From the NCBI RefSeq assembly GCF_041260155.1, contig NC_091944.1, positions 13,989,772-14,053,771 on the forward strand: a stretch of DNA of 64,000 bases, read 5' to 3'. Below, piece after piece: positions 1 to 64,000 of the stretch. Made by a program: the position numbers and the translations under genes. The stretch comes from Ptychodera flava. Taxonomy: Eukaryota > Hemichordata > Enteropneusta > Ptychoderidae. The notes below the pieces were generated by a model. That model was not told the origin of the DNA. It made no database searches and worked only from the letters and a program-made list of their open reading frames with translations. Positions within the stretch are counted from its first letter, which is position 1, and each line of letters opens with the position of its first letter.

Positions 1-136
1 GGGGAAATCTGAGCATTAACACCTTGTGAGTTTGTAAGGAAGGTCATTTGAAAAAATGTAAGATCTTTTTGTTTTTTGGATTCTATCGCTCCATACCCCC
101 CGGGATGTTTGTGTGTGCAGCTTTACTCAAGCAATG

Positions 137-230
137 TGGGGGGGGGGGGGTCATGAAATTTTGTCATCTTAAAAGGGGGGGGGTCATCAATTTTTTGGTA
201 CAATGGGTAGGGGGGTTCACTTATTTTGAC
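137..230. repeat. G-run rich repeat fragment
   Basis: Two or three runs of 7 to 13 G are each followed by a GGTCAT or GGTTCA type motif and a T-rich spacer. The same arrangement recurs at 935-1045 and 2165-2275, so this looks like a degraded relative of the element at 907-2302. No coding potential is seen. Confidence 0.5.
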
Positions 231-448
231 TGATGCGAAGGAAGAATTTGCCGGCCCATCCCCGGCCATAATAACTGAACGTTCCCTTAGGATGTGCACA
301 GACCCTTTACACTTCTTTTACTTTTCACACGTACATGTGGTTTCTCAACAGCTACTAGCGTTAACGACTACATGCGCTGGAACTATGATATCGACTATGC
401 AGTATTTGAAAGTTTGTAGAGCTAGGAAATAACTACAAACTCATATAC

Positions 449-832
449 CTGAAGCGACAATCTTTGTAAATCTTTCTTCGAAACCTTCATCACCTGCATC
501 AAGATGCGTCAGATGATCGATGAAGTAAGGTTTTGTGCACTTCTCCAACATCACTGGCACTACCATACACTGTTGTCGGGTCAGGTGGTCTCGCAGTCCG
601 AGTTGTGCTTCGTACGTGCACCAGCCGCTCTCAACAAAGCTTTGAGTCAAAACCATGACCATCACACGCGCTTTCTGCAAAACGGTCGCCATGTTTTCGA
701 AAACTGACTTACCAGGGATGAAGTCGCGCTCCGCGATTGCACAAGTACGTCCGTGATTTCTCTCAAGTTTCCCTGCCATATCTTTCACCCATGCGTAACT
801 GTCTTTGTGGTAGGAGAACGACACGTCGTATT
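449..832 (-). CDS. TIR-domain exon (exon 2) of TIR paralogue 1, gene partial
   Basis: This exon encodes a complete Toll/interleukin-1 receptor (TIR) domain of about 128 residues. Box 1 reads EYDVSFSY, the BB-loop box 2 reads AERDFIPGKSV, and the WCTYEA segment matches the WCxxE motif of Toll-like receptors. TIR domains assemble cytosolic signalling complexes and some cleave NAD. The exon has an acceptor (TTTCAG at 833-838) and a donor (CAG/GTATAT at 449/448) and is phase 1 on both sides. It joins in frame to the 40-nt coding exon at 8559-8598. The gene continues past the left edge, so later domains are not visible. It is a paralogue of 23734-24120: same exon boundaries, same phases, only 3 nt shorter, and most residues similar. 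TIR assignment is firm; full gene structure is not known. Confidence 0.9.
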
Positions 833-1110
833 CTGAAATACAAGGGCAGTAAACCAATAACGGTGAGCTTAAGTTGAGATGCAGATACCGCCTGACAAAC
901 ACATCTTAGGGACTGGTCAGTTTCTTCAGCCTGGGGGGGGGGCGGTGGATTCATGGGGGGGTCACCTGTTTTTGACTTTGGTGATAGGGGGGTCACCATG
1001 TTTTTGAAATGCCCAATAAGGGGGGGGGGGTCAGTGTGTTTTTGAATTTTGAAACAGGCTCATCATTGCCTAAAATGCTAGTGTCAGCCACAAATTTCAT
1101 CATTCAGTTG

Positions 1111-1410
1111 TACTTTTAGGCGCGCCCTTCGGGCGCGTAACTTTAATAATCAGCCATATTTTTCAGCACGCCCAACTTTAACATATCAAGCATACATACA
1201 TCAGAAATATCTGTATGTTCAATATTTTTCAGCGTGCTCTTCAAGCTCATTACTTTAATATATCAGACATTTTTCAGCATGCCCTTCAGGTGCATGACTT
1301 TAATATATACAAGGCATATATATCAGAGATATCAGGATGTTTCATATTTTTCGGCGCGCCCTTCGGGCGCCATACTTTAATAAATCAGAGATATCCTGAT
1401 GTTTGCTAAG
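1111..1410. repeat. Degenerate tandem repeat, about 65-70 bp unit, with a GC hairpin
   Basis: Four to five units share ATTTTTCAG, then a GC-rich core, then ACTTTAATAxATCAG. In the best preserved units the core is a palindrome (CGCGCCCTTCGGGCGCG at 1121-1137; same core at 1355-1371), and the middle units keep only decayed forms of it. Confidence 0.65.
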
Positions 1411-2085
1411 TGAAAGTGCACCATTATGAAATCTGCATTTCATATGAAAAGGATGATAAATTCCTGATACTTTTCTGTTCTCTCTATGAGAATTCAGTAT
1501 GAGAAAGCAACATGCACAAATATTTGTCAATATATATTTGATACAGTGACCTATTTTAGAGATAGAAAAATGACAAGATATCTTTCCTTCTCATTGATGC
1601 AATTATTTCCTTTGTGTCACAGGTTTTCTGTAGAAAGATGCTTTTTTATGAACAAAATAACAGTTAAAAAAGGCAGTTTTTGTCATTATTAGCTGTGCTT
1701 TTATGGTTTCACTGTTACAAGAGAAGGTCCTCTCAGACACTGTACACATCAGATTTGGCTAAAAAAGCTCTCTATGGCTCCTCAGGAGATTTTATTGGAT
1801 GGTTGGCAAGTCTTAACACCCATCAAAGTTTTTGATTCACTGCTTTTTCCTCTTTGATATTAATGATTGACATCCATTTCTGTACAACAGTTCAGGACAT
1901 CTGGTTTAGCATAGAAAGTGTGAAATACATTCACAGCTAATTCAAAATACAGCTCATTCAAAATGTACTGTATTCAAACTTTAAGATTGACACTTTGAAA
2001 TTCCTATCTTACAACTGACATGTCAACAATTCATTAAAACATAGAATGACTATTTAAAATATAAATTATGTAAAATGTAAAATAA

Positions 2086-2093
<8 letters not shown>

Positions 2094-2139
<46 letters not shown>
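2094..2139. repeat. (TA)n microsatellite
   Basis: Pure TA dinucleotide tract of about 22 units. The short ORF with alternating Ile-Tyr that overlaps it is not coding. Confidence 0.95.
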
Positions 2140-2144
<5 letters not shown>

Positions 2145-3735
2145 GTCCACCTTTTGTTTTACCTATGTCGGTGCCGGGGGTGGGGGGTGGGTCACCCTGT
2201 TTTTGAAATTTGGAATAGAGGGGGTCAGCCACTTTTTGACGTCGGCAAAAATTAATCCACCGCCCCCCCCCCCCAGGCCGAAGAAACTGACCAGTCCCTT
2301 AAAGTTGCATACAAGTTTATATAGTCACGACCTGATTGACAATACGCCAGATCTGCAACTGTACCTGTTACAGTGGCTCTGAAAATGCCTCCTTGCTCAC
2401 ATCACATTTTAATTGTACAGATAGTATATCTTTCTTTGGTCTAGTGCCAGACGAAGGGACCTAATTTTTATACCTCATAATAAAGTCGACGTTACAAAGA
2501 GAAGTTTCATTGGTCGCATTTCCCGCTTACTGTCGTATGCACATAAGAATGGACAGTGAAATTGATCTAAATGTTATCACACTTGTGTAATTGGTTTGTA
2601 AACTTGTTTCAAAATTTACTACAGGATTGGTAACTTTAGTTGAGTTGCGGCAAACTAAAGACAGATGATAGCGTTGTTTCACAGTAGGCTTCCACTGTAA
2701 TTGTTGAGATACAGCAGTAAAGTAGGAACTGATTAGTGTCTGTGTGTGTAGGGTAAAGATTTCCTGATTTTCTATCCACGTACATTTCGACAACTTTCTC
2801 ACTTACTACTTCTGACGTATGTACACCTCTTTTCCTGTGGATCATGATTTTTTTTTGCCGAAGAACTTCATACGATGCAAAGGCAACAATAGTCTAATGA
2901 CAACTAGACTCTGACTTGGCTGTGATACAATGTAACTCAAAGCAGCGGTAAAAGAATGTAATATGAGCCTCTGTATGTGAATTGCACTGCAAAGTGTACT
3001 CCCTGGTGTGTGTTTATTATGGGTCCATAAAAGCTCTCGGATTGTCACCGTAGTTATAACAAGTCAGTGCAACTTCTGAGGCAAGTTTTGGAACAACTTT
3101 ACAAACCAATTACACAAGTGTGGCAACATTTAGATCAGTTTCACTGGCCATTCTTATCTGCATACCAGTGTAATATTGATATCTTTGCCGATTCAATGCA
3201 ACTTTACAAAATAAACATCTTTGCGCTCTTGTCTATGTGATTTTAATCATTCTGTAGTATGTTTCTTGTATGTAGTTTCTTCGCTTACATTTAATAGATT
3301 TATAGTTTATTTTTCATATTTTGACTTGTCTGTAAGTGGCTGCCAGCTGGCGCTGTTGAAAAGAATAAAATAAAAATAGTCATTATTGTGGGTTACTTGG
3401 TCTGGTGTACGCAACATGTCACAGCAGCATCCCCTTAGAACTTCTGTTGGTGAAATTCCTTGCCAACTTATCGCTTGGTGTTAAGGTGGAACGCGCCTCG
3501 GGGACAGATATTCAGACTCTCACACTTTTACAATTCTCCTCTGATATACCAATTATGGGGGTTAATTTTAAAGCTCTTGGAGTAAGAAAAATCTTCGACG
3601 GCTTGGTTTTTCGAAAATCTAAATTTTTCTTTTCCATTTCCAGGGATGGCGGCCATTTTGAATTTTAAACATCGGTAAATTTTGGGTGATTAGTTTCTCT
3701 TGTACCAAAATTTGCATGGTGACCCCCGATTTTTT

Positions 3736-5172
3736 GCTCACGTGTTCACACACGTGAGCATATGTCGCAGCGATGTCTGTCTGTCTGTCTGTCTGTGTGT
3801 CTGTCCGTCTGTCTGTCTGTCTGTCTGTCTGGCTGTCTGTCTTGTCTGTCTGTCTGTCTGTGTGTTCAATATCTCAAAAACGGCTCATCAGATCAGAATC
3901 AAATCTGGTACATAGATTCAGTTTGCAAATGGCAAGAACTGACTAGTTTTAGTGGATGTGGCTTGCTTACTTTTTGCTCATTTGCATAATTAATGATTTT
4001 AGAAAAACGGGATATACATTGAGAACGACTTCACACAATTTGATGAGATTTGCTACAAATGTTGATCACATCAAGATAAATCAGGTGTGAAAGTTATTAA
4101 GGGGTGCGTGAAAGATAATTACTAATTTGCATATTTAATGAAATTTCCTAATTAGGGGTATATATCTGAATTTACTTTATCAAAATTGGGGAAACTTGGT
4201 ATGCATATTGAAGACACTATGATTTAACATTATTGAAAGTCAGCATTTTTACTTCATCCAAATCGTAATTTGCATATTTAACGGCCTTTCGAAATTAAGG
4301 ATATATATTTGAATTTACATAACCAAAATTGATGAAACTTGCTATGTACATTAAAGATACTATGATAGAACATTATTGAAAGTCACTAAGCATTTGAACT
4401 TTAGCCAATTCCTTATTTGCATATTTAATGAACTGTCACAATCAGGGATATTTATCTGTATTGACTAGACCAAAGTTGACAAAACTTGCTATGTACATTA
4501 AAGATACTATGATATACGACGTTATTGAAAGTCATTAAGCATTTTTACTTCTTCCAGCTCCTAATTTGCATATTTAATGAATTTTGAAATTAGGAATATA
4601 TGTTTGAATTTACATGACCAAAGTTGATGAAACTTGCTATGTACATTAAAGATACCATTATGTAGGCTAACATTATTGAAAGGCATTTAGCATTTTTGCT
4701 TCAGCCAATTCCTTATTTGTGTATTTAATAAACTTTCCTAATTAGGGATATGTAGTTGGATTTATTTGATCAAAGTTGGCATAACATGCTATGTACATTG
4801 ATGATTATACCAGGTTATACCAATATTGGAAGTCATTTCGCACTTAAGTTTTCATGTCAGCTAATTTATAGTTTGCATATTTAATGAGCTTTCAAAGTTT
4901 GGAATATATAGTTTGAAGGACTTGACAAGAGGCAATTACACTTGCTATATAAAGAGGTGATACAATGACAGCAGTCAATGAAATTAATTATTTCTATTTC
5001 AGCTAATTGCGTATTTGAATACTTAATGACCTATAGAGTTAATCTGTGGTGAATAATGTTCATTATGATGATCATAACACTTTCAGTGAAGTTGCAAACA
5101 TGTGGCAAAGGTTCAAATTACACATAACTGCAATATATAATGAAACACGTGAGCATTTACAGTTCATATCTG
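3736..5172 (+). mobile_element. Pearl/Helentron-like element X: palindrome, CTGT microsatellite, about 147-150-bp tandem units
   Basis: It starts with a palindrome (GCTCACGTGT...ACACGTGAGC), then a CTGT microsatellite (3773-3862), then six to seven diverged units with a period near 147-150 bp, each carrying a TTTGCATATTTAATG block. It ends with AACACGTGAGCATTTACAG and TTCATATCTGG. This is the layout of pearl-type (Helentron-associated) non-autonomous elements. Other copies are an inverted one at 9950-10915 and a 3-prime fragment at 24340-24715. It has no ORF. Confidence 0.65.
3773..3862 (+). repeat. (CTGT)n microsatellite
   Basis: Imperfect CTGT tetranucleotide tract inside element X. The Cys-Leu-Ser-Val-rich ORFs across it are not coding. 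Confidence 0.95.
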
Positions 5173-5806
5173 GTTATTCTTGATATAGTAAGAGAATGGC
5201 TGAGTTTCATTAAGGAGAGTTTGTGCAAAAGTTTAAGTCTTTCACTTTCGAGGTGCATAATACCTTAAGTTTAATATATTTCTCCTAATATGTCACCGGA
5301 AAAACTACTCATAAAATATCAACTCTGATATACCATACATAGAGGGTAATCGTGTGGACGAGCCCTATCCCATATCAACTGCTTTGGCGACGTTCATATT
5401 TAATGGGGGGGGGGGGGTCGGACAGGTTCGTGGTTAAAAGTTTTGATCATGTTGAATGGGGTGTGGACGAATGTTGAAGCGATAATTAAAATTTTACTTT
5501 GCAAACATATTGGATTTTTACCTGAAATTTTCCGACCCCTTCCAATGTATAAATATTGTCTGGTATCTATACAAGCTTGTTTAGGATTCGGCAGACCCAA
5601 AACACAGTATAGTGGCGTGCTCTAAATGTAAAATTGCATGGGGGACTCCACCCGTGATAGAATGTTGCTGTATTGGGTTATAATCTCTATCCAACTAATC
5701 CTATTCATGAGTTTGATTTCAAAGCGGACGTCTAGATACTGGACAATTGTTAACACAGCCGTGACGCAGTGAAAGAGCTGACTATAGAAGACACATTTAC
5801 ATACTT

Positions 5807-7646
5807 ATGGAAGACCGGTCACGACATGCGACATGCGACCTGCGACTTCAAAACTGCGACCTGCGTCCTGCGAGTTTGAAACATACGACCTGCGACTTCA
5901 GCATTTAGACCAAGGTGTAGGCCTAACCTGCGACTTCACAACAGCGACCTGCGTCCTGCGTGTTTGTCAAACTGCGATATCAGTCTTGATTTGTTCGCAC
6001 CATTGCTCTGAACACGAGCCTGAAAAACACGAGGGACACCATTGCACTATATTAAAACAGCCGGTTTACCGCATTCTCGCGACCAGAGCATTATTTTCGC
6101 ACCGCTGGCCTACGCAAAAATCGGCCAGCGAAAGAATTCAACCAGCGATAGAAGTGCATGAAGCTGTGACGGTAGAGAATTCCACAAACGAAGAGCACAA
6201 ATTTATTTTCCTTCTTACGAAAGGCAAACCGATCTGAAATAATGCAATAGCAATAGGGTTTTAAACGTCTACATCAGTGTTTAATAGTTTCTGGAACTTT
6301 TCTGCCTACATGATCTAAAATATTATATACACACAAAAAATAATATGTACATATTATAGTATGTACATATTAGGCTTAAAGACTGAAAATAGGATTGTAG
6401 GAGGGTTTAATTATGTCCTGTTTTACAGTTTTAACTCGCGTTATCTATAAAGAACTTGAGTCGGTCTCTGGCTATTCATGGTTAGCAAATATGTTTGCAC
6501 TTCTGTCAATATCAGTATTATTTTAACTGCTTTACTTTGCATATGTTATTTGTGTAGACAAATGTAGTCCGAAGTTAACCAGTAAGAATATTTTTATTTT
6601 TCCAACATTACTGAACAAAAGTTGGATCAATTCGATTTTTTGACGAAAAGTGAATTTAAAAATGAAATTAGACGAAAAGATGGCAACATCCGATGATCAA
6701 TCACTAGAGAATTGGAACAAAACTGGAAATGTTAGAAAATGAACGACAATAACTGAAAATTCGAATGTTTGCAATGACACTGACGCAGTTATGATACAGG
6801 GGGGACAACTGATGAATTAAACAGACAGCTAGATGGTTATACCACAGTGAAATGAGGATAAATACCAGAGATTTCTAAAAATCAAAAAGTTTGTCGATAA
6901 CATAAGGAAAGAAGCGAGGTAAGGCAGACGAAGAATATCTAAAATAATTTGAAATTATAATATAAACATATAAATGCCTATCACGTAGCATATTATTTTC
7001 CATGCATTAACACGGACTGTCAACATTTCCGTCATAAAATTATCTCTCCAGATGAAAATGAGTGAACTGGTGTGTACATGAATTGAGTTTTGCCAGACTT
7101 GGTGAACGATTTACCAAAGCGAAAGCAATGGCTTATTAATTGATCGATGTTGAACGTTAAATCTCCTTTCCACGTTTTACCCTTTGAGCGCTGTAATTTT
7201 CTCCCACCAAAATTTTAGTGCAAAATTTTACCAATTGTATGATTTTTCTGTAATTTTTTGATAATTTGGACCAAATCGACATCACGTTTCATTGGCTACA
7301 GGTTTTTCCAAATTTTTTTGCAAAAATTGGATAAAAATTGACAGGGGTTTATTATATAAAGGGGACAAAAATAGACTTTGGCGCTCAAAGGATTAAAGTT
7401 CACGCAAGACGCCTCCAATCTAATACTGAGGAAAACACCATGAAACGTTACGTGTTGTTGTCACATGTCGCAGTTGTGAAGTCGCAGGTCGCAGTTTGAC
7501 AAACACGCAGGTCGCTGTTGTGAAGTCGCAGGTTACACGTAGGTCTAAATGCCGAAGTCGCAGGTCGCATGTTTCAAACTCGCGGGACGCAGGTCGCAGT
7601 TTTGAAGTCGCAGGTCGCATGTCGCATGTCGTGACCGGTCTTCCAT
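5807..7646. mobile_element. 1.84-kb non-autonomous DNA transposon with long terminal inverted repeats
   Basis: The left end, beginning ATGGAAGACCGGTCACGACA, is repeated inverted at the right end over roughly 170 bp. Each end is built from short subrepeats (CGACCTGCGACTTC type). An 8-bp target duplication with one mismatch flanks it (ACATACTT at 5799-5806, ACATACTA at 7647-7654). The 8-bp duplication suggests the hAT group, which is an inference. The interior is AT-rich with no transposase, and carries a nested MITE at 7180-7392. The ORF 5833-6237 simply runs through the left end. Confidence 0.8.
7180..7392 (+). mobile_element. TTAA MITE family 1, copy 1
   Basis: About 213 bp, with ends CCCTTTGAGCGC and GCGCTCAAAGG in inverted order. 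Flanks are TTTA on the left (a decayed TTAA) and TTAA on the right. Related copies lie at 46045-46265, 58727-58919 and 62791-63025. It is nested inside the 5807-7646 element. Confidence 0.8.
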
Positions 7647-8558
7647 ACATACTAGAAGTTATACTGCAAGACAACCCGCTGCTGCTGTAGAACTGAAATA
7701 TGGGCCTTGTGAGTATTGTTCCAGTGTGAACATATTCACTTTCATTGGCATCGAAACTACCAATCCAAACCAAGCTGTAGAACCGGAAACTGGGCCTTGT
7801 CAAGATTGTGCCTGTTTAGAAATGTTCAATTCAGTTGGCATCGAAACTACTGATATATATATACATTCATTTACTTGTCTGCCTTTCCCTTTTCATTACT
7901 GTAAACATGACCTTTACACAGCAAGAAAACCGGAGACGTATTTCAGGATGTGCATACAACAGGATCTGACCAGAACCTGTCACCTGGTAACAGACCCTTA
8001 GAAATAACTTCTGTCCCAAGGCCTGAAAACGTGAACGGATTTCGAAAACACCGTGTGCGTAGCTTGACAAGAGAGAAGTCAAATCGCTGTCTTTTACAAA
8101 CAACGTCAACATTTTACGTGTTAAACTGTTGATAAGTATAGACTGTGCAGTTGTATTCATAATAAAGCAAACTCGGTCACCTCTTTGCGGTTGGTCACGT
8201 TCTCTGAAATTTTATAAAATTAACAATAGGAAAACTAGCTTTCTATACAGCACAGTCCCTGTACGGACTGTGAACTGCCAACTTTGGCATTAAGGTCTCT
8301 GGGTCGGATTTACTTTACGTTGGGTGTCTGAGTTATAGACTGGTCCTAGTCGCTTCGTTATTCTCACAAGTATGCAGCAATTACTGGTTGGCCATTGCGT
8401 TCACACGACGATCTACGCGTCAGTCTGCAAGAGTATATTGCCCCAGTTTATTCAGGTTTGATATTTATATACTAAGACTTGGGGCAATGCTATTTTAACA
8501 AACAACGCTTACTTGTCATTTTGCCGAAATACAGCTTGTGATTGACAATTGAGCTTAC

Positions 8559-8598
8559 CTTTTTCAGTTGCTCTCTGTTCTTGGACCCCGGAAGACAT
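8559..8598 (-). CDS. First coding exon of TIR paralogue 1
   Basis: A 40-nt coding exon reads MSSGVQEQRATEK and ends at AAAAAG/GTAAGC, leaving phase 1, as the TIR exon at 449-832 requires. It was recognised because the same exon, with the same length, phase and similar peptide (MSSMIREEETTGK), sits upstream of the second TIR exon at 25466-25505. The flanks beyond the start codon are also alike between the two loci, which points to a locus duplication. The intron to the TIR exon is about 7.7 kb and is swollen by transposons. The short acidic-basic leader has no recognisable domain or signal peptide, so the TIR domain would be cytosolic at the N-terminus. Confidence 0.65.
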
Positions 8599-8810
8599 TC
8601 TGATGTTGTAGAAAATGATCGAAAGTCAGGCCAATGTTCAGTCAGTTCTTGGGTTCTTAAGCTTCAGGGAGTCGTCCGATTTCAATAGATCTAAGAAGTA
8701 AAAGAAAAGCCGCAACGGACTCTATATGCACGACGAGCCAATCGTGTAAACTCTCGCTTTGTATACAAGAAAAAGGCGAAGGTCCCTCCTTATGAACGCT
8801 TTTTATCAGT

Positions 8811-9709
8811 CCGGGTCAGCTCCAAAATTGGAGACTCATTATGATAATGTATTCCGGCATTCAGCCAATCATCGACCAGATTACATCATTAATAAAGTAC
8901 AGGTCACGCTGGGTCACAAATTACCCACCAAGTGTGATCGGCATTTTGGGCCGCTTATTAAGCCCCTGTCTTGTGAATTTCGACGAATTTCGACAGTCAA
9001 CATAATCCACGTGTTCTGCAGAAGGTCATGTCCAACAAGGAGTCCGATTAGTGAACAAATATGCGAAATATTGACGATTCATTTCTACCCCCAGTTTATC
9101 GATTTCGCTCAAGTACCGAGAATCATTTTGTGGATGTTCGTCATCTCTATTAGAAATACTGTTATAAAGGTTATTTGTGTAGGTACGCGTATAACATTTT
9201 GCAAGAAAGAAGAGCAATGTCAGAGCTTTAAAACGATACCTGTTTTGTAGTTGTCAAACGCAGACTAAAAATGGTACGCGATTTTGAAAATGTGTTGACA
9301 GAGTGGCCACACAACTGTTCCCCATACGGTAGAATTTGTATCGCTGCCATCTCCGATACAAATGGGGTATTCTGAACGATCTGTGTAGGTACACGATTTA
9401 TATTTCGCAGGACTTCAAGCCAGAGTCTAGAAATCACAGCGATATATGGGGTTTGGTTGTCTTAGCCAGAATAAAACTGGTACGCGATTTTGAAATTGTG
9501 TTTTGACAGAGTGGCCACACAACTGTTCGACATTATGACAGAATATCGAATACGGCGCGGGAGTTCGACACAGTATGGCGTACGTAACGAAGGACGCATG
9601 TGGAGGTTGCCAGGAAATACAATTTTTACTGATGGCGCGCTGGCCGCTGATTGGCTAATGAGAGGGGAAATATTATGGTATAGCGTCTCCAATTTTGGAG
9701 CTGACCCGG
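8811..9709. mobile_element. 0.9-kb element with terminal inverted repeats and 12-bp flanking direct repeat
   Basis: CCGGGTCAGCTCCAAAATTG begins the left end, and its reverse complement ends the right side (about 26 matching bp). AACGCTTTTTAT occurs on both flanks (8795-8806 and 9710-9721), with four extra bases on the left. A direct repeat of about 50 bp (TGGTACGCGATTTTGAAA and following) occurs inside at 9271-9320 and 9478-9530. No convincing coding region is seen. Confidence 0.7.
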
Positions 9710-9949
9710 AACGCTTTTTATAGCACAGTGACACCATAGCAGGGCGCGCTCGTTTATCTCGTCACCCAGATAACGCTCATAGAAATAGATATGCAAATGA
9801 TTTCCGACGTGTCATTCACATGGAGCAAACTCAAATTAAAGAACAAAAGGGTCAGGTTTTGTATCAGCTTTACCTACGGGCAATTTCACTAAATGTACAC
9901 AACTTTCAAAGGAGAACACAAAGGACTATTATCAAATAAGCAGTGATGT

Positions 9950-10915
9950 CAACAACCACCAATTGCAGGGATTGATTTAAGTTGGTCAAAGGTCGCCAAA
10001 TGTAATCCAAATATTTTGGAAAAAAATTGTGCTGTAAAGCATACAACAACCAGATATGAACTGAATGTGCTCACGTGTTTCATTATATATCGCAGTTTTG
10101 GTACATTTAAACTTTTGCCACATGTTTGCAACTTCATTGAAAGTGTTCATGATCAACATCATGGACAATGTTCACCACAGCATGATAAGATATGCAAATT
10201 ATAAATTACCTGACATGGAAACGCGAAATGACTTTCAATATTGTTTTACCTGGTATCACCAATGTACATAGCATGTTTCACCAACTTTGATCAAGTAAAT
10301 CCCGGTATATATCCCTAATTAGGAAAGTTCATTAAATATGCAAATTAGGAATTGGCTGAAAAAATGCTAAATGACTTTGAATAATGTAATCATAGTGTCT
10401 TCAATGTACAGAGCAAGTTTCATCAACTTTGGTCCAGTAAATTCAGATAAATATCCCTAATTAGAGAAATTCATTAAATATGCAAATTCGGAATTGGCCG
10501 ATGTACGTAGCAAGTTTCGTCAACTTTGGTTGAGTCGATCGAGATATATATCCTTAATTAGAAAAGTTCATTAGATATGCAACTTAGGTTGAGTCAATCA
10601 AGATATATATCCTTAATTAGGAAATTTCATTAAATATGCAAATTATGAATTGGCTGATGTAAAAATGCTTAACGACTTTCAATAATGTTATATCATATTA
10701 TCTTCAATGAACAGAGCCAATTTCATCAACTTTGGTCCAGTAAAATCAGATAGATATCCCCAATTAGAGAAATTCATTAAATATGCAAATTCGGAATTGG
10801 CCGAAGTAAAGATGCTTAATGACACACTGAATATTGTTGTATCACAGTATCTTCATTTCACAAAATTTTATACAATACATTTTACCTCAGAGTTTTTTGA
10901 ACTGTCATGATGAAT
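9950..10915 (-). mobile_element. Pearl-like element X, inverted copy
   Basis: This is the reverse complement of the array at 3736-5172: the conserved end near CCAGATATGAACTGAATGTGC, then repeated TTCATTAAATATGCAAATT units. It lacks the palindrome and CTGT tract, so it is truncated. It lies in the long stretch upstream of TIR paralogue 1 exon 1. Confidence 0.7.
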
Positions 10916-11004
10916 GTCAGTAATTTTTTCGGAATCAGATAAGGATTAATTTCCTTGCAAACTTCCAGAGCTGACATTCGTTCTTGCGGTCAATTTTTAT
11001 TCAA

Positions 11005-11067
11005 CACAACAACAATAACAACAACAATAAACAATAACAGCGACAACAACAACAACAACAACAACAA
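11005..11067 (+). repeat. (AAC)n microsatellite
   Basis: AAC/ACA trinucleotide tract with a few interruptions, between element X and element Y copies. Confidence 0.9.
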
Positions 11068-11099
11068 GATCAATCATATTGTAGCTCATTTTATTCATT

Positions 11100-11470
11100 A
11101 AAAGTACATCAACAAAAACAACATGGCTGTCTAGCAGCCATATTGGATCATATTGCTAAAATACTTAGTAATTTACGTCCAAATGTAAGTTACAGTGCGT
11201 TGTCCTGGTGCCAAGTTTGGTCAAAGCCTGTCCGACTATTGACTATACACATCAAATATAGGAAACAAAATGACCGTCACGCGGCCATATTGGATCGCAT
11301 CACAAAACAAATCAAGGCGCATATGTATAATATAGGGAGTAATGTTTGTATTAAGTTCGAATGAAATCGCTCCCAGCATCTCTGAGAAATTTGCGTGAAC
11401 GGACGCTCACGCACGCACGGACATGAGCAAAGCTATAAGCCCCCCGGATGTTGTCCGTGGGACTAAAAAC
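11100..11470 (-). mobile_element. Pearl-like element Y, short inverted copy
   Basis: The reverse complement matches the start of the 47451 array: the CCCCxxGGAC hairpin, a GTCCGT-rich stretch, TCTCAGAGATGC, and two GATCCAATATGGCxGC units. Only about two 150-bp units are present here, against about nine at 47.5-49.3 kb. Confidence 0.7.
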
Positions 11471-14329
11471 GACAGCCTTTTATAGCCTAGTGTTGCTTCA
11501 AATTTTGACCAGTGATTTCATAGGGAAGAGAACGCAATATGTAAGGAATACTTGTATGTGATTCAAAGACCTAGGTGACCGTTTTGCATAAATTTGTATA
11601 TTCCTCTTGCCCATCTAAAATTTTAATATTCCCCTTGAAACCCATCGAAAAATTTAAATCATATTTTCATTTCCTTAGAAACAGGGGAAATCCATTTTAA
11701 CAGAGAAACATATTTTGATAAACAGTTGAGAAAGTCAAAGATTTGTAAGGGATAGTCAGACATGTATTTTTGCGTTGAAATACTTTAAACCTTTTAGATT
11801 TCACATATATACATACCACTCACCCTAATCCAAACCTTTTAGGTTCACCTTTGCGCGACTTTTGCCGGAAAAGGGTACTGGCTGCAATTTTTTAAGTAAT
11901 GTTTTATGTTCTCCAGATTTTCTTTTTTCCGTTTTGACCTCCTCATCTCGAATAGGCCACCCCTAATCTCATTCGTGAGAGAAGAGTGGAACATCGTTCG
12001 AGTGAAAATAAAAATGCAAATTGTAGTGGAGAAGATAAATGACTGGTTTGAACTTGTATGAACCGGTTTAGACCAGATGCAGTTTTTAAATTTCTGCTGG
12101 ACAATACAGCAAACTCTGCAAAGTTTTGCTCATGAAATGTCACTTCTCATGGTGTTCAGTTATCTTACGGAAGAATAAAAAATGCCCAGTTGTTTTCTGG
12201 AAAACAAAAGCACGTAAAAGAAGAACGACACCCACATTTTATGTAATCGGTATACATATAATTGTGCTTTATTGTTGGCAGTGTCAGCTAGCTCTGTCTA
12301 GTTTGAATTTGATTACAATGGACGTCAAAACTTATTGATACAAAACTTTGAGTACACACACCAGTGGCATGTAATATTGACAAAGTAATTCTTAACAAAC
12401 AAAAAATTTGGACTGGTGGAACCTATACTCTTTACATCAAAACCATGAACATGTAAAATATGCAATACTCGAGAACCTAGCTACAGAGAAAACTCAATAT
12501 GAAGGCACAAACGAAACATACAAAACTATATTATTTTTTCGCACAATATTAAAATATGCCCAAATGCAATGCTTGTGACGAATCCCACTGTAGAAATATA
12601 AAAAAACTTTGGTGTTGTGTCAATAAAAATTGAAAGGGTAAGTTTGAGAAAGCTATCGCGTTTCAAACAAAATACACATATTTGAGATAGGTTTTATGAA
12701 TAGCGTGTACTGTTACCTTACAAATTAATCCTATATTACAATTGTTTGAAATATTTGACAAATATTTCTGGCAGTTATTCAACACATTCTCCTCGCAGAT
12801 TGGCTATACTTACCTAAAACATTATGTACACTATCTTTCTATTATTGCTTGGATTTATTCTGTGGACTTTTCCTTCACAAGTTACGAAAGGTAATGTAGG
12901 ATACTCACACGACTTTTGTTCAGAGCCATATGAACTACTACAGCTACCATGAAACTACTTTCAGCGTAACATGTCAGGTACTTTAAGCATAACGCTATTA
13001 ACAGGAGCAACACTACAGCAATAACTGCCGTCCGGATTTATACGCAGCCGCATTTCTTTTGCAAGTAGCGCCCCCACAGAAAAAATTCCCTCGAAACATT
13101 CGCTAATTCCACTTCAAATTTTATAAACTTCGAAAGCATTAAATTATAGACCCTATAAAAGAGGTCTATGCGTAACCTTGTTTACGATAAATAACAATAA
13201 AGTTGCCAATAAACATGCACTATTTCAATTCTAAAGTTTTAGGTGAAAGCAAAATTCTGCAACAAATTGTACTCAGAAATGCGTGAAAATTCAAAACTCA
13301 ATCCAGGTTATACACTATTGAAAAGACTACATGAACATTAACGTTTGACGTTACACTTTGTCACTACAGTATACCAAAAACTTCGCGCTAGTGTACAATA
13401 TTTGACAGAAAGGCAAGTCTTCTTTTACATAGAAAAAAATAAAGAGTGAGGACAATGTCATAGTGACTGCAGTATAATGTTTTTGTATCCGATAAAAGTT
13501 GCAAAATTTAAGTCAGGTTGGTCGTTTGAGGAAAAAATCCTCGTTTCAATGAACAATCTTGTTCATGACTCGTCAAAACTGACACTGTACTTTACAATAT
13601 TTTTTAGGTTAAACGATGCCATTTGTCCTCAGCCGAATGGCCAAGCGGTAGCAGATCAGTGTCGAATGCTTGTCAAACAAGCTCGCCAAAATATTCACTC
13701 TCCACCATCTGACAGAGACACATCCCATGTTTAGTATGGCGCTGTCCACTCAACGGTGTGGGCATGGAGTTATCAACAAGCCGTCGGATGTACATTCCAC
13801 AGGTCTTACTTAGATATTCACCGGCCCGGTTCTGTTGTACAGAAGGATATTTAGGTAAATAGCGATTTCAGTACAGAGGCACGATCTTTATTGAGGACCA
13901 CAATAATGATATCATTTCGGCGTATGACGAAAGAAAAGTCGATCAGACATGTTTTATAAAGTTTTAATCATTCTTAGCAAATGTAAAATTATGTACGCGA
14001 CATGTACTGTTAGCATAATGAAACTAAAGATATTAGGTTTAAAAATAATGGTGTAAACAGATAAAGAACGATAATGTCATACGTACGCTTTGATTTCCTT
14101 TACTCAGATATTTCTTAAGAGTTTCCTGTATACGATATAAGAACGATAGAAGACGGTATACAATGCAAGATCCGAGGTACATGAATATTCCGCATTGATT
14201 AAGGGTCATTAGCATAGAATTTAATACCGAAACAATGCTCATTAGTGTAATCTGCATATTTGAATATCATTATACCTCGCATCTTGCACTAATAGGAAGA
14301 CGGTATACCTTTGAAGTGTTTTCCATCAT
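11471..14329. other. Intergenic DNA with no supported feature
   Basis: No ORF with family resemblance, no terminal inverted repeats and no long simple repeats were seen. Short ORFs here lack codon or homology support. Confidence 0.6.
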
Positions 14330-14332
14330 TTA

Positions 14333-16833
14333 GGCTGCATTCACAAACACCTCTAGAGGAGGGGGTGGGGTGGGAGAGTCCAAATAAGTTCTAAGATTTT
14401 TCAAATACCCCCTAACAAACTCGCAATGTGTTCAAGCCCGCCCTTCCAACTTGCTATAATTTTGAAGCCCCCTCAAAGGAAGGCAAAATGTGGCCGATAT
14501 ATTGCTTCATCCAAAAATATTAAATCATGATACATGTGAGTGCATCGGCCAAACTATTAACATTTTCCCCACAAAAACAAACCATATCTCTAGATTTATA
14601 TGTATGCATTAATTCATGTAAATGTACTTTGCTTGAGGTGGCAGGTAAAAACTAAATGTGTGCACAAAAAAGTTGATTTTTGGATTTCATTGATAATGTT
14701 GATTCACTATACATCGTAGTCTATGAGAAAACTATGAACGCATATTTTCCAATATAAAACTAGCAATATCTGTTCATCTGCAGACGTTTGATAACTGATA
14801 TAAATGTACTTGATTAGCATGGGGTGTTTACATGTGCGCATGTGTACACGAAATTTAGTTTTGGAATTTCGCCGAAAATGTTGATCCACTAGACATGGGA
14901 GTCTATGACAAAACTGTAAACCATATATTTTCTGAATCAGCATGAAATTTCCCACTTTTTCCTACATAAATTTTGTATTTCCAGGTCACGTGACTGATCA
15001 CATGACACGTCATGTGGCCAGAGTTGGCAAAGAATATGAATATTTGAAGCATCAGGACGTGTTTTGAATCCATAAAATGATGCAAATTTGAATACAGTTG
15101 CAATTTTCACGGCATTGTCTTTACATATTTGAAATAATAACTACCCTTTACTTTATTTATAGATGTTCCTATTTAAGATTTTTCTCACAAAAGGCAGAGT
15201 AAATGAACCATAACATCAGCATCTGACATGATTCTGTATTTGAAAATCAACACATTTTATATTTGTAAACACCTGCTTTATGTCTTCCTTGCAGAAACAT
15301 GCATCTAAAATGGTTATGATTTATCAAAAAATATTTTACAATATTTAAAAATACATTTTAGGGAACAACATATCACATGACCAAACACATGACCAGTCAT
15401 GTGACCAGTCATATTGATAATATGGCTGCTATGAATTTCATTGGCTTATGGTAAAAAACTGTATTTCCTCTAGTTTCATTCACGGATATTGCTGTTAATA
15501 GAACAAATTTACATATAAATCATTTGTTTTCAATATATAAACATTTCATATCATTAAAAAAACCCCAATAAACATCTTCGCGATCGTCTGTACTTCTGAA
15601 AACTGTAAACAATCAGCGCGACGCTTCTGTGATCAGCATGACCTTTCAGGGTCGAGGTCATGGGTCACGACATTTGCTTCCGGATTTTGGCCATACTCGG
15701 ACGTACGGGGCGCAATCACATTCTGGCCAGATCGGAATACATCAATCTTAGTTGTGCTGCGTGCTGGTGCCGAAAATACGGGATTTTTAGCGACAAAAAC
15801 GAAGCAAATACGCCTATTTAACTGTGCCGGATATTTCCGGCACTCAAGGTATATGGTAATTCAATATGGCGCCGGAAATATCCGGCCATAGGTAGTAAAG
15901 GGGTTTAAAACTTGCAATATTTGTGCATATATGAACCCTGAATAATTGACATTATGTACTTGATTAGAAGAGGGTGGTTACGTGTGCATATATGTAGCTA
16001 CAAGAAATTTGATTTTCGAATTTGCCAAAAATGTTGGTCCACTATACATTACAGTCTATGAGGAAACTACAGGTATGAATATTTTTTTCCAATACAAAAC
16101 TCGGTAAATCTGTGTATTTATGTACGCTTGATTATTAATATTAATGTACTTGATTAGACTAGGGTAGTTATAAGTCCATGTATGTGCATGAAATCTGATT
16201 TTGGAATGTCACTGAAATGTTGATCCACTATACATTGTAGTCGATGAGGAAACTATGAATAACACATAGGTTACCGTCTCCTAAATTGTTATTCAAAGGT
16301 TGTTTGACCTGAAGCTTCCAGTTGTTGTTGATGACACTATGCACTATTCTAAATAGTTTGTATTCTGTCAAAGTCCTCAAAAAATAAAAAATGTACGTAC
16401 GGCGACATGAACGTTTGACACTGACCCATACCCTATGTATTGTCAATGGGAGAATTTATCAAAAGTTATCTCCCAAATTGCCATTGAAAGGTTAAGCTGA
16501 AACTTTTAGTCATTATAGAGGACAGTTTTACAGAGGGGTTGGGTAAGTAGAAATCGTGACAACCGAAATCTTTTGCCTCAAGATGGCTGCTTGGATCATC
16601 GATAAATTGTTTAATATACCCTAAAATTTGCGCCCAAAGGGCGTGCCGAAAATGGAAATGGCAGGAAATGAAAGTGCCAGATCTAGAAGGCATTTGAAAA
16701 GGAATTTGATATTTAATAAATTTTCAAGCCCTCCCCCTTTGTAGTGTCCATTTTTTCAGATCCCCCGGCATGTTGTAAATCTTTTCATGTACCCCCTTAA
16801 ATCCCCCATCCAGAGCTGTTTGTGAATGCAGCC
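14333..16833. mobile_element. 2.5-kb non-autonomous element with inverted ends
   Basis: GGCTGCATTCACAAACA at 14333 is matched by TGTTTGTGAATGCAGCC ending at 16833, and TTA flanks both sides (14330-14332, 16834-16836). C- or G-rich strips follow each end. The interior carries direct repeats of about 183 bp around ATGTTGATCCACTATACAT (near 14695, 14878, 16031, 16215). No transposase ORF is seen. Confidence 0.65.
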
Positions 16834-16891
16834 TTAGGTCACCGTTGAAAAATGAATTTTAGTCTCGTCTATACTAGAATTGACTTCTTAA

Positions 16892-17236
16892 GGTAGAACG
16901 CGCTTAGAGGACAGATTTGGACTCTCAAACTTTTACAATTCTTTTCTGATATAACACGTGTTGGGGTTCATTTTAAAGCTCTTGGCGCAAGAAAACTTTT
17001 CACTGGCTTAGTTTTCTGAAATTCAAAAATTTCATTTTTCTCCATAGAGTTAACAAAGGGATGGCGGCCATTTTGAATTTTAAATATCGGTAAATCTTGG
17101 GTTATTTGTTTCTCTAGGACCAAAAGTTGTATTGTAACCCCGATTATTATTCTTGATTTTGAAAGACAATGATCGAAAGATTCCTTTAGGAAAGTTTGAG
17201 CAAAGTTTAAGTTTCACTTTCGAGGCGCATACTACC
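16892..17236 (+). mobile_element. TTAA MITE family 4, uninterrupted copy
   Basis: Left end GGTAGAACGCGCTTAGAGG, inverted right end CGAGGCGCATACTACC, flanked by TTAA (16888-16891) and TTTA. It contains the GATGGCGGCCATTTTGAATTT block. It serves as the reference for the split copies at 3485-5264 and 47277-49534. Confidence 0.75.
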
Positions 17237-17499
17237 TTTACATTACCATTTCATATTGTACACTGTGTGGTGAGTTTGCGAGACAAGAGTACATGTACTT
17301 TGTATTTAACGGGATATATTTAGGAAGAGGCTGAGGAAATTTGAACAAAACTAATGAAATTTGAACAAAACTAATGAAAATTTGTCAAAAGTTGCCCCTA
17401 TCATTTGGTCCTTAATCACAACAATCTGATATTCACGAAGCCACTTTACAGATACAGTCAAGTTCAGCAGGTAGTGTAACACAGGGACTCTTAACTTCA

Positions 17500-17565
17500 T
17501 CACGATTGGTCAACTGACGACAGGAAAGATACTCGCAGCACTTCAATGATGGCAGGATCACAAGA
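17500..17565 (-). CDS. Possible terminal exon of tetraspan gene
   Basis: A phase-0 exon after a strong pyrimidine tract (ACCTCCTCCTCCCCTGTCAAAG/) would add SCDPAIIEVLRVSFLSSVDQS and a TGA stop at 17500-17502. An equally phase-compatible alternative is 17433-17513 (after CTTTCCTGTCGTCAG/), which ends in DCICKVAS and a stop. I cannot choose between them from sequence. Confidence 0.35.
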   Translation of the reverse strand, partial: SCDPAIIEVLRVSFLSSVDQS

Positions 17566-17806
17566 CTTTGACAGGGGAGGAGGAGGTAAAATTGTGAAAA
17601 CATTTGTAACCTGACACCGCTACGTTCGCAAAAATACAGTCGAGTAGGTCTCCGCCGCATGTTCTTATCATTAACGCACCTCCCAAGATTCTATGGTCTA
17701 TCCCTAAAGCCAACACAAGCTGCAAGTATCCCCGAACTTCATGAAAACTGCTTTTGAGCGCTCTAAGTGTCTGACAAAAACCGTGCAATACTTGCACACT
17801 GCTTAC

Positions 17807-17868
17807 CTTGCATTTATCTGTCTTGAAGTACACAAACGCCAGCTGTTCAATCGTATTAAGGATAATCT
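17807..17868 (-). CDS. Tetraspan gene exon 9
   Basis: An exon with acceptor CAATTCATAG/ and donor TGCAAG/GTAAGC encodes IILNTIEQLAFVYFKTDKCK. It enters in phase 1, matching the exit of 19013-19129, and leaves in phase 0. It would be the cytosolic tail after transmembrane segment 4. Confidence 0.5.
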
Positions 17869-17977
17869 CTATGAATTGTTCATTAAAGTAAAACACGCCT
17901 CGTTGACAGAGATATTCGGTTCTCAAACTTTTTACAATATTTTGAGGACAGTTATTCGGACTCAAACTTTTACAACA

Positions 17978-17983
17978 CTTTGG

Positions 17984-18060
<77 letters not shown>
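17978..18060. repeat. (TA)n microsatellite
   Basis: Long TA tract, part of a cluster of three such tracts within 2 kb. The Ile-Tyr ORFs on both strands are artefacts. Confidence 0.95.
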
Positions 18061-18061
<1 letters not shown>

Positions 18062-18093
18062 CAGCACAAAATTACTTCAAGTACAAAGTAATG

Positions 18094-18139
18094 ATCTCTG
18101 TTACTTAAGTTTCTTGCATCCTGCAATCATCAGACAGAA
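18094..18139 (-). ncRNA. Hammerhead-ribozyme-like motif
   Basis: Read on the minus strand, the sequence gives UUCUGU (stem I), CUGAUGA, a stem II hairpin UUGC-AGGAU-GCAA, GAAA, a tiny stem III (CUUAAG), GUA and ACAGAG (stem I partner). All invariant core bases of a type I hammerhead are present: CUGAUGA, GAAA, the A-U pair at 15.1/16.1, and a NUH cleavage triplet GUA. Very short stem III is known for hammerheads carried by Penelope-like retroelements. It lies between two long (TA)n tracts inside a 90-bp inverted repeat (ACAAAATTACTTC ends at 18065-18153). Activity is not established. Confidence 0.5.
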
Positions 18140-18217
18140 GAAGTAATTTTGTGTTATTATTTATAACGCTCTGCTTTAGCATCGAGCACTGCAATTTCCC
18201 AGGAGGACATCTGTATA

Positions 18218-18309
<92 letters not shown>

Positions 18310-18326
18310 CATATATAGGCATATAT

Positions 18327-18396
<70 letters not shown>
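18218..18396. repeat. (TA)n microsatellite with GGCATATATA interruptions
   Basis: About 180 bp of TA repeat with a short block of three related 10-bp units (GGCATATATA twice, GGTATATATA once) near 18307. Confidence 0.95.
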
Positions 18397-18401
<5 letters not shown>

Positions 18402-19012
18402 GTACTGCAAATGCCATGGCTGTTATATCAAAAATAATAATGCATGTGACACTACTACAAGATTAACCCTTCAAGGATACAATGAAAGAACGTCTTATGA
18501 GACCTCGTCTGACAAGGCCTGCCATTATGCTACTTTCCAAGAAAACTGCATTCGCTCTGCCCTCGTGGATAGCACGGCTCCTGATGGTCTGATAGAGAAC
18601 AATCGAGGATTACAATCTTACAGTTGTACAATATTTGATGCATGACTACTTGCATGATATACAAAGTCCGAGACGAAAAGCTGCAGGTGTCGCTAAGGCT
18701 CAATGGAAAAACGTAACAGTTAGTTTCTTCAATGTAAAAAACTAGGATTAATAGTTCGACTCCGGTATCTATAAGCTACTCTCTCCTCCATTTTCCCATG
18801 TAGAAGTCTTCTTCTACATTCGTAGCATGTAGTTTGGGAAAGATTTGGCGGTGACAGGTGTAAAAAATACTATGCATTTAATTGGATCGTTCCACTGCGG
18901 CAAACAACAGAAGATTGCGGCAAGACCACTGTTGCAACAAGATTGTTGAGAAAGTTCACCACATCCTGCTAAAGGTGTAAGTCTACCAAATGCATCGAGC
19001 AAGCTTACTTAC

Positions 19013-19129
19013 TTATGGTATAATTACTAAAACAGATGTATAAAATAAGACACACCAAAATCGAGAATCCGATGGGCAGAGACATGTACGCCATGAAGAT
19101 GGACACAAGTTTTACCAATTCAACGCCAT
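19013..19129 (-). CDS. Tetraspan gene exon 8 (transmembrane segment 4)
   Basis: Acceptor CTTTCCTTAG/ and donor CCATAA/GTAAGT bound a 117-nt exon in phase 1 to phase 1. It encodes GVELVKLVSIFMAYMSLPIG followed by FSILVCLILYICFSNYTI, a long hydrophobic helix. It is the last membrane span before a short tail. Confidence 0.6.
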
Positions 19130-19652
19130 CTAAGGAAAGACAATGATTTGATGACTTGAATATTTATGATTGGTACTTTCCATTTAAAACAGAATCTTTA
19201 TAATGTTACATACGATAATATCGTAACTATTCTGGCAAAGGTATTATGGCAAAGGTTTCGTCAGCTATTCTTATGTTGTTGTTATTTCTTTATCAAAGTG
19301 TTTTGATTTTATTTACTTAATTCATAATGTGAAAGTGAATTAACTCATGCAATGTCATTCATTTAAATAAACTATGGCAAGATAAATTGGTCTGCATATT
19401 GCCACTTTGCTATGACTCGAGACGATGTCGTAAAAATAAACCCTACGAAAGAAAATTCCTAAATGTTAAGTATGACAGCCGAGAACAATCACCTTCCCTC
19501 CGAATTTCGTTCCGTTAATTTGACGCAAAATGCTAGGACCTCAGGAAAGCTTACAAAATACAAACTCTAGCATAGATGACGATTGCATCTAACATATTTT
19601 CATAGGCCCTTTGATTCTTTGATTCTTGAAGTGTTTATGTGACAAATCTTAC

Positions 19653-19715
19653 TTTTTATCAATTTGTTTTGAATCACCATGTAACTGAACAGGTACGGCA
19701 GCGTAATATTGTGAT
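19653..19715 (-). CDS. Tetraspan gene exon 7 (extracellular loop)
   Basis: A 63-nt exon (TTTTCTTTTCAG/ to AAAAA/GTAAGA), phase 1 to phase 1, encodes DHNITLPYLFSYMVIQNKLI plus K. It contains an N-glycosylation sequon (NIT) in what would be the loop between spans 3 and 4. Confidence 0.55.
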
Positions 19716-19775
19716 CTGAAAAGAAAAAGACTGTATATTACCACCAAACAACAAACGAATGTACTAGCCATATAA

Positions 19776-19778
19776 TAT

Positions 19779-19866
<88 letters not shown>
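19776..19866. repeat. (TA)n microsatellite
   Basis: Long TA tract immediately beside the repeat at 19867-19943. Confidence 0.95.
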
Positions 19867-19870
<4 letters not shown>

Positions 19871-19943
19871 GGGGGGGAGGGGGTTCACGTCTGCTGGCCC
19901 ATGGTCTATGTATACACACAAAGGACAATTAATTGACTGAATT
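19867..19943 (+). repeat. 75-bp dispersed repeat, copy 1
   Basis: AAAGTGGGGGGGAGGGGGTT and the following sequence through CACAAAGGACAATTAATT are repeated almost identically at 21000-21068 in the same orientation. No terminal structure was recognised. Confidence 0.7.
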
Positions 19944-20187
19944 AATACAGGCGCTCGATACAAAATGGTTACCTATATTGGAAAAAAGGTAACAAAACCA
20001 AATCAGTAAACAAAAAAAAACACTTTAAAAACAAACAGGCAAAAGTTAAACAGTTTTAAAAATAGATCAATTCTTTAAAATTATTGATTTATAAGGTGAA
20101 AAGGAATAAAAATGTTTTATCCAATTAAAACACCCTTTCTCAAATGTAGCTAATTACAGAGAAAGACGAGACTGGGAGGCGACTCAC

Positions 20188-20278
20188 CATTCAAAGCCGT
20201 GAGGCCAACGTTTAAGATGAGACAGATATAACCCAGTAGGTAGGCGCAGAATAACAATCTCATCACTGAAAAATTTCT
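20188..20278 (-). CDS. Tetraspan gene exon 6 (transmembrane segment 3)
   Basis: A 91-nt exon bounded by TTAAAACAG/ and AATG/GTGAGT enters in phase 0 and leaves in phase 1. It encodes RNFSVMRLLFCAYLLGYICL followed by ILNVGLTALN, a clear membrane helix. Using the other AG (TTTTTCAG/) would break the frame to the preceding exon, which is why this start is chosen. Confidence 0.6.
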
Positions 20279-20289
20279 CTGTTTTAAGG

Positions 20290-20830
20290 AGGGTGTGGAG
20301 TACAATGTTGATAATTATTTTACATTATGTTCTTATTTTAAACTTTCGCCTCTTTTTATTCGTCGTCAAGTTTTAGATCTGTGTTTTATTCACAAGTGTG
20401 TCAATTTTATTACCGATTGTCCAGATATTAATAGCTCCTTCACTTTCTTTGTGCCCCCAAGGCGTCTCAGGTCTTCTGACCTTTTCCGGATTCCAAATCA
20501 CCGCGTTAACCTGTCTAAATATTGTTTTCGTCTCGGGCAATGTCACTTTTAAATAGTGTCTATCGTTTTGATATTGATTTGTTTACCAGTCTTAGTGCTT
20601 TAAAACACAAGTGTCATCTGTTTTATTATCTCTTGCTGATAGTCATTTTACTACCGAGAGTTTTTGATGTTTGTCAGTCTCTGTTGTTACTTGTTTAGTG
20701 CCTTTTTTTTAAAAATTAGTTTCTGCATGTTGTAATTTGTCTTTTTCATGTTTTAATTTTTCTCTGTTTGCATCCAGTTATTGGGCTATGCCTGTTGGAT
20801 GTCAGAACGAATAAAAATAAATAAATAAAA
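20290..20830 (+). mobile_element. 3-prime end of a non-LTR retrotransposon (CR1/Jockey-like), 5-prime truncated
   Basis: It reads LSPLFIRRQVLDLCFIHKCV and later PPRRLRSSDLFRIPNHRV, the typical C-terminal tail after the reverse transcriptase of CR1/Jockey-type LINEs. After a frameshift it reads FDIDLFTSLSALKHKCHLFY. It ends in an A-rich repeat (AATAAAAATAAATAAATAAA). It lies in an intron of the minus-strand tetraspan gene. Confidence 0.75.
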
Positions 20831-20999
20831 AGAACCCGATCGACACCTTATCGCTCCATCGGTTCACAAGGACTTCAGTTGCGATGACAACAGACCTTTG
20901 GCTAATCTAAAGGAGGGTACATTAATGAACGCTTGATCATTGGAGGAAATAAATTATCGTGCTCGAAGGTACGAACTTCGTCCGCAAAATTCCAAAAGA

Positions 21000-21068
21000 A
21001 AGTGGGGGGGAGGGGGTTCACGTCTGCTGGCCCATGATCTATACATACACACAAAGGACAATTAATTA
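21000..21068 (+). repeat. 75-bp dispersed repeat, copy 2
   Basis: Second copy of the repeat at 19867-19943, differing at a few positions. Confidence 0.7.
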
Positions 21069-21453
21069 ATAAGTTAAGCAAGACTGGAGAATATCGGGCC
21101 CACGGTAAGTTGTGGGACGACAATATTTTAGGATTACGTATTATTTATTCGTATACAAGTCACCTTCTGACAAACACTGATATCTACTATAAAGGGAATG
21201 TGGCCATATGCTCTTCAGGTGTATCAAAGTGATAATGTAATGTGCTCATTGCGTCATCTGCGAGTTTGTCAGTTTCTTCTTCTTTATACGGCAAATTCAA
21301 TATCTTTGGTTGCAGTATGTCAAAATTGCAACCAAAATTCAACTGTTATAGTGTATACAATAAAAACGATCGGTTGTAAGATCGATCATCTCCCACGGTC
21401 CCATAAAACCAATTTCGCAATCAAATGCATCGCGTCAACCAATCACTACCTAC

Positions 21454-21675
21454 CTGAACACTAGAAAACACCAATCCGATGCAGCCAAGTATGATACAAA
21501 TCATACTTGTTGCGATGGTCTGGAATTCAAAGCAAAGCAGGGCTGTCTTGTACAGTGCGTAGACCCAGTAAACAAATATTATGGCGATCAAGAGTGACCA
21601 ATAATAACGCCACATTGCAAGCTTATTACTGTTCCCAAGCTTGTTGAAAGCTTCCTCCAGTTTGGAGTATTCTAT
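21454..21675 (-). CDS. Tetraspan gene exon 5 (transmembrane segments 1 and 2)
   Basis: A 222-nt exon, phase 0 to 0, runs from acceptor TTCGTCTCCAG/ to donor GTTCAG/GTAGGT. It encodes an amphipathic lead-in (IEYSKLEEAFNKLGNSNKLA) and two membrane helices (YYWSLLIAIIFVYWVYALYK and TIATSMICIILGCIGLVFSS). The two spans are separated by a short loop, as in tetraspan proteins. I do not recognise the family. The upstream partner is probably the TIR gene exon at 22735-22844, which can be spliced in phase. Confidence 0.7.
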
Positions 21676-21910
21676 CTGGAGACGAAAAATTGAAATTGCT
21701 TTGTTAAGGTAAAGAATAAAGACAAGTAAAAAGAAACAAGCCGAAAATACCTTCTTTCTGTTTGTACTTGTTTTCAAGAAGAAATAAAAGGGAAACGAGA
21801 CAAAAGTTCGTTCTGTCTCTTTGTATCACGCAATTTCTTTCTTTCTTTCTGTCTTTCTTTGTGCTTGTTTTTTCATGCAACCAGAACAAACGAACAGAAA
21901 GTAGCCTGTT

Positions 21911-21989
21911 CGCCCCCAATTCCCTGTAAACAGGTCCACAACCACCATTGATAACAATGGGTTTGGGCCAAACCATGGTGGTGAAAGGG
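21911..21989 (-). mobile_element. TTAA MITE family 2, copy (inverted)
   Basis: The reverse complement begins CCCTTTCACCACCATGGTTT and contains GGCCCAAACCCATTG, as in the copies at 40762-40845 and 59331-59418. It is flanked by TTAA at 21990-21993. Confidence 0.65.
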
Positions 21990-22734
21990 TTAAACAACCA
22001 GAATTCTGATTATGATTCTCTCCTTGTTTCATTATGAATGCTCCTATAGACAAATCCCCATTAGTTCAGGCTAAGTATGTTCGTTCTCATAGTCTCTGAG
22101 GAAGAGCTTCAAGAATACTTTCAAAAATGACTGTTCAGAACTCATTTATCCGCAGGATATTGAGAGACTCTGGCTAGTGTACCATTGTCAATTGGCTTTA
22201 AAAGACCAGAATATTGAAGAAACTGGGACCAAGCTAGACAGTATAGGAGTGGGTCACTACTTTTTGTGCATGGATAAAATGAGGGTTAATTTCTTTTATG
22301 CAACCGTTTAAAAATATTTGTGCGCCTCCGGGGGGCACTTCTATTGCAATGGTATAAAACTATGTACCGCAGTTTTGAAACCTTCTTTTTCGCTTCATGC
22401 AAACTTTTGATCAAGAAAATGATAATAAAATGTAGACTGTTGATACTTGTTTGGCCCTACCATGACCTATGACCTGAATTACACATTTTGACTGATCATT
22501 TTGAAAAACAATGACGAGTTTTAAAATTAGGATTTGCAAAAATATATAGACTTTTGAAACCCTCCTTTAACGGAAAATTGTAGAGTTTGTGCTTTGTAGC
22601 TTGAACTCTCTATGGGATGTACTAAAGTCGGGGTTGAATTCCCTCCCCTCCCCGTATCGGCTCGCTACCTACAATTTCTGTCCAGTCTCTAGGTAGCAAA
22701 CAACCGCTTTTAAACAAGACTCCTGATAAATTAC

Positions 22735-22844
22735 CCGAATTCCTTTAGCGCTGAGTGACGTAAAAGTCTCATTGATATCAAAGGATGTTACCAAGCGATT
22801 TGGCTCCGAATTCTGCGTTGTGATAATCCTTCCATTAAATTGGT
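22735..22844 (-). CDS. TIR paralogue 2, exon 4 (linker or C-terminus)
   Basis: After an acceptor (TTATTTGGAG/) the frame reads DQFNGRIITTQNSEPNRLVT and then SFDINETFTSLSAKGIR. It enters in phase 1, as required by the preceding exon. Splicing at CGG/GTAATT (22735) leaves phase 0 and fits the membrane exon at 21454-21675. Without splicing the frame runs on for 21 more codons to a TAG at 22669-22671, giving a shorter cytosolic TIR protein. Both products are possible; the donor is not a strong one. An earlier phase-0 donor (CTTG/GTAACA) also exists. Confidence 0.45.
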
Positions 22845-23172
22845 CTCCAAATAAAATCAAAGACGAGAATTTGCAGTGTCAGTAAATCGATTTTCAAAAT
22901 ATTGATTAAATTGTGCCGAAATTTGAAAGTTTTGTCTTCCGTTGTATATCTTTCCAATTACCTGATACCTTTATGAATGCTACATGCTTGGGTTTGGTTG
23001 TGTTTATCTTCGGCAATAGTTTTGGAGGCTGAATTTCCTGCAAGACTTTTTATTTTATTTTCATCTTTATATTTGATTTTTATGTTGAAAACTTGTTGAA
23101 TACTTATTGAATAGAGACAAACTGCATGATCATAATCGGAACAAAATCTTCTGCAAATAACTGATTACCCAC

Positions 23173-23223
23173 CGACTCTTTCACCAAATGAAAACTCCTT
23201 CATGTCTTCCTGTGAGGTATTGT
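23173..23223 (-). CDS. TIR paralogue 2, exon 3
   Basis: A 51-nt exon follows a strong pyrimidine tract (GCTTTCTCTCCGACAG/) and ends at AGAGTCG/GTGGGT, phase 1 to 1. It encodes DNTSQEDMKEFSFGERV, an acidic linker. The neighbouring AG (CCTCACAG/) would give a stop in the required phase, so 23223 is the favoured start. Confidence 0.5.
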
Positions 23224-23733
23224 CTGTCGGAGAGAAAGCAAAATTAAATATAAAACATCTAGAAATGATCAAAGTTAACAAACGTTGAACGTTCAGCTGG
23301 CTGTCAGCTTCCCCCTTTTTCCGAAATCTAAGATACCTAGGTGTTGACAACATCGATCTTTGATTTTTTTTTAGGGTCAGGCAAAATACTTTCATTTCCC
23401 ATATAATACACTCTGAGTATTTTTTTAGTTGCGATTACTTCTGCTTATTCACATAGTTATATTATACGATAATTAACATGATAAACCTAAGTGCTCCCAC
23501 ACAGTGACTTTTTCTGTTTTGTTATATGCGTGCCACTTGCCAGCGATCAGATTTTTTAAACTTTTAATAAGCGTACATGGTGTGTAAAATTTGTTGTGAC
23601 TAAAGAAATGATACAACAATGGTCATTACACTTAAATGGCAGGCAGATTTCAACTTCTGTCCAGTGATAAATTCAGAAAGCATGAAAGGGAAGACAATGT
23701 ATTTTTATTGATGGAAGGGAGTAAAACGAATAC

Positions 23734-24120
23734 CTGAATTGACGATCGTGATAAATCTCTCGACGAATTCTTCCTTGTCAAGATGCGTCAGATGAGCAAT
23801 AAAATCTGGTTTCGTGCACTCCTCCCGCATAACTGGTACTACCATAATTTGTTCCCTGGTCAGATGATCTGTCAGTCCGACCTGAGCTTCGTACGTACAC
23901 CAGCCGCTCTGAACAAAACTCGGAGACAACACCAGAACCATCACCCGTGCTTTCTTCACACACCGTGTCATATTTTTTAAAACAGGCTTACCGGGGATGA
24001 AGTCACGTTCCGCAAATGCACACGTAAGTTTGTGATCCCTTTCGAGTTTACCTGCCATTTCTTTCACCCATGCGCAGTCATCGAGATTTGTTCCGTCGTG
24101 CGAGAAAAACACGTCATACT
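23734..24120 (-). CDS. TIR-domain exon of TIR paralogue 2
   Basis: It encodes a full TIR domain: box 1 EYDVFFSH, box 2 AERDFIPGKPV, then ARVMVLVLSPSFVQSGWCTY ending the core strands, and a C-terminal FVERFITIVNSG. Such domains mediate homotypic contacts in Toll/IL-1 type signalling. The exon is 387 nt, phase 1 to 1 (TTATTAG/ to TTCAG/GTATTC). It joins the 40-nt first exon at 25466-25505. If the exon chain to 17.5 kb is right, the TIR domain is residues 14-142 of a membrane protein. It is closest to the exon at 449-832. Confidence 0.92.
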
Positions 24121-24339
24121 CTAATAAAGTGTGAAAACGAAAACATCGACATTTTGAGTTGAGATGAGCCGGGTTTTTCAGATATCGCATGGTGAACATA
24201 AAACTTATGTACATTTAGTTTTTATGGCGAGACAATTTCTTCTTGTGTCTTTGTCAAAATAGGTAAAACCTCCCTTCGGTCCGAAAATGTTGGCCTGCAA
24301 TCTTAGAAGATGACACAAATTGCATGATGAAAAGTTTAT

Positions 24340-24715
24340 GAAACTTGCCATGTATATTGGTGAGACAATTATGTTGGTGAAAGATATTTCGCATTTTCAT
24401 GTCACCTAATTTATAATTTGTATATCTAATGACCTTTCACAGTTTGGCATATATAGCTTGAAGGACTTGACTAAAGGCAATTACACTTGCTGTATAAAGT
24501 GGTGATACAATGACAGCAGTCAAAGAAATTTAGTATTTTTATTATTACATATTTATATACTTAACGACCTTGTAATTAATCTGTGGTGAATATTGTTCAT
24601 GATGTTGATCATAAAACTTTCAATAAGTTCAAACATGTGGCAAAAGTTTAAATTCACTGACAACTGCAATATATACTGAAACACGTGAGCGTTTTCAGTT
24701 CATATCTGGTTCTGT
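24340..24715 (+). mobile_element. 3-prime fragment of pearl-like element X
   Basis: It matches 4810-5172 (CAATTACACTTGCTGTATAAA, ACACGTGAGCGTTTTCAG, TTCATATCTGG end). It sits about 220 bp upstream of the TIR exon, within intron 1. Confidence 0.7.
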
Positions 24716-25465
24716 ATGAGTCCGCTCTAAGGAGTGAGCCTCCCTATGGTTAACAAGCTGATATTACGGGCAGTCCAAAATTTGTGCGTTTAGCCCCCAC
24801 GATAATAATTTAACTTTTCCGATCATGTCATCAGCAGCATACAGTGTAATCATACTGTTAATAATTAATGAATTGAGGGAGGGTCATGTTTTACAGTTTG
24901 CAAAGTGAAGGGGAGGTCAGCGTTTACATTTCTCATGCAGCTTAAATCCCAAAGATCTCCCCTCCCAGTAGAACTGGAGGCTGCCTAAGCTATTTTCTCC
25001 TCACAGCTCTGTTGGATTTCAAAATCAGAGTGCGCAGCTTCAACAGAATGTAAGGTCCAAATGCTGTTTTCCACGAACATTGTCAGATTGTAATACAAAA
25101 GCTGTTAATGTATAACAGACATAGCAGAGGTAGGTTGTGTACGTGGTTGTATTAAAGTGAGACGTGCCGAGTTACACAGGTTATATTTCTTTGCGGTTGA
25201 TAGTTTTGATATGATAGTTTTCTTCGAAAATGATAAAATTTACAACAGGAAAAATATTCTATGAATTATAAGTTTCACTAGCTCGCAGTCAACTCTGACA
25301 TAAAGTGTTTACGGTTGGGCTTCACTTCTGAATCACGGCCGTTGTGTCGGAGTCCTCCATTAATACTGTGTTTGCATCATTGCGTCGGTAAGTTGCGAAC
25401 AACGCATTCTTGTATAGCTCGGAAATTTTTCCGATACATGGTTGGTAAATTACAGTTGAACTTAC

Positions 25466-25505
25466 CCTTTCCAGTTGTCTCCTCTTCTCGGATCATGGAA
25501 GACAT
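25466..25505 (-). CDS. First coding exon of TIR paralogue 2
   Basis: A 40-nt coding exon reads MSSMIREEETTGK and ends GGAAAGG/GTAAGT in phase 1, fitting the TIR exon at 23734-24120 across a 1.35-kb intron. The paralogous exon at 8559-8598 has identical length and phase. The residues shared are MSS, E, T and K, a diverged but recognisable pair. Leader function is unknown; no signal peptide is seen. Confidence 0.65.
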
Positions 25506-26984
25506 ATTAATGTTATGCACAGATAGTTGCAAGCCAGGCCAACGGTTAGAATCAGACTCGAGAGCTCGCCCGCTTTAGGAAGGCGCTCAATTTAATCAGA
25601 TGAACTGTAACCGAACCAACTGTGTAAACACTTATTTTGTTTCCAGAAAAGGACAATAAAAGCGCCAGCGACATCGTCTGGCAACAGGATTCATTAATCG
25701 TAGTCACAAATTACAGCTCTGTGGACGTTTTTATGGCGCAGGGATATTGTGAAAAGGGCGCTTTGCTCTCGCTTGAGCTTGCAGGTACAACACTTTGGGA
25801 ATGGATATGCCAAGTTTCTTCTGTGATAGTCGATAAAGATATAGATGTCGCGACGTCACAATAGTTTCATATTTGAGATTTGGGCAAGAGACCATTTTCT
25901 GACATTTTTCTGGTGCTTTTAAATGTCGTTCGGTTCACCTGTAGCCTAGACCCCATACTTCGCTTTCAGCCTTCGTCCGTGGGCGAAGGCCAAAAATCCT
26001 CAAAGGCAAAAATACTTCGTCCAGGGAGTAGGCTAGTTCGCCTTCAACCGATACATTTTCAAAGTACGTAGTTCTGGCTTAGAAACACCAGTAATTGAGG
26101 ACTTTACATAGAGTGAATATCATTTAATCTTGTTGATTATTTCCTGCAAAATACGCGCTTTGTGTGAGCTACACAAAAAACTAGAAGTTATCTGCCACTG
26201 CAACTTTCGCGATAGTAATTTAGGTACAAAACAAGATACTACAACACCAAACTTTATTTGCATAGACTAAAAGGGGACAATAGCAACGAAAAATTTACAT
26301 TCTTTCTTATACTTTTGTCACAGAAAACAAGTACATTTTCTGTTCTGCTTACTAACGTATGTTGCAATATGCATTTGCATTGCAACGTATTGCATTCCGG
26401 ACAGTAGGCAATGTTATTGTTAACAAATTAATTCTAGCCCGAATAAAAATTCATTTGCAGACAATGTTATCGGATGTAACAAGCACACAGGATGCTTGGA
26501 TGTTGAGCACTAAATACTTCGCAAACATCTCAGGAATGGAACAAGGAACCGTATTTTTTAAACAGAGTGTCAGTGATGAAAATATATTCAACTACAACTA
26601 TTAGGGCCTAATGGGTCTTTAATCAAGGTCGGCTATATGTAGCTGTGACAGACATTAGGATACATCTAATTTTCGTTTCATTTTATAAAGGACAAGCATA
26701 ATCAATGACATTTACTCAAATCAAATTATTAAAGCGCCCAAAGTTGAGAGGAATTGTCAAAACCTGAACAGATTTGTGATGCCGATATACGAAAAGTTGT
26801 ATGGTGAAAACTATGTACATTTTCAATCCTCTGTTGTTAAACTTTTGAGCAGTTATGCAACTCAAAGTTGGAAAAAATAAACAAAACTTCGCCTTGAGGA
26901 GTTACAACAGCTTACAGTACAAGTTACAGATAGGGAAAAAACTTTCTGATGCGTTTTTCACTCCATGAGGAAAAGAAATGTCAC

Positions 26985-27410
26985 CGTTAAGGTTATGCGC
27001 ACCTCGAAAATAAGAGGTTTAAACATTCGATTGTTCAGTCGTTACATTCTCAACAACGAAATTATAAAACCATTCTCTTCTATCGCTGATACCAAAAGCC
27101 AAGAAAACTGTAGAATCAGTGAAGATTTCTTGGTATTCACCGACAATTGGAATTCAAAATGACCGAAATATTCTGTGTTAACGCTGTTCATATTTTCGTA
27201 AAAACTCAACTTCTCAACTGGTTTCAAAATGCGTCCATTCAAAATGTAGACAATGAGAAAAAAACTGCAAGATTTAGAGAGTCTAAAATCACTTCTAGGG
27301 CTCATAATGTTTTTCTTCCTGAAGCAATTCAGTTTATGGCAGAAAGTAATAGTTCTCTCGCTGTGTGGAAAATATTGTATTGCTTCGATCACGGATAATT
27401 GACATTTCAA
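26985..27410 (+). mobile_element. Degenerate TTAA MITE family 4 copy
   Basis: It begins TTAAGGTTATGCGCACCTCG and contains TTGGAATTCAAAATG, both hallmarks of family 4. The right end is decayed. A minus-strand ORF across it is not a gene. Confidence 0.5.
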
Positions 27411-27464
27411 GTACTCAGTCTGACCTACTGTGAAAAATGGCGCATAACCCCGTCGAAGTTTGAC

Positions 27465-27751
27465 TCAATGTGTATCCACATGTGACTGTTTACCCATGAC
27501 ACCATCAGCTAGCTGATCCAATCCAGCATCTCGTAGCCGTCTGACCAGAGTTCTGTACGTCGCGTACTTCCCATTTCTACTTCTCCACAGTTTCATCATG
27601 CGGTATTTCTGCTTTGTTTCGTCGTTGGGGGCGTCTTGAGAAATGGCTTCGATGACGGAAAGCGACAGATTGAGCTGATTTATACCAAAATGTTTCCATT
27701 CTTTCGATTCAAAATTTTCCGCCAGGTAAGTGAAGGCTTTAGACAAATTGT
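27465..27751 (-). CDS. LRR-death gene exon 5 (death domain)
   Basis: Terminal exon with a six-helix death-domain pattern: WKHFG, LSLSVIEAISQDAPND, TKQKYRMMKLWRSRNG, TYRTLVRRLRDAGLDQLAD. The stop is TGA at 27465-27467. A cryptic phase-1 donor (ATGG/GTAAAC at 27494) would be compatible with splicing to the TIR exon at 23734-24120, but that exon has its own first exon. Confidence 0.92.
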
Positions 27752-30700
27752 CTGCGTAAAAATAAAGTCAAAAATAAATCTACTTTCGCTATGATATTTT
27801 GCAAAATTGTAATCAGATAATGGATCAAAAAATTCACTTGACGATTTTGAATAGGTTATCGGTTACCGGACGTTTTGCAAGAGTTCAAAGGTTCACGGAT
27901 ACAAACATTCTAAGGTTATGATATTAGCATAAAAATAACAACTAGTTTTCTGTTACCCTCCTCAACATTAGGTAGCACTACAAACAAACTTCAGTCATTT
28001 GAGAGCATATTAAAAATCGATAGGTCTCTACTTTTGCATACCTCTAGTATTTTCTGCATTTGTTGGAATAATTCCCGCCAGTTCATCGTCTCGATCTTTC
28101 TTCAGACGGGCAGCTGTATTGAGATGTCTGCGAGCTGGAGGACAGAAGTAGTGCTAATATTATGACTGTACCATGGCGATCATTGTAATGACCTACAGTT
28201 TAGCAATATTTGACGCAAATTTTGGACGGCTGTGTGGATGTTGAAGTCGAAAAAAATGGTGAATTGGGTAGCAATTAGAAACAAACCATCTGACAGCTAC
28301 GAGAATTGTTCTATTTAACTTGCACAATGCACCATAGACATTGAGTATCACCGTATGCCGATGAAGGTGATCCAAAGTTGGAAAGTGGATAGGAACTTAT
28401 ACAGACAATCCTAAGCGTGCAGATCTGTTATTCCTAAATGACTGGATCTCTTACATACCTTCTCGCGACGTGCTCTTCAATTTCGCTTCGACCTTTCTCT
28501 TGAAAACTCTCTTTTTCTCTGCAAGAACATTTTAAACAGCCATTCTGAGAGAGAAATACTTCAAACAGTGAACTTTCAGAGGTATCATGTGAGTCTAGTT
28601 ACATAGAGAAAATGGAAACGTTAATCGATACGCAGTATATCGATCGATATCAATATCGATACATCCATCGATTATATCGGGTCGGGCTAGTACATAAAAA
28701 GATGTTAGTGCTGGTGATCGATGCCGGAGCCATACTCTATTGTACTGATACTGTACATGTTCCGATCTATTTCAAAACTGTTTCGTAAAGACTAATGTAA
28801 CCTTTGAGGTCCAACATGTAGTGTTAAAAAGGGAATATTCACCCTATTCTGTCGGTCCATGCCACAACTTCCAATCAAATTTTCCCGCATCATTTAATCT
28901 GTTGCCACTCTAGCTGTCATTCATTTTCTTGGTAATTGCAAAGGGTCTGACGCGAACAATGATCTATACAGCAATTTCAAAGGTGCACAAAACTGAACTA
29001 GTCGGACAGATACCAGCGGATGAAAAACAAGACTCTGTTCCAAAATAGAGTTTATTTCTAAAACTTCGACAAGATATTTGAAATTTGAAGGTGGAATATT
29101 GACAATTTAATCAGGAACAAGAATATCTTACTCTTTCTTGTGGTATTCTCATCGTTCGTGCTGCCCAGCGGTGTGTCTGAGTAACGAGATACAGCGTCGT
29201 GATCTCGCGAGATGTGTCCTATCCACAACCAATGACGTTCGTCGATCTTGTCCTTTGCATCTGAACAGCAAAATAAGACATGAGTATGTACGTTTTTCAA
29301 AATAATTAAATTCCAATACAAAACAGACTGTCAATACTCTTGTATTACCTAAAATAATTATTTATAACGATAATAATTTGATCATTTCCTTTCTGTGGTT
29401 TTTACTATTGAACTTATAATTAAAATATAATTTTCGGAGTGTGATACAAAACATACTGAGGGTCTTTTTTGTCCTTTTTTGCGGATGTCTTTAGGGCTGC
29501 ACCTGTCAACGGATGTTTTGACTGTGATTTGTTTACTGTCACTGACTACATCGATGGTCACAGAATACTAATTTGCCATTTCTTAAGCTTATAGGTCAAA
29601 TTCCCCAGTTGAAAAATCTCATCCAAACTTTCAGATAAACATTCATTCTTGAATATCAATGATGGACCCCTGACGTCATCACATTTTCCTCTTAAGCATC
29701 AATGGACTTATTTACTTCAAAGTAAGATTGTAAGTAAGAAGAAATGCTGAATTGTCTTTACTATTTTCCATTTCATGTTTGCGAAATTTCTTGAATTTCA
29801 AAATATCTCTTGCGTCGTGATACACTCATTCTTTGTGGTCATCAATTATTTCACCAGTTTCCTCGACTAGTGCTGTGTATTCTTACCTTTCTGTGAAGAT
29901 GTCGCGTGATCTGCTTTGTTTCCAGAAGCACCCATCTTCGTTCGGGTCATCGACCTCGATTTCGGACTGGCACTATCGCTCGGTTGAAAATGCGGATTAC
30001 CGTCCAGGCAGAGTTCGCGCAACTTTTGCAGCCGCCTTTCAAAATTTGGCGGAAGTACCCGGATGTCATTATTGGCCGCCTGTAGTCTGGTGAGGCTATC
30101 TAACTCGACAATACTGTCGGGCAACTCTAGCAATTTATTGTCGTCTAAGGTCAGTTCTCGGAGTTGCTTCAAAGAACCGATCCACTCCGGCAGCTCAATC
30201 AGGCCGTTCTGGCCGAGGCGGAGTTCACGAAGTTGCGTTAGACAGTCCATCTGCGGTGATAGCTCTGAAAGTCTGTTCCTCGATAGATCCAGAACTCTAA
30301 GATTTTCAAGTTTGGTAATATCGGCAGGTAACTTTTCCAAGAAGTTGTTCTGTAGAATCAGGCATCTAAGAGATCGTAACTGGCACACTTCGTTCGGCAC
30401 CGACGCCAGCGAGTTGCTGCCAAAATCGATGTATTCGAGCTTTCGCAGATTTGTAGCGTTTCTGTGAAAGTCTCTTATCTTGTTGTTGCCAAGGGTAAAA
30501 ACTTTCATCCGGGTCATCCGGACAATAACATTCGGGACGACAGAAATGTTATTATCCGATAAATTTAATTTTTCGACCCTCTTGCACGTTCTCATCTCGC
30601 TAGGAAGAGTTCGAAGGCGATTCCCGTGCGCATTAAGCTCTCTGAGATTTTCAATCTCCCCGAGACTCGGAGGAAGATCCCTGATTTTGTTTTCATCGAC

Positions 30701-31312
30701 CCAGAGTATTTTAAGTCTTTTAAGCGAGCCGACGGAATGTGGGAGCTCTTGCAGGGCGTTTTGGCTGAGGTAGAGTTCCTCGAGATGTCCCAGCTTGAAC
30801 ATTTGTAAAGGCACGCTCCTCAGGCTCGTTCGCGAAACATCCAAACGTGTCAGATTAACAGGTGTCAGCGCGCCAAACGTGAAATTCAGGGACGGGTTTC
30901 CTTGAAGGGCCAGCGTGTGGAGTGTTTTGAGAGCCGGTGAATCGTTCTTCATCTGTTGCGGTTCTGTGCCAGTGCCAAATGGGAATTTCATCAAACCGCA
31001 GTCATCGGCGTAAATTCTTTCCAGATGCCTCAGATGGTAGATTTCTGGTGGGATAGAACCGATCTCGTTCCTACCGATATCTAACTCCACCAGCTTGTAC
31101 AAGTGAAGAACTTGTGAGGGAAATTGTTCGAATTTGTTGCTTCTTAAAACAAGTTCCTCTACATTAAGAAGATGGACGATGTTGTCTGGGAGACTTGATA
31201 TTTGGTTATTTTCAAGGTTCAAAGCTTCGATGTCAGTGCTCCTCAAAACTTCACCTGGTAGGTGAGAGAGCTGTCTGTCGCTGAGGTCGCACTCTACTGT
31301 AACGTCTGCCAT
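27465..31312 (-). CDS. Leucine-rich-repeat and death-domain protein (complete, 5 coding exons)
   Basis: Exons: 29887-31312, 29132-29260, 28459-28518, 28042-28134, 27465-27751; all internal junctions are phase 1. The product is 664 residues. Residues 1 to about 450 form around 17 leucine-rich repeats of the LxxLxLxxNxLxxLPxxI type, usually a recognition surface. A linker follows with a very basic run (KKKRVFKRKVEAKLK near 520-534). Residues 570-657 are a death domain (LAENFESKEWKHFG, then KLWRSRNGKYATYRTLVRRL), which recruits other death-domain adaptors in cytosolic signalling. There is no signal peptide or membrane span. The order resembles PIDD1 but no ZU5 domain is visible, so orthology is not claimed. 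The start is the first ATG of the long exon; a 5-prime UTR acceptor (TTGTCTTCCAG/) lies at 31364. A possible further UTR exon is 33082-33118. Confidence 0.93.
28042..28134 (-). CDS. LRR-death gene exon 4 (linker)
   Basis: A 93-nt exon (TGTCCTCCAG/ to CTAGAG/GTATGC) encodes ARRHLNTAARLKKDRDDELA and GIIPTNAENTR, likely helical. Confidence 0.8.
28459..28518 (-). CDS. LRR-death gene exon 3 (basic linker)
   Basis: A 60-nt exon (TTCTTGCAG/ to GAGAAG/GTATGT) encodes KKKRVFKRKVEAKLKSTSRE, a possible nuclear localisation or acidic-surface binding segment. Confidence 0.8.
29132..29260 (-). CDS. LRR-death gene exon 2 (linker)
   Basis: Acceptor TTTGCTGTTCAG/ and donor GAAAGA/GTAAGA. It encodes DAKDKIDERHWLWIGHISRD and a Ser/Thr-rich continuation. 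No domain is recognised. Confidence 0.85.
29887..31312 (-). CDS. LRR-death gene exon 1 (leucine-rich repeats)
   Basis: This single large exon holds residues 1-475: the whole repeat array from CDLSDRQLSHLPGEVL to FERRLQKLRELCLDGNPHF, and a Ser/Lys-rich start of the linker. It ends CAGAAAG/GTAAGA. One repeat (around residues 105-140) is longer than the rest and carries an insertion. Confidence 0.95.
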
Positions 31313-31363
31313 GATCGAGGCGGTGTCATCGCTTCACAAAGTTTCCATGTTTCATCTCACGTC
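31313..31363 (-). other. 5-prime UTR of the LRR-death gene with upstream ATGs
   Basis: After the acceptor TTGTCTTCCAG/ the leader contains three short upstream ATGs before the main start, including one opening a ten-codon uORF. This may dampen translation; that is an inference. Confidence 0.45.
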
Positions 31364-34300
31364 CTGGAAGACAAGGACGAAAAATCGTAAAAATTGTACT
31401 ATTCTGTGAAAAAAACAGACATTTTCAGAAACCCTCCTGGTCAAATCAAATTTTCAGATGACCTGTTCTGTTTTCTGAAAATCAGTATACTATAGTTTTT
31501 CAAAGATGGTGATTTTAACAATCTTTAGGGTTCGAATTGTAAAAAAGGTAAATAGGAAGTGAACAGAACAAGGCTTTAACATTTCTGACATTGGGGGGGG
31601 GGGCCGTAAGTCGATCCTTTCGGGGTCCCCATATACATCAGAGAACCAAATAGTAAGTCAGCCGATACTTGATGTTATGGGAAAGCTCCAGGAGCTGTAG
31701 TTTTTGACACATTTTCCATCGTTCACGTTCTGCCTGTAAAATACTGTATCTTATTCTGCTCCACAATTCATACCGAACTTACTAGATTTCAACTTTCGAC
31801 CAAGTAAATTAAATCAAATTAAATAAAGAGTCAAAATTTTGTCAAATCCTTATTTGTATGAGAGTTGAAATGTCCATGTTATACTTTATAGATAATTTGA
31901 GTTTTGACTCAAATTCATTACATTGCATACGTAACACAATACCTTGTGTAGGCAAGAATAAGGTTCTGTATTTCAATATACTTTACCGACTTTAGAAAGA
32001 AAAGCTAGGTATTATCAAAACTTACAGCTTTTGTCCCAGTCGTATCGTTACTGCAAAACAATTATGACGTCTTGCTCGTTTACTTTATGGATGTTGTTTT
32101 TGTCTTCAAGGAAACTGCAATGGTAACATTATTGTATTATCTTTGTCTCACACTCGATACAATTCTCAATTATCAGCGTGTCTCTAATCTTTTTCTACGA
32201 CAACTTCATACTTGAAATGATAATTTCCATCGTGTATATGTTATTCCTTCTTCATTAGTTCTCCTTCGTCAAGTTTAGTGTGCAGCGGAAAAAGATTAAA
32301 TTATTCCCATAGCATACTGCATCTGTCATCAAATGAAGAGTTATTTACAGAAGTGAATTTGTCGATCCACAGAAAATGATAATCGGAAATTCTAAAACGA
32401 ACATGATTATATTCTGGTTCACACAAGGCAGCTTTGCCTACAAAACCTTTGGCACTATATACTGTAAACATAATACGTTTGGTGACAAAACAAAATCTCC
32501 CAAGTAGTATTTATTTCGTCAGCCTAGTTTCAAAATTACAAAACAAGGGTACATGGCATTTGTTTGTACTGTAACCTTTTTGTGACTGAGCATTGTTCTA
32601 GGCCATATCCAGTTCTCGCGTGGTTTTGTCCAGAAAGGTATCATGTGGCATTACTTTAACGATATCCTGAAGTTTTCAAGCCTCGAAAAAATTAGAATTC
32701 GTTCAAGGCATTGGTCATAAAAAGTGTGCCACGGGAAATTAAATGTTTTAGTTCACCGGTTTGGTGGAGTCTTTGAAAAGAAGTGAGCGTGTTTTGTCTT
32801 CGTTGGTTCACTGCTAGAGTAACCGTGGTTGGTTATTGGCCGTGCATGTCAGTATAACTTGACCTGCATGATCCGTGTAGCAACTGTATCGAACGCAATT
32901 TTGCTGAAACCATAACCTGTTTTCAACCAGCACTGAATTCGGAAAGTTGTGATCACTGACTCGTTAATTGAGTTGTATCGATGGAATGGCTGATCATATC
33001 CTGGTCAAACACTGAATGTGAACTAGGCCCGAGTACCGTACGTCTTTTTAAAAGTTACACAATCCTGTTGGCAAATCTTACCTCTACATACTTGTTCTTC
33101 TCGATTTTTCCGCCTCTCCTACAGTAGGCCAACATGCAATAACACCAGAACAGACTCAGCTCTTCAGAAACACAACTCTGAAGGATTTCGCATTAAACAA
33201 TCAGATTTCGTTGATTGCTTTGGATACAAGCTTCCAAACGGCGGAGATTTTCTTCGGAACGGACACCACACTCCGAGTGTGCCGCTGTCTGTTTAAACAG
33301 CCCCGGTCGCTATGGTTCCCGTATAACACTTTCACAAGAGCATTGATACCACTGTAAAAGTGTAACACAACCATGTAGGCTTTCATAGCCATACAAGCTA
33401 AGCTTATCATCTAAAGTAAAGGTAAGCTTATCCGTCGTCGACGAGGTTACAGAGATCTAGTTTTGTGTCAGATAAATATATTGTTACATTTCAGTCAGTG
33501 AGTACAAACATTGAATGAATTACAACATATCAGTTGTTACACATACGACAACGAAAACAGAGTAACTACAAAAATCAGTAGGTATATATTGTCCATCTTA
33601 GGGAGAAAGTAGGAATACGAACCCAACCTTCTCCAAACCCCCAAACATTGCCAACTTTGGAACGCTAAAACAATGTCCGTAGTTCGCAGTTTGACATCCC
33701 TATGCGAGTCCATCCTTTATCAATATGAGGGAGGCTTGAGTTTCAAATTACGTCACAGGTCTATACTATTGCACGCACTGTGCAATAACAAATATCTGTT
33801 CTCAAGTTTGTCGGATGGAGCCACGCATTGTCGCGTACTTGCCCTTATCAAAATCTGAAAGTGTATTTCCAAAGTCGGTAGCCGGTACAGCTGGCTTTGC
33901 ACCCTCACTCGCCATGATGTGCCCTTTGGGCCTGATTGACAAAATTTCCGTGGATAATATACATGTAATTGGTAAAGTTGTTTATATTTCTATAAAACAC
34001 GGATAAAACTTAAATATTTCCTTGCTTTAGCCAATCCTGTACAACTTCAGGGAGCCATGTCCATCATGTCCATCAGGTACGTTCCTTGTGTCCTCATTAG
34101 CCTAACCAGATAACAGAAAAGAATACACAAATAATGAACAGGAGCTATTTTCATGGTACAAAGAGTGTGTCGAAAGTACGTTTAGGGCCTACCTTCGGCA
34201 AAACACTACAACTTATCAAAGTACATATATCATGGTTACCCGTACCCCATCCCGAGACAAATTGATGTGTCACTGAGTTGAGGGCGACCTCTTTCACACG

Positions 34301-36960
34301 CAAAAAAAAAAAAATCACATTGGAAGGGAGGCACACCAATGGTTTTGCATGTCACATGTAAAATTAGTTTAACGTCTTCTGTAGTGTAACTTCTTGAAAA
34401 GTAAACTTCCTATGAGTTCTGTCATTAGAATACTTTTAGCATCGGAAAAAGCTCTTGTGATGTATTTAAGACATCAGCTTTTTTCCCCACTCCCTCTGGG
34501 ATGTTGAAGTGCCTCTCTTTGACTTGCTAAAGCGACCGGTGTATAATCAGCATTACTCACAATCTCCGACAGGTCATGTTGACAGAGCAAATAATCAATT
34601 CATGGATGTTTCGGTGCTCGAAAGGGCTTACAGGACACTGCAGTTAACATACCATTACGGGAAGGCTCCATTAACTTAGGAATACCCTACTTCCCTAGAG
34701 GATCAATTTCACAGACCTACCTTTCCTACAATGGCACTACAATAGCACCAGCTGGATTAGATAAACATAACAATGGAACATTCACACCTTGGGGATTAAA
34801 AGTCTTCTGTTTGTCACCCGAGTTGCTCAGGCAAGGACTCGGGTTTCAGGTACCATGCAAGTTAATGCAGTCGTCCCCTAATGCAGAACAAACAAAATAG
34901 TTCAAGATTTCTCAAAGTTGCAGCTTCCTTGCTTTGAAGAATGTTTTCTGATATAAAATACCACTGTAATAATATATTTGCAATATAATTAATTGAGCAG
35001 GAAATTATGCCAATTTTTTTAGCCAAATTTATGTTGTGGCCTGTATTTTCAGTTACAAGAGGGAGCATTCTGCCTACCATGCTTTCAGGAGAATAAGCTG
35101 ACAGCTTATACATAAAGAATGGATTTTACTTTTTTACACTTGTGTTAGATTGACAATCACAAAATGTGATATGTGCTTAAAAATGGCATAGTTTCTCTTT
35201 CAAATTATAGTGCTTCTGTAGGTCCGTTTGTGATACAATTAACGCCATCGAAATGCGTTTGTAGACTGAGAAAATAATTACAATCAAAACTACTAATGTT
35301 ATGGTGATTGTTGGTTTGGAAGCTACTCATAATCACAAGTATATCAAAACGTACGTCTGCACTGAAAAATATCTGTAAATCATTAAATAATTGCTCAGAT
35401 TGCACGGCAATGAAAGTCTCGTTCAGGATAGCTCTTCTGAACATTTTGCTCTCATCAGAGTGGCAACCCTGTTTCTTTGTCAGAAACAGTAACCAATTAT
35501 GTCATTAAGTTACGTTGACTGATTTACTCGGCCTCATGATCTTGAATAACATAAAATTGACCATAGGTTTCCCGAACTGCCCTACTCATTATTGTAAGAT
35601 ATAGCAGGGCTATGTATGATAGTGCTCCATCCAATTCTGTCAGAAATCACTTTTAGAATAATATTAATTATATCATTCAGGCTCTTTGTCAATGTCAAGT
35701 TATAATCCTCAAAGTTACGCCTGAAAATGGCTATTCCCTAGTTCACTTTGCAGGGTATGAACGCTATGATACCAGTAGGCCTATAGTGTGTCACCTGATT
35801 TCCTCAATTCCGGAGGCAGGCCCAGAGGTCTTATACTTTCGATTTCCTTTCGAACTTAGAGGGCGCTATAAATTGTCATAAGAGAGTAAAGTTTGTAATT
35901 TGCAGGAAAAGACGAAAACATAGCTTTTGCCGCAAATACGAGTAAGTCCGTTAAACAAGACGATGGTCACGTCTCCAAAATGAAGTACTACACATACTTG
36001 TCTTCCATTGTCAAAATAATATGAATATTAAAAAGCGCCTTTTCATATCTTGACCTTTCACCTCGAAGGAAGTGTTGTAGATGCAACATGGCGACATAGC
36101 AACATCAGGAGCAGAGCGTACCGGAATGGCAATAATAGAATTGCGTACTTACAAAGCCGCCATCAGCCTAGTGAATCTAACAAGCCAAAGGGTTAGTTAG
36201 CCAGCTTGTAAATGCGTCGCTATACCATAAATTTATCTTGAAGAGTATCGTAAAATCCACTCGAGACCGGTCGATTCTGACACAGGTAAGCAAGTCACAC
36301 TGGCCGCAGGTTGAGCCTTGCATTTTGTTGCGTAAAGCATTGGCAGTAGAGCGGCGGCTCTGCCTTCATTGCGTGAAGGATGTGATGTGACACTCTTTTG
36401 AGCTCGATCCCGCGGGCTTTCTCTTCGTCATGAATTCGTGTCCCAGTCTCTACTTTCCCAAATTCCAGTAAGCCTGTTATAGGAACGAAGGAAGGCAGTT
36501 TCACCAGTATAAATGGTTTACGGGAGAGGTCAATGGTGTGACACTGGCAGTTTTATGACATGATAATCCCAAATTATTTGATATGATTATCATTCTTCCT
36601 ATTAAAAAAAAACCACGTGAAATGGTACTCTAGCCTAAACGTGAAAAAAGGTGAGTGTGAATACATTTCTAAAACAAAACGACAAAACTAATTTTATCTT
36701 CAAACGGGCTCTACTTACTTGCCAAGACTTGGCAAGAGTTACACTATACAGAAGAATTACAGGCTGGAGAAAATTGTTGGTTTGCACCACAAACCAGCTC
36801 TTTCTTTCAATCAGAGAATTCTTCCGACAGAGAGAATGTTTAGAAAACTTAATTGAACGGGCTTTACTGCCAAGATCACTCCAATGAGGAGTGATGACGA
36901 TGGCGATTAATAACACTGATAATAATAACAACAGCAACAGCAAAACCTCAATTAGCTGTG
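31364..36960. other. Noncoding stretch between the divergent LRR-death and ROCO-MBT genes
   Basis: No ORF with convincing coding features. The stretch must hold the promoter of the minus-strand gene. A candidate untranslated exon at 33082-33118 has good splice sites (CCTACTGTAG/ and GTAGAG/GTAAGA). A minus-strand ORF at 36295-36504 in a GC-richer patch is unassigned. Confidence 0.4.
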
Positions 36961-36962
36961 AG

Positions 36963-37296
36963 TCCATAGCTGTTGTGTTTTTGGACGGGATTTCTGCCTT
37001 TTAAGGGCTGGTTTTGACTTTTACGTTTTGTGGTGGCGGGGTTAAAAACACAAAAAGTCAAAACCAGCCCGTAAAAGGCACAGGTGCGTGGAACGTTTCG
37101 TAGATAGTCGTCAGATGGGAAGTGACTGACACTGTGAGGCTGAAGGCCGAACCTCGGTACTGTATAAGAAAGGAGGTTCGGCCTTCGGCCTCACAGTGTC
37201 AGTCACTTCCCATCCAACGACGATCTACGAAACGTTCCGTGCGCCTGTGGTAAAAGGCAGAGATCCCGTCCGAAAACACCACAGCTATGGACCCAC
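36963..37296. repeat. Nested palindromic (foldback) element
   Basis: The outer arms pair over roughly 120 bp: GTCCATAGCTG to GCCTTTTA plus GAACGTTTCGTAGAT to GGCCGAACCTC on the left, matched inverted on the right. The left arm alone carries an extra inner hairpin of about 85 bp (GGGCTGGTTTTGACTTTT against AAAAGTCAAAACCAGCCC). The central loop is only about 25 bases. Confidence 0.85.
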
Positions 37297-39101
37297 AGCT
37301 AAACCTCAATCAGTGACCAACTGCACTTCATGTGTATAAAAATGGCAGTCTTTGTCAGTTAAACCAATTATCTACAATAGAAGTATTGAATAAAGAAATC
37401 AACAATATAGACAATGCAATTTTAAAATCCTATAGTTACAACTTGCTGAAATTTTTGCATCTTCTCGATTGAAAATTTCTAAAATTGAATGCTATTTCAG
37501 GTAGGACATCTCCAGTGTGTGGTAAATTAATGGCAGCAAACTCCTTGCAAATATTTCACTCCAGCGCCCCCGCCCCCAAGTCGATTGTAAATTCTCTGAA
37601 GTGAGGGAAATAATGCTGAATCATTCCTGTTTTTGAATTTTCAAAATTTGAGCAGTTTGTTTTTCTGTTCACACGTGTGATGTTGACGTATATCGAGGGA
37701 TGTACCAATTGTTGCTGGCCAATTACATTACAGTTACGCATTCATAACCCAATTTGCAATGGTAGCATTCACGTGAAAAGTGCCCAAGCTATTGAACTAC
37801 CCTGTGAACTATGGTACATCGGCAATATGATCTGTCTCGGAGTCTCACAGTAAAATTGACATGCTTTGTGTTTTGCCTCTTATCTGCTTCCCGTTTTTCA
37901 TATGAGACTGTCTGTCATTGCTCCCATACTAATTTGTAAGGTGTGAAAATCATGAAGAGATATTACATAATCGCTTCAAGGAGACCTATTTCTTTGCTTT
38001 GCTTTCAGCTTTGATGTAGTGTAATGTTTTTCTTAAATGTGAACTTCCCTATGCAAATGTAAAAAAGCCACGCTACTGATTGGACGTGCCATGTTTGGTC
38101 CCAGAATTCCATAATTTTGCCATGTTTCAGGCATTCATTGTCATTAAATCTTGCATATGAGATCTGTGAATATATAGCGACTAATCTTGAGTCGCAAATA
38201 AACTGAAAACATGTTCCGTTTTTGTTGGAGAAGGCATATGTTTCAATGTGTTTCCTATACAACCATTTGGCCCCTCTTTGCATATGTCACAAAAGTGTCC
38301 ATCATGATTATTCAAATTTATCATAAGGTCACAGCCATGCTATGAGAATTCAAAAACTCCTGCTCAGTGTATGCAAATGACTGCGTCATCAGTAAACCCC
38401 CTATGGTGCACCCACGGTCCTGTAACTTCCCATTTAAAGGACTAAAAGTTGCCTCTGTTTTTCTGTATATCCACCAACTACATATATTCCAATATGACTG
38501 ATACTTTCAAATTTTTATATTTATTCCTTGGATCAAACTTATTTTCCTTGTGTGCTCCCTTCAAAACTACCAAGTATTATGGCGTGTCAACATAGCGCAT
38601 TGTTAGCATTGACTATTTAATAGTATTAAATTCAAGTTGTGACAGAAATTATAATTATTACAATTACAAGGCACCAGGTGAAGTCAGTTAGACTCTATTG
38701 ACATTTACCAAATACTTGGTATTTCAACATGCAACATATTCTTGATCCAGGTAACTGAAATACTTAAAGGACTTTAAAGTTATCCTTTTTTTACACAGTT
38801 TTGTGATGTATTGGTCCAACAGCCATATCGAAAACAATAGGAATGTATATATCTTGCAGTCTTGAAGGGGATTAAAAAAAAAATGTTTGTTAAATGCAAC
38901 GCCACTTTGCAGTGATGTCATAAATACCAATATGAGAAAGAGAACACTGTTGGATCTGTGGCACATTGTATACAGTATAGGCATTATTATACTGACACAG
39001 AAGGAAGAGATAGGGCTGCACTAAGGAGGTCTATATCATGAAACTGGAAACCCTTAACTGTAATAGAAGGTTCAAGTATTTTCTCCATATTTTACAGCAA
39101 A

Positions 39102-39708
39102 ATGAAGAAAGCAATGAAAAAAAAGAAGGCAACGCCGTTCAAAAGCCAGGCACCAGTTCCTAACTTTGAAGAAAGTCAACAGGCCGTTCAGCAGTCCTAT
39201 TTTGACACCAGTAATTTAGGCAACGTACCTGAGAGCAATGTGTCGTTTGAGGAGCCCATTCTGCAGAGTAATGTATATGAAGAAGCCCCCGTCCAACAGA
39301 GCAATAAAGCGCCATCCAGATTTTCCATTGCCCCTCAGTCTCATGGAAATGAGAATCACCATCTGCAACATTTTGTTCCGCCGCCACCACCACCAAGACC
39401 ACCATCCCTGGCACGAAAATCGCAACCTCCGCTGACAGAACGACCGCAGAAATCCAAAGGTCCTCTTTTAAAGTCCAAAGCAAGACCACCCCCGCTGAAA
39501 CTTAAGAAAGCAGCTGTTTATGAGAGTGATGATGAGGACGATGACGATGACGAAGATTATGATGATGATGAGCAGTTGTTCTCCATTAACACTTCAAATA
39601 ATGTTCCACCGCCACTGCCTTTCAGCGCTGGTGACTTAAAACAGGCAAAAGTTAAAATTGGTAAAGCGGTACAATTGAAAGAATTGAGGCAGCAAGCTTC
39701 TAAAACAG
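39102..39708 (+). CDS. ROCO-MBT exon 1: proline-rich, acidic N-terminus
   Basis: The ATG follows a likely acceptor (ATTTTACAG/ at 39097), so an untranslated first exon probably lies upstream. Residues 2-9 are lysine-rich. PPPPPPRPP at 93-101 and PPPLPF near 169-174 are SH3/EVH1-type ligands, and an acidic run of Asp/Glu covers 141-157. It ends AAACAG/GTGAGA in phase 1. The segment looks disordered. Confidence 0.85.
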
Positions 39709-42700
39709 GTGAGAAAGAGCAATAGATGCTATTTATCAAATGCGAAGATCTCACTACATCGCAGACTGTGTTCAAGATGGCATTCTTCATGAGTTGTATG
39801 TCTGATGGTGCTTAATGGTTCTCTTAAATGACAATAAATTTTGAATGTATCGTAACTGTCATTGAATTTCATATATATATGAGGTATCACAATCGTTTTG
39901 TATTCCAGAATGTGCTTTACAACCAATTGCATTTTAGTGTATCAACAAACTGATAAGAACAAGAGTAAAATCTATGTGATACAGTCTTTCCTCATAAAAT
40001 GTAATAAAAAAATCGTCGACCATATCGATCTTACTGTTATACCAGATGAATTTTACGCTTGTTCAGTTTTTTGATACACTGAAATGCAATTGGTTGTACG
40101 TTTAGAATGTGTTCATCTTGAACATCAATATCTTTAAACATTTCAAATCCGTGTAAATTGTAGATTGTAAGTTATTTTTCACTGATGTGGATATTTGAAA
40201 TGTGTAAGGAGCTTGGAAACTTCTGTTATAAGGAAACTCACTTAAATCAAAAGATAAGAATATGATCATTGTTTTGCCCTTTTTTCAGTTGATTTTACCA
40301 GGGTGGACCTACTACGAAAACTCGACGCAGATGTCACCAGTTATATTCCAATTCATAGGATGATGGTAAGAGACCAATTTTTTTTCTACCTCTGCAGGTG
40401 TTTCATGTTACATTCGTAGACTTCACTGAGTATTTCTGTGACATTTGCAGACACCTCTCCTTGTGAGGAAGGGTATACAATATTGAACAGCTATACAGCT
40501 TTGTACCGACCACCTTGGTCTACTTTTTCCAGCTTTTCCAGAAAAGTGCTTTAGTATTTGACTCTTGTATTGAAATGGGTCATTTTTGGTCCTGTTTTTC
40601 TTTGGCCAAGTTAAAAATTATGGCAAGGAACCTCCCTCCGACCTCAGAAACAGATCTGTACAATTTCATATTCAAGTTTCATATCATATATAGCACACTT
40701 GTAGGTTAAACCAGGGAGAATACGAACTCCTTTCCTTAACACCTGTGCAGTTACACTTTAACCCTTTTACCACAATGGTTTGGCCCAACCCACTATTATC
40801 AATGGTGAGTGTGGACCTGTTGAAAGGAAATTGAGGGTGAATAGGTTAAAGGTATACAGTCACCTGTAATCTAAATATGCCCATATATGGTCAAAGGGGT
40901 GTTCCTTAGTATTCAAAATGCCCATATGAGGGCGCTGTTTTTAAAAAGTGGCCACCCGCTTAAAATCTGTGATTGGTTAGATTTTCTCTTTCCATGGTTA
41001 CTGTGGCAAAATTAGAACAAGTGACAGTGTACCTTTAAGAAATACCCAATGTGGCTCTAAAATATTTATGCAACATTGCACATGATGCTAAGTTTGATGT
41101 TTCTGATCTGTATACAAGTCTGTCATCATTTCTGTTTATAACGGAGGTCAACTTTTTTAAGATAAAGCAACAGTTTCAGAGGATTGTAGTGAAACATATT
41201 CAACCCAAAAATGCTGACAACAGTTTTTCCCTGGGTTCCATTCAAAATAAAATTAATCCTTTGTAAAGATTAATTCTTCTTTACGAAGTTGAATTAGTTG
41301 AACGGCTCTTTTATACCCATGACATGTTTCCCAAAGATATGAGAAACTCAAGATCTAAACAGCTACCTGTAGTATTAATGTAGTTCACACCTTAAAAGTG
41401 AAAGACTTGAACTTTTACTCAAACTTTCCTCAATGAAACCATCAACTGTACTTTTACCAAATCAATGATAGAAATAAAGGGTCACTGAGAAAAGTTTGGT
41501 GCTAGAGAAATATATCACCATAAATTTACTAACATTTGGAATTCAAAATGGCTGCTGTCCCTATGTTGTAACTCTATGGGAAAAAGTAAAATGTTTGATA
41601 TTTTGAAAAACTAAGACAGTGAAAGTGTTTCTCTCTTCAAGAGCTTTAAAATGAGCACCCACGTGTGGTAGATCAGAAAAGAATCATAAAAATTTTGAAG
41701 TCTGAATGTCTGTCCCAGAGGCATATTCTACCTTAATAAGTATACGGTAAAATCGTTTTTAAATTTGTATAAAAATTAACACATCCAGTTTCACATGAGA
41801 ACATCTACATTCAGATTATTGATGGGACTTGAGCAGACGACTTGTAAAAATCATACAGAACTTGCAGAAGGTAGTTTAATTTCCAAATTCATCATAAATG
41901 TAGCTTATTGCAAACAAAACCAAATTCAGTAATTATTAAGGTAGCGGTAAAGGCTATTTTTGCACCAATTCTTTTCTCAGAGTTAATGTCAAGTTTCAAG
42001 TGTTAGAATCAAGATATTTAGTTCAAATTTTCAGGATAACTCCCTTAGTTAATACTTTCTCCAAAGAATATAAAAATTGTATATTTGTAGCCATGATTTT
42101 GAAATATGACACCAATCAATATTAAAATTTAATTTTTCATATTTTTTTACATATTTTAATTTAATAATATATTAATATTACCAAATTAGTTATAAATATG
42201 TTGACACTATTAATTGTAAGATTTGTACGGCAGGATTTGTAAATAAAATTTGTTTTTATGATTTTACATGGGTTTACATATCAAAAAATTATTAAAAATT
42301 CTTTCAAATTTCAAAATGTGATTTTTCAAAAAGTACTTCAAATACAGGAAAATTGTGCCGTACAAATCTTATCTGTAACCTTGTTAATAGGCTGTAAAAA
42401 TTCCATGTCCATATCTCATTTCAAAGGTTGGATTAAATTGGTATAAAATTATGTAGGAAAACTATTATTCTGTTAAAAATGTTGAAAACAAGCCATATTT
42501 GCACCCCTCTTTTGAAGTCACAGAGCAGTCTTTTTGGTTAATCTCACTTTTGACACCTCTTTGACACTCAAAGAATCTAAAAATGCATTTATAATGACAG
42601 TCACACATTCTGAATGCAAACACTGCCTTGTCAAACTTTCCTGAAAAACAGTAAAAAATGACTTTCCCTTTTCAAACATTTTTTTAAAAGCTAGGGGACC

Positions 42701-45700
42701 TCTACCATAGTTAATACACTAAGGACTCCCCAACTTCCTCTTATTTGGTCAGTTTTTCAAAAGTTTCAACAGGCTATAACTCTGCAATGCCTATGACCCC
42801 AAATGTCTAGTTTTTTTATTCCACAGAGAATGTTGACTACTTTCATGTTTTAATAGTTTTATTGAAGTTTATAACTGACGCTCTAGCCTTTACCGCTACC
42901 TTAAGTTTAATGATAGTTCCAATAGTTCAGTGGTACAAATACAGAGCTGAGTAATGAAAGCCCTCCAAAACTATTCTTATTAATTTACACATGAATTTTC
43001 TCATAAGCATAGTCTAAAGTTTGCAAGATAAAATTAGCTAAGAAATTAATCAATAATTTTACAATATTTTCCTTCAAACTGAATATTTGGCATTTGAGAA
43101 ATTTACACAAGTACTTATCTGATAGAATGGTTTACCATACTGTATTTGGTAGATTGGTTGGATCATATGTGTTGTTCAGTTTATTTGCATTTGCAGTTAT
43201 AACAATGAAAATAAAGAGAGTTACATTTTTATTTTAAGCAAAGTTTTCAAATCCGGTTCTTGTTAGTTTTTGTAAGATAACTTGAATTTCACGCTAAAGG
43301 AGAGACAAATCCCTGGTATTAAAGAACCATTGAGTCACATAATTTGAATGTTTGACTAAGAGGGAAGGATGTCACTGAATGGAACAGCTTATCTTGCGTA
43401 AGGTAGTATGCACCTCGAAAGTGAAAGACTTAAGCAATTGCTCAAATTTTCTTCAATGAAACTATTAACCACACTCTTACTAGAGAATAAATATCAGGAG
43501 TCACTGTGCAAAGATTAATACTGGAGAAACAAATTACCTGACATTGGGAATTCAAAATTAGCTGCCATTTTTGTGTTAACTCTCTGGGGAAAAATAAAAT
43601 CTTTGATTTTCAGAAAACAAAAGCTATAAACTGAGCCTTAACAAGTGGGTAGATCAGAAAAGAATTGTAAAAATTTGAGAGTTCGAATAGCATTCCCCGA
43701 GCACATTCTAGATACCTTACCTGCAAAAATGAAAAAATCTCTTTTGAGTTGATGTTACTGTAGTTAGCGTTAATCAGTGGTGGGTTCATGGTTAGGGAAT
43801 TGTATATACAGAACAATATTTTATGTAATTCTGGTGGTAATCTGAAACAGAAAGTTTCAATTTTTGCTCAAAATTGTTCCTCAAGGAAGCTCTCATGCGT
43901 TTTCTTTTGTGATCATGCATGAATAAAAAATCAAGTCACTGTACAAAGTATAAGCATGGACGATAGAAGTGAGAAAACAACCTACCCAAAATTTAACAAT
44001 ATTTGAAATTCCAAATGCATTAACACTGTGTTAATGCCAAGGGGAAAATTAAATTTTTAATATTCACTAGAAACAAGATGGTGTAAACTTTATTAATGTA
44101 CTCCACACGCTCCAAAGTGAACAACATAAGCTACAGACCAGCACAGTAATTAGAGTGTTAGAATATTGGAATGACCCGATGTGCATTGTGCACTTTATAC
44201 AGCAAATTCATAATTATAGAATTTTAAGAACAGCATAATCAATATCCAAGTTCCAAACTAGTATGGCTTCTCTGTCCTGTACCATTCATGCATTGTGCAG
44301 GAGATTCTAAGAAAATAAGTATTGTCTGGTATTAAGATTGTTCAGTAAGTGTCATAGTCTGGCAGAGACCCTGCGATTCGCGTTCTTCCCAGTGTCAGTC
44401 AGTTTGAACACGCGCGCGCCCTTCAGAGACGCGACGCGAATCCCAGGGTCTGGACGTTCTTGCAAGCGACCGGTCGGATTTCTGCCTGATCCGGGTACTT
44501 TATAGAACTCCACACATCCGTTAATCAAAACAAAAAATGACAAGTACCTAGCCAAATGAAATGAAAAATGAAAAATAAAACATACCGCGTAAATAGGTCT
44601 ACCAGCTACTAGTATATATTCTCTCCGCCCGGTTAGATAGGTGTTTCTTTTGACGTCACTACCTTATGAATATTCATATACTTGCAAGAACCGACAGTCG
44701 CTGTGTCTGGCAGCGCGTGCTCACAGTACAGCTGCTCAGCGTAGCCTTCGAATGCAGGCCCAACTTTGGCGCGCACAAAACAAGGCACAGCGACTGTGGA
44801 GAGTCCATAAGTGTCAGTAAACATACTGAGTATAACATTGTGGTGTTGCTATGCACTGAAAAGTCAACACTGTTACAGATTGTACCAGACTTAAAGTGTC
44901 ACCCGGTCAAAATGTCTTTGATATTTTCTTTGTCTCATGATAGATTTGTAAACACATGAGCATAACCCGTCACAAACTAAATTTTTCTGTCAAAATCTGC
45001 CATTGCTGTAGATGAGACAGACAGCTGTTCTTAAGAGTGTGGCTGGTGATGTTTGCACAGTGGGAATGAATTATATCCTAGTACTTTCATAGGATCAAGT
45101 GAAGCAGAGCCTGTTGACAACATCTTATACCCTACCTACATACATACACATTGCTAGGCTGACAAAATTTAAAGCCAAATGTCTCAAAAATTCTCACTAC
45201 TGATTTTGACCTCGAGAAAAAATTCGTCTTCTTGCATTTAGCAACAATTATTGCTCACTATTCTTATTTCACAATATTTCCAATCACAAAAAAATTTGTG
45301 ATATATATTCTACTGCCGTAAGCCAATGGCACCCTGTATATATTATCTTTGACTTTTCATCCATTATCCATCCATAGGGTTACCATTTTTGAAAGTATTC
45401 TCATAAACTTTTACTGATTAAACAATTTTCCACAAGGTTCATTGGATTTGATATGTCATAAGTTTAATATACCAATCAAGAATTAGAATTTGAACTTGAA
45501 TTTCTCTTATTTTTTTAAAGATGCCACGGCCATAAGAGAGAGGAATAATCAAAATTAGACTGTGTATGACTGTACTAACATTCTAATAAACTCTTAATAA
45601 ATGTAATTTGTTCCTTTGTGAAGCTTTAAAAATGTCTTTTCAAAATGTCTTTTTCTTCAAGTTAGTCCAAAGGATACTTTGTACTCTATAAATTGAAAAT

Positions 45701-48700
45701 ATGAAGGTTATTTATTGTCACAATAACACAAAAATTTCAAGATTTTTCCAAATTTTTTTATTGACAGGAGGTGGCCAAATCCAGCATGCCTGGCAATGTG
45801 ATGAGAAGTAAAATGAGTTTCTACGGCATTGAGCAAACAACGGACATGGTGATCAAGACTTGGCTCGACAACTGGGGTCAGGATAAATCTTCACATCTGG
45901 TCAGTCTCATAATGCATGGCTGTGTCAACATCACTGATGATTCTGTGGAATGGATCGCAAAGGCTTGTCCAAACCTGGAAACCGTGAGTCTTCCACTTCA
46001 GTACTGCCACATATGACCAAAGTACTGATATTGCACACATTTAACCATTTGAGCGCTGTAATTTTCTCCTGCCAAAATTTTTAATAGTGCAAAATTTTAA
46101 CAATTTTTATGAATTTTTCTGTAATTTTTAAAATAATTTTGGATCAAATGGACATCATATTTCATTGGCTACAGTTTTTCCTCAAATTTTTGGCAAAAAT
46201 CTGAGAAAAATTGACTGGGGTTTATTTTATATAGGGGACAAAAATAGACTTTGGCACTCAAAGGGTTAACTCTTTCACTACCATTTTCTAGTATATGGGT
46301 TAGTCCATCCCTTTGAAAACAATGGGATATTCCAAAGATTGAAGGTAAAATGGTTGAACATGAATATTAATGAGCATAAATATGCATTCTGCTTTTAATA
46401 TTTCTTAAGAGTGTTAATAAGTCTGATTAATGAGTCTAAATGAGATCAAAATGTCAACTTTACACAGTGTAACATGTTGTCATGGTGATCAATTCTCCTC
46501 ATCTTTATCCCAGGTCATCTTCAGTGGATGTAGAAATCTCACAGACCGATCTCTGATGATGCTGCTGAGTAAATGCACCAAGTTAGAGTATGTGTCATTG
46601 GTCGGTACAGCCATCACATCAATTCCTGAGGCTGCTGGGTCCCTCAAATACCTCAGTATCAAAGGATGTCCGATACACACTCCCATGAAAGACCTGCTGG
46701 AGCCAAAAGAGGTTGATGTGGCCACTTATGTCAAAAATTATTATCAAGGTAAACAGAATAGCGTTAATCGCGATTTCAGGTTTGTTTACTAAATATAGTT
46801 GCACGCGCGTGACTTTCGGACAACTGCCTAAAATTCAGACAAATTTTGTTGTTACATGCGCTGCTGTTATTGCAGCTTGTAGACTGAGCCATAAATTCAT
46901 ACGAATAAGTGTGACTTTTAGTAGCGATTGTAACACTAGCAGATTTTATTTTCCTCGTTTATATGGAAAAATGCGGACAAATATTTATTTATGCATATAA
47001 ATGAGAAAAAAGTGACATCTTTTGCGATCAGCGCTATTAAAGATATTTGACATCTTTGTTTTGGTGCAGAAGTAGGTAGAATATACAATATTACCAGCAG
47101 CAAGGCTTAGTGCAAATTGACCTGGCTGGTAGTCACAGATTTGGCTGGCTACTCTCCAAACATGTTCTCAGCCATGAAGGGTGGCAGATTTGACCCTGTC
47201 ACACCATTGTTTGGCTCAAAACCATCGTTATCAAATCATTTGTGATTCTGGACCTGCATGTTTACAGAAACTTTGAACAATTTTGTAGGGGCTCATTTTG
47301 AAATATATAGAGCTAAAAAAACGTTTTCACTGGCTTCGTTTTGTGAAAATCAGGAATTTGATTTTCTCCCATAGAAATAAAACAGGGATGGCAGCCATTT
47401 TGAATTTCAAATACATTGGTAAATATGCGTAAATATGTTGGGTATTTATTAATCCCCATGGACACCGTCCAGGGGGACTTATAGGTTTGGTCATGTCCGT
47501 GCATGCGTCTGTCCGTCCGTCTGTCCGTCCGTCCGTTCACGCAGATATCTCAGAGATGCCTGGAGCGATTTCATTCAAACTTGGTACAAGGATTACTTCA
47601 TATGTCATAAAGATGCACGTCGATTTGTTTTGTGATACGATCCAATATGGCTGCCAGGCGGCCATTTTATTACACTTTTTTCATGTACAGAGCCATAACT
47701 CAGGCATGTTTCAACTGATTTTATTCAAAGTTGGTACAAGGACATTGACCAATGTCATAGATATGCACGTCAATTTTTTTTGTGATACGATCCAATATGG
47801 CCGCCGTGCGGCCATTTTCTTACGATTTTTTCATGTACAGAGCCATTACTCAGGCATGTTTCAAGAGATTTTATTCAAACTTGGTACAAGGACATTGACC
47901 AATGTCATAGCTATGCACATCAATTTGTTTTGTGATACGATCCAATATGGCCGCTGTGCGGCCATTTTGTTACGAATTTTTCATGTACAGAGCCATAACT
48001 CAGGCGTAACTCAACCGATTTTATTCAAACTTGGTACAAGGACATTGACCTATGTCATGCACATGCACATTGATTTGTTTTGTGATACGATCCAATATGG
48101 CCGCTGTGTGGCCATTTTATTACATTTTTTCATGTCCAGAACCATAACTCAGACATGTATCAAGCGAATTTATTCAAAGTTGGTACAAGGAGATTGACCA
48201 ATGTCATAGATATGCACATCAATTTTTTTTGTGATACGATCCAATATGGCCGCCTTGCGGCCATTTTCTTACGATTTTTTCATGTACAGAGCCATTACTC
48301 AGGCATGTTTCAAGAGATTTTATTCAAACTTGGTACAAGGACATTGACCAATGTCATAGCTATGCACATCAATTTGTTTTGTGATACGATCCAATATGGC
48401 CGCTGTGCGGCTATTTTGTTACGAATTTTTCATGTACAGAGCCATAACTCAGGCGTAACTCAACCGATTTTATTCAAACTTGGTACAAGGACATTGACCT
48501 ATGTCATGCACATGCACATTGATTTGTTTTGTGATACGATCCAATATGGCCGCTGTGTGGCCATTTTATTACATTTTTTCATGTCCAGAACCATAACTCA
48601 GACATGTATCAAGCGAATTTATTCAAAGTTGAAGGAGATTGACCAATGTCATACATATGCACATTAATTTGTTTTGTGATATGAATTATATATTCGAAAT

Positions 48701-50956
48701 GAATTATATATTCCAAGACACAGAACTCAAATTTTTAAGAGGAGTTTTACGTATAGCGGTGTCAAAATATGGAATAGTTTACCAGCGGATGTCAAATTTT
48801 GCTCTACTCTTCACTCTTTTAAAACGAAATGTAAGCCTCATCTTTTGGCAAAATGTAATTTTTAAGCCATTTTTGGAGTTTTTTATATTTTGTCATCTGT
48901 TTCTTGCTGTCTTAATGTTTTGTTTTTCTCTGTTCCGTTTTTTATATTCTTTAATGTACATATTGTATATTTCTTGCGTCTCGACACTGTGTGAGAAGAG
49001 CCTTCGGCTAAACAGTCTATCGAGTTTAAATAAAGTCTAATAATGATAATGAATGATATGATCCAATATGGCTGCTGTGCAGCCATTTGTTATGATTTTT
49101 CATGTACAAGCCATAACTCGGGCATATCTCAACCAATTTTAATCAAATTTGCTACAAGGACATTGACCTATGTCATACATATGCTCATTTATTTGTTTTG
49201 TGATACGATCCAATATGGCCAACCGTTTGGCCATTACGATTTTTTCATGTCCTGAGCTACAACTCAGACATGTATCAAGCGAATTCATTCAAGTGTTTTT
49301 ATCACAGACCTAATGAAGACGACTCTATCCTCTCTGAGGACCTGTAATCAAAGTACCCATTAACAAGTGGGGACTGTGTCATCAACGATGACTTGTTCCT
49401 CTAGTAAATCTATTACCAAAATTTGCATGGTATTCCAATTTTTATTCTTAATTTTGAAAGAGATGGTTTAAAGTTGCTTGATGAAAGTTTGAGGAAAAGT
49501 TTTAAGTCTTTCATTTTTTTGGTGCAAACTATTGTAAATCAGAAACTAAATTTCTTGCTATTAGCACTTACATGTGTTTTGCAGCCATATCCTTTATTTC
49601 TGTTGTATAACAATTTTTGTACAATTTCAACGTTAATCCCTATACAGAAATCATGAGAGCCTGTTTTGTTTTCAAAGTTTTTAAAAAAACATGATGATAT
49701 GAAAATTATACAAAAAGTCAGGAATAGTAAGGCCTGCGTTGCTGAAGAGTTGAGATCAAACATCCATAATTAACAATTTTTACCTTTTTACTGAACAGAC
49801 AACAAATGGACACGGTACTCCGCCTACAAAATGGTGGTGACAGGACTTTGTGGAGGAAAGAAATCAGAACTGATAAATCAGATGGGCTTGACTTTCAAGG
49901 AAAAGGGTAAAATGTGCAATATCCATGGAAACTGGGTTCCAAGGAGCAAACAGAATCAGGATAAGCAGATGGTGTACAATGTCATTGATGCCAATGACCA
50001 GGTAATCATAGCTGTTCTGTACATTGAATGTCAGACCTGTACATCACATGGATGTAACTTTGGATACATTTTGCTGCGTCTTTGTTGAGTCTGTGAAATA
50101 CAGAATCATTCTACTTCTAAAATCATGTTGAAATGATGGGTGTTCAACTTGTCAACAGAGGCTCTATATGTGTAATGTCCCATAGCATCTTATTGTTGAC
50201 TAATGAATTTCAGGGTAGGCTTTGATCCATTGTCAACAATAATATTGTGCATTGTACATGATGCATTGCGAGGAAAGATTAACTTCTTTTTGTTTCAAAA
50301 GACAAAGAAGATAGTGTTCTTTTTTCAGTTACCAAAAATGAAATTTTATCCAGATTTCTACCTTTGCCTGTTGGTATGCACTGGAAGATGTCACTTGAAG
50401 GTACTGCAAGAAGCGCCTTCAAGTGACAGATTGTCCAGTCTTAAATTGATAATGGAATTCAAAATGGCTGCCATCCCTGTGTTAACTCCGGGAAAAAAGG
50501 AAACTTTTGAATTTCTAAAAACTAACACAGTGAAAATTCTTCTATTCTTCTATTCATCAAGAGTTTTAAAATGAGCCCCCACAATTGATAGGTCACAAAA
50601 GAATGATAAAACTTGAGAGTCCAAATATCTGTGTCTGAGGTATACTTTACCTTAATGGAGAATATTTTGCATGTATACTTGCAGTGCACCCTGGATTTAT
50701 TTACAAGTGAACGTTATGTCTTTATTGTGACCTGTGATTTGAATGATGCCAAAGCAGCAGAGAAGTGTGTCAGCTGTATTGGAAAAATAGCTGTACAGGT
50801 AAGTAACATTAATCATGAAAGTTGAGCTGTGATGTGTCATCACATTACGGGATATCCTGGATTGTAAAAGCATAGCATTGTAGAAATATGTTGGCAGTGG
50901 AGATGATGATGATGATGATGATGATGATGATAATGATGGTGGTGATGATGATGATA

Positions 50957-50994
<38 letters not shown>

Positions 50995-51034
50995 AATGAT
51001 GATGATGTTTATGATGAGGATGATGGTGGTGGTA

Positions 51035-51067
<33 letters not shown>

Positions 51068-54000
51068 CAGAAGAAGATGATTTGACGATGATGTGTATTG
51101 CCCTGGTAACATCAACAGCAACATTGAGTGTTCAAATAGAGTATATCCTGTACCATACTTTGTGTGTAGCATATTCATATTGATAGTGGAGGCGACGATG
51201 ATGATTATGATTGACCTGGTAACATCAACAATGATATTGAGAACAATTGTTCAAATAGGGAATATCCTGTACAATACTGTGTGTGTAGCACATTCACCAT
51301 CGACAGTTAGAAAACTGATGGATTTTGGTGCTATTTCAGGGCTATTTTTAATTAATGCCTTTGATTGATTGACTAATTGCTTGACCTATTGATTGATTGA
51401 TTGATTGATTGATAAACCATAAAGCTTTGTTTGAAAAGTTTCAATTATCACAGTGATTCATAATGCATATTGACATACTTTTCTTAAATAAATACTCTGT
51501 ATTTAGGAAACAGAGCACTTGATGCACAGAGAATGTGTAATGTGAAACAACTCAAGCACAGAAAGCAGTTTTGCTGTCAGGAATTAGCATTATGATGTAT
51601 TGCCTAGTAGCTTTTTGAAAACACATCATCCTGCAGACTGTCCTATCACAGTTTGAAATGATGAGATATTGCAATGTGCAACATACATTTTAACAAGAAA
51701 GTTTACGTAGTGTTCTGTGATGTCATCATTAGGCCGTACATGCCTTCTTTGTGATTGTGGCAACACACGAGGGCAAGGATGATGAAAGTACAAAGGCAAA
51801 GACACTGCTGCAAGACATTTTGTCTCTGATGGAAAAGAGGAAGACAGAATTGCATGCAATGAAAGCTGCAATTGATAAGTAAGTGCTCTTCTGTATATAC
51901 TTTATGGTAAATGAGAGATTCTTTTGATATGCTTTAAGAAAAGGGTATATTGGTCTTAGTATCAGCGAAAGTGAACAAGTAGATTTCTGCTGTCCATAAT
52001 CCAGATATGTACAGAACTTGAAGTTTATTTTGTGCTGAATTTTCTTTGATATATTGTTTCATATTGTCAACAGCTATGTCTTATCATAGACTGTTGACTC
52101 TAAATGAGCATATAGGTGCAATCTAAAGTTAGAGGTTATAGGTCACAGGTCATACCTCTGTAGGTCAGAAGCCACAGATGAGATTTTGTATGTATTTTAG
52201 AATGAAAATAAGAGAATGTGGTACGTGTGTATTCAAACTCTGTAGTCTACTGGGTGTACTCAGTGTGTAAAGTGAAGGAAAATTCATCCCTGCATTGAAC
52301 TTTGCAGGCACGGTAACCGTTCTGAACTGCAATTGGTTTGAGATGAGAGACATGAATCTGTTATCTGAATATATAGTAAGTTTTAGTGACAAAAGCCAAT
52401 TAAAGTGTACCACATTGCAGCCATCTTTAGTTCATACTATAATATTGACGTTGTTTTGTCTTACAGTAAACCAGAACTAGCAGACTTCCAAACACAGCTG
52501 ATGTACGGTAGAATCCAGTCTGTAATGTCATCAAGTCCCCACTTTGAGGTCTATGACATCAACCCAGTCTCTGGCCAGGTAAAGAGATCACATTTGAAGT
52601 CCAGGTTACTTCTAACTTGGCTATCACATGCAACACTCTTGCAGTCATGCTAGATGCTCAAAACTTTCAGAAGACTAGAATTAAAGAGCCAGATTTGCAT
52701 GATAACTGATCGTATCAAAAAGTAAAATTAGGAAAAGAGGTTGACTTGCTCAAAAAGGCAAAACATTTTTTTCTCTTTGTGTGAGTGTTTTATTTTAGAC
52801 ATAATTTAATTCATTTTTTCATGACAGCTCATGGTATATATCATCACACTTTTTACCATTCATTTTTTTGTCTCTTTGCAAAGTTTTTCATTCTGCTGAT
52901 GGATCCATATTTGCCAAGTTCCTGGAATATAAAGAAAAAGTCCTGCATTAGTTCTAAGTGTATTTGCAACCAAAGTAAACAATAAAATTCTCATGCAATT
53001 AATTTAATAAATTGGAAAATTGTGGCAAAATAAAAAGTGACAGAATAAGAGAAGTGACAAATTAACTGCTGAGTGTATCATTCTGTGTGTTTTGTCAATT
53101 TTTCAGGGCATGGACAAGCTTCATGATGGCCTTGCTAATCTCAAAGACAAAATCGACGAGACATTCCCACACCTTGTCAAGTTTTCCAAGGAGTTTGTGG
53201 AAGAGGCTGAAAATTTCCTGAAAGTTCCGGCAAAGACAGCGAGGAAGATTGTACCATTCTCAGATTATGACTTTTTCTTTGGAGGCAGAGAACAGCTGAT
53301 GACACTGCGTACAGCTAATGTGCATGATAAGATACTTGAAACCCTACACTTGATGGTGAGTTCATACTAGTCATGTGATTATCATGTGATTCAGTTTGGC
53401 ATTACTGATATGTGTGATAAGATTCTCTAAACCCTACTCTTAATCAGTCATGTGATTGCCATGTGACCTATTTGGTATTGCTGATATGTGTGATAAGATA
53501 CTTAAAACTACACTTAATCAGTCATGTTATTGTCATGTGACCAAGTTTGGTACTGCTTATGTGCATGATAAGATTCTTAAAACTCTGCACTCAGTTGTAG
53601 GTGCATAAACGGTCATGTGATTGTCATGTGACCTAATTTGATGCTGTCAGTGTGGGGTAAAATTCTTTAAAATACTGTAGATGATGGTTGCATATCAGTG
53701 ATGTAAGTGATTGTCATGTGACTTTAAGTGTTCATATCAGCTTGTACAATTTTAATGTCAGTCACATGATAGTCAAAATAATTTAACATAATGTGCACTC
53801 AAGATTTTGGAAATTTTACGAGTGCTAAAGAATTTCTGTGAATTTCCTAAAATCAGCAGGTATGTGTTATCTTTAGAACATTCTTGAGTCAAAGACAACT
53901 TTTTTAAGACAGCGATGTGTCAAAGTGACCCAGGGGATGCAATCGTGTAACAGTGTTTATTTTGATGTGGTTGTGATTTCATCATTTCAAATATCAATGA

Positions 54001-54904
54001 AGCAACAGCTTAGCCTTTTCTATTCATAAATGTTTTTGTCGGCTCAAAATATCAAAGGAAACTTGAGAATTGTTCCATAATTCACAATGAAATAGAAGAC
54101 ACAACAACAATGTTTTTGACTTGTTATGAAGTCTGAAATTGCCCAAATTGTATTGAAGTCATGTGATAGATTTGATTTACCATGTGATGAACACATGATT
54201 ACCTCTGAAATTCCACACTGTTTCTTGCAGGGTAAGCTGCTATACTTCAAGGATGTTGAAGACAAACCAGTGATATTTGATGTAGACTGGTTCATGAAAA
54301 TCATCAACACACTGGTGGATGTGAGTCCAGGAGGCAAAGTCGGCACACTGTCAGAATTCGGTGAACAGACACCAGTTTTGTCCTTTGAATTGATTCAGCA
54401 GAAACTCAGTGGTTTTGTTCCAAATGATCAGGTCAGTATCCACTCTGTGAGACTGCAGAATAATGGGCCCAAGCTAAACCATGTTACAATTCAAAGTTGT
54501 CCTAACGTGGCGTTTATTATAAGAATTATAAAACGACACCCCTGAGAGTTGTTGGTAGGAAAAAGGTCAAAGTAGAAGATATGAACCATAGAATTGTTCT
54601 TTCACTTTGATATAAAATGTTGCAAAACAGTATTGTTTGAATTTGTACACGTTTGTTTTGATTTTGAGCTTTCGGACAAATCATGACTTGTAAAGCCTAC
54701 ACTAACACAAGACATTAACTTAAAAGCGACACATTCTTTTGTTTTTCTCAGATTAATGACGTGGTGACCTTGATGCAAGATCTTGGACTCTGTATGAAGT
54801 TGTCTTACTTCAAACATATCAGCAGTGATGAAGACAAGTTTACAAATGTTCCAATTGTGATGTATCAAGCGTTGCAGTCGGATACTCCACAAATTTTGGT
54901 TAGT

Positions 54905-54947
<43 letters not shown>

Positions 54948-57900
54948 GCTATTTTCAGAGAGTACAGCTGATATTAGAAATTCAGATTGACTGACTGAAT
55001 TTTTGTCGGGTAGAAAGAGGAATTAACAAGAGAACCAAATACGAGTGGTTGCCCCATACTGATACATTCAAAATGAAGAAAAATGGTTACACAAATGCTG
55101 TTCAGAAATTTAGAGTTCAGAATCTTTCAAAACTGTCAGTCGAAATTTGCATACGTTCCTCATACCATATCACTCTTTACAGAGTCATTATTGGTCCGAC
55201 ATTCCGTCCAAGACAGAGAAACGGATACAGAGGAGCTTCCAGTGTGGTGGCAGTCTACCGGAAAGACTGTGTAGCTGTATCTTTGAACAGTGTAGTGTAT
55301 TTGGAAATGTCCTGCTGTGTTGGAAGAAGGGACTACTGATTCAACAAGGAGCCATTGATATACTAATTCAGGTCAAAGGTGAGAGTTCAAAGTTTGCAGT
55401 CATGGCAACTGATTTTATAATCTCAGCCATGAAAGGAGGTGTTCTCCAGTGGCCTTAGGTTTAATTTTGAGACTATTCTTGAGTTGGATATTTTGATGTT
55501 TTGCAATTTTTTGCTACAAATAATATCCTTGGAAAAAAGTTACATTTGTTCCATATCATTGTGAAATTATTATGACATATGGAGTCATTGTCAAGATACA
55601 AATGTTTAAGTTTTCACAGAACATTTGATTTTGCTTTCAAATTTGCAATATTTTTGTAAAGCACATGGGAAAGAAAAACACATTTTATGCATGTGTTTCA
55701 CAAAAGAGAATTAAATGTAAGTTCTACTCTCAAATAATCATAGGTTTGATGATGAGGTATATGCAAGTAAGTTTATTCAACCTAGATGTGTTGAATAGTG
55801 GAGATGATAGATGAAATTTGATATGATTCCATGTGATTCAATATGACAGGAGTCTCCATTATGACTCTTAGTCAATAGTTTTTTGGGGGCAGTTAAAAAT
55901 CAAAAGCTGGATATTTATATTAACGCATGCAAACCTAAAATAGTTACATGTCATCTGTAATACAGTTACTGGTGTCTTGTGGTATCACTAGGGAAACTGC
56001 AGTTGTGTGGATCGTGAATTCACTCTTTATACTGTGATATCCAGAAATTGATGTGGGTTTTAGTTTGAAAAAGTATTTAAATATGGAGATATAAAACCTT
56101 ACTAAGAAAAAAGGTGAGTCAAACTTGAAACATATCGTCAAAGCATTAGAAAAGTGGTCACAGCTTTTAGCGTGATATCTCCCAATTCCAAGTAATAATG
56201 TTATTTTTTCCTTCGTTCTTCACTACAGACAATGGTAGAGTCTATCTCAGCTGCTGTACTCTGAAGAAAGATACCTTGATAGAAACCATGTACAGAACAT
56301 TCAATGTCATCTCCACAGCAATTACGGGTGTTATTTCTCGATATAGTCCACACATTGCAATGGTAAATATTATTATTTTAAGCCTTCCACCCCCATGGCC
56401 AAGAGTAGAGGTCAAACCTTGCCATGGAAAACGATTGAGTTTTACCATAATCTAGTGGTTGAAAGGTGAAAATATTGTCTGTATGGTATCAGCGATTGAA
56501 ATCCTGCCAATATGGTATGAGTCACTTCGTGTAAGTGATATGAAATAGAAATGTTACGTGACGTGTGAAAGAACACACCTTATAATCTTGCATGTCTGTG
56601 TCCAATACACAAATATTGTTCAAATTTCTTTAAAGAAATTGTCAGGAGAATGATGAAATTAGAGAAATGAAAAATGTTGCACACACAAAATTTGATGCTT
56701 TATAAATGCATGCATGAAAATACTAAAATGTACATTTTATGAAACCAACGCAAAAAGTTATTTTTCTCCAAAATGAGCATCAAAGTGGTTCAGTAACATA
56801 TGCTTCAAAGTTTCAAAGTGATAAATTTAAAAGTTTGTAATCTGAACAAACGCAACCTTTTTGTGCATTTTCTCAGTTTGTAAATGTGGCTTGTCCATCC
56901 TGTGTTGAGACGACTCCAGAACCTGAGGAGTTTTCCATGGATGAGATCAAACATTTGCAAGGAACCAAGCAGTGTGGGAAGTGTGGCCAGTTCCATCGCA
57001 AAGAAGACCTACTCTCTCCAGGTGAGCCAAGGTCAGAGGTCATGAATAGGTCAAAGGTCAAACAAGATGCAAACGCCCAGGATATCTCCTGCTTTTAACA
57101 GTTAAAGTGATGTAGTTACGGGTTTGTCAGAAGAAATATGCAATTTTTTTCCATAATCACAATGCTTTATAGACTGAAAGATCCATTGCTTAAAGGTATA
57201 CAATCACCTGTAATCTAAATATGTCCATATATGGTCAAAGGGGTGTTAATTTGCATTCAAAATGTCCATTGGTGATTTGTGATTGGTTAGATTTTCTCTT
57301 TCCATGGTAACTGTGGCAAAATTGGAACAGGTGATAGTATACCTTTAGAGGCGCTCTCTACGCTCCCCCAAGAGGGGGGAGCGTAAAGAGCGCCCTCAAG
57401 CGACGGATCTATCAGTCCAGATGCTTTAGGGACACACTCAATGACCAGAAAATTCCACTTTCACCTGTTTTGATGGGAATATTGTTATAGTTTAAGAAAG
57501 CTCACTAATCACGCATACAGATTACTGTTGTTGTGGAAAATTTAAAGTACTCCATACATTTATTTTCTCCTCACTTATTGAAAGGTCATTTTTTTACTCT
57601 AGAGTTTGTGTACTGCTTTCCTTTTTTTATCAATTGAAACTTCCAGTTGTACTCTTGATGAAAGCAACACGAAAAGTTATTTGTTAAAAGTTAAGTGTAT
57701 TTCAGAATAAAGCATGACTTTGTGTTGACCTATAGATAAAATACTGGCTACAAGTACATTGCACAGTTGGGGCAGAAGTGTGTGCGATGTTTATTCACTG
57801 GCTGATGTGTCATTCAGAATGGATTTTATCACAATAATAAATTTATTTATAACACAAAGCACCTGGCTGCATAAAGTTTGCATGGTATCATAGAAAAGCA

Positions 57901-60900
57901 GATGTTGAAAGGCAGGAAACAGCTTGTTAGGGGAAAACAACTGACTGAAATTAGTGAAAAATGAGCAATCCTGGTCCTGTGCAAGACGCTGAGACTCCAA
58001 GGAAAATTTTCACAGTTATTCAGCAACTGTCCTGCTCAATACAAAATACATTGCAACCTGAGAGACAGGGGACATGCAAGAACTAATGCCACTTCTTGTG
58101 TGTATTTCATTTTTCAGAGAAGACAAAGGTGTGCCTCGTCCACAACTGGGATGACGGACCAGAGGATCCCTCTGCAGCATTCCGTTCTGACCTCACCTGT
58201 GCTCAGCTCCGTCAGACCCTGCAGACGCAGGAGAACTGCGCCATCGTGGGGCAGCATTACAGTCAGCGAAATGTAAAGAGGAGGAAAACGAAGGCGTGCG
58301 TTCACTGTGGAACGTCAGAATACTGCAGTGCAATCTTACATGTATGTGTTCTACAATATCCTCATTTCCAAAAATAAGTGAAAGCGTTCTGTATGTTTCT
58401 TAGGGTGTTTGAAAAATGGAAAAATAGGGAAAAATAGCCAGCCAAAATTAGCAAACAGCCACTCAATGAGTGTGGTTTACTGCATTGGACACACTGAGAA
58501 AACTAAACTTTCATTTCAGTGGTTTCAAATATTTACCTCATTAGATATTCAAAGATTCGTTGTGTTCATCATCTAAAGATCAAGCTTGTCTGTATGATCT
58601 CAATGTTATTTATGCCATTGGTAATTTGGGTGAGGATGTAAGCAAAACCAGATCCATTTCTCAACAAAAATAATTCATCATCAGGATCTCTATAAAAACA
58701 GTGATTTTGTTGCATCGTATTATTAAACCCTGCTGTAATTTTTTCCAACCAAATTTAAGTGCAACATTTTACCAATTTTTATGGATTTTTCTGAAGCTTT
58801 TTGATAATTATGGACCAGATGGACATCATAATTAATTGACTACAGTTTTTTTATCAAAATTGTAGTCAAAATCTGAAAAAACTGGCATATATTTTCTATT
58901 GACTTTGGAGCTCAAAGGGTTAATCTTTTTCATCGTAAAATACTAGTATCACCATTTTAATCTTATATTTGATTTTTCATTTTCATCTCATGATTTGTAT
59001 TGGTTCGTTATTCAAAGTACAAATTCAATTTTATTTTTGATTTGAACTCAAATTCATTTCCTGTCAAACTCAGGTCCGTGCCAGGTTATCACTAGTCTTA
59101 AGGTTTGGGTGTGTACATGACGACAGGTTTTAACGCTCATTTACCATTGTATCTGTGATCAAACATTGAATATATTGTGTTTTGTTTTATTTTATATTTT
59201 TTTGAAGCGGAAAGAATTTGTCATCAGGATTGGTGACTGTGCCTTGATAAGATTTTTTAGTGACTGCGTACCACTTATGACCATGCATTCTGGTACCCTC
59301 ATTGATATGACGATCTATCACTTTGATTTCACCCTTCGCCATAATGGTTTAGCCCAAACCCATAGTTTATACTAATGGCGAGTGTAGACCTGGCTATAGG
59401 AAATTAGGGATGAACTGGTTAACATTGTGTAAAAGTCAATCATGTTTACTGAATTCTCTGCTGAATTGTCACTTTTTGAGCAATAACTTACAGTTTTCTT
59501 GCAGATAATGTTGAATTGTGATTACAACAGAACACCAAAGATAAATGCAAGGTCATCTAAGAGTCATATGACCATGGCTTATTCTGCTTTCTCTGTACTT
59601 TTCTTATCCAGTATGAATTCCAATACCTTCTTTGAAACACCTGTTTGCTTTCAGAAACTTTACCATGGGTCTCACAGAGCTCACATCATCCAGACCGCAA
59701 GTGTCGGCAAGGACAAATTTGTTGAGAAAGAAATTGACCGGGCCCAAACTGGCAATATCTTCAACCATGCAAAAGACGACCCAGTGAGAATCATCACGGG
59801 AATGGAGATGAATGCATTAGAGTTCAGTGAACTCTCTGTATTGGTTCTAAACTGTCTGAGGATTGGAAATGTTGAAATTGGTTTCTCCAGAACAGGAACG
59901 ATTCATCAATTTCAGCACGTTCAAACAGGTGATATTCTCACTTGTAAGCTGATTCGGGAGCTTGACAAGGATTCAAATGAGTTTATCGGCAAGGTTAGTC
60001 AAGTCACTTGATTCCCCTTGCAGGCACAGTTAATTCAGCAATGACTTGCCCAAAACCAATCCATGATGATTGTGAGTGCATTTACAGTGATTTGAGGGGG
60101 GGGGGGGGGGGGGGTTGTTGAACAGGTTCAGAAAAGGCCAGTGGGAAGTAATCTGCAGGCAATCAATGATATAGGGTATGCCACAGGGGATCAGCGGAAA
60201 GCCTTACAAAAATGTACAGAAGAAATCCTTTCTCCTTCGGAGAAAGGTTCCACAAGAATCAAAAGGAACTGCTGTTGAATTTTTGCGGGATTTCAGTGAT
60301 AATTTGATAATACTAGTGCTCCCATGTACATGTACATCCTCTTTCCTGAAGCTTTTGCTTTGCGACTGTTTAGCGCCTCTGAACTGTAAATACATAGCGT
60401 GTACTGGTGCTTAATAAATTATTTGATTGATTGATAGAAGGTGTATGCTCCTGGAAAGTACTAGAATTTTAAAAACCTGCTGGAAATGTTTTGGAAATGT
60501 CCTTGAAAATGAAATTGAGTGCTTGAAAGTCCTGAACAATCTAAGTCACCAGTGATTTTCAAAATTCACAAAGTCTGATCCGATATAATATGGTCAAACT
60601 GATATGTAAAATGATGTATAAAAATACTGAATCGGAAAAATATCTAGAAAGTGGTATTTTAGGCTTCAAAAGTCCTTGAAAATTAATGAAAAAGTCCTTT
60701 GATTTGTATGAGGACTTTGAGTGTGAACGGAAATGTCATTCAAAATTCTCGTTGTATGTTTTTGTGAAGGAGCTGTACCTTTTGATACATTTGATGAATA
60801 TAAAAACGGTTGCTTATGGAAAGCCTTTCGTAAACATCAATGTAGTTTCAACATGTACAGCTGTTGTCTGATATTCTTTTCAATTGGGTTCGCAGGCCAT

Positions 60901-63373
60901 CTTTCTGAAGAATGGTGCCAAGGTGGGTGAAAACAGAGTCACAGATGGTAGACTTAGCACGCCTTTCTTTACGCTGTCTGGAAATGATAAGTTGACCGTC
61001 ATGATTTACTCTCCGGTCATTCCTGTGAGTATAAATTTGTTCATTTTAACTATCGGTAACTTTCATATATCTACCCAATTTTAATGTCTGACCTATCTGA
61101 CCGAAGACTGCATGTTATGCACTGTGTCAGAATGTGAGACATTTTCAAACTAGTTTCTCAGATCAAAAGACTGAGCCAAAGTGCTCTACGGCTTATAGTT
61201 CAGAACTTTTTTTAAGTTAGATGTGAAATGGAAGTTTTCGCAAAAATGTGTTTCATCCCTGTTCATAAACAACTATATGTCAACTCATACAGTACAGGTC
61301 ACCAACAGATTTATAGAAAGTAGCAAAGACAACGAGGTTATTATGAAAATACAGCAAAGGATGCACGAGGACATGCGCGGTGCCAATGTCTGAGTGCATC
61401 CTTTGCGTTGTTTCTTACATTCATGACTGGTTGGGCATCAAATTGTCAGAGTAGTGACCGTTATCGTGCAATGTCAACAATTTTTCTTCCGATTTATAGC
61501 GCAAGTGTGGAATGCTATCTCGGACGTGCTTCTGCAAGTTCTGGATAGTGTGTGTGCACTACACACGTACGTACAGAGCGCGCAAGACTTGTTCTGGCAC
61601 TTGTCCAATGAGTCCCTTGAAACCGTTCAGCTGTGAACACGCAGATATAGCTGCAGCAGATGGGGTGCCTGGAAACCGTATGTGTTACGGAATGGGCGTT
61701 CTTTTTTTAGCACACGCGAAATTCTATTGTTCTCGATGGTAGATGTATAATAATAACAGATATGTTGTATATCCTGTGTGTATACAAACATGGTCCAAAG
61801 ATATAGATATGTGGTCCAGACAAACATACAGGTCCATGTACAACAAGATGTATGTTTGTAGGTAGGTAGGTATGTGGGTAGGTAGGTGAGTAGGTAGGCT
61901 GGTAGTATGTACTGTATGTGTATCTATCTAACCATCTGTCTATCTGTCTGATCTCTAAATATGGATAATAGATGGATATAGATAGATGGATAGATAGATA
62001 TAATTAGATACATTTTATTAATATATAAGTGATATGTTTGCACGATATTTCTTCTCGGTCCATGAATTTTGGAACACAATATATTTCATTAGGTTTGGAG
62101 CTCACTTTCTTTGCAATTTGAGACTGGAATGCGCTTGGAAGCCCTTGACAGGAAAAATCCTCACCTCACTTGTGTGGCTACCATTGATGACATTAATGAC
62201 AAGGGTGAGCTGCTGATTCATTTTGATGGCTGGGGAAGAAACTTTGATTATTGGTGTGAACAGACGGACAAAGATATCCATCCCCTGGGATACTGCGATC
62301 ACGTGGGCATTGACTTGCAGGAACCTCGCGGTAAGCGCACAGAAATCTACTCAAAGTATGAAAGATAATCAAATTCATAAGTTTAATGGTTTCTTTTTGT
62401 TAACAGTTTGTTCAGGGCAGTGAAACATTTTTAATGTGGTGAATTGCAGGTTGTTATATATCATCTACCATGAAAAGGTTTCCTGATTTTGAAATAACTG
62501 AAAGATGACCATAATTTTTATCTGATGATCTACCGGTACTCTAAAGAGGCATCGGTTTACATTGGAAATTCTTTGAGAGCTGTTATATTTCTGACCATAA
62601 TTGATATTTGTTATGAATTTATCTGTAGTTTTTTTTATCATTTTGAACCAAAAGACAATAACTCTTCATTGAGTTATGAATGAGTTGTTGAATCATCTTG
62701 AGTAGTCTAACATTTGTAAGCTTATTACAGATGTCACCAGAGATGTAACAGTACTGCAAAATCTAAGTCAACAATTGCACAGATCATTAACCCTATGAGC
62801 ACTGTAATTTTTCGTAAAAATATATCGGGCAACATTTTATCAATTTTTATGAATTTTTCTATAATTTTGTCCATGGTTTTGGACCAGATGGACATAAATT
62901 TTCATGGCCTACACTTTTTGACCAAAATTTTGGAAAAAGTCAGAAAAAAATTGTGTAGATCAGAAAGAAATTGTTGGCGTTATATTGTATAAACGCAACA
63001 AAAATCGACTTTGGCACTCAAAGGGTTAAAGGGAGGGGTCATTGTAACTGAGTCTGTGCAAGTTTCCTTGTCTACATGGAACATATTTCATGCATGATAT
63101 CTAGATGCATCACGTCAACATAGCTGTAACATTTAAATTTCACTATGTAGATTACGACAAACACGTCTTAACTTTCCGAATCGATTGTCAATTTATACGG
63201 GTCCTGTAAAACCTTTGAGCACAGCTCCGACAACCCCTCCCTTTAAACTTCTTACTTCTTTGATTCTTCAATCACAAACAGGCTACAGTGGTCAATATCG
63301 TAAAAGGTTCACCTGGAAGACATATCTGGAGGATATAAAAGCTGTTGCTGTTCCATACCTTTTGTTCACCAAG
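39102..63373 (+). CDS. ROCO-MBT chimera: LRR, degenerate Roc, COR, zinc ribbon, SPRY-like, MBT (partial at 3-prime end)
   Basis: Nineteen exons assemble with all phases matching: 39102-39708, 40289-40365, 45768-45983, 46514-46748, 49799-50001, 50685-50798, 51733-51878, 52467-52578, 53107-53355, 54231-54431, 54752-54898, 55183-55378, 56229-56362, 56877-57021, 58118-58341, 59655-59993, 60896-61024, 62093-62330, 63282-63373 (1268 codons). Order: Pro-rich and acidic tail (1-202), cysteine-type LRRs (about 255-365), Roc-like domain (385-570), COR (571-879), CxxC pair (880-927), SPRY-like region (1003-1158), MBT 1 (1167-1237), start of MBT 2 (1245-). ROCO proteins are GTPase-regulated signalling scaffolds; MBT domains bind methylated histone lysines. 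Roc motifs G1 and G3 are broken, so a pseudo-GTPase is likely. The gene runs past the right edge. Confidence 0.92.
40289..40365 (+). CDS. ROCO-MBT exon 2
   Basis: A 77-nt exon (CTTTTTTCAG/ to GATGATG/GTAAGA) encodes VDFTRVDLLRKLDADVTSYI then PIHRMM. Phase 1 to 0. No domain is assigned. Confidence 0.85.
40762..40845 (+). mobile_element. TTAA MITE family 2, copy
   Basis: CCCTTTTACCACAATGGTTT to GGGTGAATAGG, flanked by TTAA on both sides (40758-40761, 40846-40849). It is in intron 2 of the ROCO-MBT gene. Confidence 0.75.
40850..41034 (+). mobile_element. TTAA MITE family 3, copy 1
   Basis: AGGTATACAGTCACCTGT at the left and ACAAGTGACAGTGTACCT at the right form inverted ends. It directly abuts the family 2 copy, sharing one TTAA. 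A second copy is at 57194-57344. Confidence 0.8.
41375..41732 (-). mobile_element. TTAA MITE family 4 copy
   Basis: It carries AAAGTGAAAGACTTGAAC, GGAATTCAAAATGGCTGCTG and a GGCATATTCTACC end followed by TTAA, the reverse-orientation form of family 4. Confidence 0.65.
41940..42900. mobile_element. 0.96-kb TTAA-flanked element with perfect 17-bp inverted ends
   Basis: GGTAGCGGTAAAGGCTA at 41940 is matched exactly by TAGCCTTTACCGCTACC ending at 42900, and TTAA flanks both sides (41936-41939, 42901-42904). The interior is very AT-rich with no transposase. TTAA targets suggest piggyBac-type mobilisation (inference). Confidence 0.85.
43402..43716 (-). mobile_element. TTAA MITE family 4 copy
   Basis: GGTAGTATGCACCTCGAAAG at the left and CCGAGCACATTCTAGATACC at the right; interior GGGAATTCAAAATTAGCTGCC. 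Flanks GTAA/TTAC are decayed. Confidence 0.65.
44366..44451. repeat. GC-rich inverted repeat
   Basis: AGACCCTGCGATTCGCGT pairs with ACGCGAATCCCAGGGTCT (17 of 18). The patch 44360-44830 is unusually CpG-rich for an intron and holds a CRE-like TGACGTCA at 44651-44658. Confidence 0.6.
45768..45983 (+). CDS. ROCO-MBT exon 3 (start of LRRs)
   Basis: A 216-nt exon in phase 0 contains LVSLIMHGCVNITDDSVEWI and AKACPNLET, a cysteine-containing LRR as in FBXL/AMN1 proteins. The preceding part (SKMSFYGIEQTTDMVIKTWL) is probably a helical cap. Confidence 0.88.
46045..46265 (+). mobile_element. TTAA MITE family 1, copy 2
   Basis: CCATTTGAGCGCTGTAATTT to TTTGGCACTCAAAGGG, with TTAA on both sides (46041-46044, 46266-46269). 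Confidence 0.85.
46514..46748 (+). CDS. ROCO-MBT exon 4 (LRRs)
   Basis: It encodes VIFSGCRNLTDRSLMMLLSK, CTKLEYVSLVGTAITSIPEA and LKYLSIKGCPIHTPMKDLL, three further repeats. Splice sites are TTTATCCCAG/ and TATCAAG/GTAAAC, phase 0 to 1. Confidence 0.9.
47451..49393 (+). mobile_element. Pearl-like element Y: ACGG-type microsatellite and about nine 150-bp tandem units
   Basis: It starts with a hairpin (CCCCATGGACACCGTCCAGGGG), a GTCCGTCC/ACGG microsatellite (47507-47538), then units of 149-150 bp, each with GATCCAATATGGCCGC and a TTCAAACTTGGTACAAGG block. GATCCAATATGG recurs at 47639, 47789, 47939, 48089, 48238, 48388 and 48538, then 49060 and 49207. Units 3-5 are duplicated as units 6-8. Because 150 is a multiple of 3, long ORFs (47487-48197, 48155-48667) appear; they are artefacts. 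Confidence 0.8.
48685..49053 (+). mobile_element. 5-prime truncated LINE tail inside the 150-bp array
   Basis: It reads SFTYSGVKIWNSLPADVKFC then LHSFKTKCKPHLLAKCNF, the WNxLPxxhK...FKxxLxxHLL tail of CR1/Jockey-type reverse transcriptase ORFs. The target duplication TGATATGA occurs at 48677-48684 and 49054-49061. A-rich 3-prime tail AATAAAGTCTAATAATGATA. Confidence 0.8.
49799..50001 (+). CDS. ROCO-MBT exon 5 (Roc P-loop region, degenerate)
   Basis: YKMVVTGLCGGKKSELINQM aligns with the Roc P-loop, but the invariant glycine before Lys-Ser is Lys (GLCGGKKS, residues 394-401). The exon ends NVIDANDQ, where active Roc domains have DFAGQ. Nucleotide binding is therefore doubtful. Confidence 0.88.
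50440..50655 (-). mobile_element. TTAA MITE family 4 fragment
   Basis: It contains ATGGAATTCAAAATGGCTGC and a right end TGAGGTATACTTTACC followed by TTAA. The left part is lost or rearranged. It lies just before exon 6. Confidence 0.5.
50685..50798 (+). CDS. ROCO-MBT exon 6 (Roc core)
   Basis: A 114-nt phase-0 exon encodes CTLDLFTSERYVFIVTCDLN and DAKAAEKCVSCIGKIAVQ, matching the strand after switch II in Roc domains. It has a good acceptor (TACTTGCAG/) and donor (ACAG/GTAAGT). Confidence 0.85.
50903..51069 (+). repeat. (GAT)n microsatellite
   Basis: Imperfect GAT tract in intron 6. The poly-Met and poly-His ORFs are artefacts. Confidence 0.95.
51387..51413 (+). repeat. (ATTG)n microsatellite
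   Basis: Short ATTG tetranucleotide tract in intron 6. Confidence 0.85.
51733..51878 (+). CDS. ROCO-MBT exon 7 (Roc G4 region)
   Basis: AVHAFFVIVATHEGKDDEST corresponds to the hhVGTHxD strand of Roc; the G4 Asp is displaced. A helical EDILS-like tail follows. The donor GATAA/GTAAGT leaves phase 2, completed by the next exon to Asn. Confidence 0.85.
52467..52578 (+). CDS. ROCO-MBT exon 8 (end of Roc)
   Basis: It encodes KPELADFQTQLMYGRIQSVM then SSSPHFEVYDINPVSGQ. Phase 2 to 0, CTTACAG/ to GGCCAG/GTAAAG. Confidence 0.85.
53107..53355 (+). CDS. ROCO-MBT exon 9 (start of COR)
   Basis: It encodes GMDKLHDGLANLKDKIDETF and further to EQLMTLRTANVHDKILETLH. This is the N-terminal half of COR, the dimerisation domain coupled to Roc in ROCO proteins. 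Confidence 0.88.
54231..54431 (+). CDS. ROCO-MBT exon 10 (COR core)
   Basis: GKLLYFKDVEDKPVIFDVDW and FMKIINTLVDVSPGG match the signature COR segment (GxxLYFxx, VIFDPxWL). TTTCTTGCAG/ to GATCAG/GTCAGT, phase 0. This is the strongest single indicator of the COR family. Confidence 0.92.
54752..54898 (+). CDS. ROCO-MBT exon 11 (COR)
   Basis: It encodes INDVVTLMQDLGLCMKLSYF and VPIVMYQALQSDTPQIL, the small winged-helix part of COR. A (GA)n tract follows the donor within 10 bases. Confidence 0.88.
54908..54942 (+). repeat. (GA)n microsatellite
   Basis: Perfect GA tract starting about ten bases after the exon 11 donor (TTG/GTTAGT). Confidence 0.95.
55183..55378 (+). CDS. ROCO-MBT exon 12 (COR C-terminal half)
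   Basis: It encodes SKTEKRIQRSFQCGGSLPER and VLLCWKKGLLIQQGAIDILI. The RSFQC...LPERL pattern is the COR beta segment (FPPGLF-like in other ROCO proteins). Phase 0 to 1. Confidence 0.88.
56229..56362 (+). CDS. ROCO-MBT exon 13 (end of COR)
   Basis: DNGRVYLSCCTLKKDTLIET followed by MYRTFNVISTAITGVISRYS. TTCACTACAG/ to GCAATG/GTAAAT. Confidence 0.85.
56877..57021 (+). CDS. ROCO-MBT exon 14 (zinc-ribbon-like)
   Basis: CPSC and CGKC pairs in FVNVACPSCVETTPEP and QCGKCGQFHRKEDLLSP suggest a zinc-binding ribbon like the CPxC segment that follows COR in several invertebrate ROCO proteins. Phase 0 to 1. Confidence 0.85.
57194..57344 (+). mobile_element. TTAA MITE family 3, copy 2
   Basis: AGGTATACAATCACCTGT to ACAGGTGATAGTATACCT, with TTAA on the left (57190-57193) and TTAG on the right. 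Confidence 0.8.
57350..57394. repeat. Strong 20-bp hairpin
   Basis: GGCGCTCTCTACGCTCCCCC pairs with GGGGGAGCGTAAAGAGCGCC with one mismatch and a 5-base loop. It begins 6 bp after the end of the MITE at 57344, in intron 14. Confidence 0.85.
58118..58341 (+). CDS. ROCO-MBT exon 15
   Basis: EKTKVCLVHNWDDGPEDPSA, then SQRNVKRRKTKACVHCGTSE and YCSAILH. It has further Cys pairs (CVHC) and a basic patch. No domain is named. TTTTTCAG/ to TTACAT/GTATGT. Confidence 0.82.
58727..58919 (+). mobile_element. TTAA MITE family 1, copy 3
   Basis: Decayed left end (ACCCTGCTGTAATTTTTTCC), right end GGAGCTCAAAGGG, TTAA on both sides. Confidence 0.75.
59331..59418 (+). mobile_element. TTAA MITE family 2, copy
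   Basis: CCCTTCGCCATAATGGTTTA to ATGAACTGG, with TTAA on the right and a decayed left flank. Confidence 0.65.
59655..59993 (+). CDS. ROCO-MBT exon 16 (SPRY-like, part 1)
   Basis: A 339-nt exon. The C-terminal half (VEIGFSRTGTIHQF, then HVQTGDILTCKLIRELDKDS) resembles the GxxxxGDxIGC strand pair of SPRY/B30.2 domains. Assignment is tentative. Phase 0 to 0. Confidence 0.8.
60096..60115 (+). repeat. Poly-G tract
   Basis: Run of about 19 G in intron 16. Confidence 0.9.
60896..61024 (+). CDS. ROCO-MBT exon 17 (SPRY-like, part 2)
   Basis: AIFLKNGAKVGENRVTDGRL and PFFTLSGNDKLTVMIYSPVI. The FLKNGxxVG turn and the PFFTL strand are typical of SPRY domains (FFxKNGxxLG). Confidence 0.82.
61858..62002 (+). 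repeat. GTAG and GATA/CTAT tetranucleotide tracts
   Basis: A GTAG-rich stretch (61858-61912) is followed by imperfect CTAT and GATA repeats (61920-62002), in intron 17. Confidence 0.85.
62093..62330 (+). CDS. ROCO-MBT exon 18 (MBT domain 1)
   Basis: FETGMRLEALDRKNPHLTCV, LLIHFDGWGRNFDYWCEQTD and DIHPLGYCDHVG are diagnostic of the malignant-brain-tumour repeat. Aromatic-cage residues (DGW, FDYWC) and the caging Asp (D in RKNPHLTCVATIDD region) are in place, so methyl-lysine binding is possible. ATATTTCATTAG/ to CCTCGCG/GTAAGC. Confidence 0.93.
62791..63025 (+). mobile_element. TTAA MITE family 1, copy 4
   Basis: CCCTATGAGCACTGTAATTT to TTTGGCACTCAAAGGG, with TTAA on both sides (62787-62790, 63026-63029). 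Confidence 0.85.
63282..63373 (+). CDS. ROCO-MBT exon 19 (start of MBT domain 2)
   Basis: FTWKTYLEDIKAVAVPYLLF is the N-terminal FxWxxYLxxxxAxxxPxxLF arm found at the start of each MBT repeat, so at least two repeats exist. The remainder lies beyond the window. Donor TTCACCAAG/GTATTG. Confidence 0.9.
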
Positions 63374-63454
63374 GTATTGTAAAAATGCTTGACTTTTATA
63401 AGAATTCATTCAAAATCAGAATGAGACAGTAGTTTCCTTACTGTGCACCTTACT

Positions 63455-63860
63455 TAAAGGGAAACCTAAGTCCAGCGACATTGACAGTTTATCCCTTCCA
63501 AAATCACCCTTGAATAAAATGCAGCTCAAATTTGCAACATAATTGCACGCGCTGACGACTACGGCGCGACGAAAAGAGACTTTGAAGTAGACGGCATTTA
63601 TGGAAATGAGCTAGGAATTCCATGGGCGCGAAAGGGCTCATGGGAGAAGCGTGCGTGACGTCATCGGCGATACAGACGATTGTAGCTTGCAGCTGGATGA
63701 GTACTGTGAACAGTTCAGTGCGTTCGTTAGACGACTATGGAGAGTTCGGACAGCGATATTTCTGACATCGAGTATTACTTTTCCCGGACTGAAATCAAAC
63801 CATACTAATTTGAACCAAGATATGTAATAATTAGAAAGCATCTCAAAACATCGTTCATAT
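63455..63860 (+). mobile_element. Remnant of a DNA transposon 5-prime end
   Basis: A CpG-rich patch with a CRE-like TGACGTCATCGG is followed by an ATG (63737) reading MESSDSDISDIEYYF, then KPY, a stop (63806-63808), then FEP. A PYxFEP motif preceded by an acidic-Ser leader is typical of several invertebrate DNA-transposon proteins, and here the middle codon has become TAA. It lies in intron 19 of the ROCO-MBT gene. Confidence 0.4.
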
Positions 63861-64000
63861 CTTGTTTGCTTGCGTTTTGTGTATGATTCAGCGGAGGGAG
63901 TCACTGTGCTTGTATAGACCCCGAACTGGATTGGAGACACTGAGTGACTCTGCGATCCTTCAACGCTACGTTTCTAAAACAGAGTTTTCTGTACAAGTCG

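Follow-up and report, generated by a model that had tools for sequence, protein, structure and literature searches.

A putative ROCO-type gene with a degenerate Roc region and an MBT array in the hemichordate Ptychodera flava

The window, i.e. the whole stretch of 64,000 nucleotides analysed here (Ptychodera flava, assembly GCF_041260155.1, contig NC_091944.1, forward-strand positions 13,989,772 to 14,053,771), holds between 39102 and 63373 of its plus strand a chain of 18 phase-consistent exons, the 3675 bases of which yield a spliced translation of 1225 amino acids with 0 stops. The chain opens with an ATG at 39102 and displays AG/GT at all junctions. An initial annotation of this DNA had described a phase-matched chain running from start to end without a stop, which is confirmed by the translation, and had counted nineteen exons where 18 were found. 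The 17 introns measure 284-5402 bases, and introns 14-17 (951-2099 bases) fall inside the range of the ten introns that separate supported exons (320-5402 bases). Exon 13 was supplied by a home-made dynamic programming procedure operating on 385 candidate exons; it is supported by the COR-B match, which is present once this exon is included and absent from drafts without it. The exons are listed below, P0001 being LOC144444212 of Glandiceps talaboti, an uncharacterised hemichordate protein of 777 amino acids.

Exon 1, 39102..39708, plus strand: start ATG; basic, proline-rich and acidic low-complexity N-terminus; P0001 1-198, tblastn E 5e-7; donor 7.6.
Exon 2, 40289..40365, plus strand: VDFTRVDLLRKLDADVTSYIPIHRMM; 77 bases; P0001 203-224, 68% identity; phase fits.
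Exon 3, 45768..45983, plus strand: F-box-type leucine-rich repeats (LRRs); P0001 230-299, 65%.
Exon 4, 46514..46748, plus strand: LRRs; P0001 291-389, 49%.
Exon 5, 49799..50001, plus strand: start of the Roc-like region, with GLCGGKKS at the P-loop place; P0001 369-447.
Exon 6, 50685..50798, plus strand: Roc-like; P0001 438-482, E 2.6e-8.
Exon 7, 51733..51878, plus strand: Roc-like, with THEG at the G4 place (LRRK2 THLD); P0001 487-529, tblastn E 0.014.
Exon 8, 52467..52578, plus strand: C-terminal part of the Roc-like region; P0001 537-570, E 7e-4.
Exon 9, 53107..53355, plus strand: transition from Roc to COR; P0001 570-653, 62%, E 4e-27.
Exon 10, 54231..54431, plus strand: COR-A (GKLLYFKD..VIFDVDWF); P0001 648-721, E 6e-20; PF16095 E 5.9e-5.
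Exon 11, 54752..54898, plus strand: end of COR-A; last exon matched by P0001 (711-768, E 9e-7).
Exon 12, 55183..55378, plus strand: COR-B; PF25497 E 5e-4; on the best dynamic-programming chain.
Exon 13, 56229..56362, plus strand: COR-B; inferred exon that restores the phase, from dynamic programming.
Exon 14, 56877..57021, plus strand: post-COR CPSC..CGKC segment, labelled zinc-ribbon-like from its cysteine spacing alone, without a profile match; on the best dynamic-programming chain; donor 8.2.
Exon 15, 58118..58341, plus strand: contains CVHCGTSEYCS; codon score 0.028; donor 1.7; without known relatives.
Exon 16, 59655..59993, plus strand: possible start at 59505; 174-codon open frame; codon score 0.039.
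Exon 17, 62093..62330, plus strand: complete MBT core with methyl-lysine pocket residues; PF02820 E 9.7e-25.
Exon 18, 63282..63373, plus strand: MBT arm toward a further repeat, presumably past the window; aligned in L3MBTL1 and Batillaria P0002.

Two repeats were observed within the introns of this chain. The intron following exon 9 contains, at 53369-53584, a 75-base tandem repeat whose translation VHDKILKTLH resembles that of the 3' end of exon 9 (VHDKILETLH), as though this part of the exon had been copied. At 47564-48681, 7.5 copies of a 150-base repeat, also displaying a 449-base period and long open frames, are perhaps satellite-like or derived from a mobile element. An Rfam search returned no matches. 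The minus strand carries the following domains:

LRR open reading frame, 29870-31333, minus strand.
Death domain, 27468-27767, minus strand: E 6e-13.
TIR domain, 23708-24214, minus strand: E 3e-17.
Second TIR domain, 444-905, minus strand: E 4e-18.

The order LRR, Death, TIR between 23708 and 31333 points to a likely LRR-Death-TIR gene of immune type, divergent from the ROCO gene, and these nearby exons make an immune-type locus plausible. The TIR domain at 444-905 resembles that at 23708-24214, which suggests a tandem family.

The first half of the chain has a relative in another hemichordate. When a spliced draft of 952 residues, made up of exons 3-12 and 14-18, was searched against proteins, 8 matches were obtained, headed by P0001 (E 5.6e-179); among the other seven, the sole strong one was the MBT protein P0002. 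Exons 1-11 are 48-52% identical to P0001 (52% by BLAST over an alignment of 545 columns), and the pieces of P0001 aligned to the window by tblastn land on these same exons, short exon 2 included. The LRRs of exons 3-4 match F-box LRR proteins (FBXL2, 6o60_C, E 4.9e-25; FBXL17, E 1.5e-15). The region that follows is a remote match to the Roc domain of LRRK2 (9c76_A, E 4e-4, query residues 6-141), and no Roc or Ras match was obtained in the Pfam scan of the exon pieces. Directly after Roc, COR-A (PF16095, 23.4 bits for a gathering score of 35.3) and COR-B (PF25497, exons 12-14, 20.3 bits for a gathering score of 27) are collinear, both lying under the Pfam gathering scores. The segments GKLLYFKD and VIFDVDWF, quoted earlier as signs of COR, do lie inside the COR matches. 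Among the domains named by the initial annotation, LRRs, COR and MBT are present, and Roc is recognisable only remotely, with apparently damaged G motifs. P0001 shares the low-complexity N-terminus, F-box-type LRRs, degenerate Roc and COR-A, but as annotated it ends within COR and is devoid of COR-B, zinc ribbon and MBT; COR-B and the zinc-ribbon-like exon thus extend beyond the end point of the Glandiceps model. An NCBIfam scan of P0001 gave no match, and a structure predicted for P0001 together with six exons of the window reached a mean pLDDT of 46.8 and was confident mainly over the LRRs. Matches to PBP1_TM, OPA3, IL5 and DUF952 (E 0.03-0.16) were attributed to chance or low complexity and set aside.

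The five G motifs are responsible for nucleotide binding, G4 and G5 varying somewhat among Roco proteins, according to PMC6337361. Upon alignment to LRRK2, the G1 (P-loop) place reads GLCGGKKS in the window and DVGSGIKR in Glandiceps; at G3, DxxG is absent from both proteins at the place of the LRRK2 DFAG; and at G4 the LRRK2 THLD is replaced by THEG in the window and THQG in Glandiceps. Intact G1, G3 and G4 motifs were not found in the window Roc by this alignment. The G4 change alone proves little because of the published variability of G4-G5, and it is from the damaged look of G1, G3 and G4 together that the window Roc is probably a pseudo-GTPase. GTP-driven signalling is doubtful, since these places depart from the LRRK2 motifs in the window and, in another manner, in Glandiceps.

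The second half is defined by exon 17, which covers positions 1-69 of the 69 in the PF02820 profile at 87 bits (cut-off 22). Exons 17 and 18 together align best with repeat 2 of L3MBTL1 (88.8 bits), exon 18 corresponding to the arm after the repeat 2 core. A full MBT repeat plus the start of another had been proposed, and both are recovered, exon 18 being the arm that leads to the next repeat. In a simple motif scan of both strands of the whole window, MBT-core motifs occurred only at 62126 and 62222, with none in the 627 bases after 63373. As regards the pocket, alignment with repeat 2 of L3MBTL1 shows the same D, N, L, C, F and W, with Tyr replaced by Phe at the third aromatic, and the methyl-lysine pocket looks intact. 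The roles assigned to these residues follow in part PMC2747274, which gives Asp/Leu/Phe/Trp/Tyr as the MBTD1 pocket and mentions a pocket cysteine in L3MBTL1 repeat 2.

The class of this MBT repeat was then addressed by similarity and by phylogeny. Searching proteins with the MBT part produced 173 matches from 190 scored candidates, and details were listed for 120 of these matches. The top six were four sponge TIR-MBT proteins, P0002 of Batillaria and a further protein, P0010; no Roc or COR accession occurred among the 120 of 173 relatives listed. Seventeen proteins, hand-chosen from 127, were used for repeat scoring. The best single-repeat score of an L3MBTL protein was 92.7, and five scores were higher, namely those of Batillaria (109.1) and of the four sponge TIR-MBT proteins (Amphimedon 107.2, Sycon 102.7, Corticium 98.6, Oscarella 98.4). 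The sponge TIR-MBT proteins and Batillaria P0002 are thus the ones whose MBT repeats are most similar to that of the window, but they lack a Roc or COR accession among the matches listed. In a tree of 61 repeats from the 17 chosen proteins and the window, built on few columns as the tool itself warned, the window repeat joins the Batillaria five-MBT and P0093 repeats at 93/89, a placement that is not starred. The second repeats of L3MBTL proteins, Saccoglossus included, form a starred clade that excludes the window repeat, and the window MBT belongs to none of the starred sets that comprise up to half of the rows. L3MBTL1/3/4 share with the window the MBT fold and the methyl-lysine pocket, but their canonical repeats group apart from it, the unstarred 93/89 placement lying elsewhere. 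P0093, an MBT chimera located on the branch of the window repeat, carries a cysteine-rich, putatively RING/RBR-like segment flanked by two MBT repeats.

Whether the two halves belong together depends on the exons in between, and the weak link of the chain is the step from exon 15 to exon 16, which combines a weak donor, an alternative stop and a lack of relatives. The absence of any out-of-phase junction had been taken as a sign of one gene. The phases do agree, but several junctions have alternative splice sites, so fusion is left unproven by this argument and phase agreement alone is poor proof of one gene. The coding signal was evaluated with a codon score from the training of which exons 15 and 16 were kept out. 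Among 234 other open reading frames of at least 60 codons (mean -0.24, sd 0.16), a set that still includes neighbouring genes, just 6 outscore exon 15 and 5 outscore exon 16, some of these few being microsatellites or part of the neighbouring LRR gene. Supported exons, left out singly, score from -0.146 to 0.265; the separation is imperfect, as the certain MBT exon 17 scores just -0.068. Frames as long as the 174 codons of exon 16 arose in only 0.1% or 1.9% of 1000 simulations, according to the sequence on which these were based. The coding-like character of exons 15-16 and the length of the exon 16 frame for its region likely speak for one gene. Around them, exon 14 is probably not terminal, because of its strong donor, and exon 17 very likely depends on an exon further upstream, since its frame is closed just before it by a TAG at 62090 and the only in-frame ATG close to its start falls within the MBT motif. 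The grouping of the MBT repeat with tandem or chimeric MBT proteins, not with L3MBTL, together with the ROCO-MBT precedents known elsewhere, would tilt the case somewhat further towards one gene. We consider it more probable than not that the ROCO and MBT exons form a single gene.

A serious though less probable alternative places two separate genes side by side on the plus strand. A ROCO gene would end at exon 15 (in-frame stop at 58375-58377) or after exon 14, and a tandem-MBT gene would begin its coding sequence in exon 16 or in an unseen exon. Exon 15 has no good donor (best 1.7, for a range of -0.4 to 8.6 in the ten of eleven supported exons that were scored), and its stop is followed 345 bases downstream by an ATTAAA at 58722. 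Exon 16, with acceptors at 59505, 59612 and 59655, has a frame open back to 59487 that holds ATGs at 59508-59613; the codon score of 59487-59654 is nevertheless low (-0.148), though equal to that of the lowest supported exon. Proteins confined to one half are also known, as Batillaria P0002 is an annotated MBT-repeat protein without a ROCO part, and P0001, which ends after exon 11 without MBT, counts against one gene, as does the fact that none of the annotated proteins retrieved unites the two halves. Space is a difficulty for two genes: with exons 15 and 16 both genuine and assigned to different genes, a 3' UTR, a spacer, a promoter and a 5' UTR would have to fit into only about 1.1 kb, whereas the one other gap measured, to the divergent upstream LRR frame, is about 7.8 kb. 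Discarding exon 15 would widen this room to about 2.4 kb, and discarding exon 16 would widen it further. Every phase moreover fits the one-gene chain, and ROCO-MBT proteins have precedents in Trichoplax and Aplysia.

It is also possible, though unlikely, that exons 15 and 16 are partly or wholly wrong and that exon 14 leads through unseen exons to exon 17, an arrangement that would fit one gene or two. No homologue was found for either exon: a search for relatives of exons 12, 14, 15 and 16, spliced in a draft that lacked exon 13, among proteins of 524-1666 amino acids found none, and PDB searches gave nothing convincing with exons 15-16 (best E 0.41) or with a draft of exons 12 and 14 (best E 1.2). 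The dynamic-programming chain retains exons 12 and 14 as drawn and adds exon 13, but differs beyond, reaching exons 15-17 in the same frames via other splice sites, with a start at 62152, within MBT, and additional exons at 60896 and at 61500. The 96-codon frame of exon 15 is unremarkable, being reached in 41% or 71% of simulations. The codon scores of both exons and the rarity of the exon 16 frame argue the other way. Exon 16 alone was predicted with a pLDDT of 41.3. A MYND-like finger across exons 15-16, considered on the basis of spacing, had no Pfam match and was rejected. Finally, an ordinary L3MBTL gene adjoining the ROCO gene, which the strong similarity to L3MBTL1 repeat 2 might suggest, is highly improbable in view of the position of the window MBT with Batillaria and P0093, outside the starred L3MBTL second-repeat clade, and of the lack of an FCS finger or SAM match in the scanned pieces of a gene cut at 64000.

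The single gene favoured here would have counterparts in other phyla. The initial annotation knew of no described ROCO-MBT member, a view overturned by published accounts of ROCO proteins with MBT in Trichoplax and Aplysia. At least 17 putative ROCO genes are reported for Trichoplax in PMC4104024, where the legend of Figure 1 has MBT among the domains of ROC-COR proteins, and PMC5094078 describes Trichoplax proteins in which TIR_2 and MBT accompany at least one GTPase domain (Roc, Ras or COR). Going by these domain descriptions, the likeness resides in Roc-COR or related GTPase domains joined to MBT repeats, and the difference in the TIR_2 of the PMC5094078 case. LOC101848126 of Aplysia, as described in PMC9334734, likewise has ROC, COR and Mbt in one predicted protein, but is presented as a putative TLR that carries TIR also. 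Actiniarian Novel Gene 1 (PMC5094078) is similar in its F-box-like LRRs, Roc-type GTPase and low-scoring COR; it differs by carrying TIR_2 and a GTPase recognised by ordinary profiles, MBT not being listed in the description given there. In the ROCO-MBT chain of the window, the 3' end of which lies beyond it, no TIR match was obtained in the scanned exon pieces, and a limited literature search found no hemichordate ROCO-MBT protein. This kind of architecture is not new; the window would add a variant from a deuterostome in which Roc is damaged and no TIR has been seen so far.

The complete scheme, which we regard as slightly more probable than not, is that of one gene coding for a ROCO-type chimera with a degenerate Roc and an MBT array. 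Its product would consist, in order, of a low-complexity N-terminus, F-box-type LRRs, a pseudo-GTPase Roc, COR-A, COR-B, a zinc-ribbon-like segment, a linker (exons 15-16, without known relatives) and an MBT array continuing past the window. In PMC6337361, a bacterial RocCOR structure is described as dimerising chiefly through the C-terminal part of COR. The Roc-COR part may serve for dimerisation, as a scaffold and not as a GTP switch, the LRRs may bind a partner, and the MBT repeats may dock the dimer onto proteins carrying mono- or dimethyl-lysine, most likely histones. Related TIR/ROCO/MBT chimeras have been proposed to take part in stress or immune responses, and the present one could do likewise; both the mechanism and the immune role are suggested by resemblance. 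We tentatively propose, with less than even confidence, that in this deuterostome a TIR-less pseudo-GTPase ROCO dimer presents the MBT array, the F-box-type LRR sensor acting on methyl-lysine proteins without a nucleotide switch.

If the ROCO and MBT exons do form one gene, ROCO-MBT chimeras extend from placozoans and molluscs to a hemichordate, and Roc-COR has been kept while the nucleotide motifs decayed in two lineages. This would argue that Roc-COR can act as a scaffold without GTP control, and that one class of MBT repeat has been repeatedly shuffled onto immune-type signalling modules.
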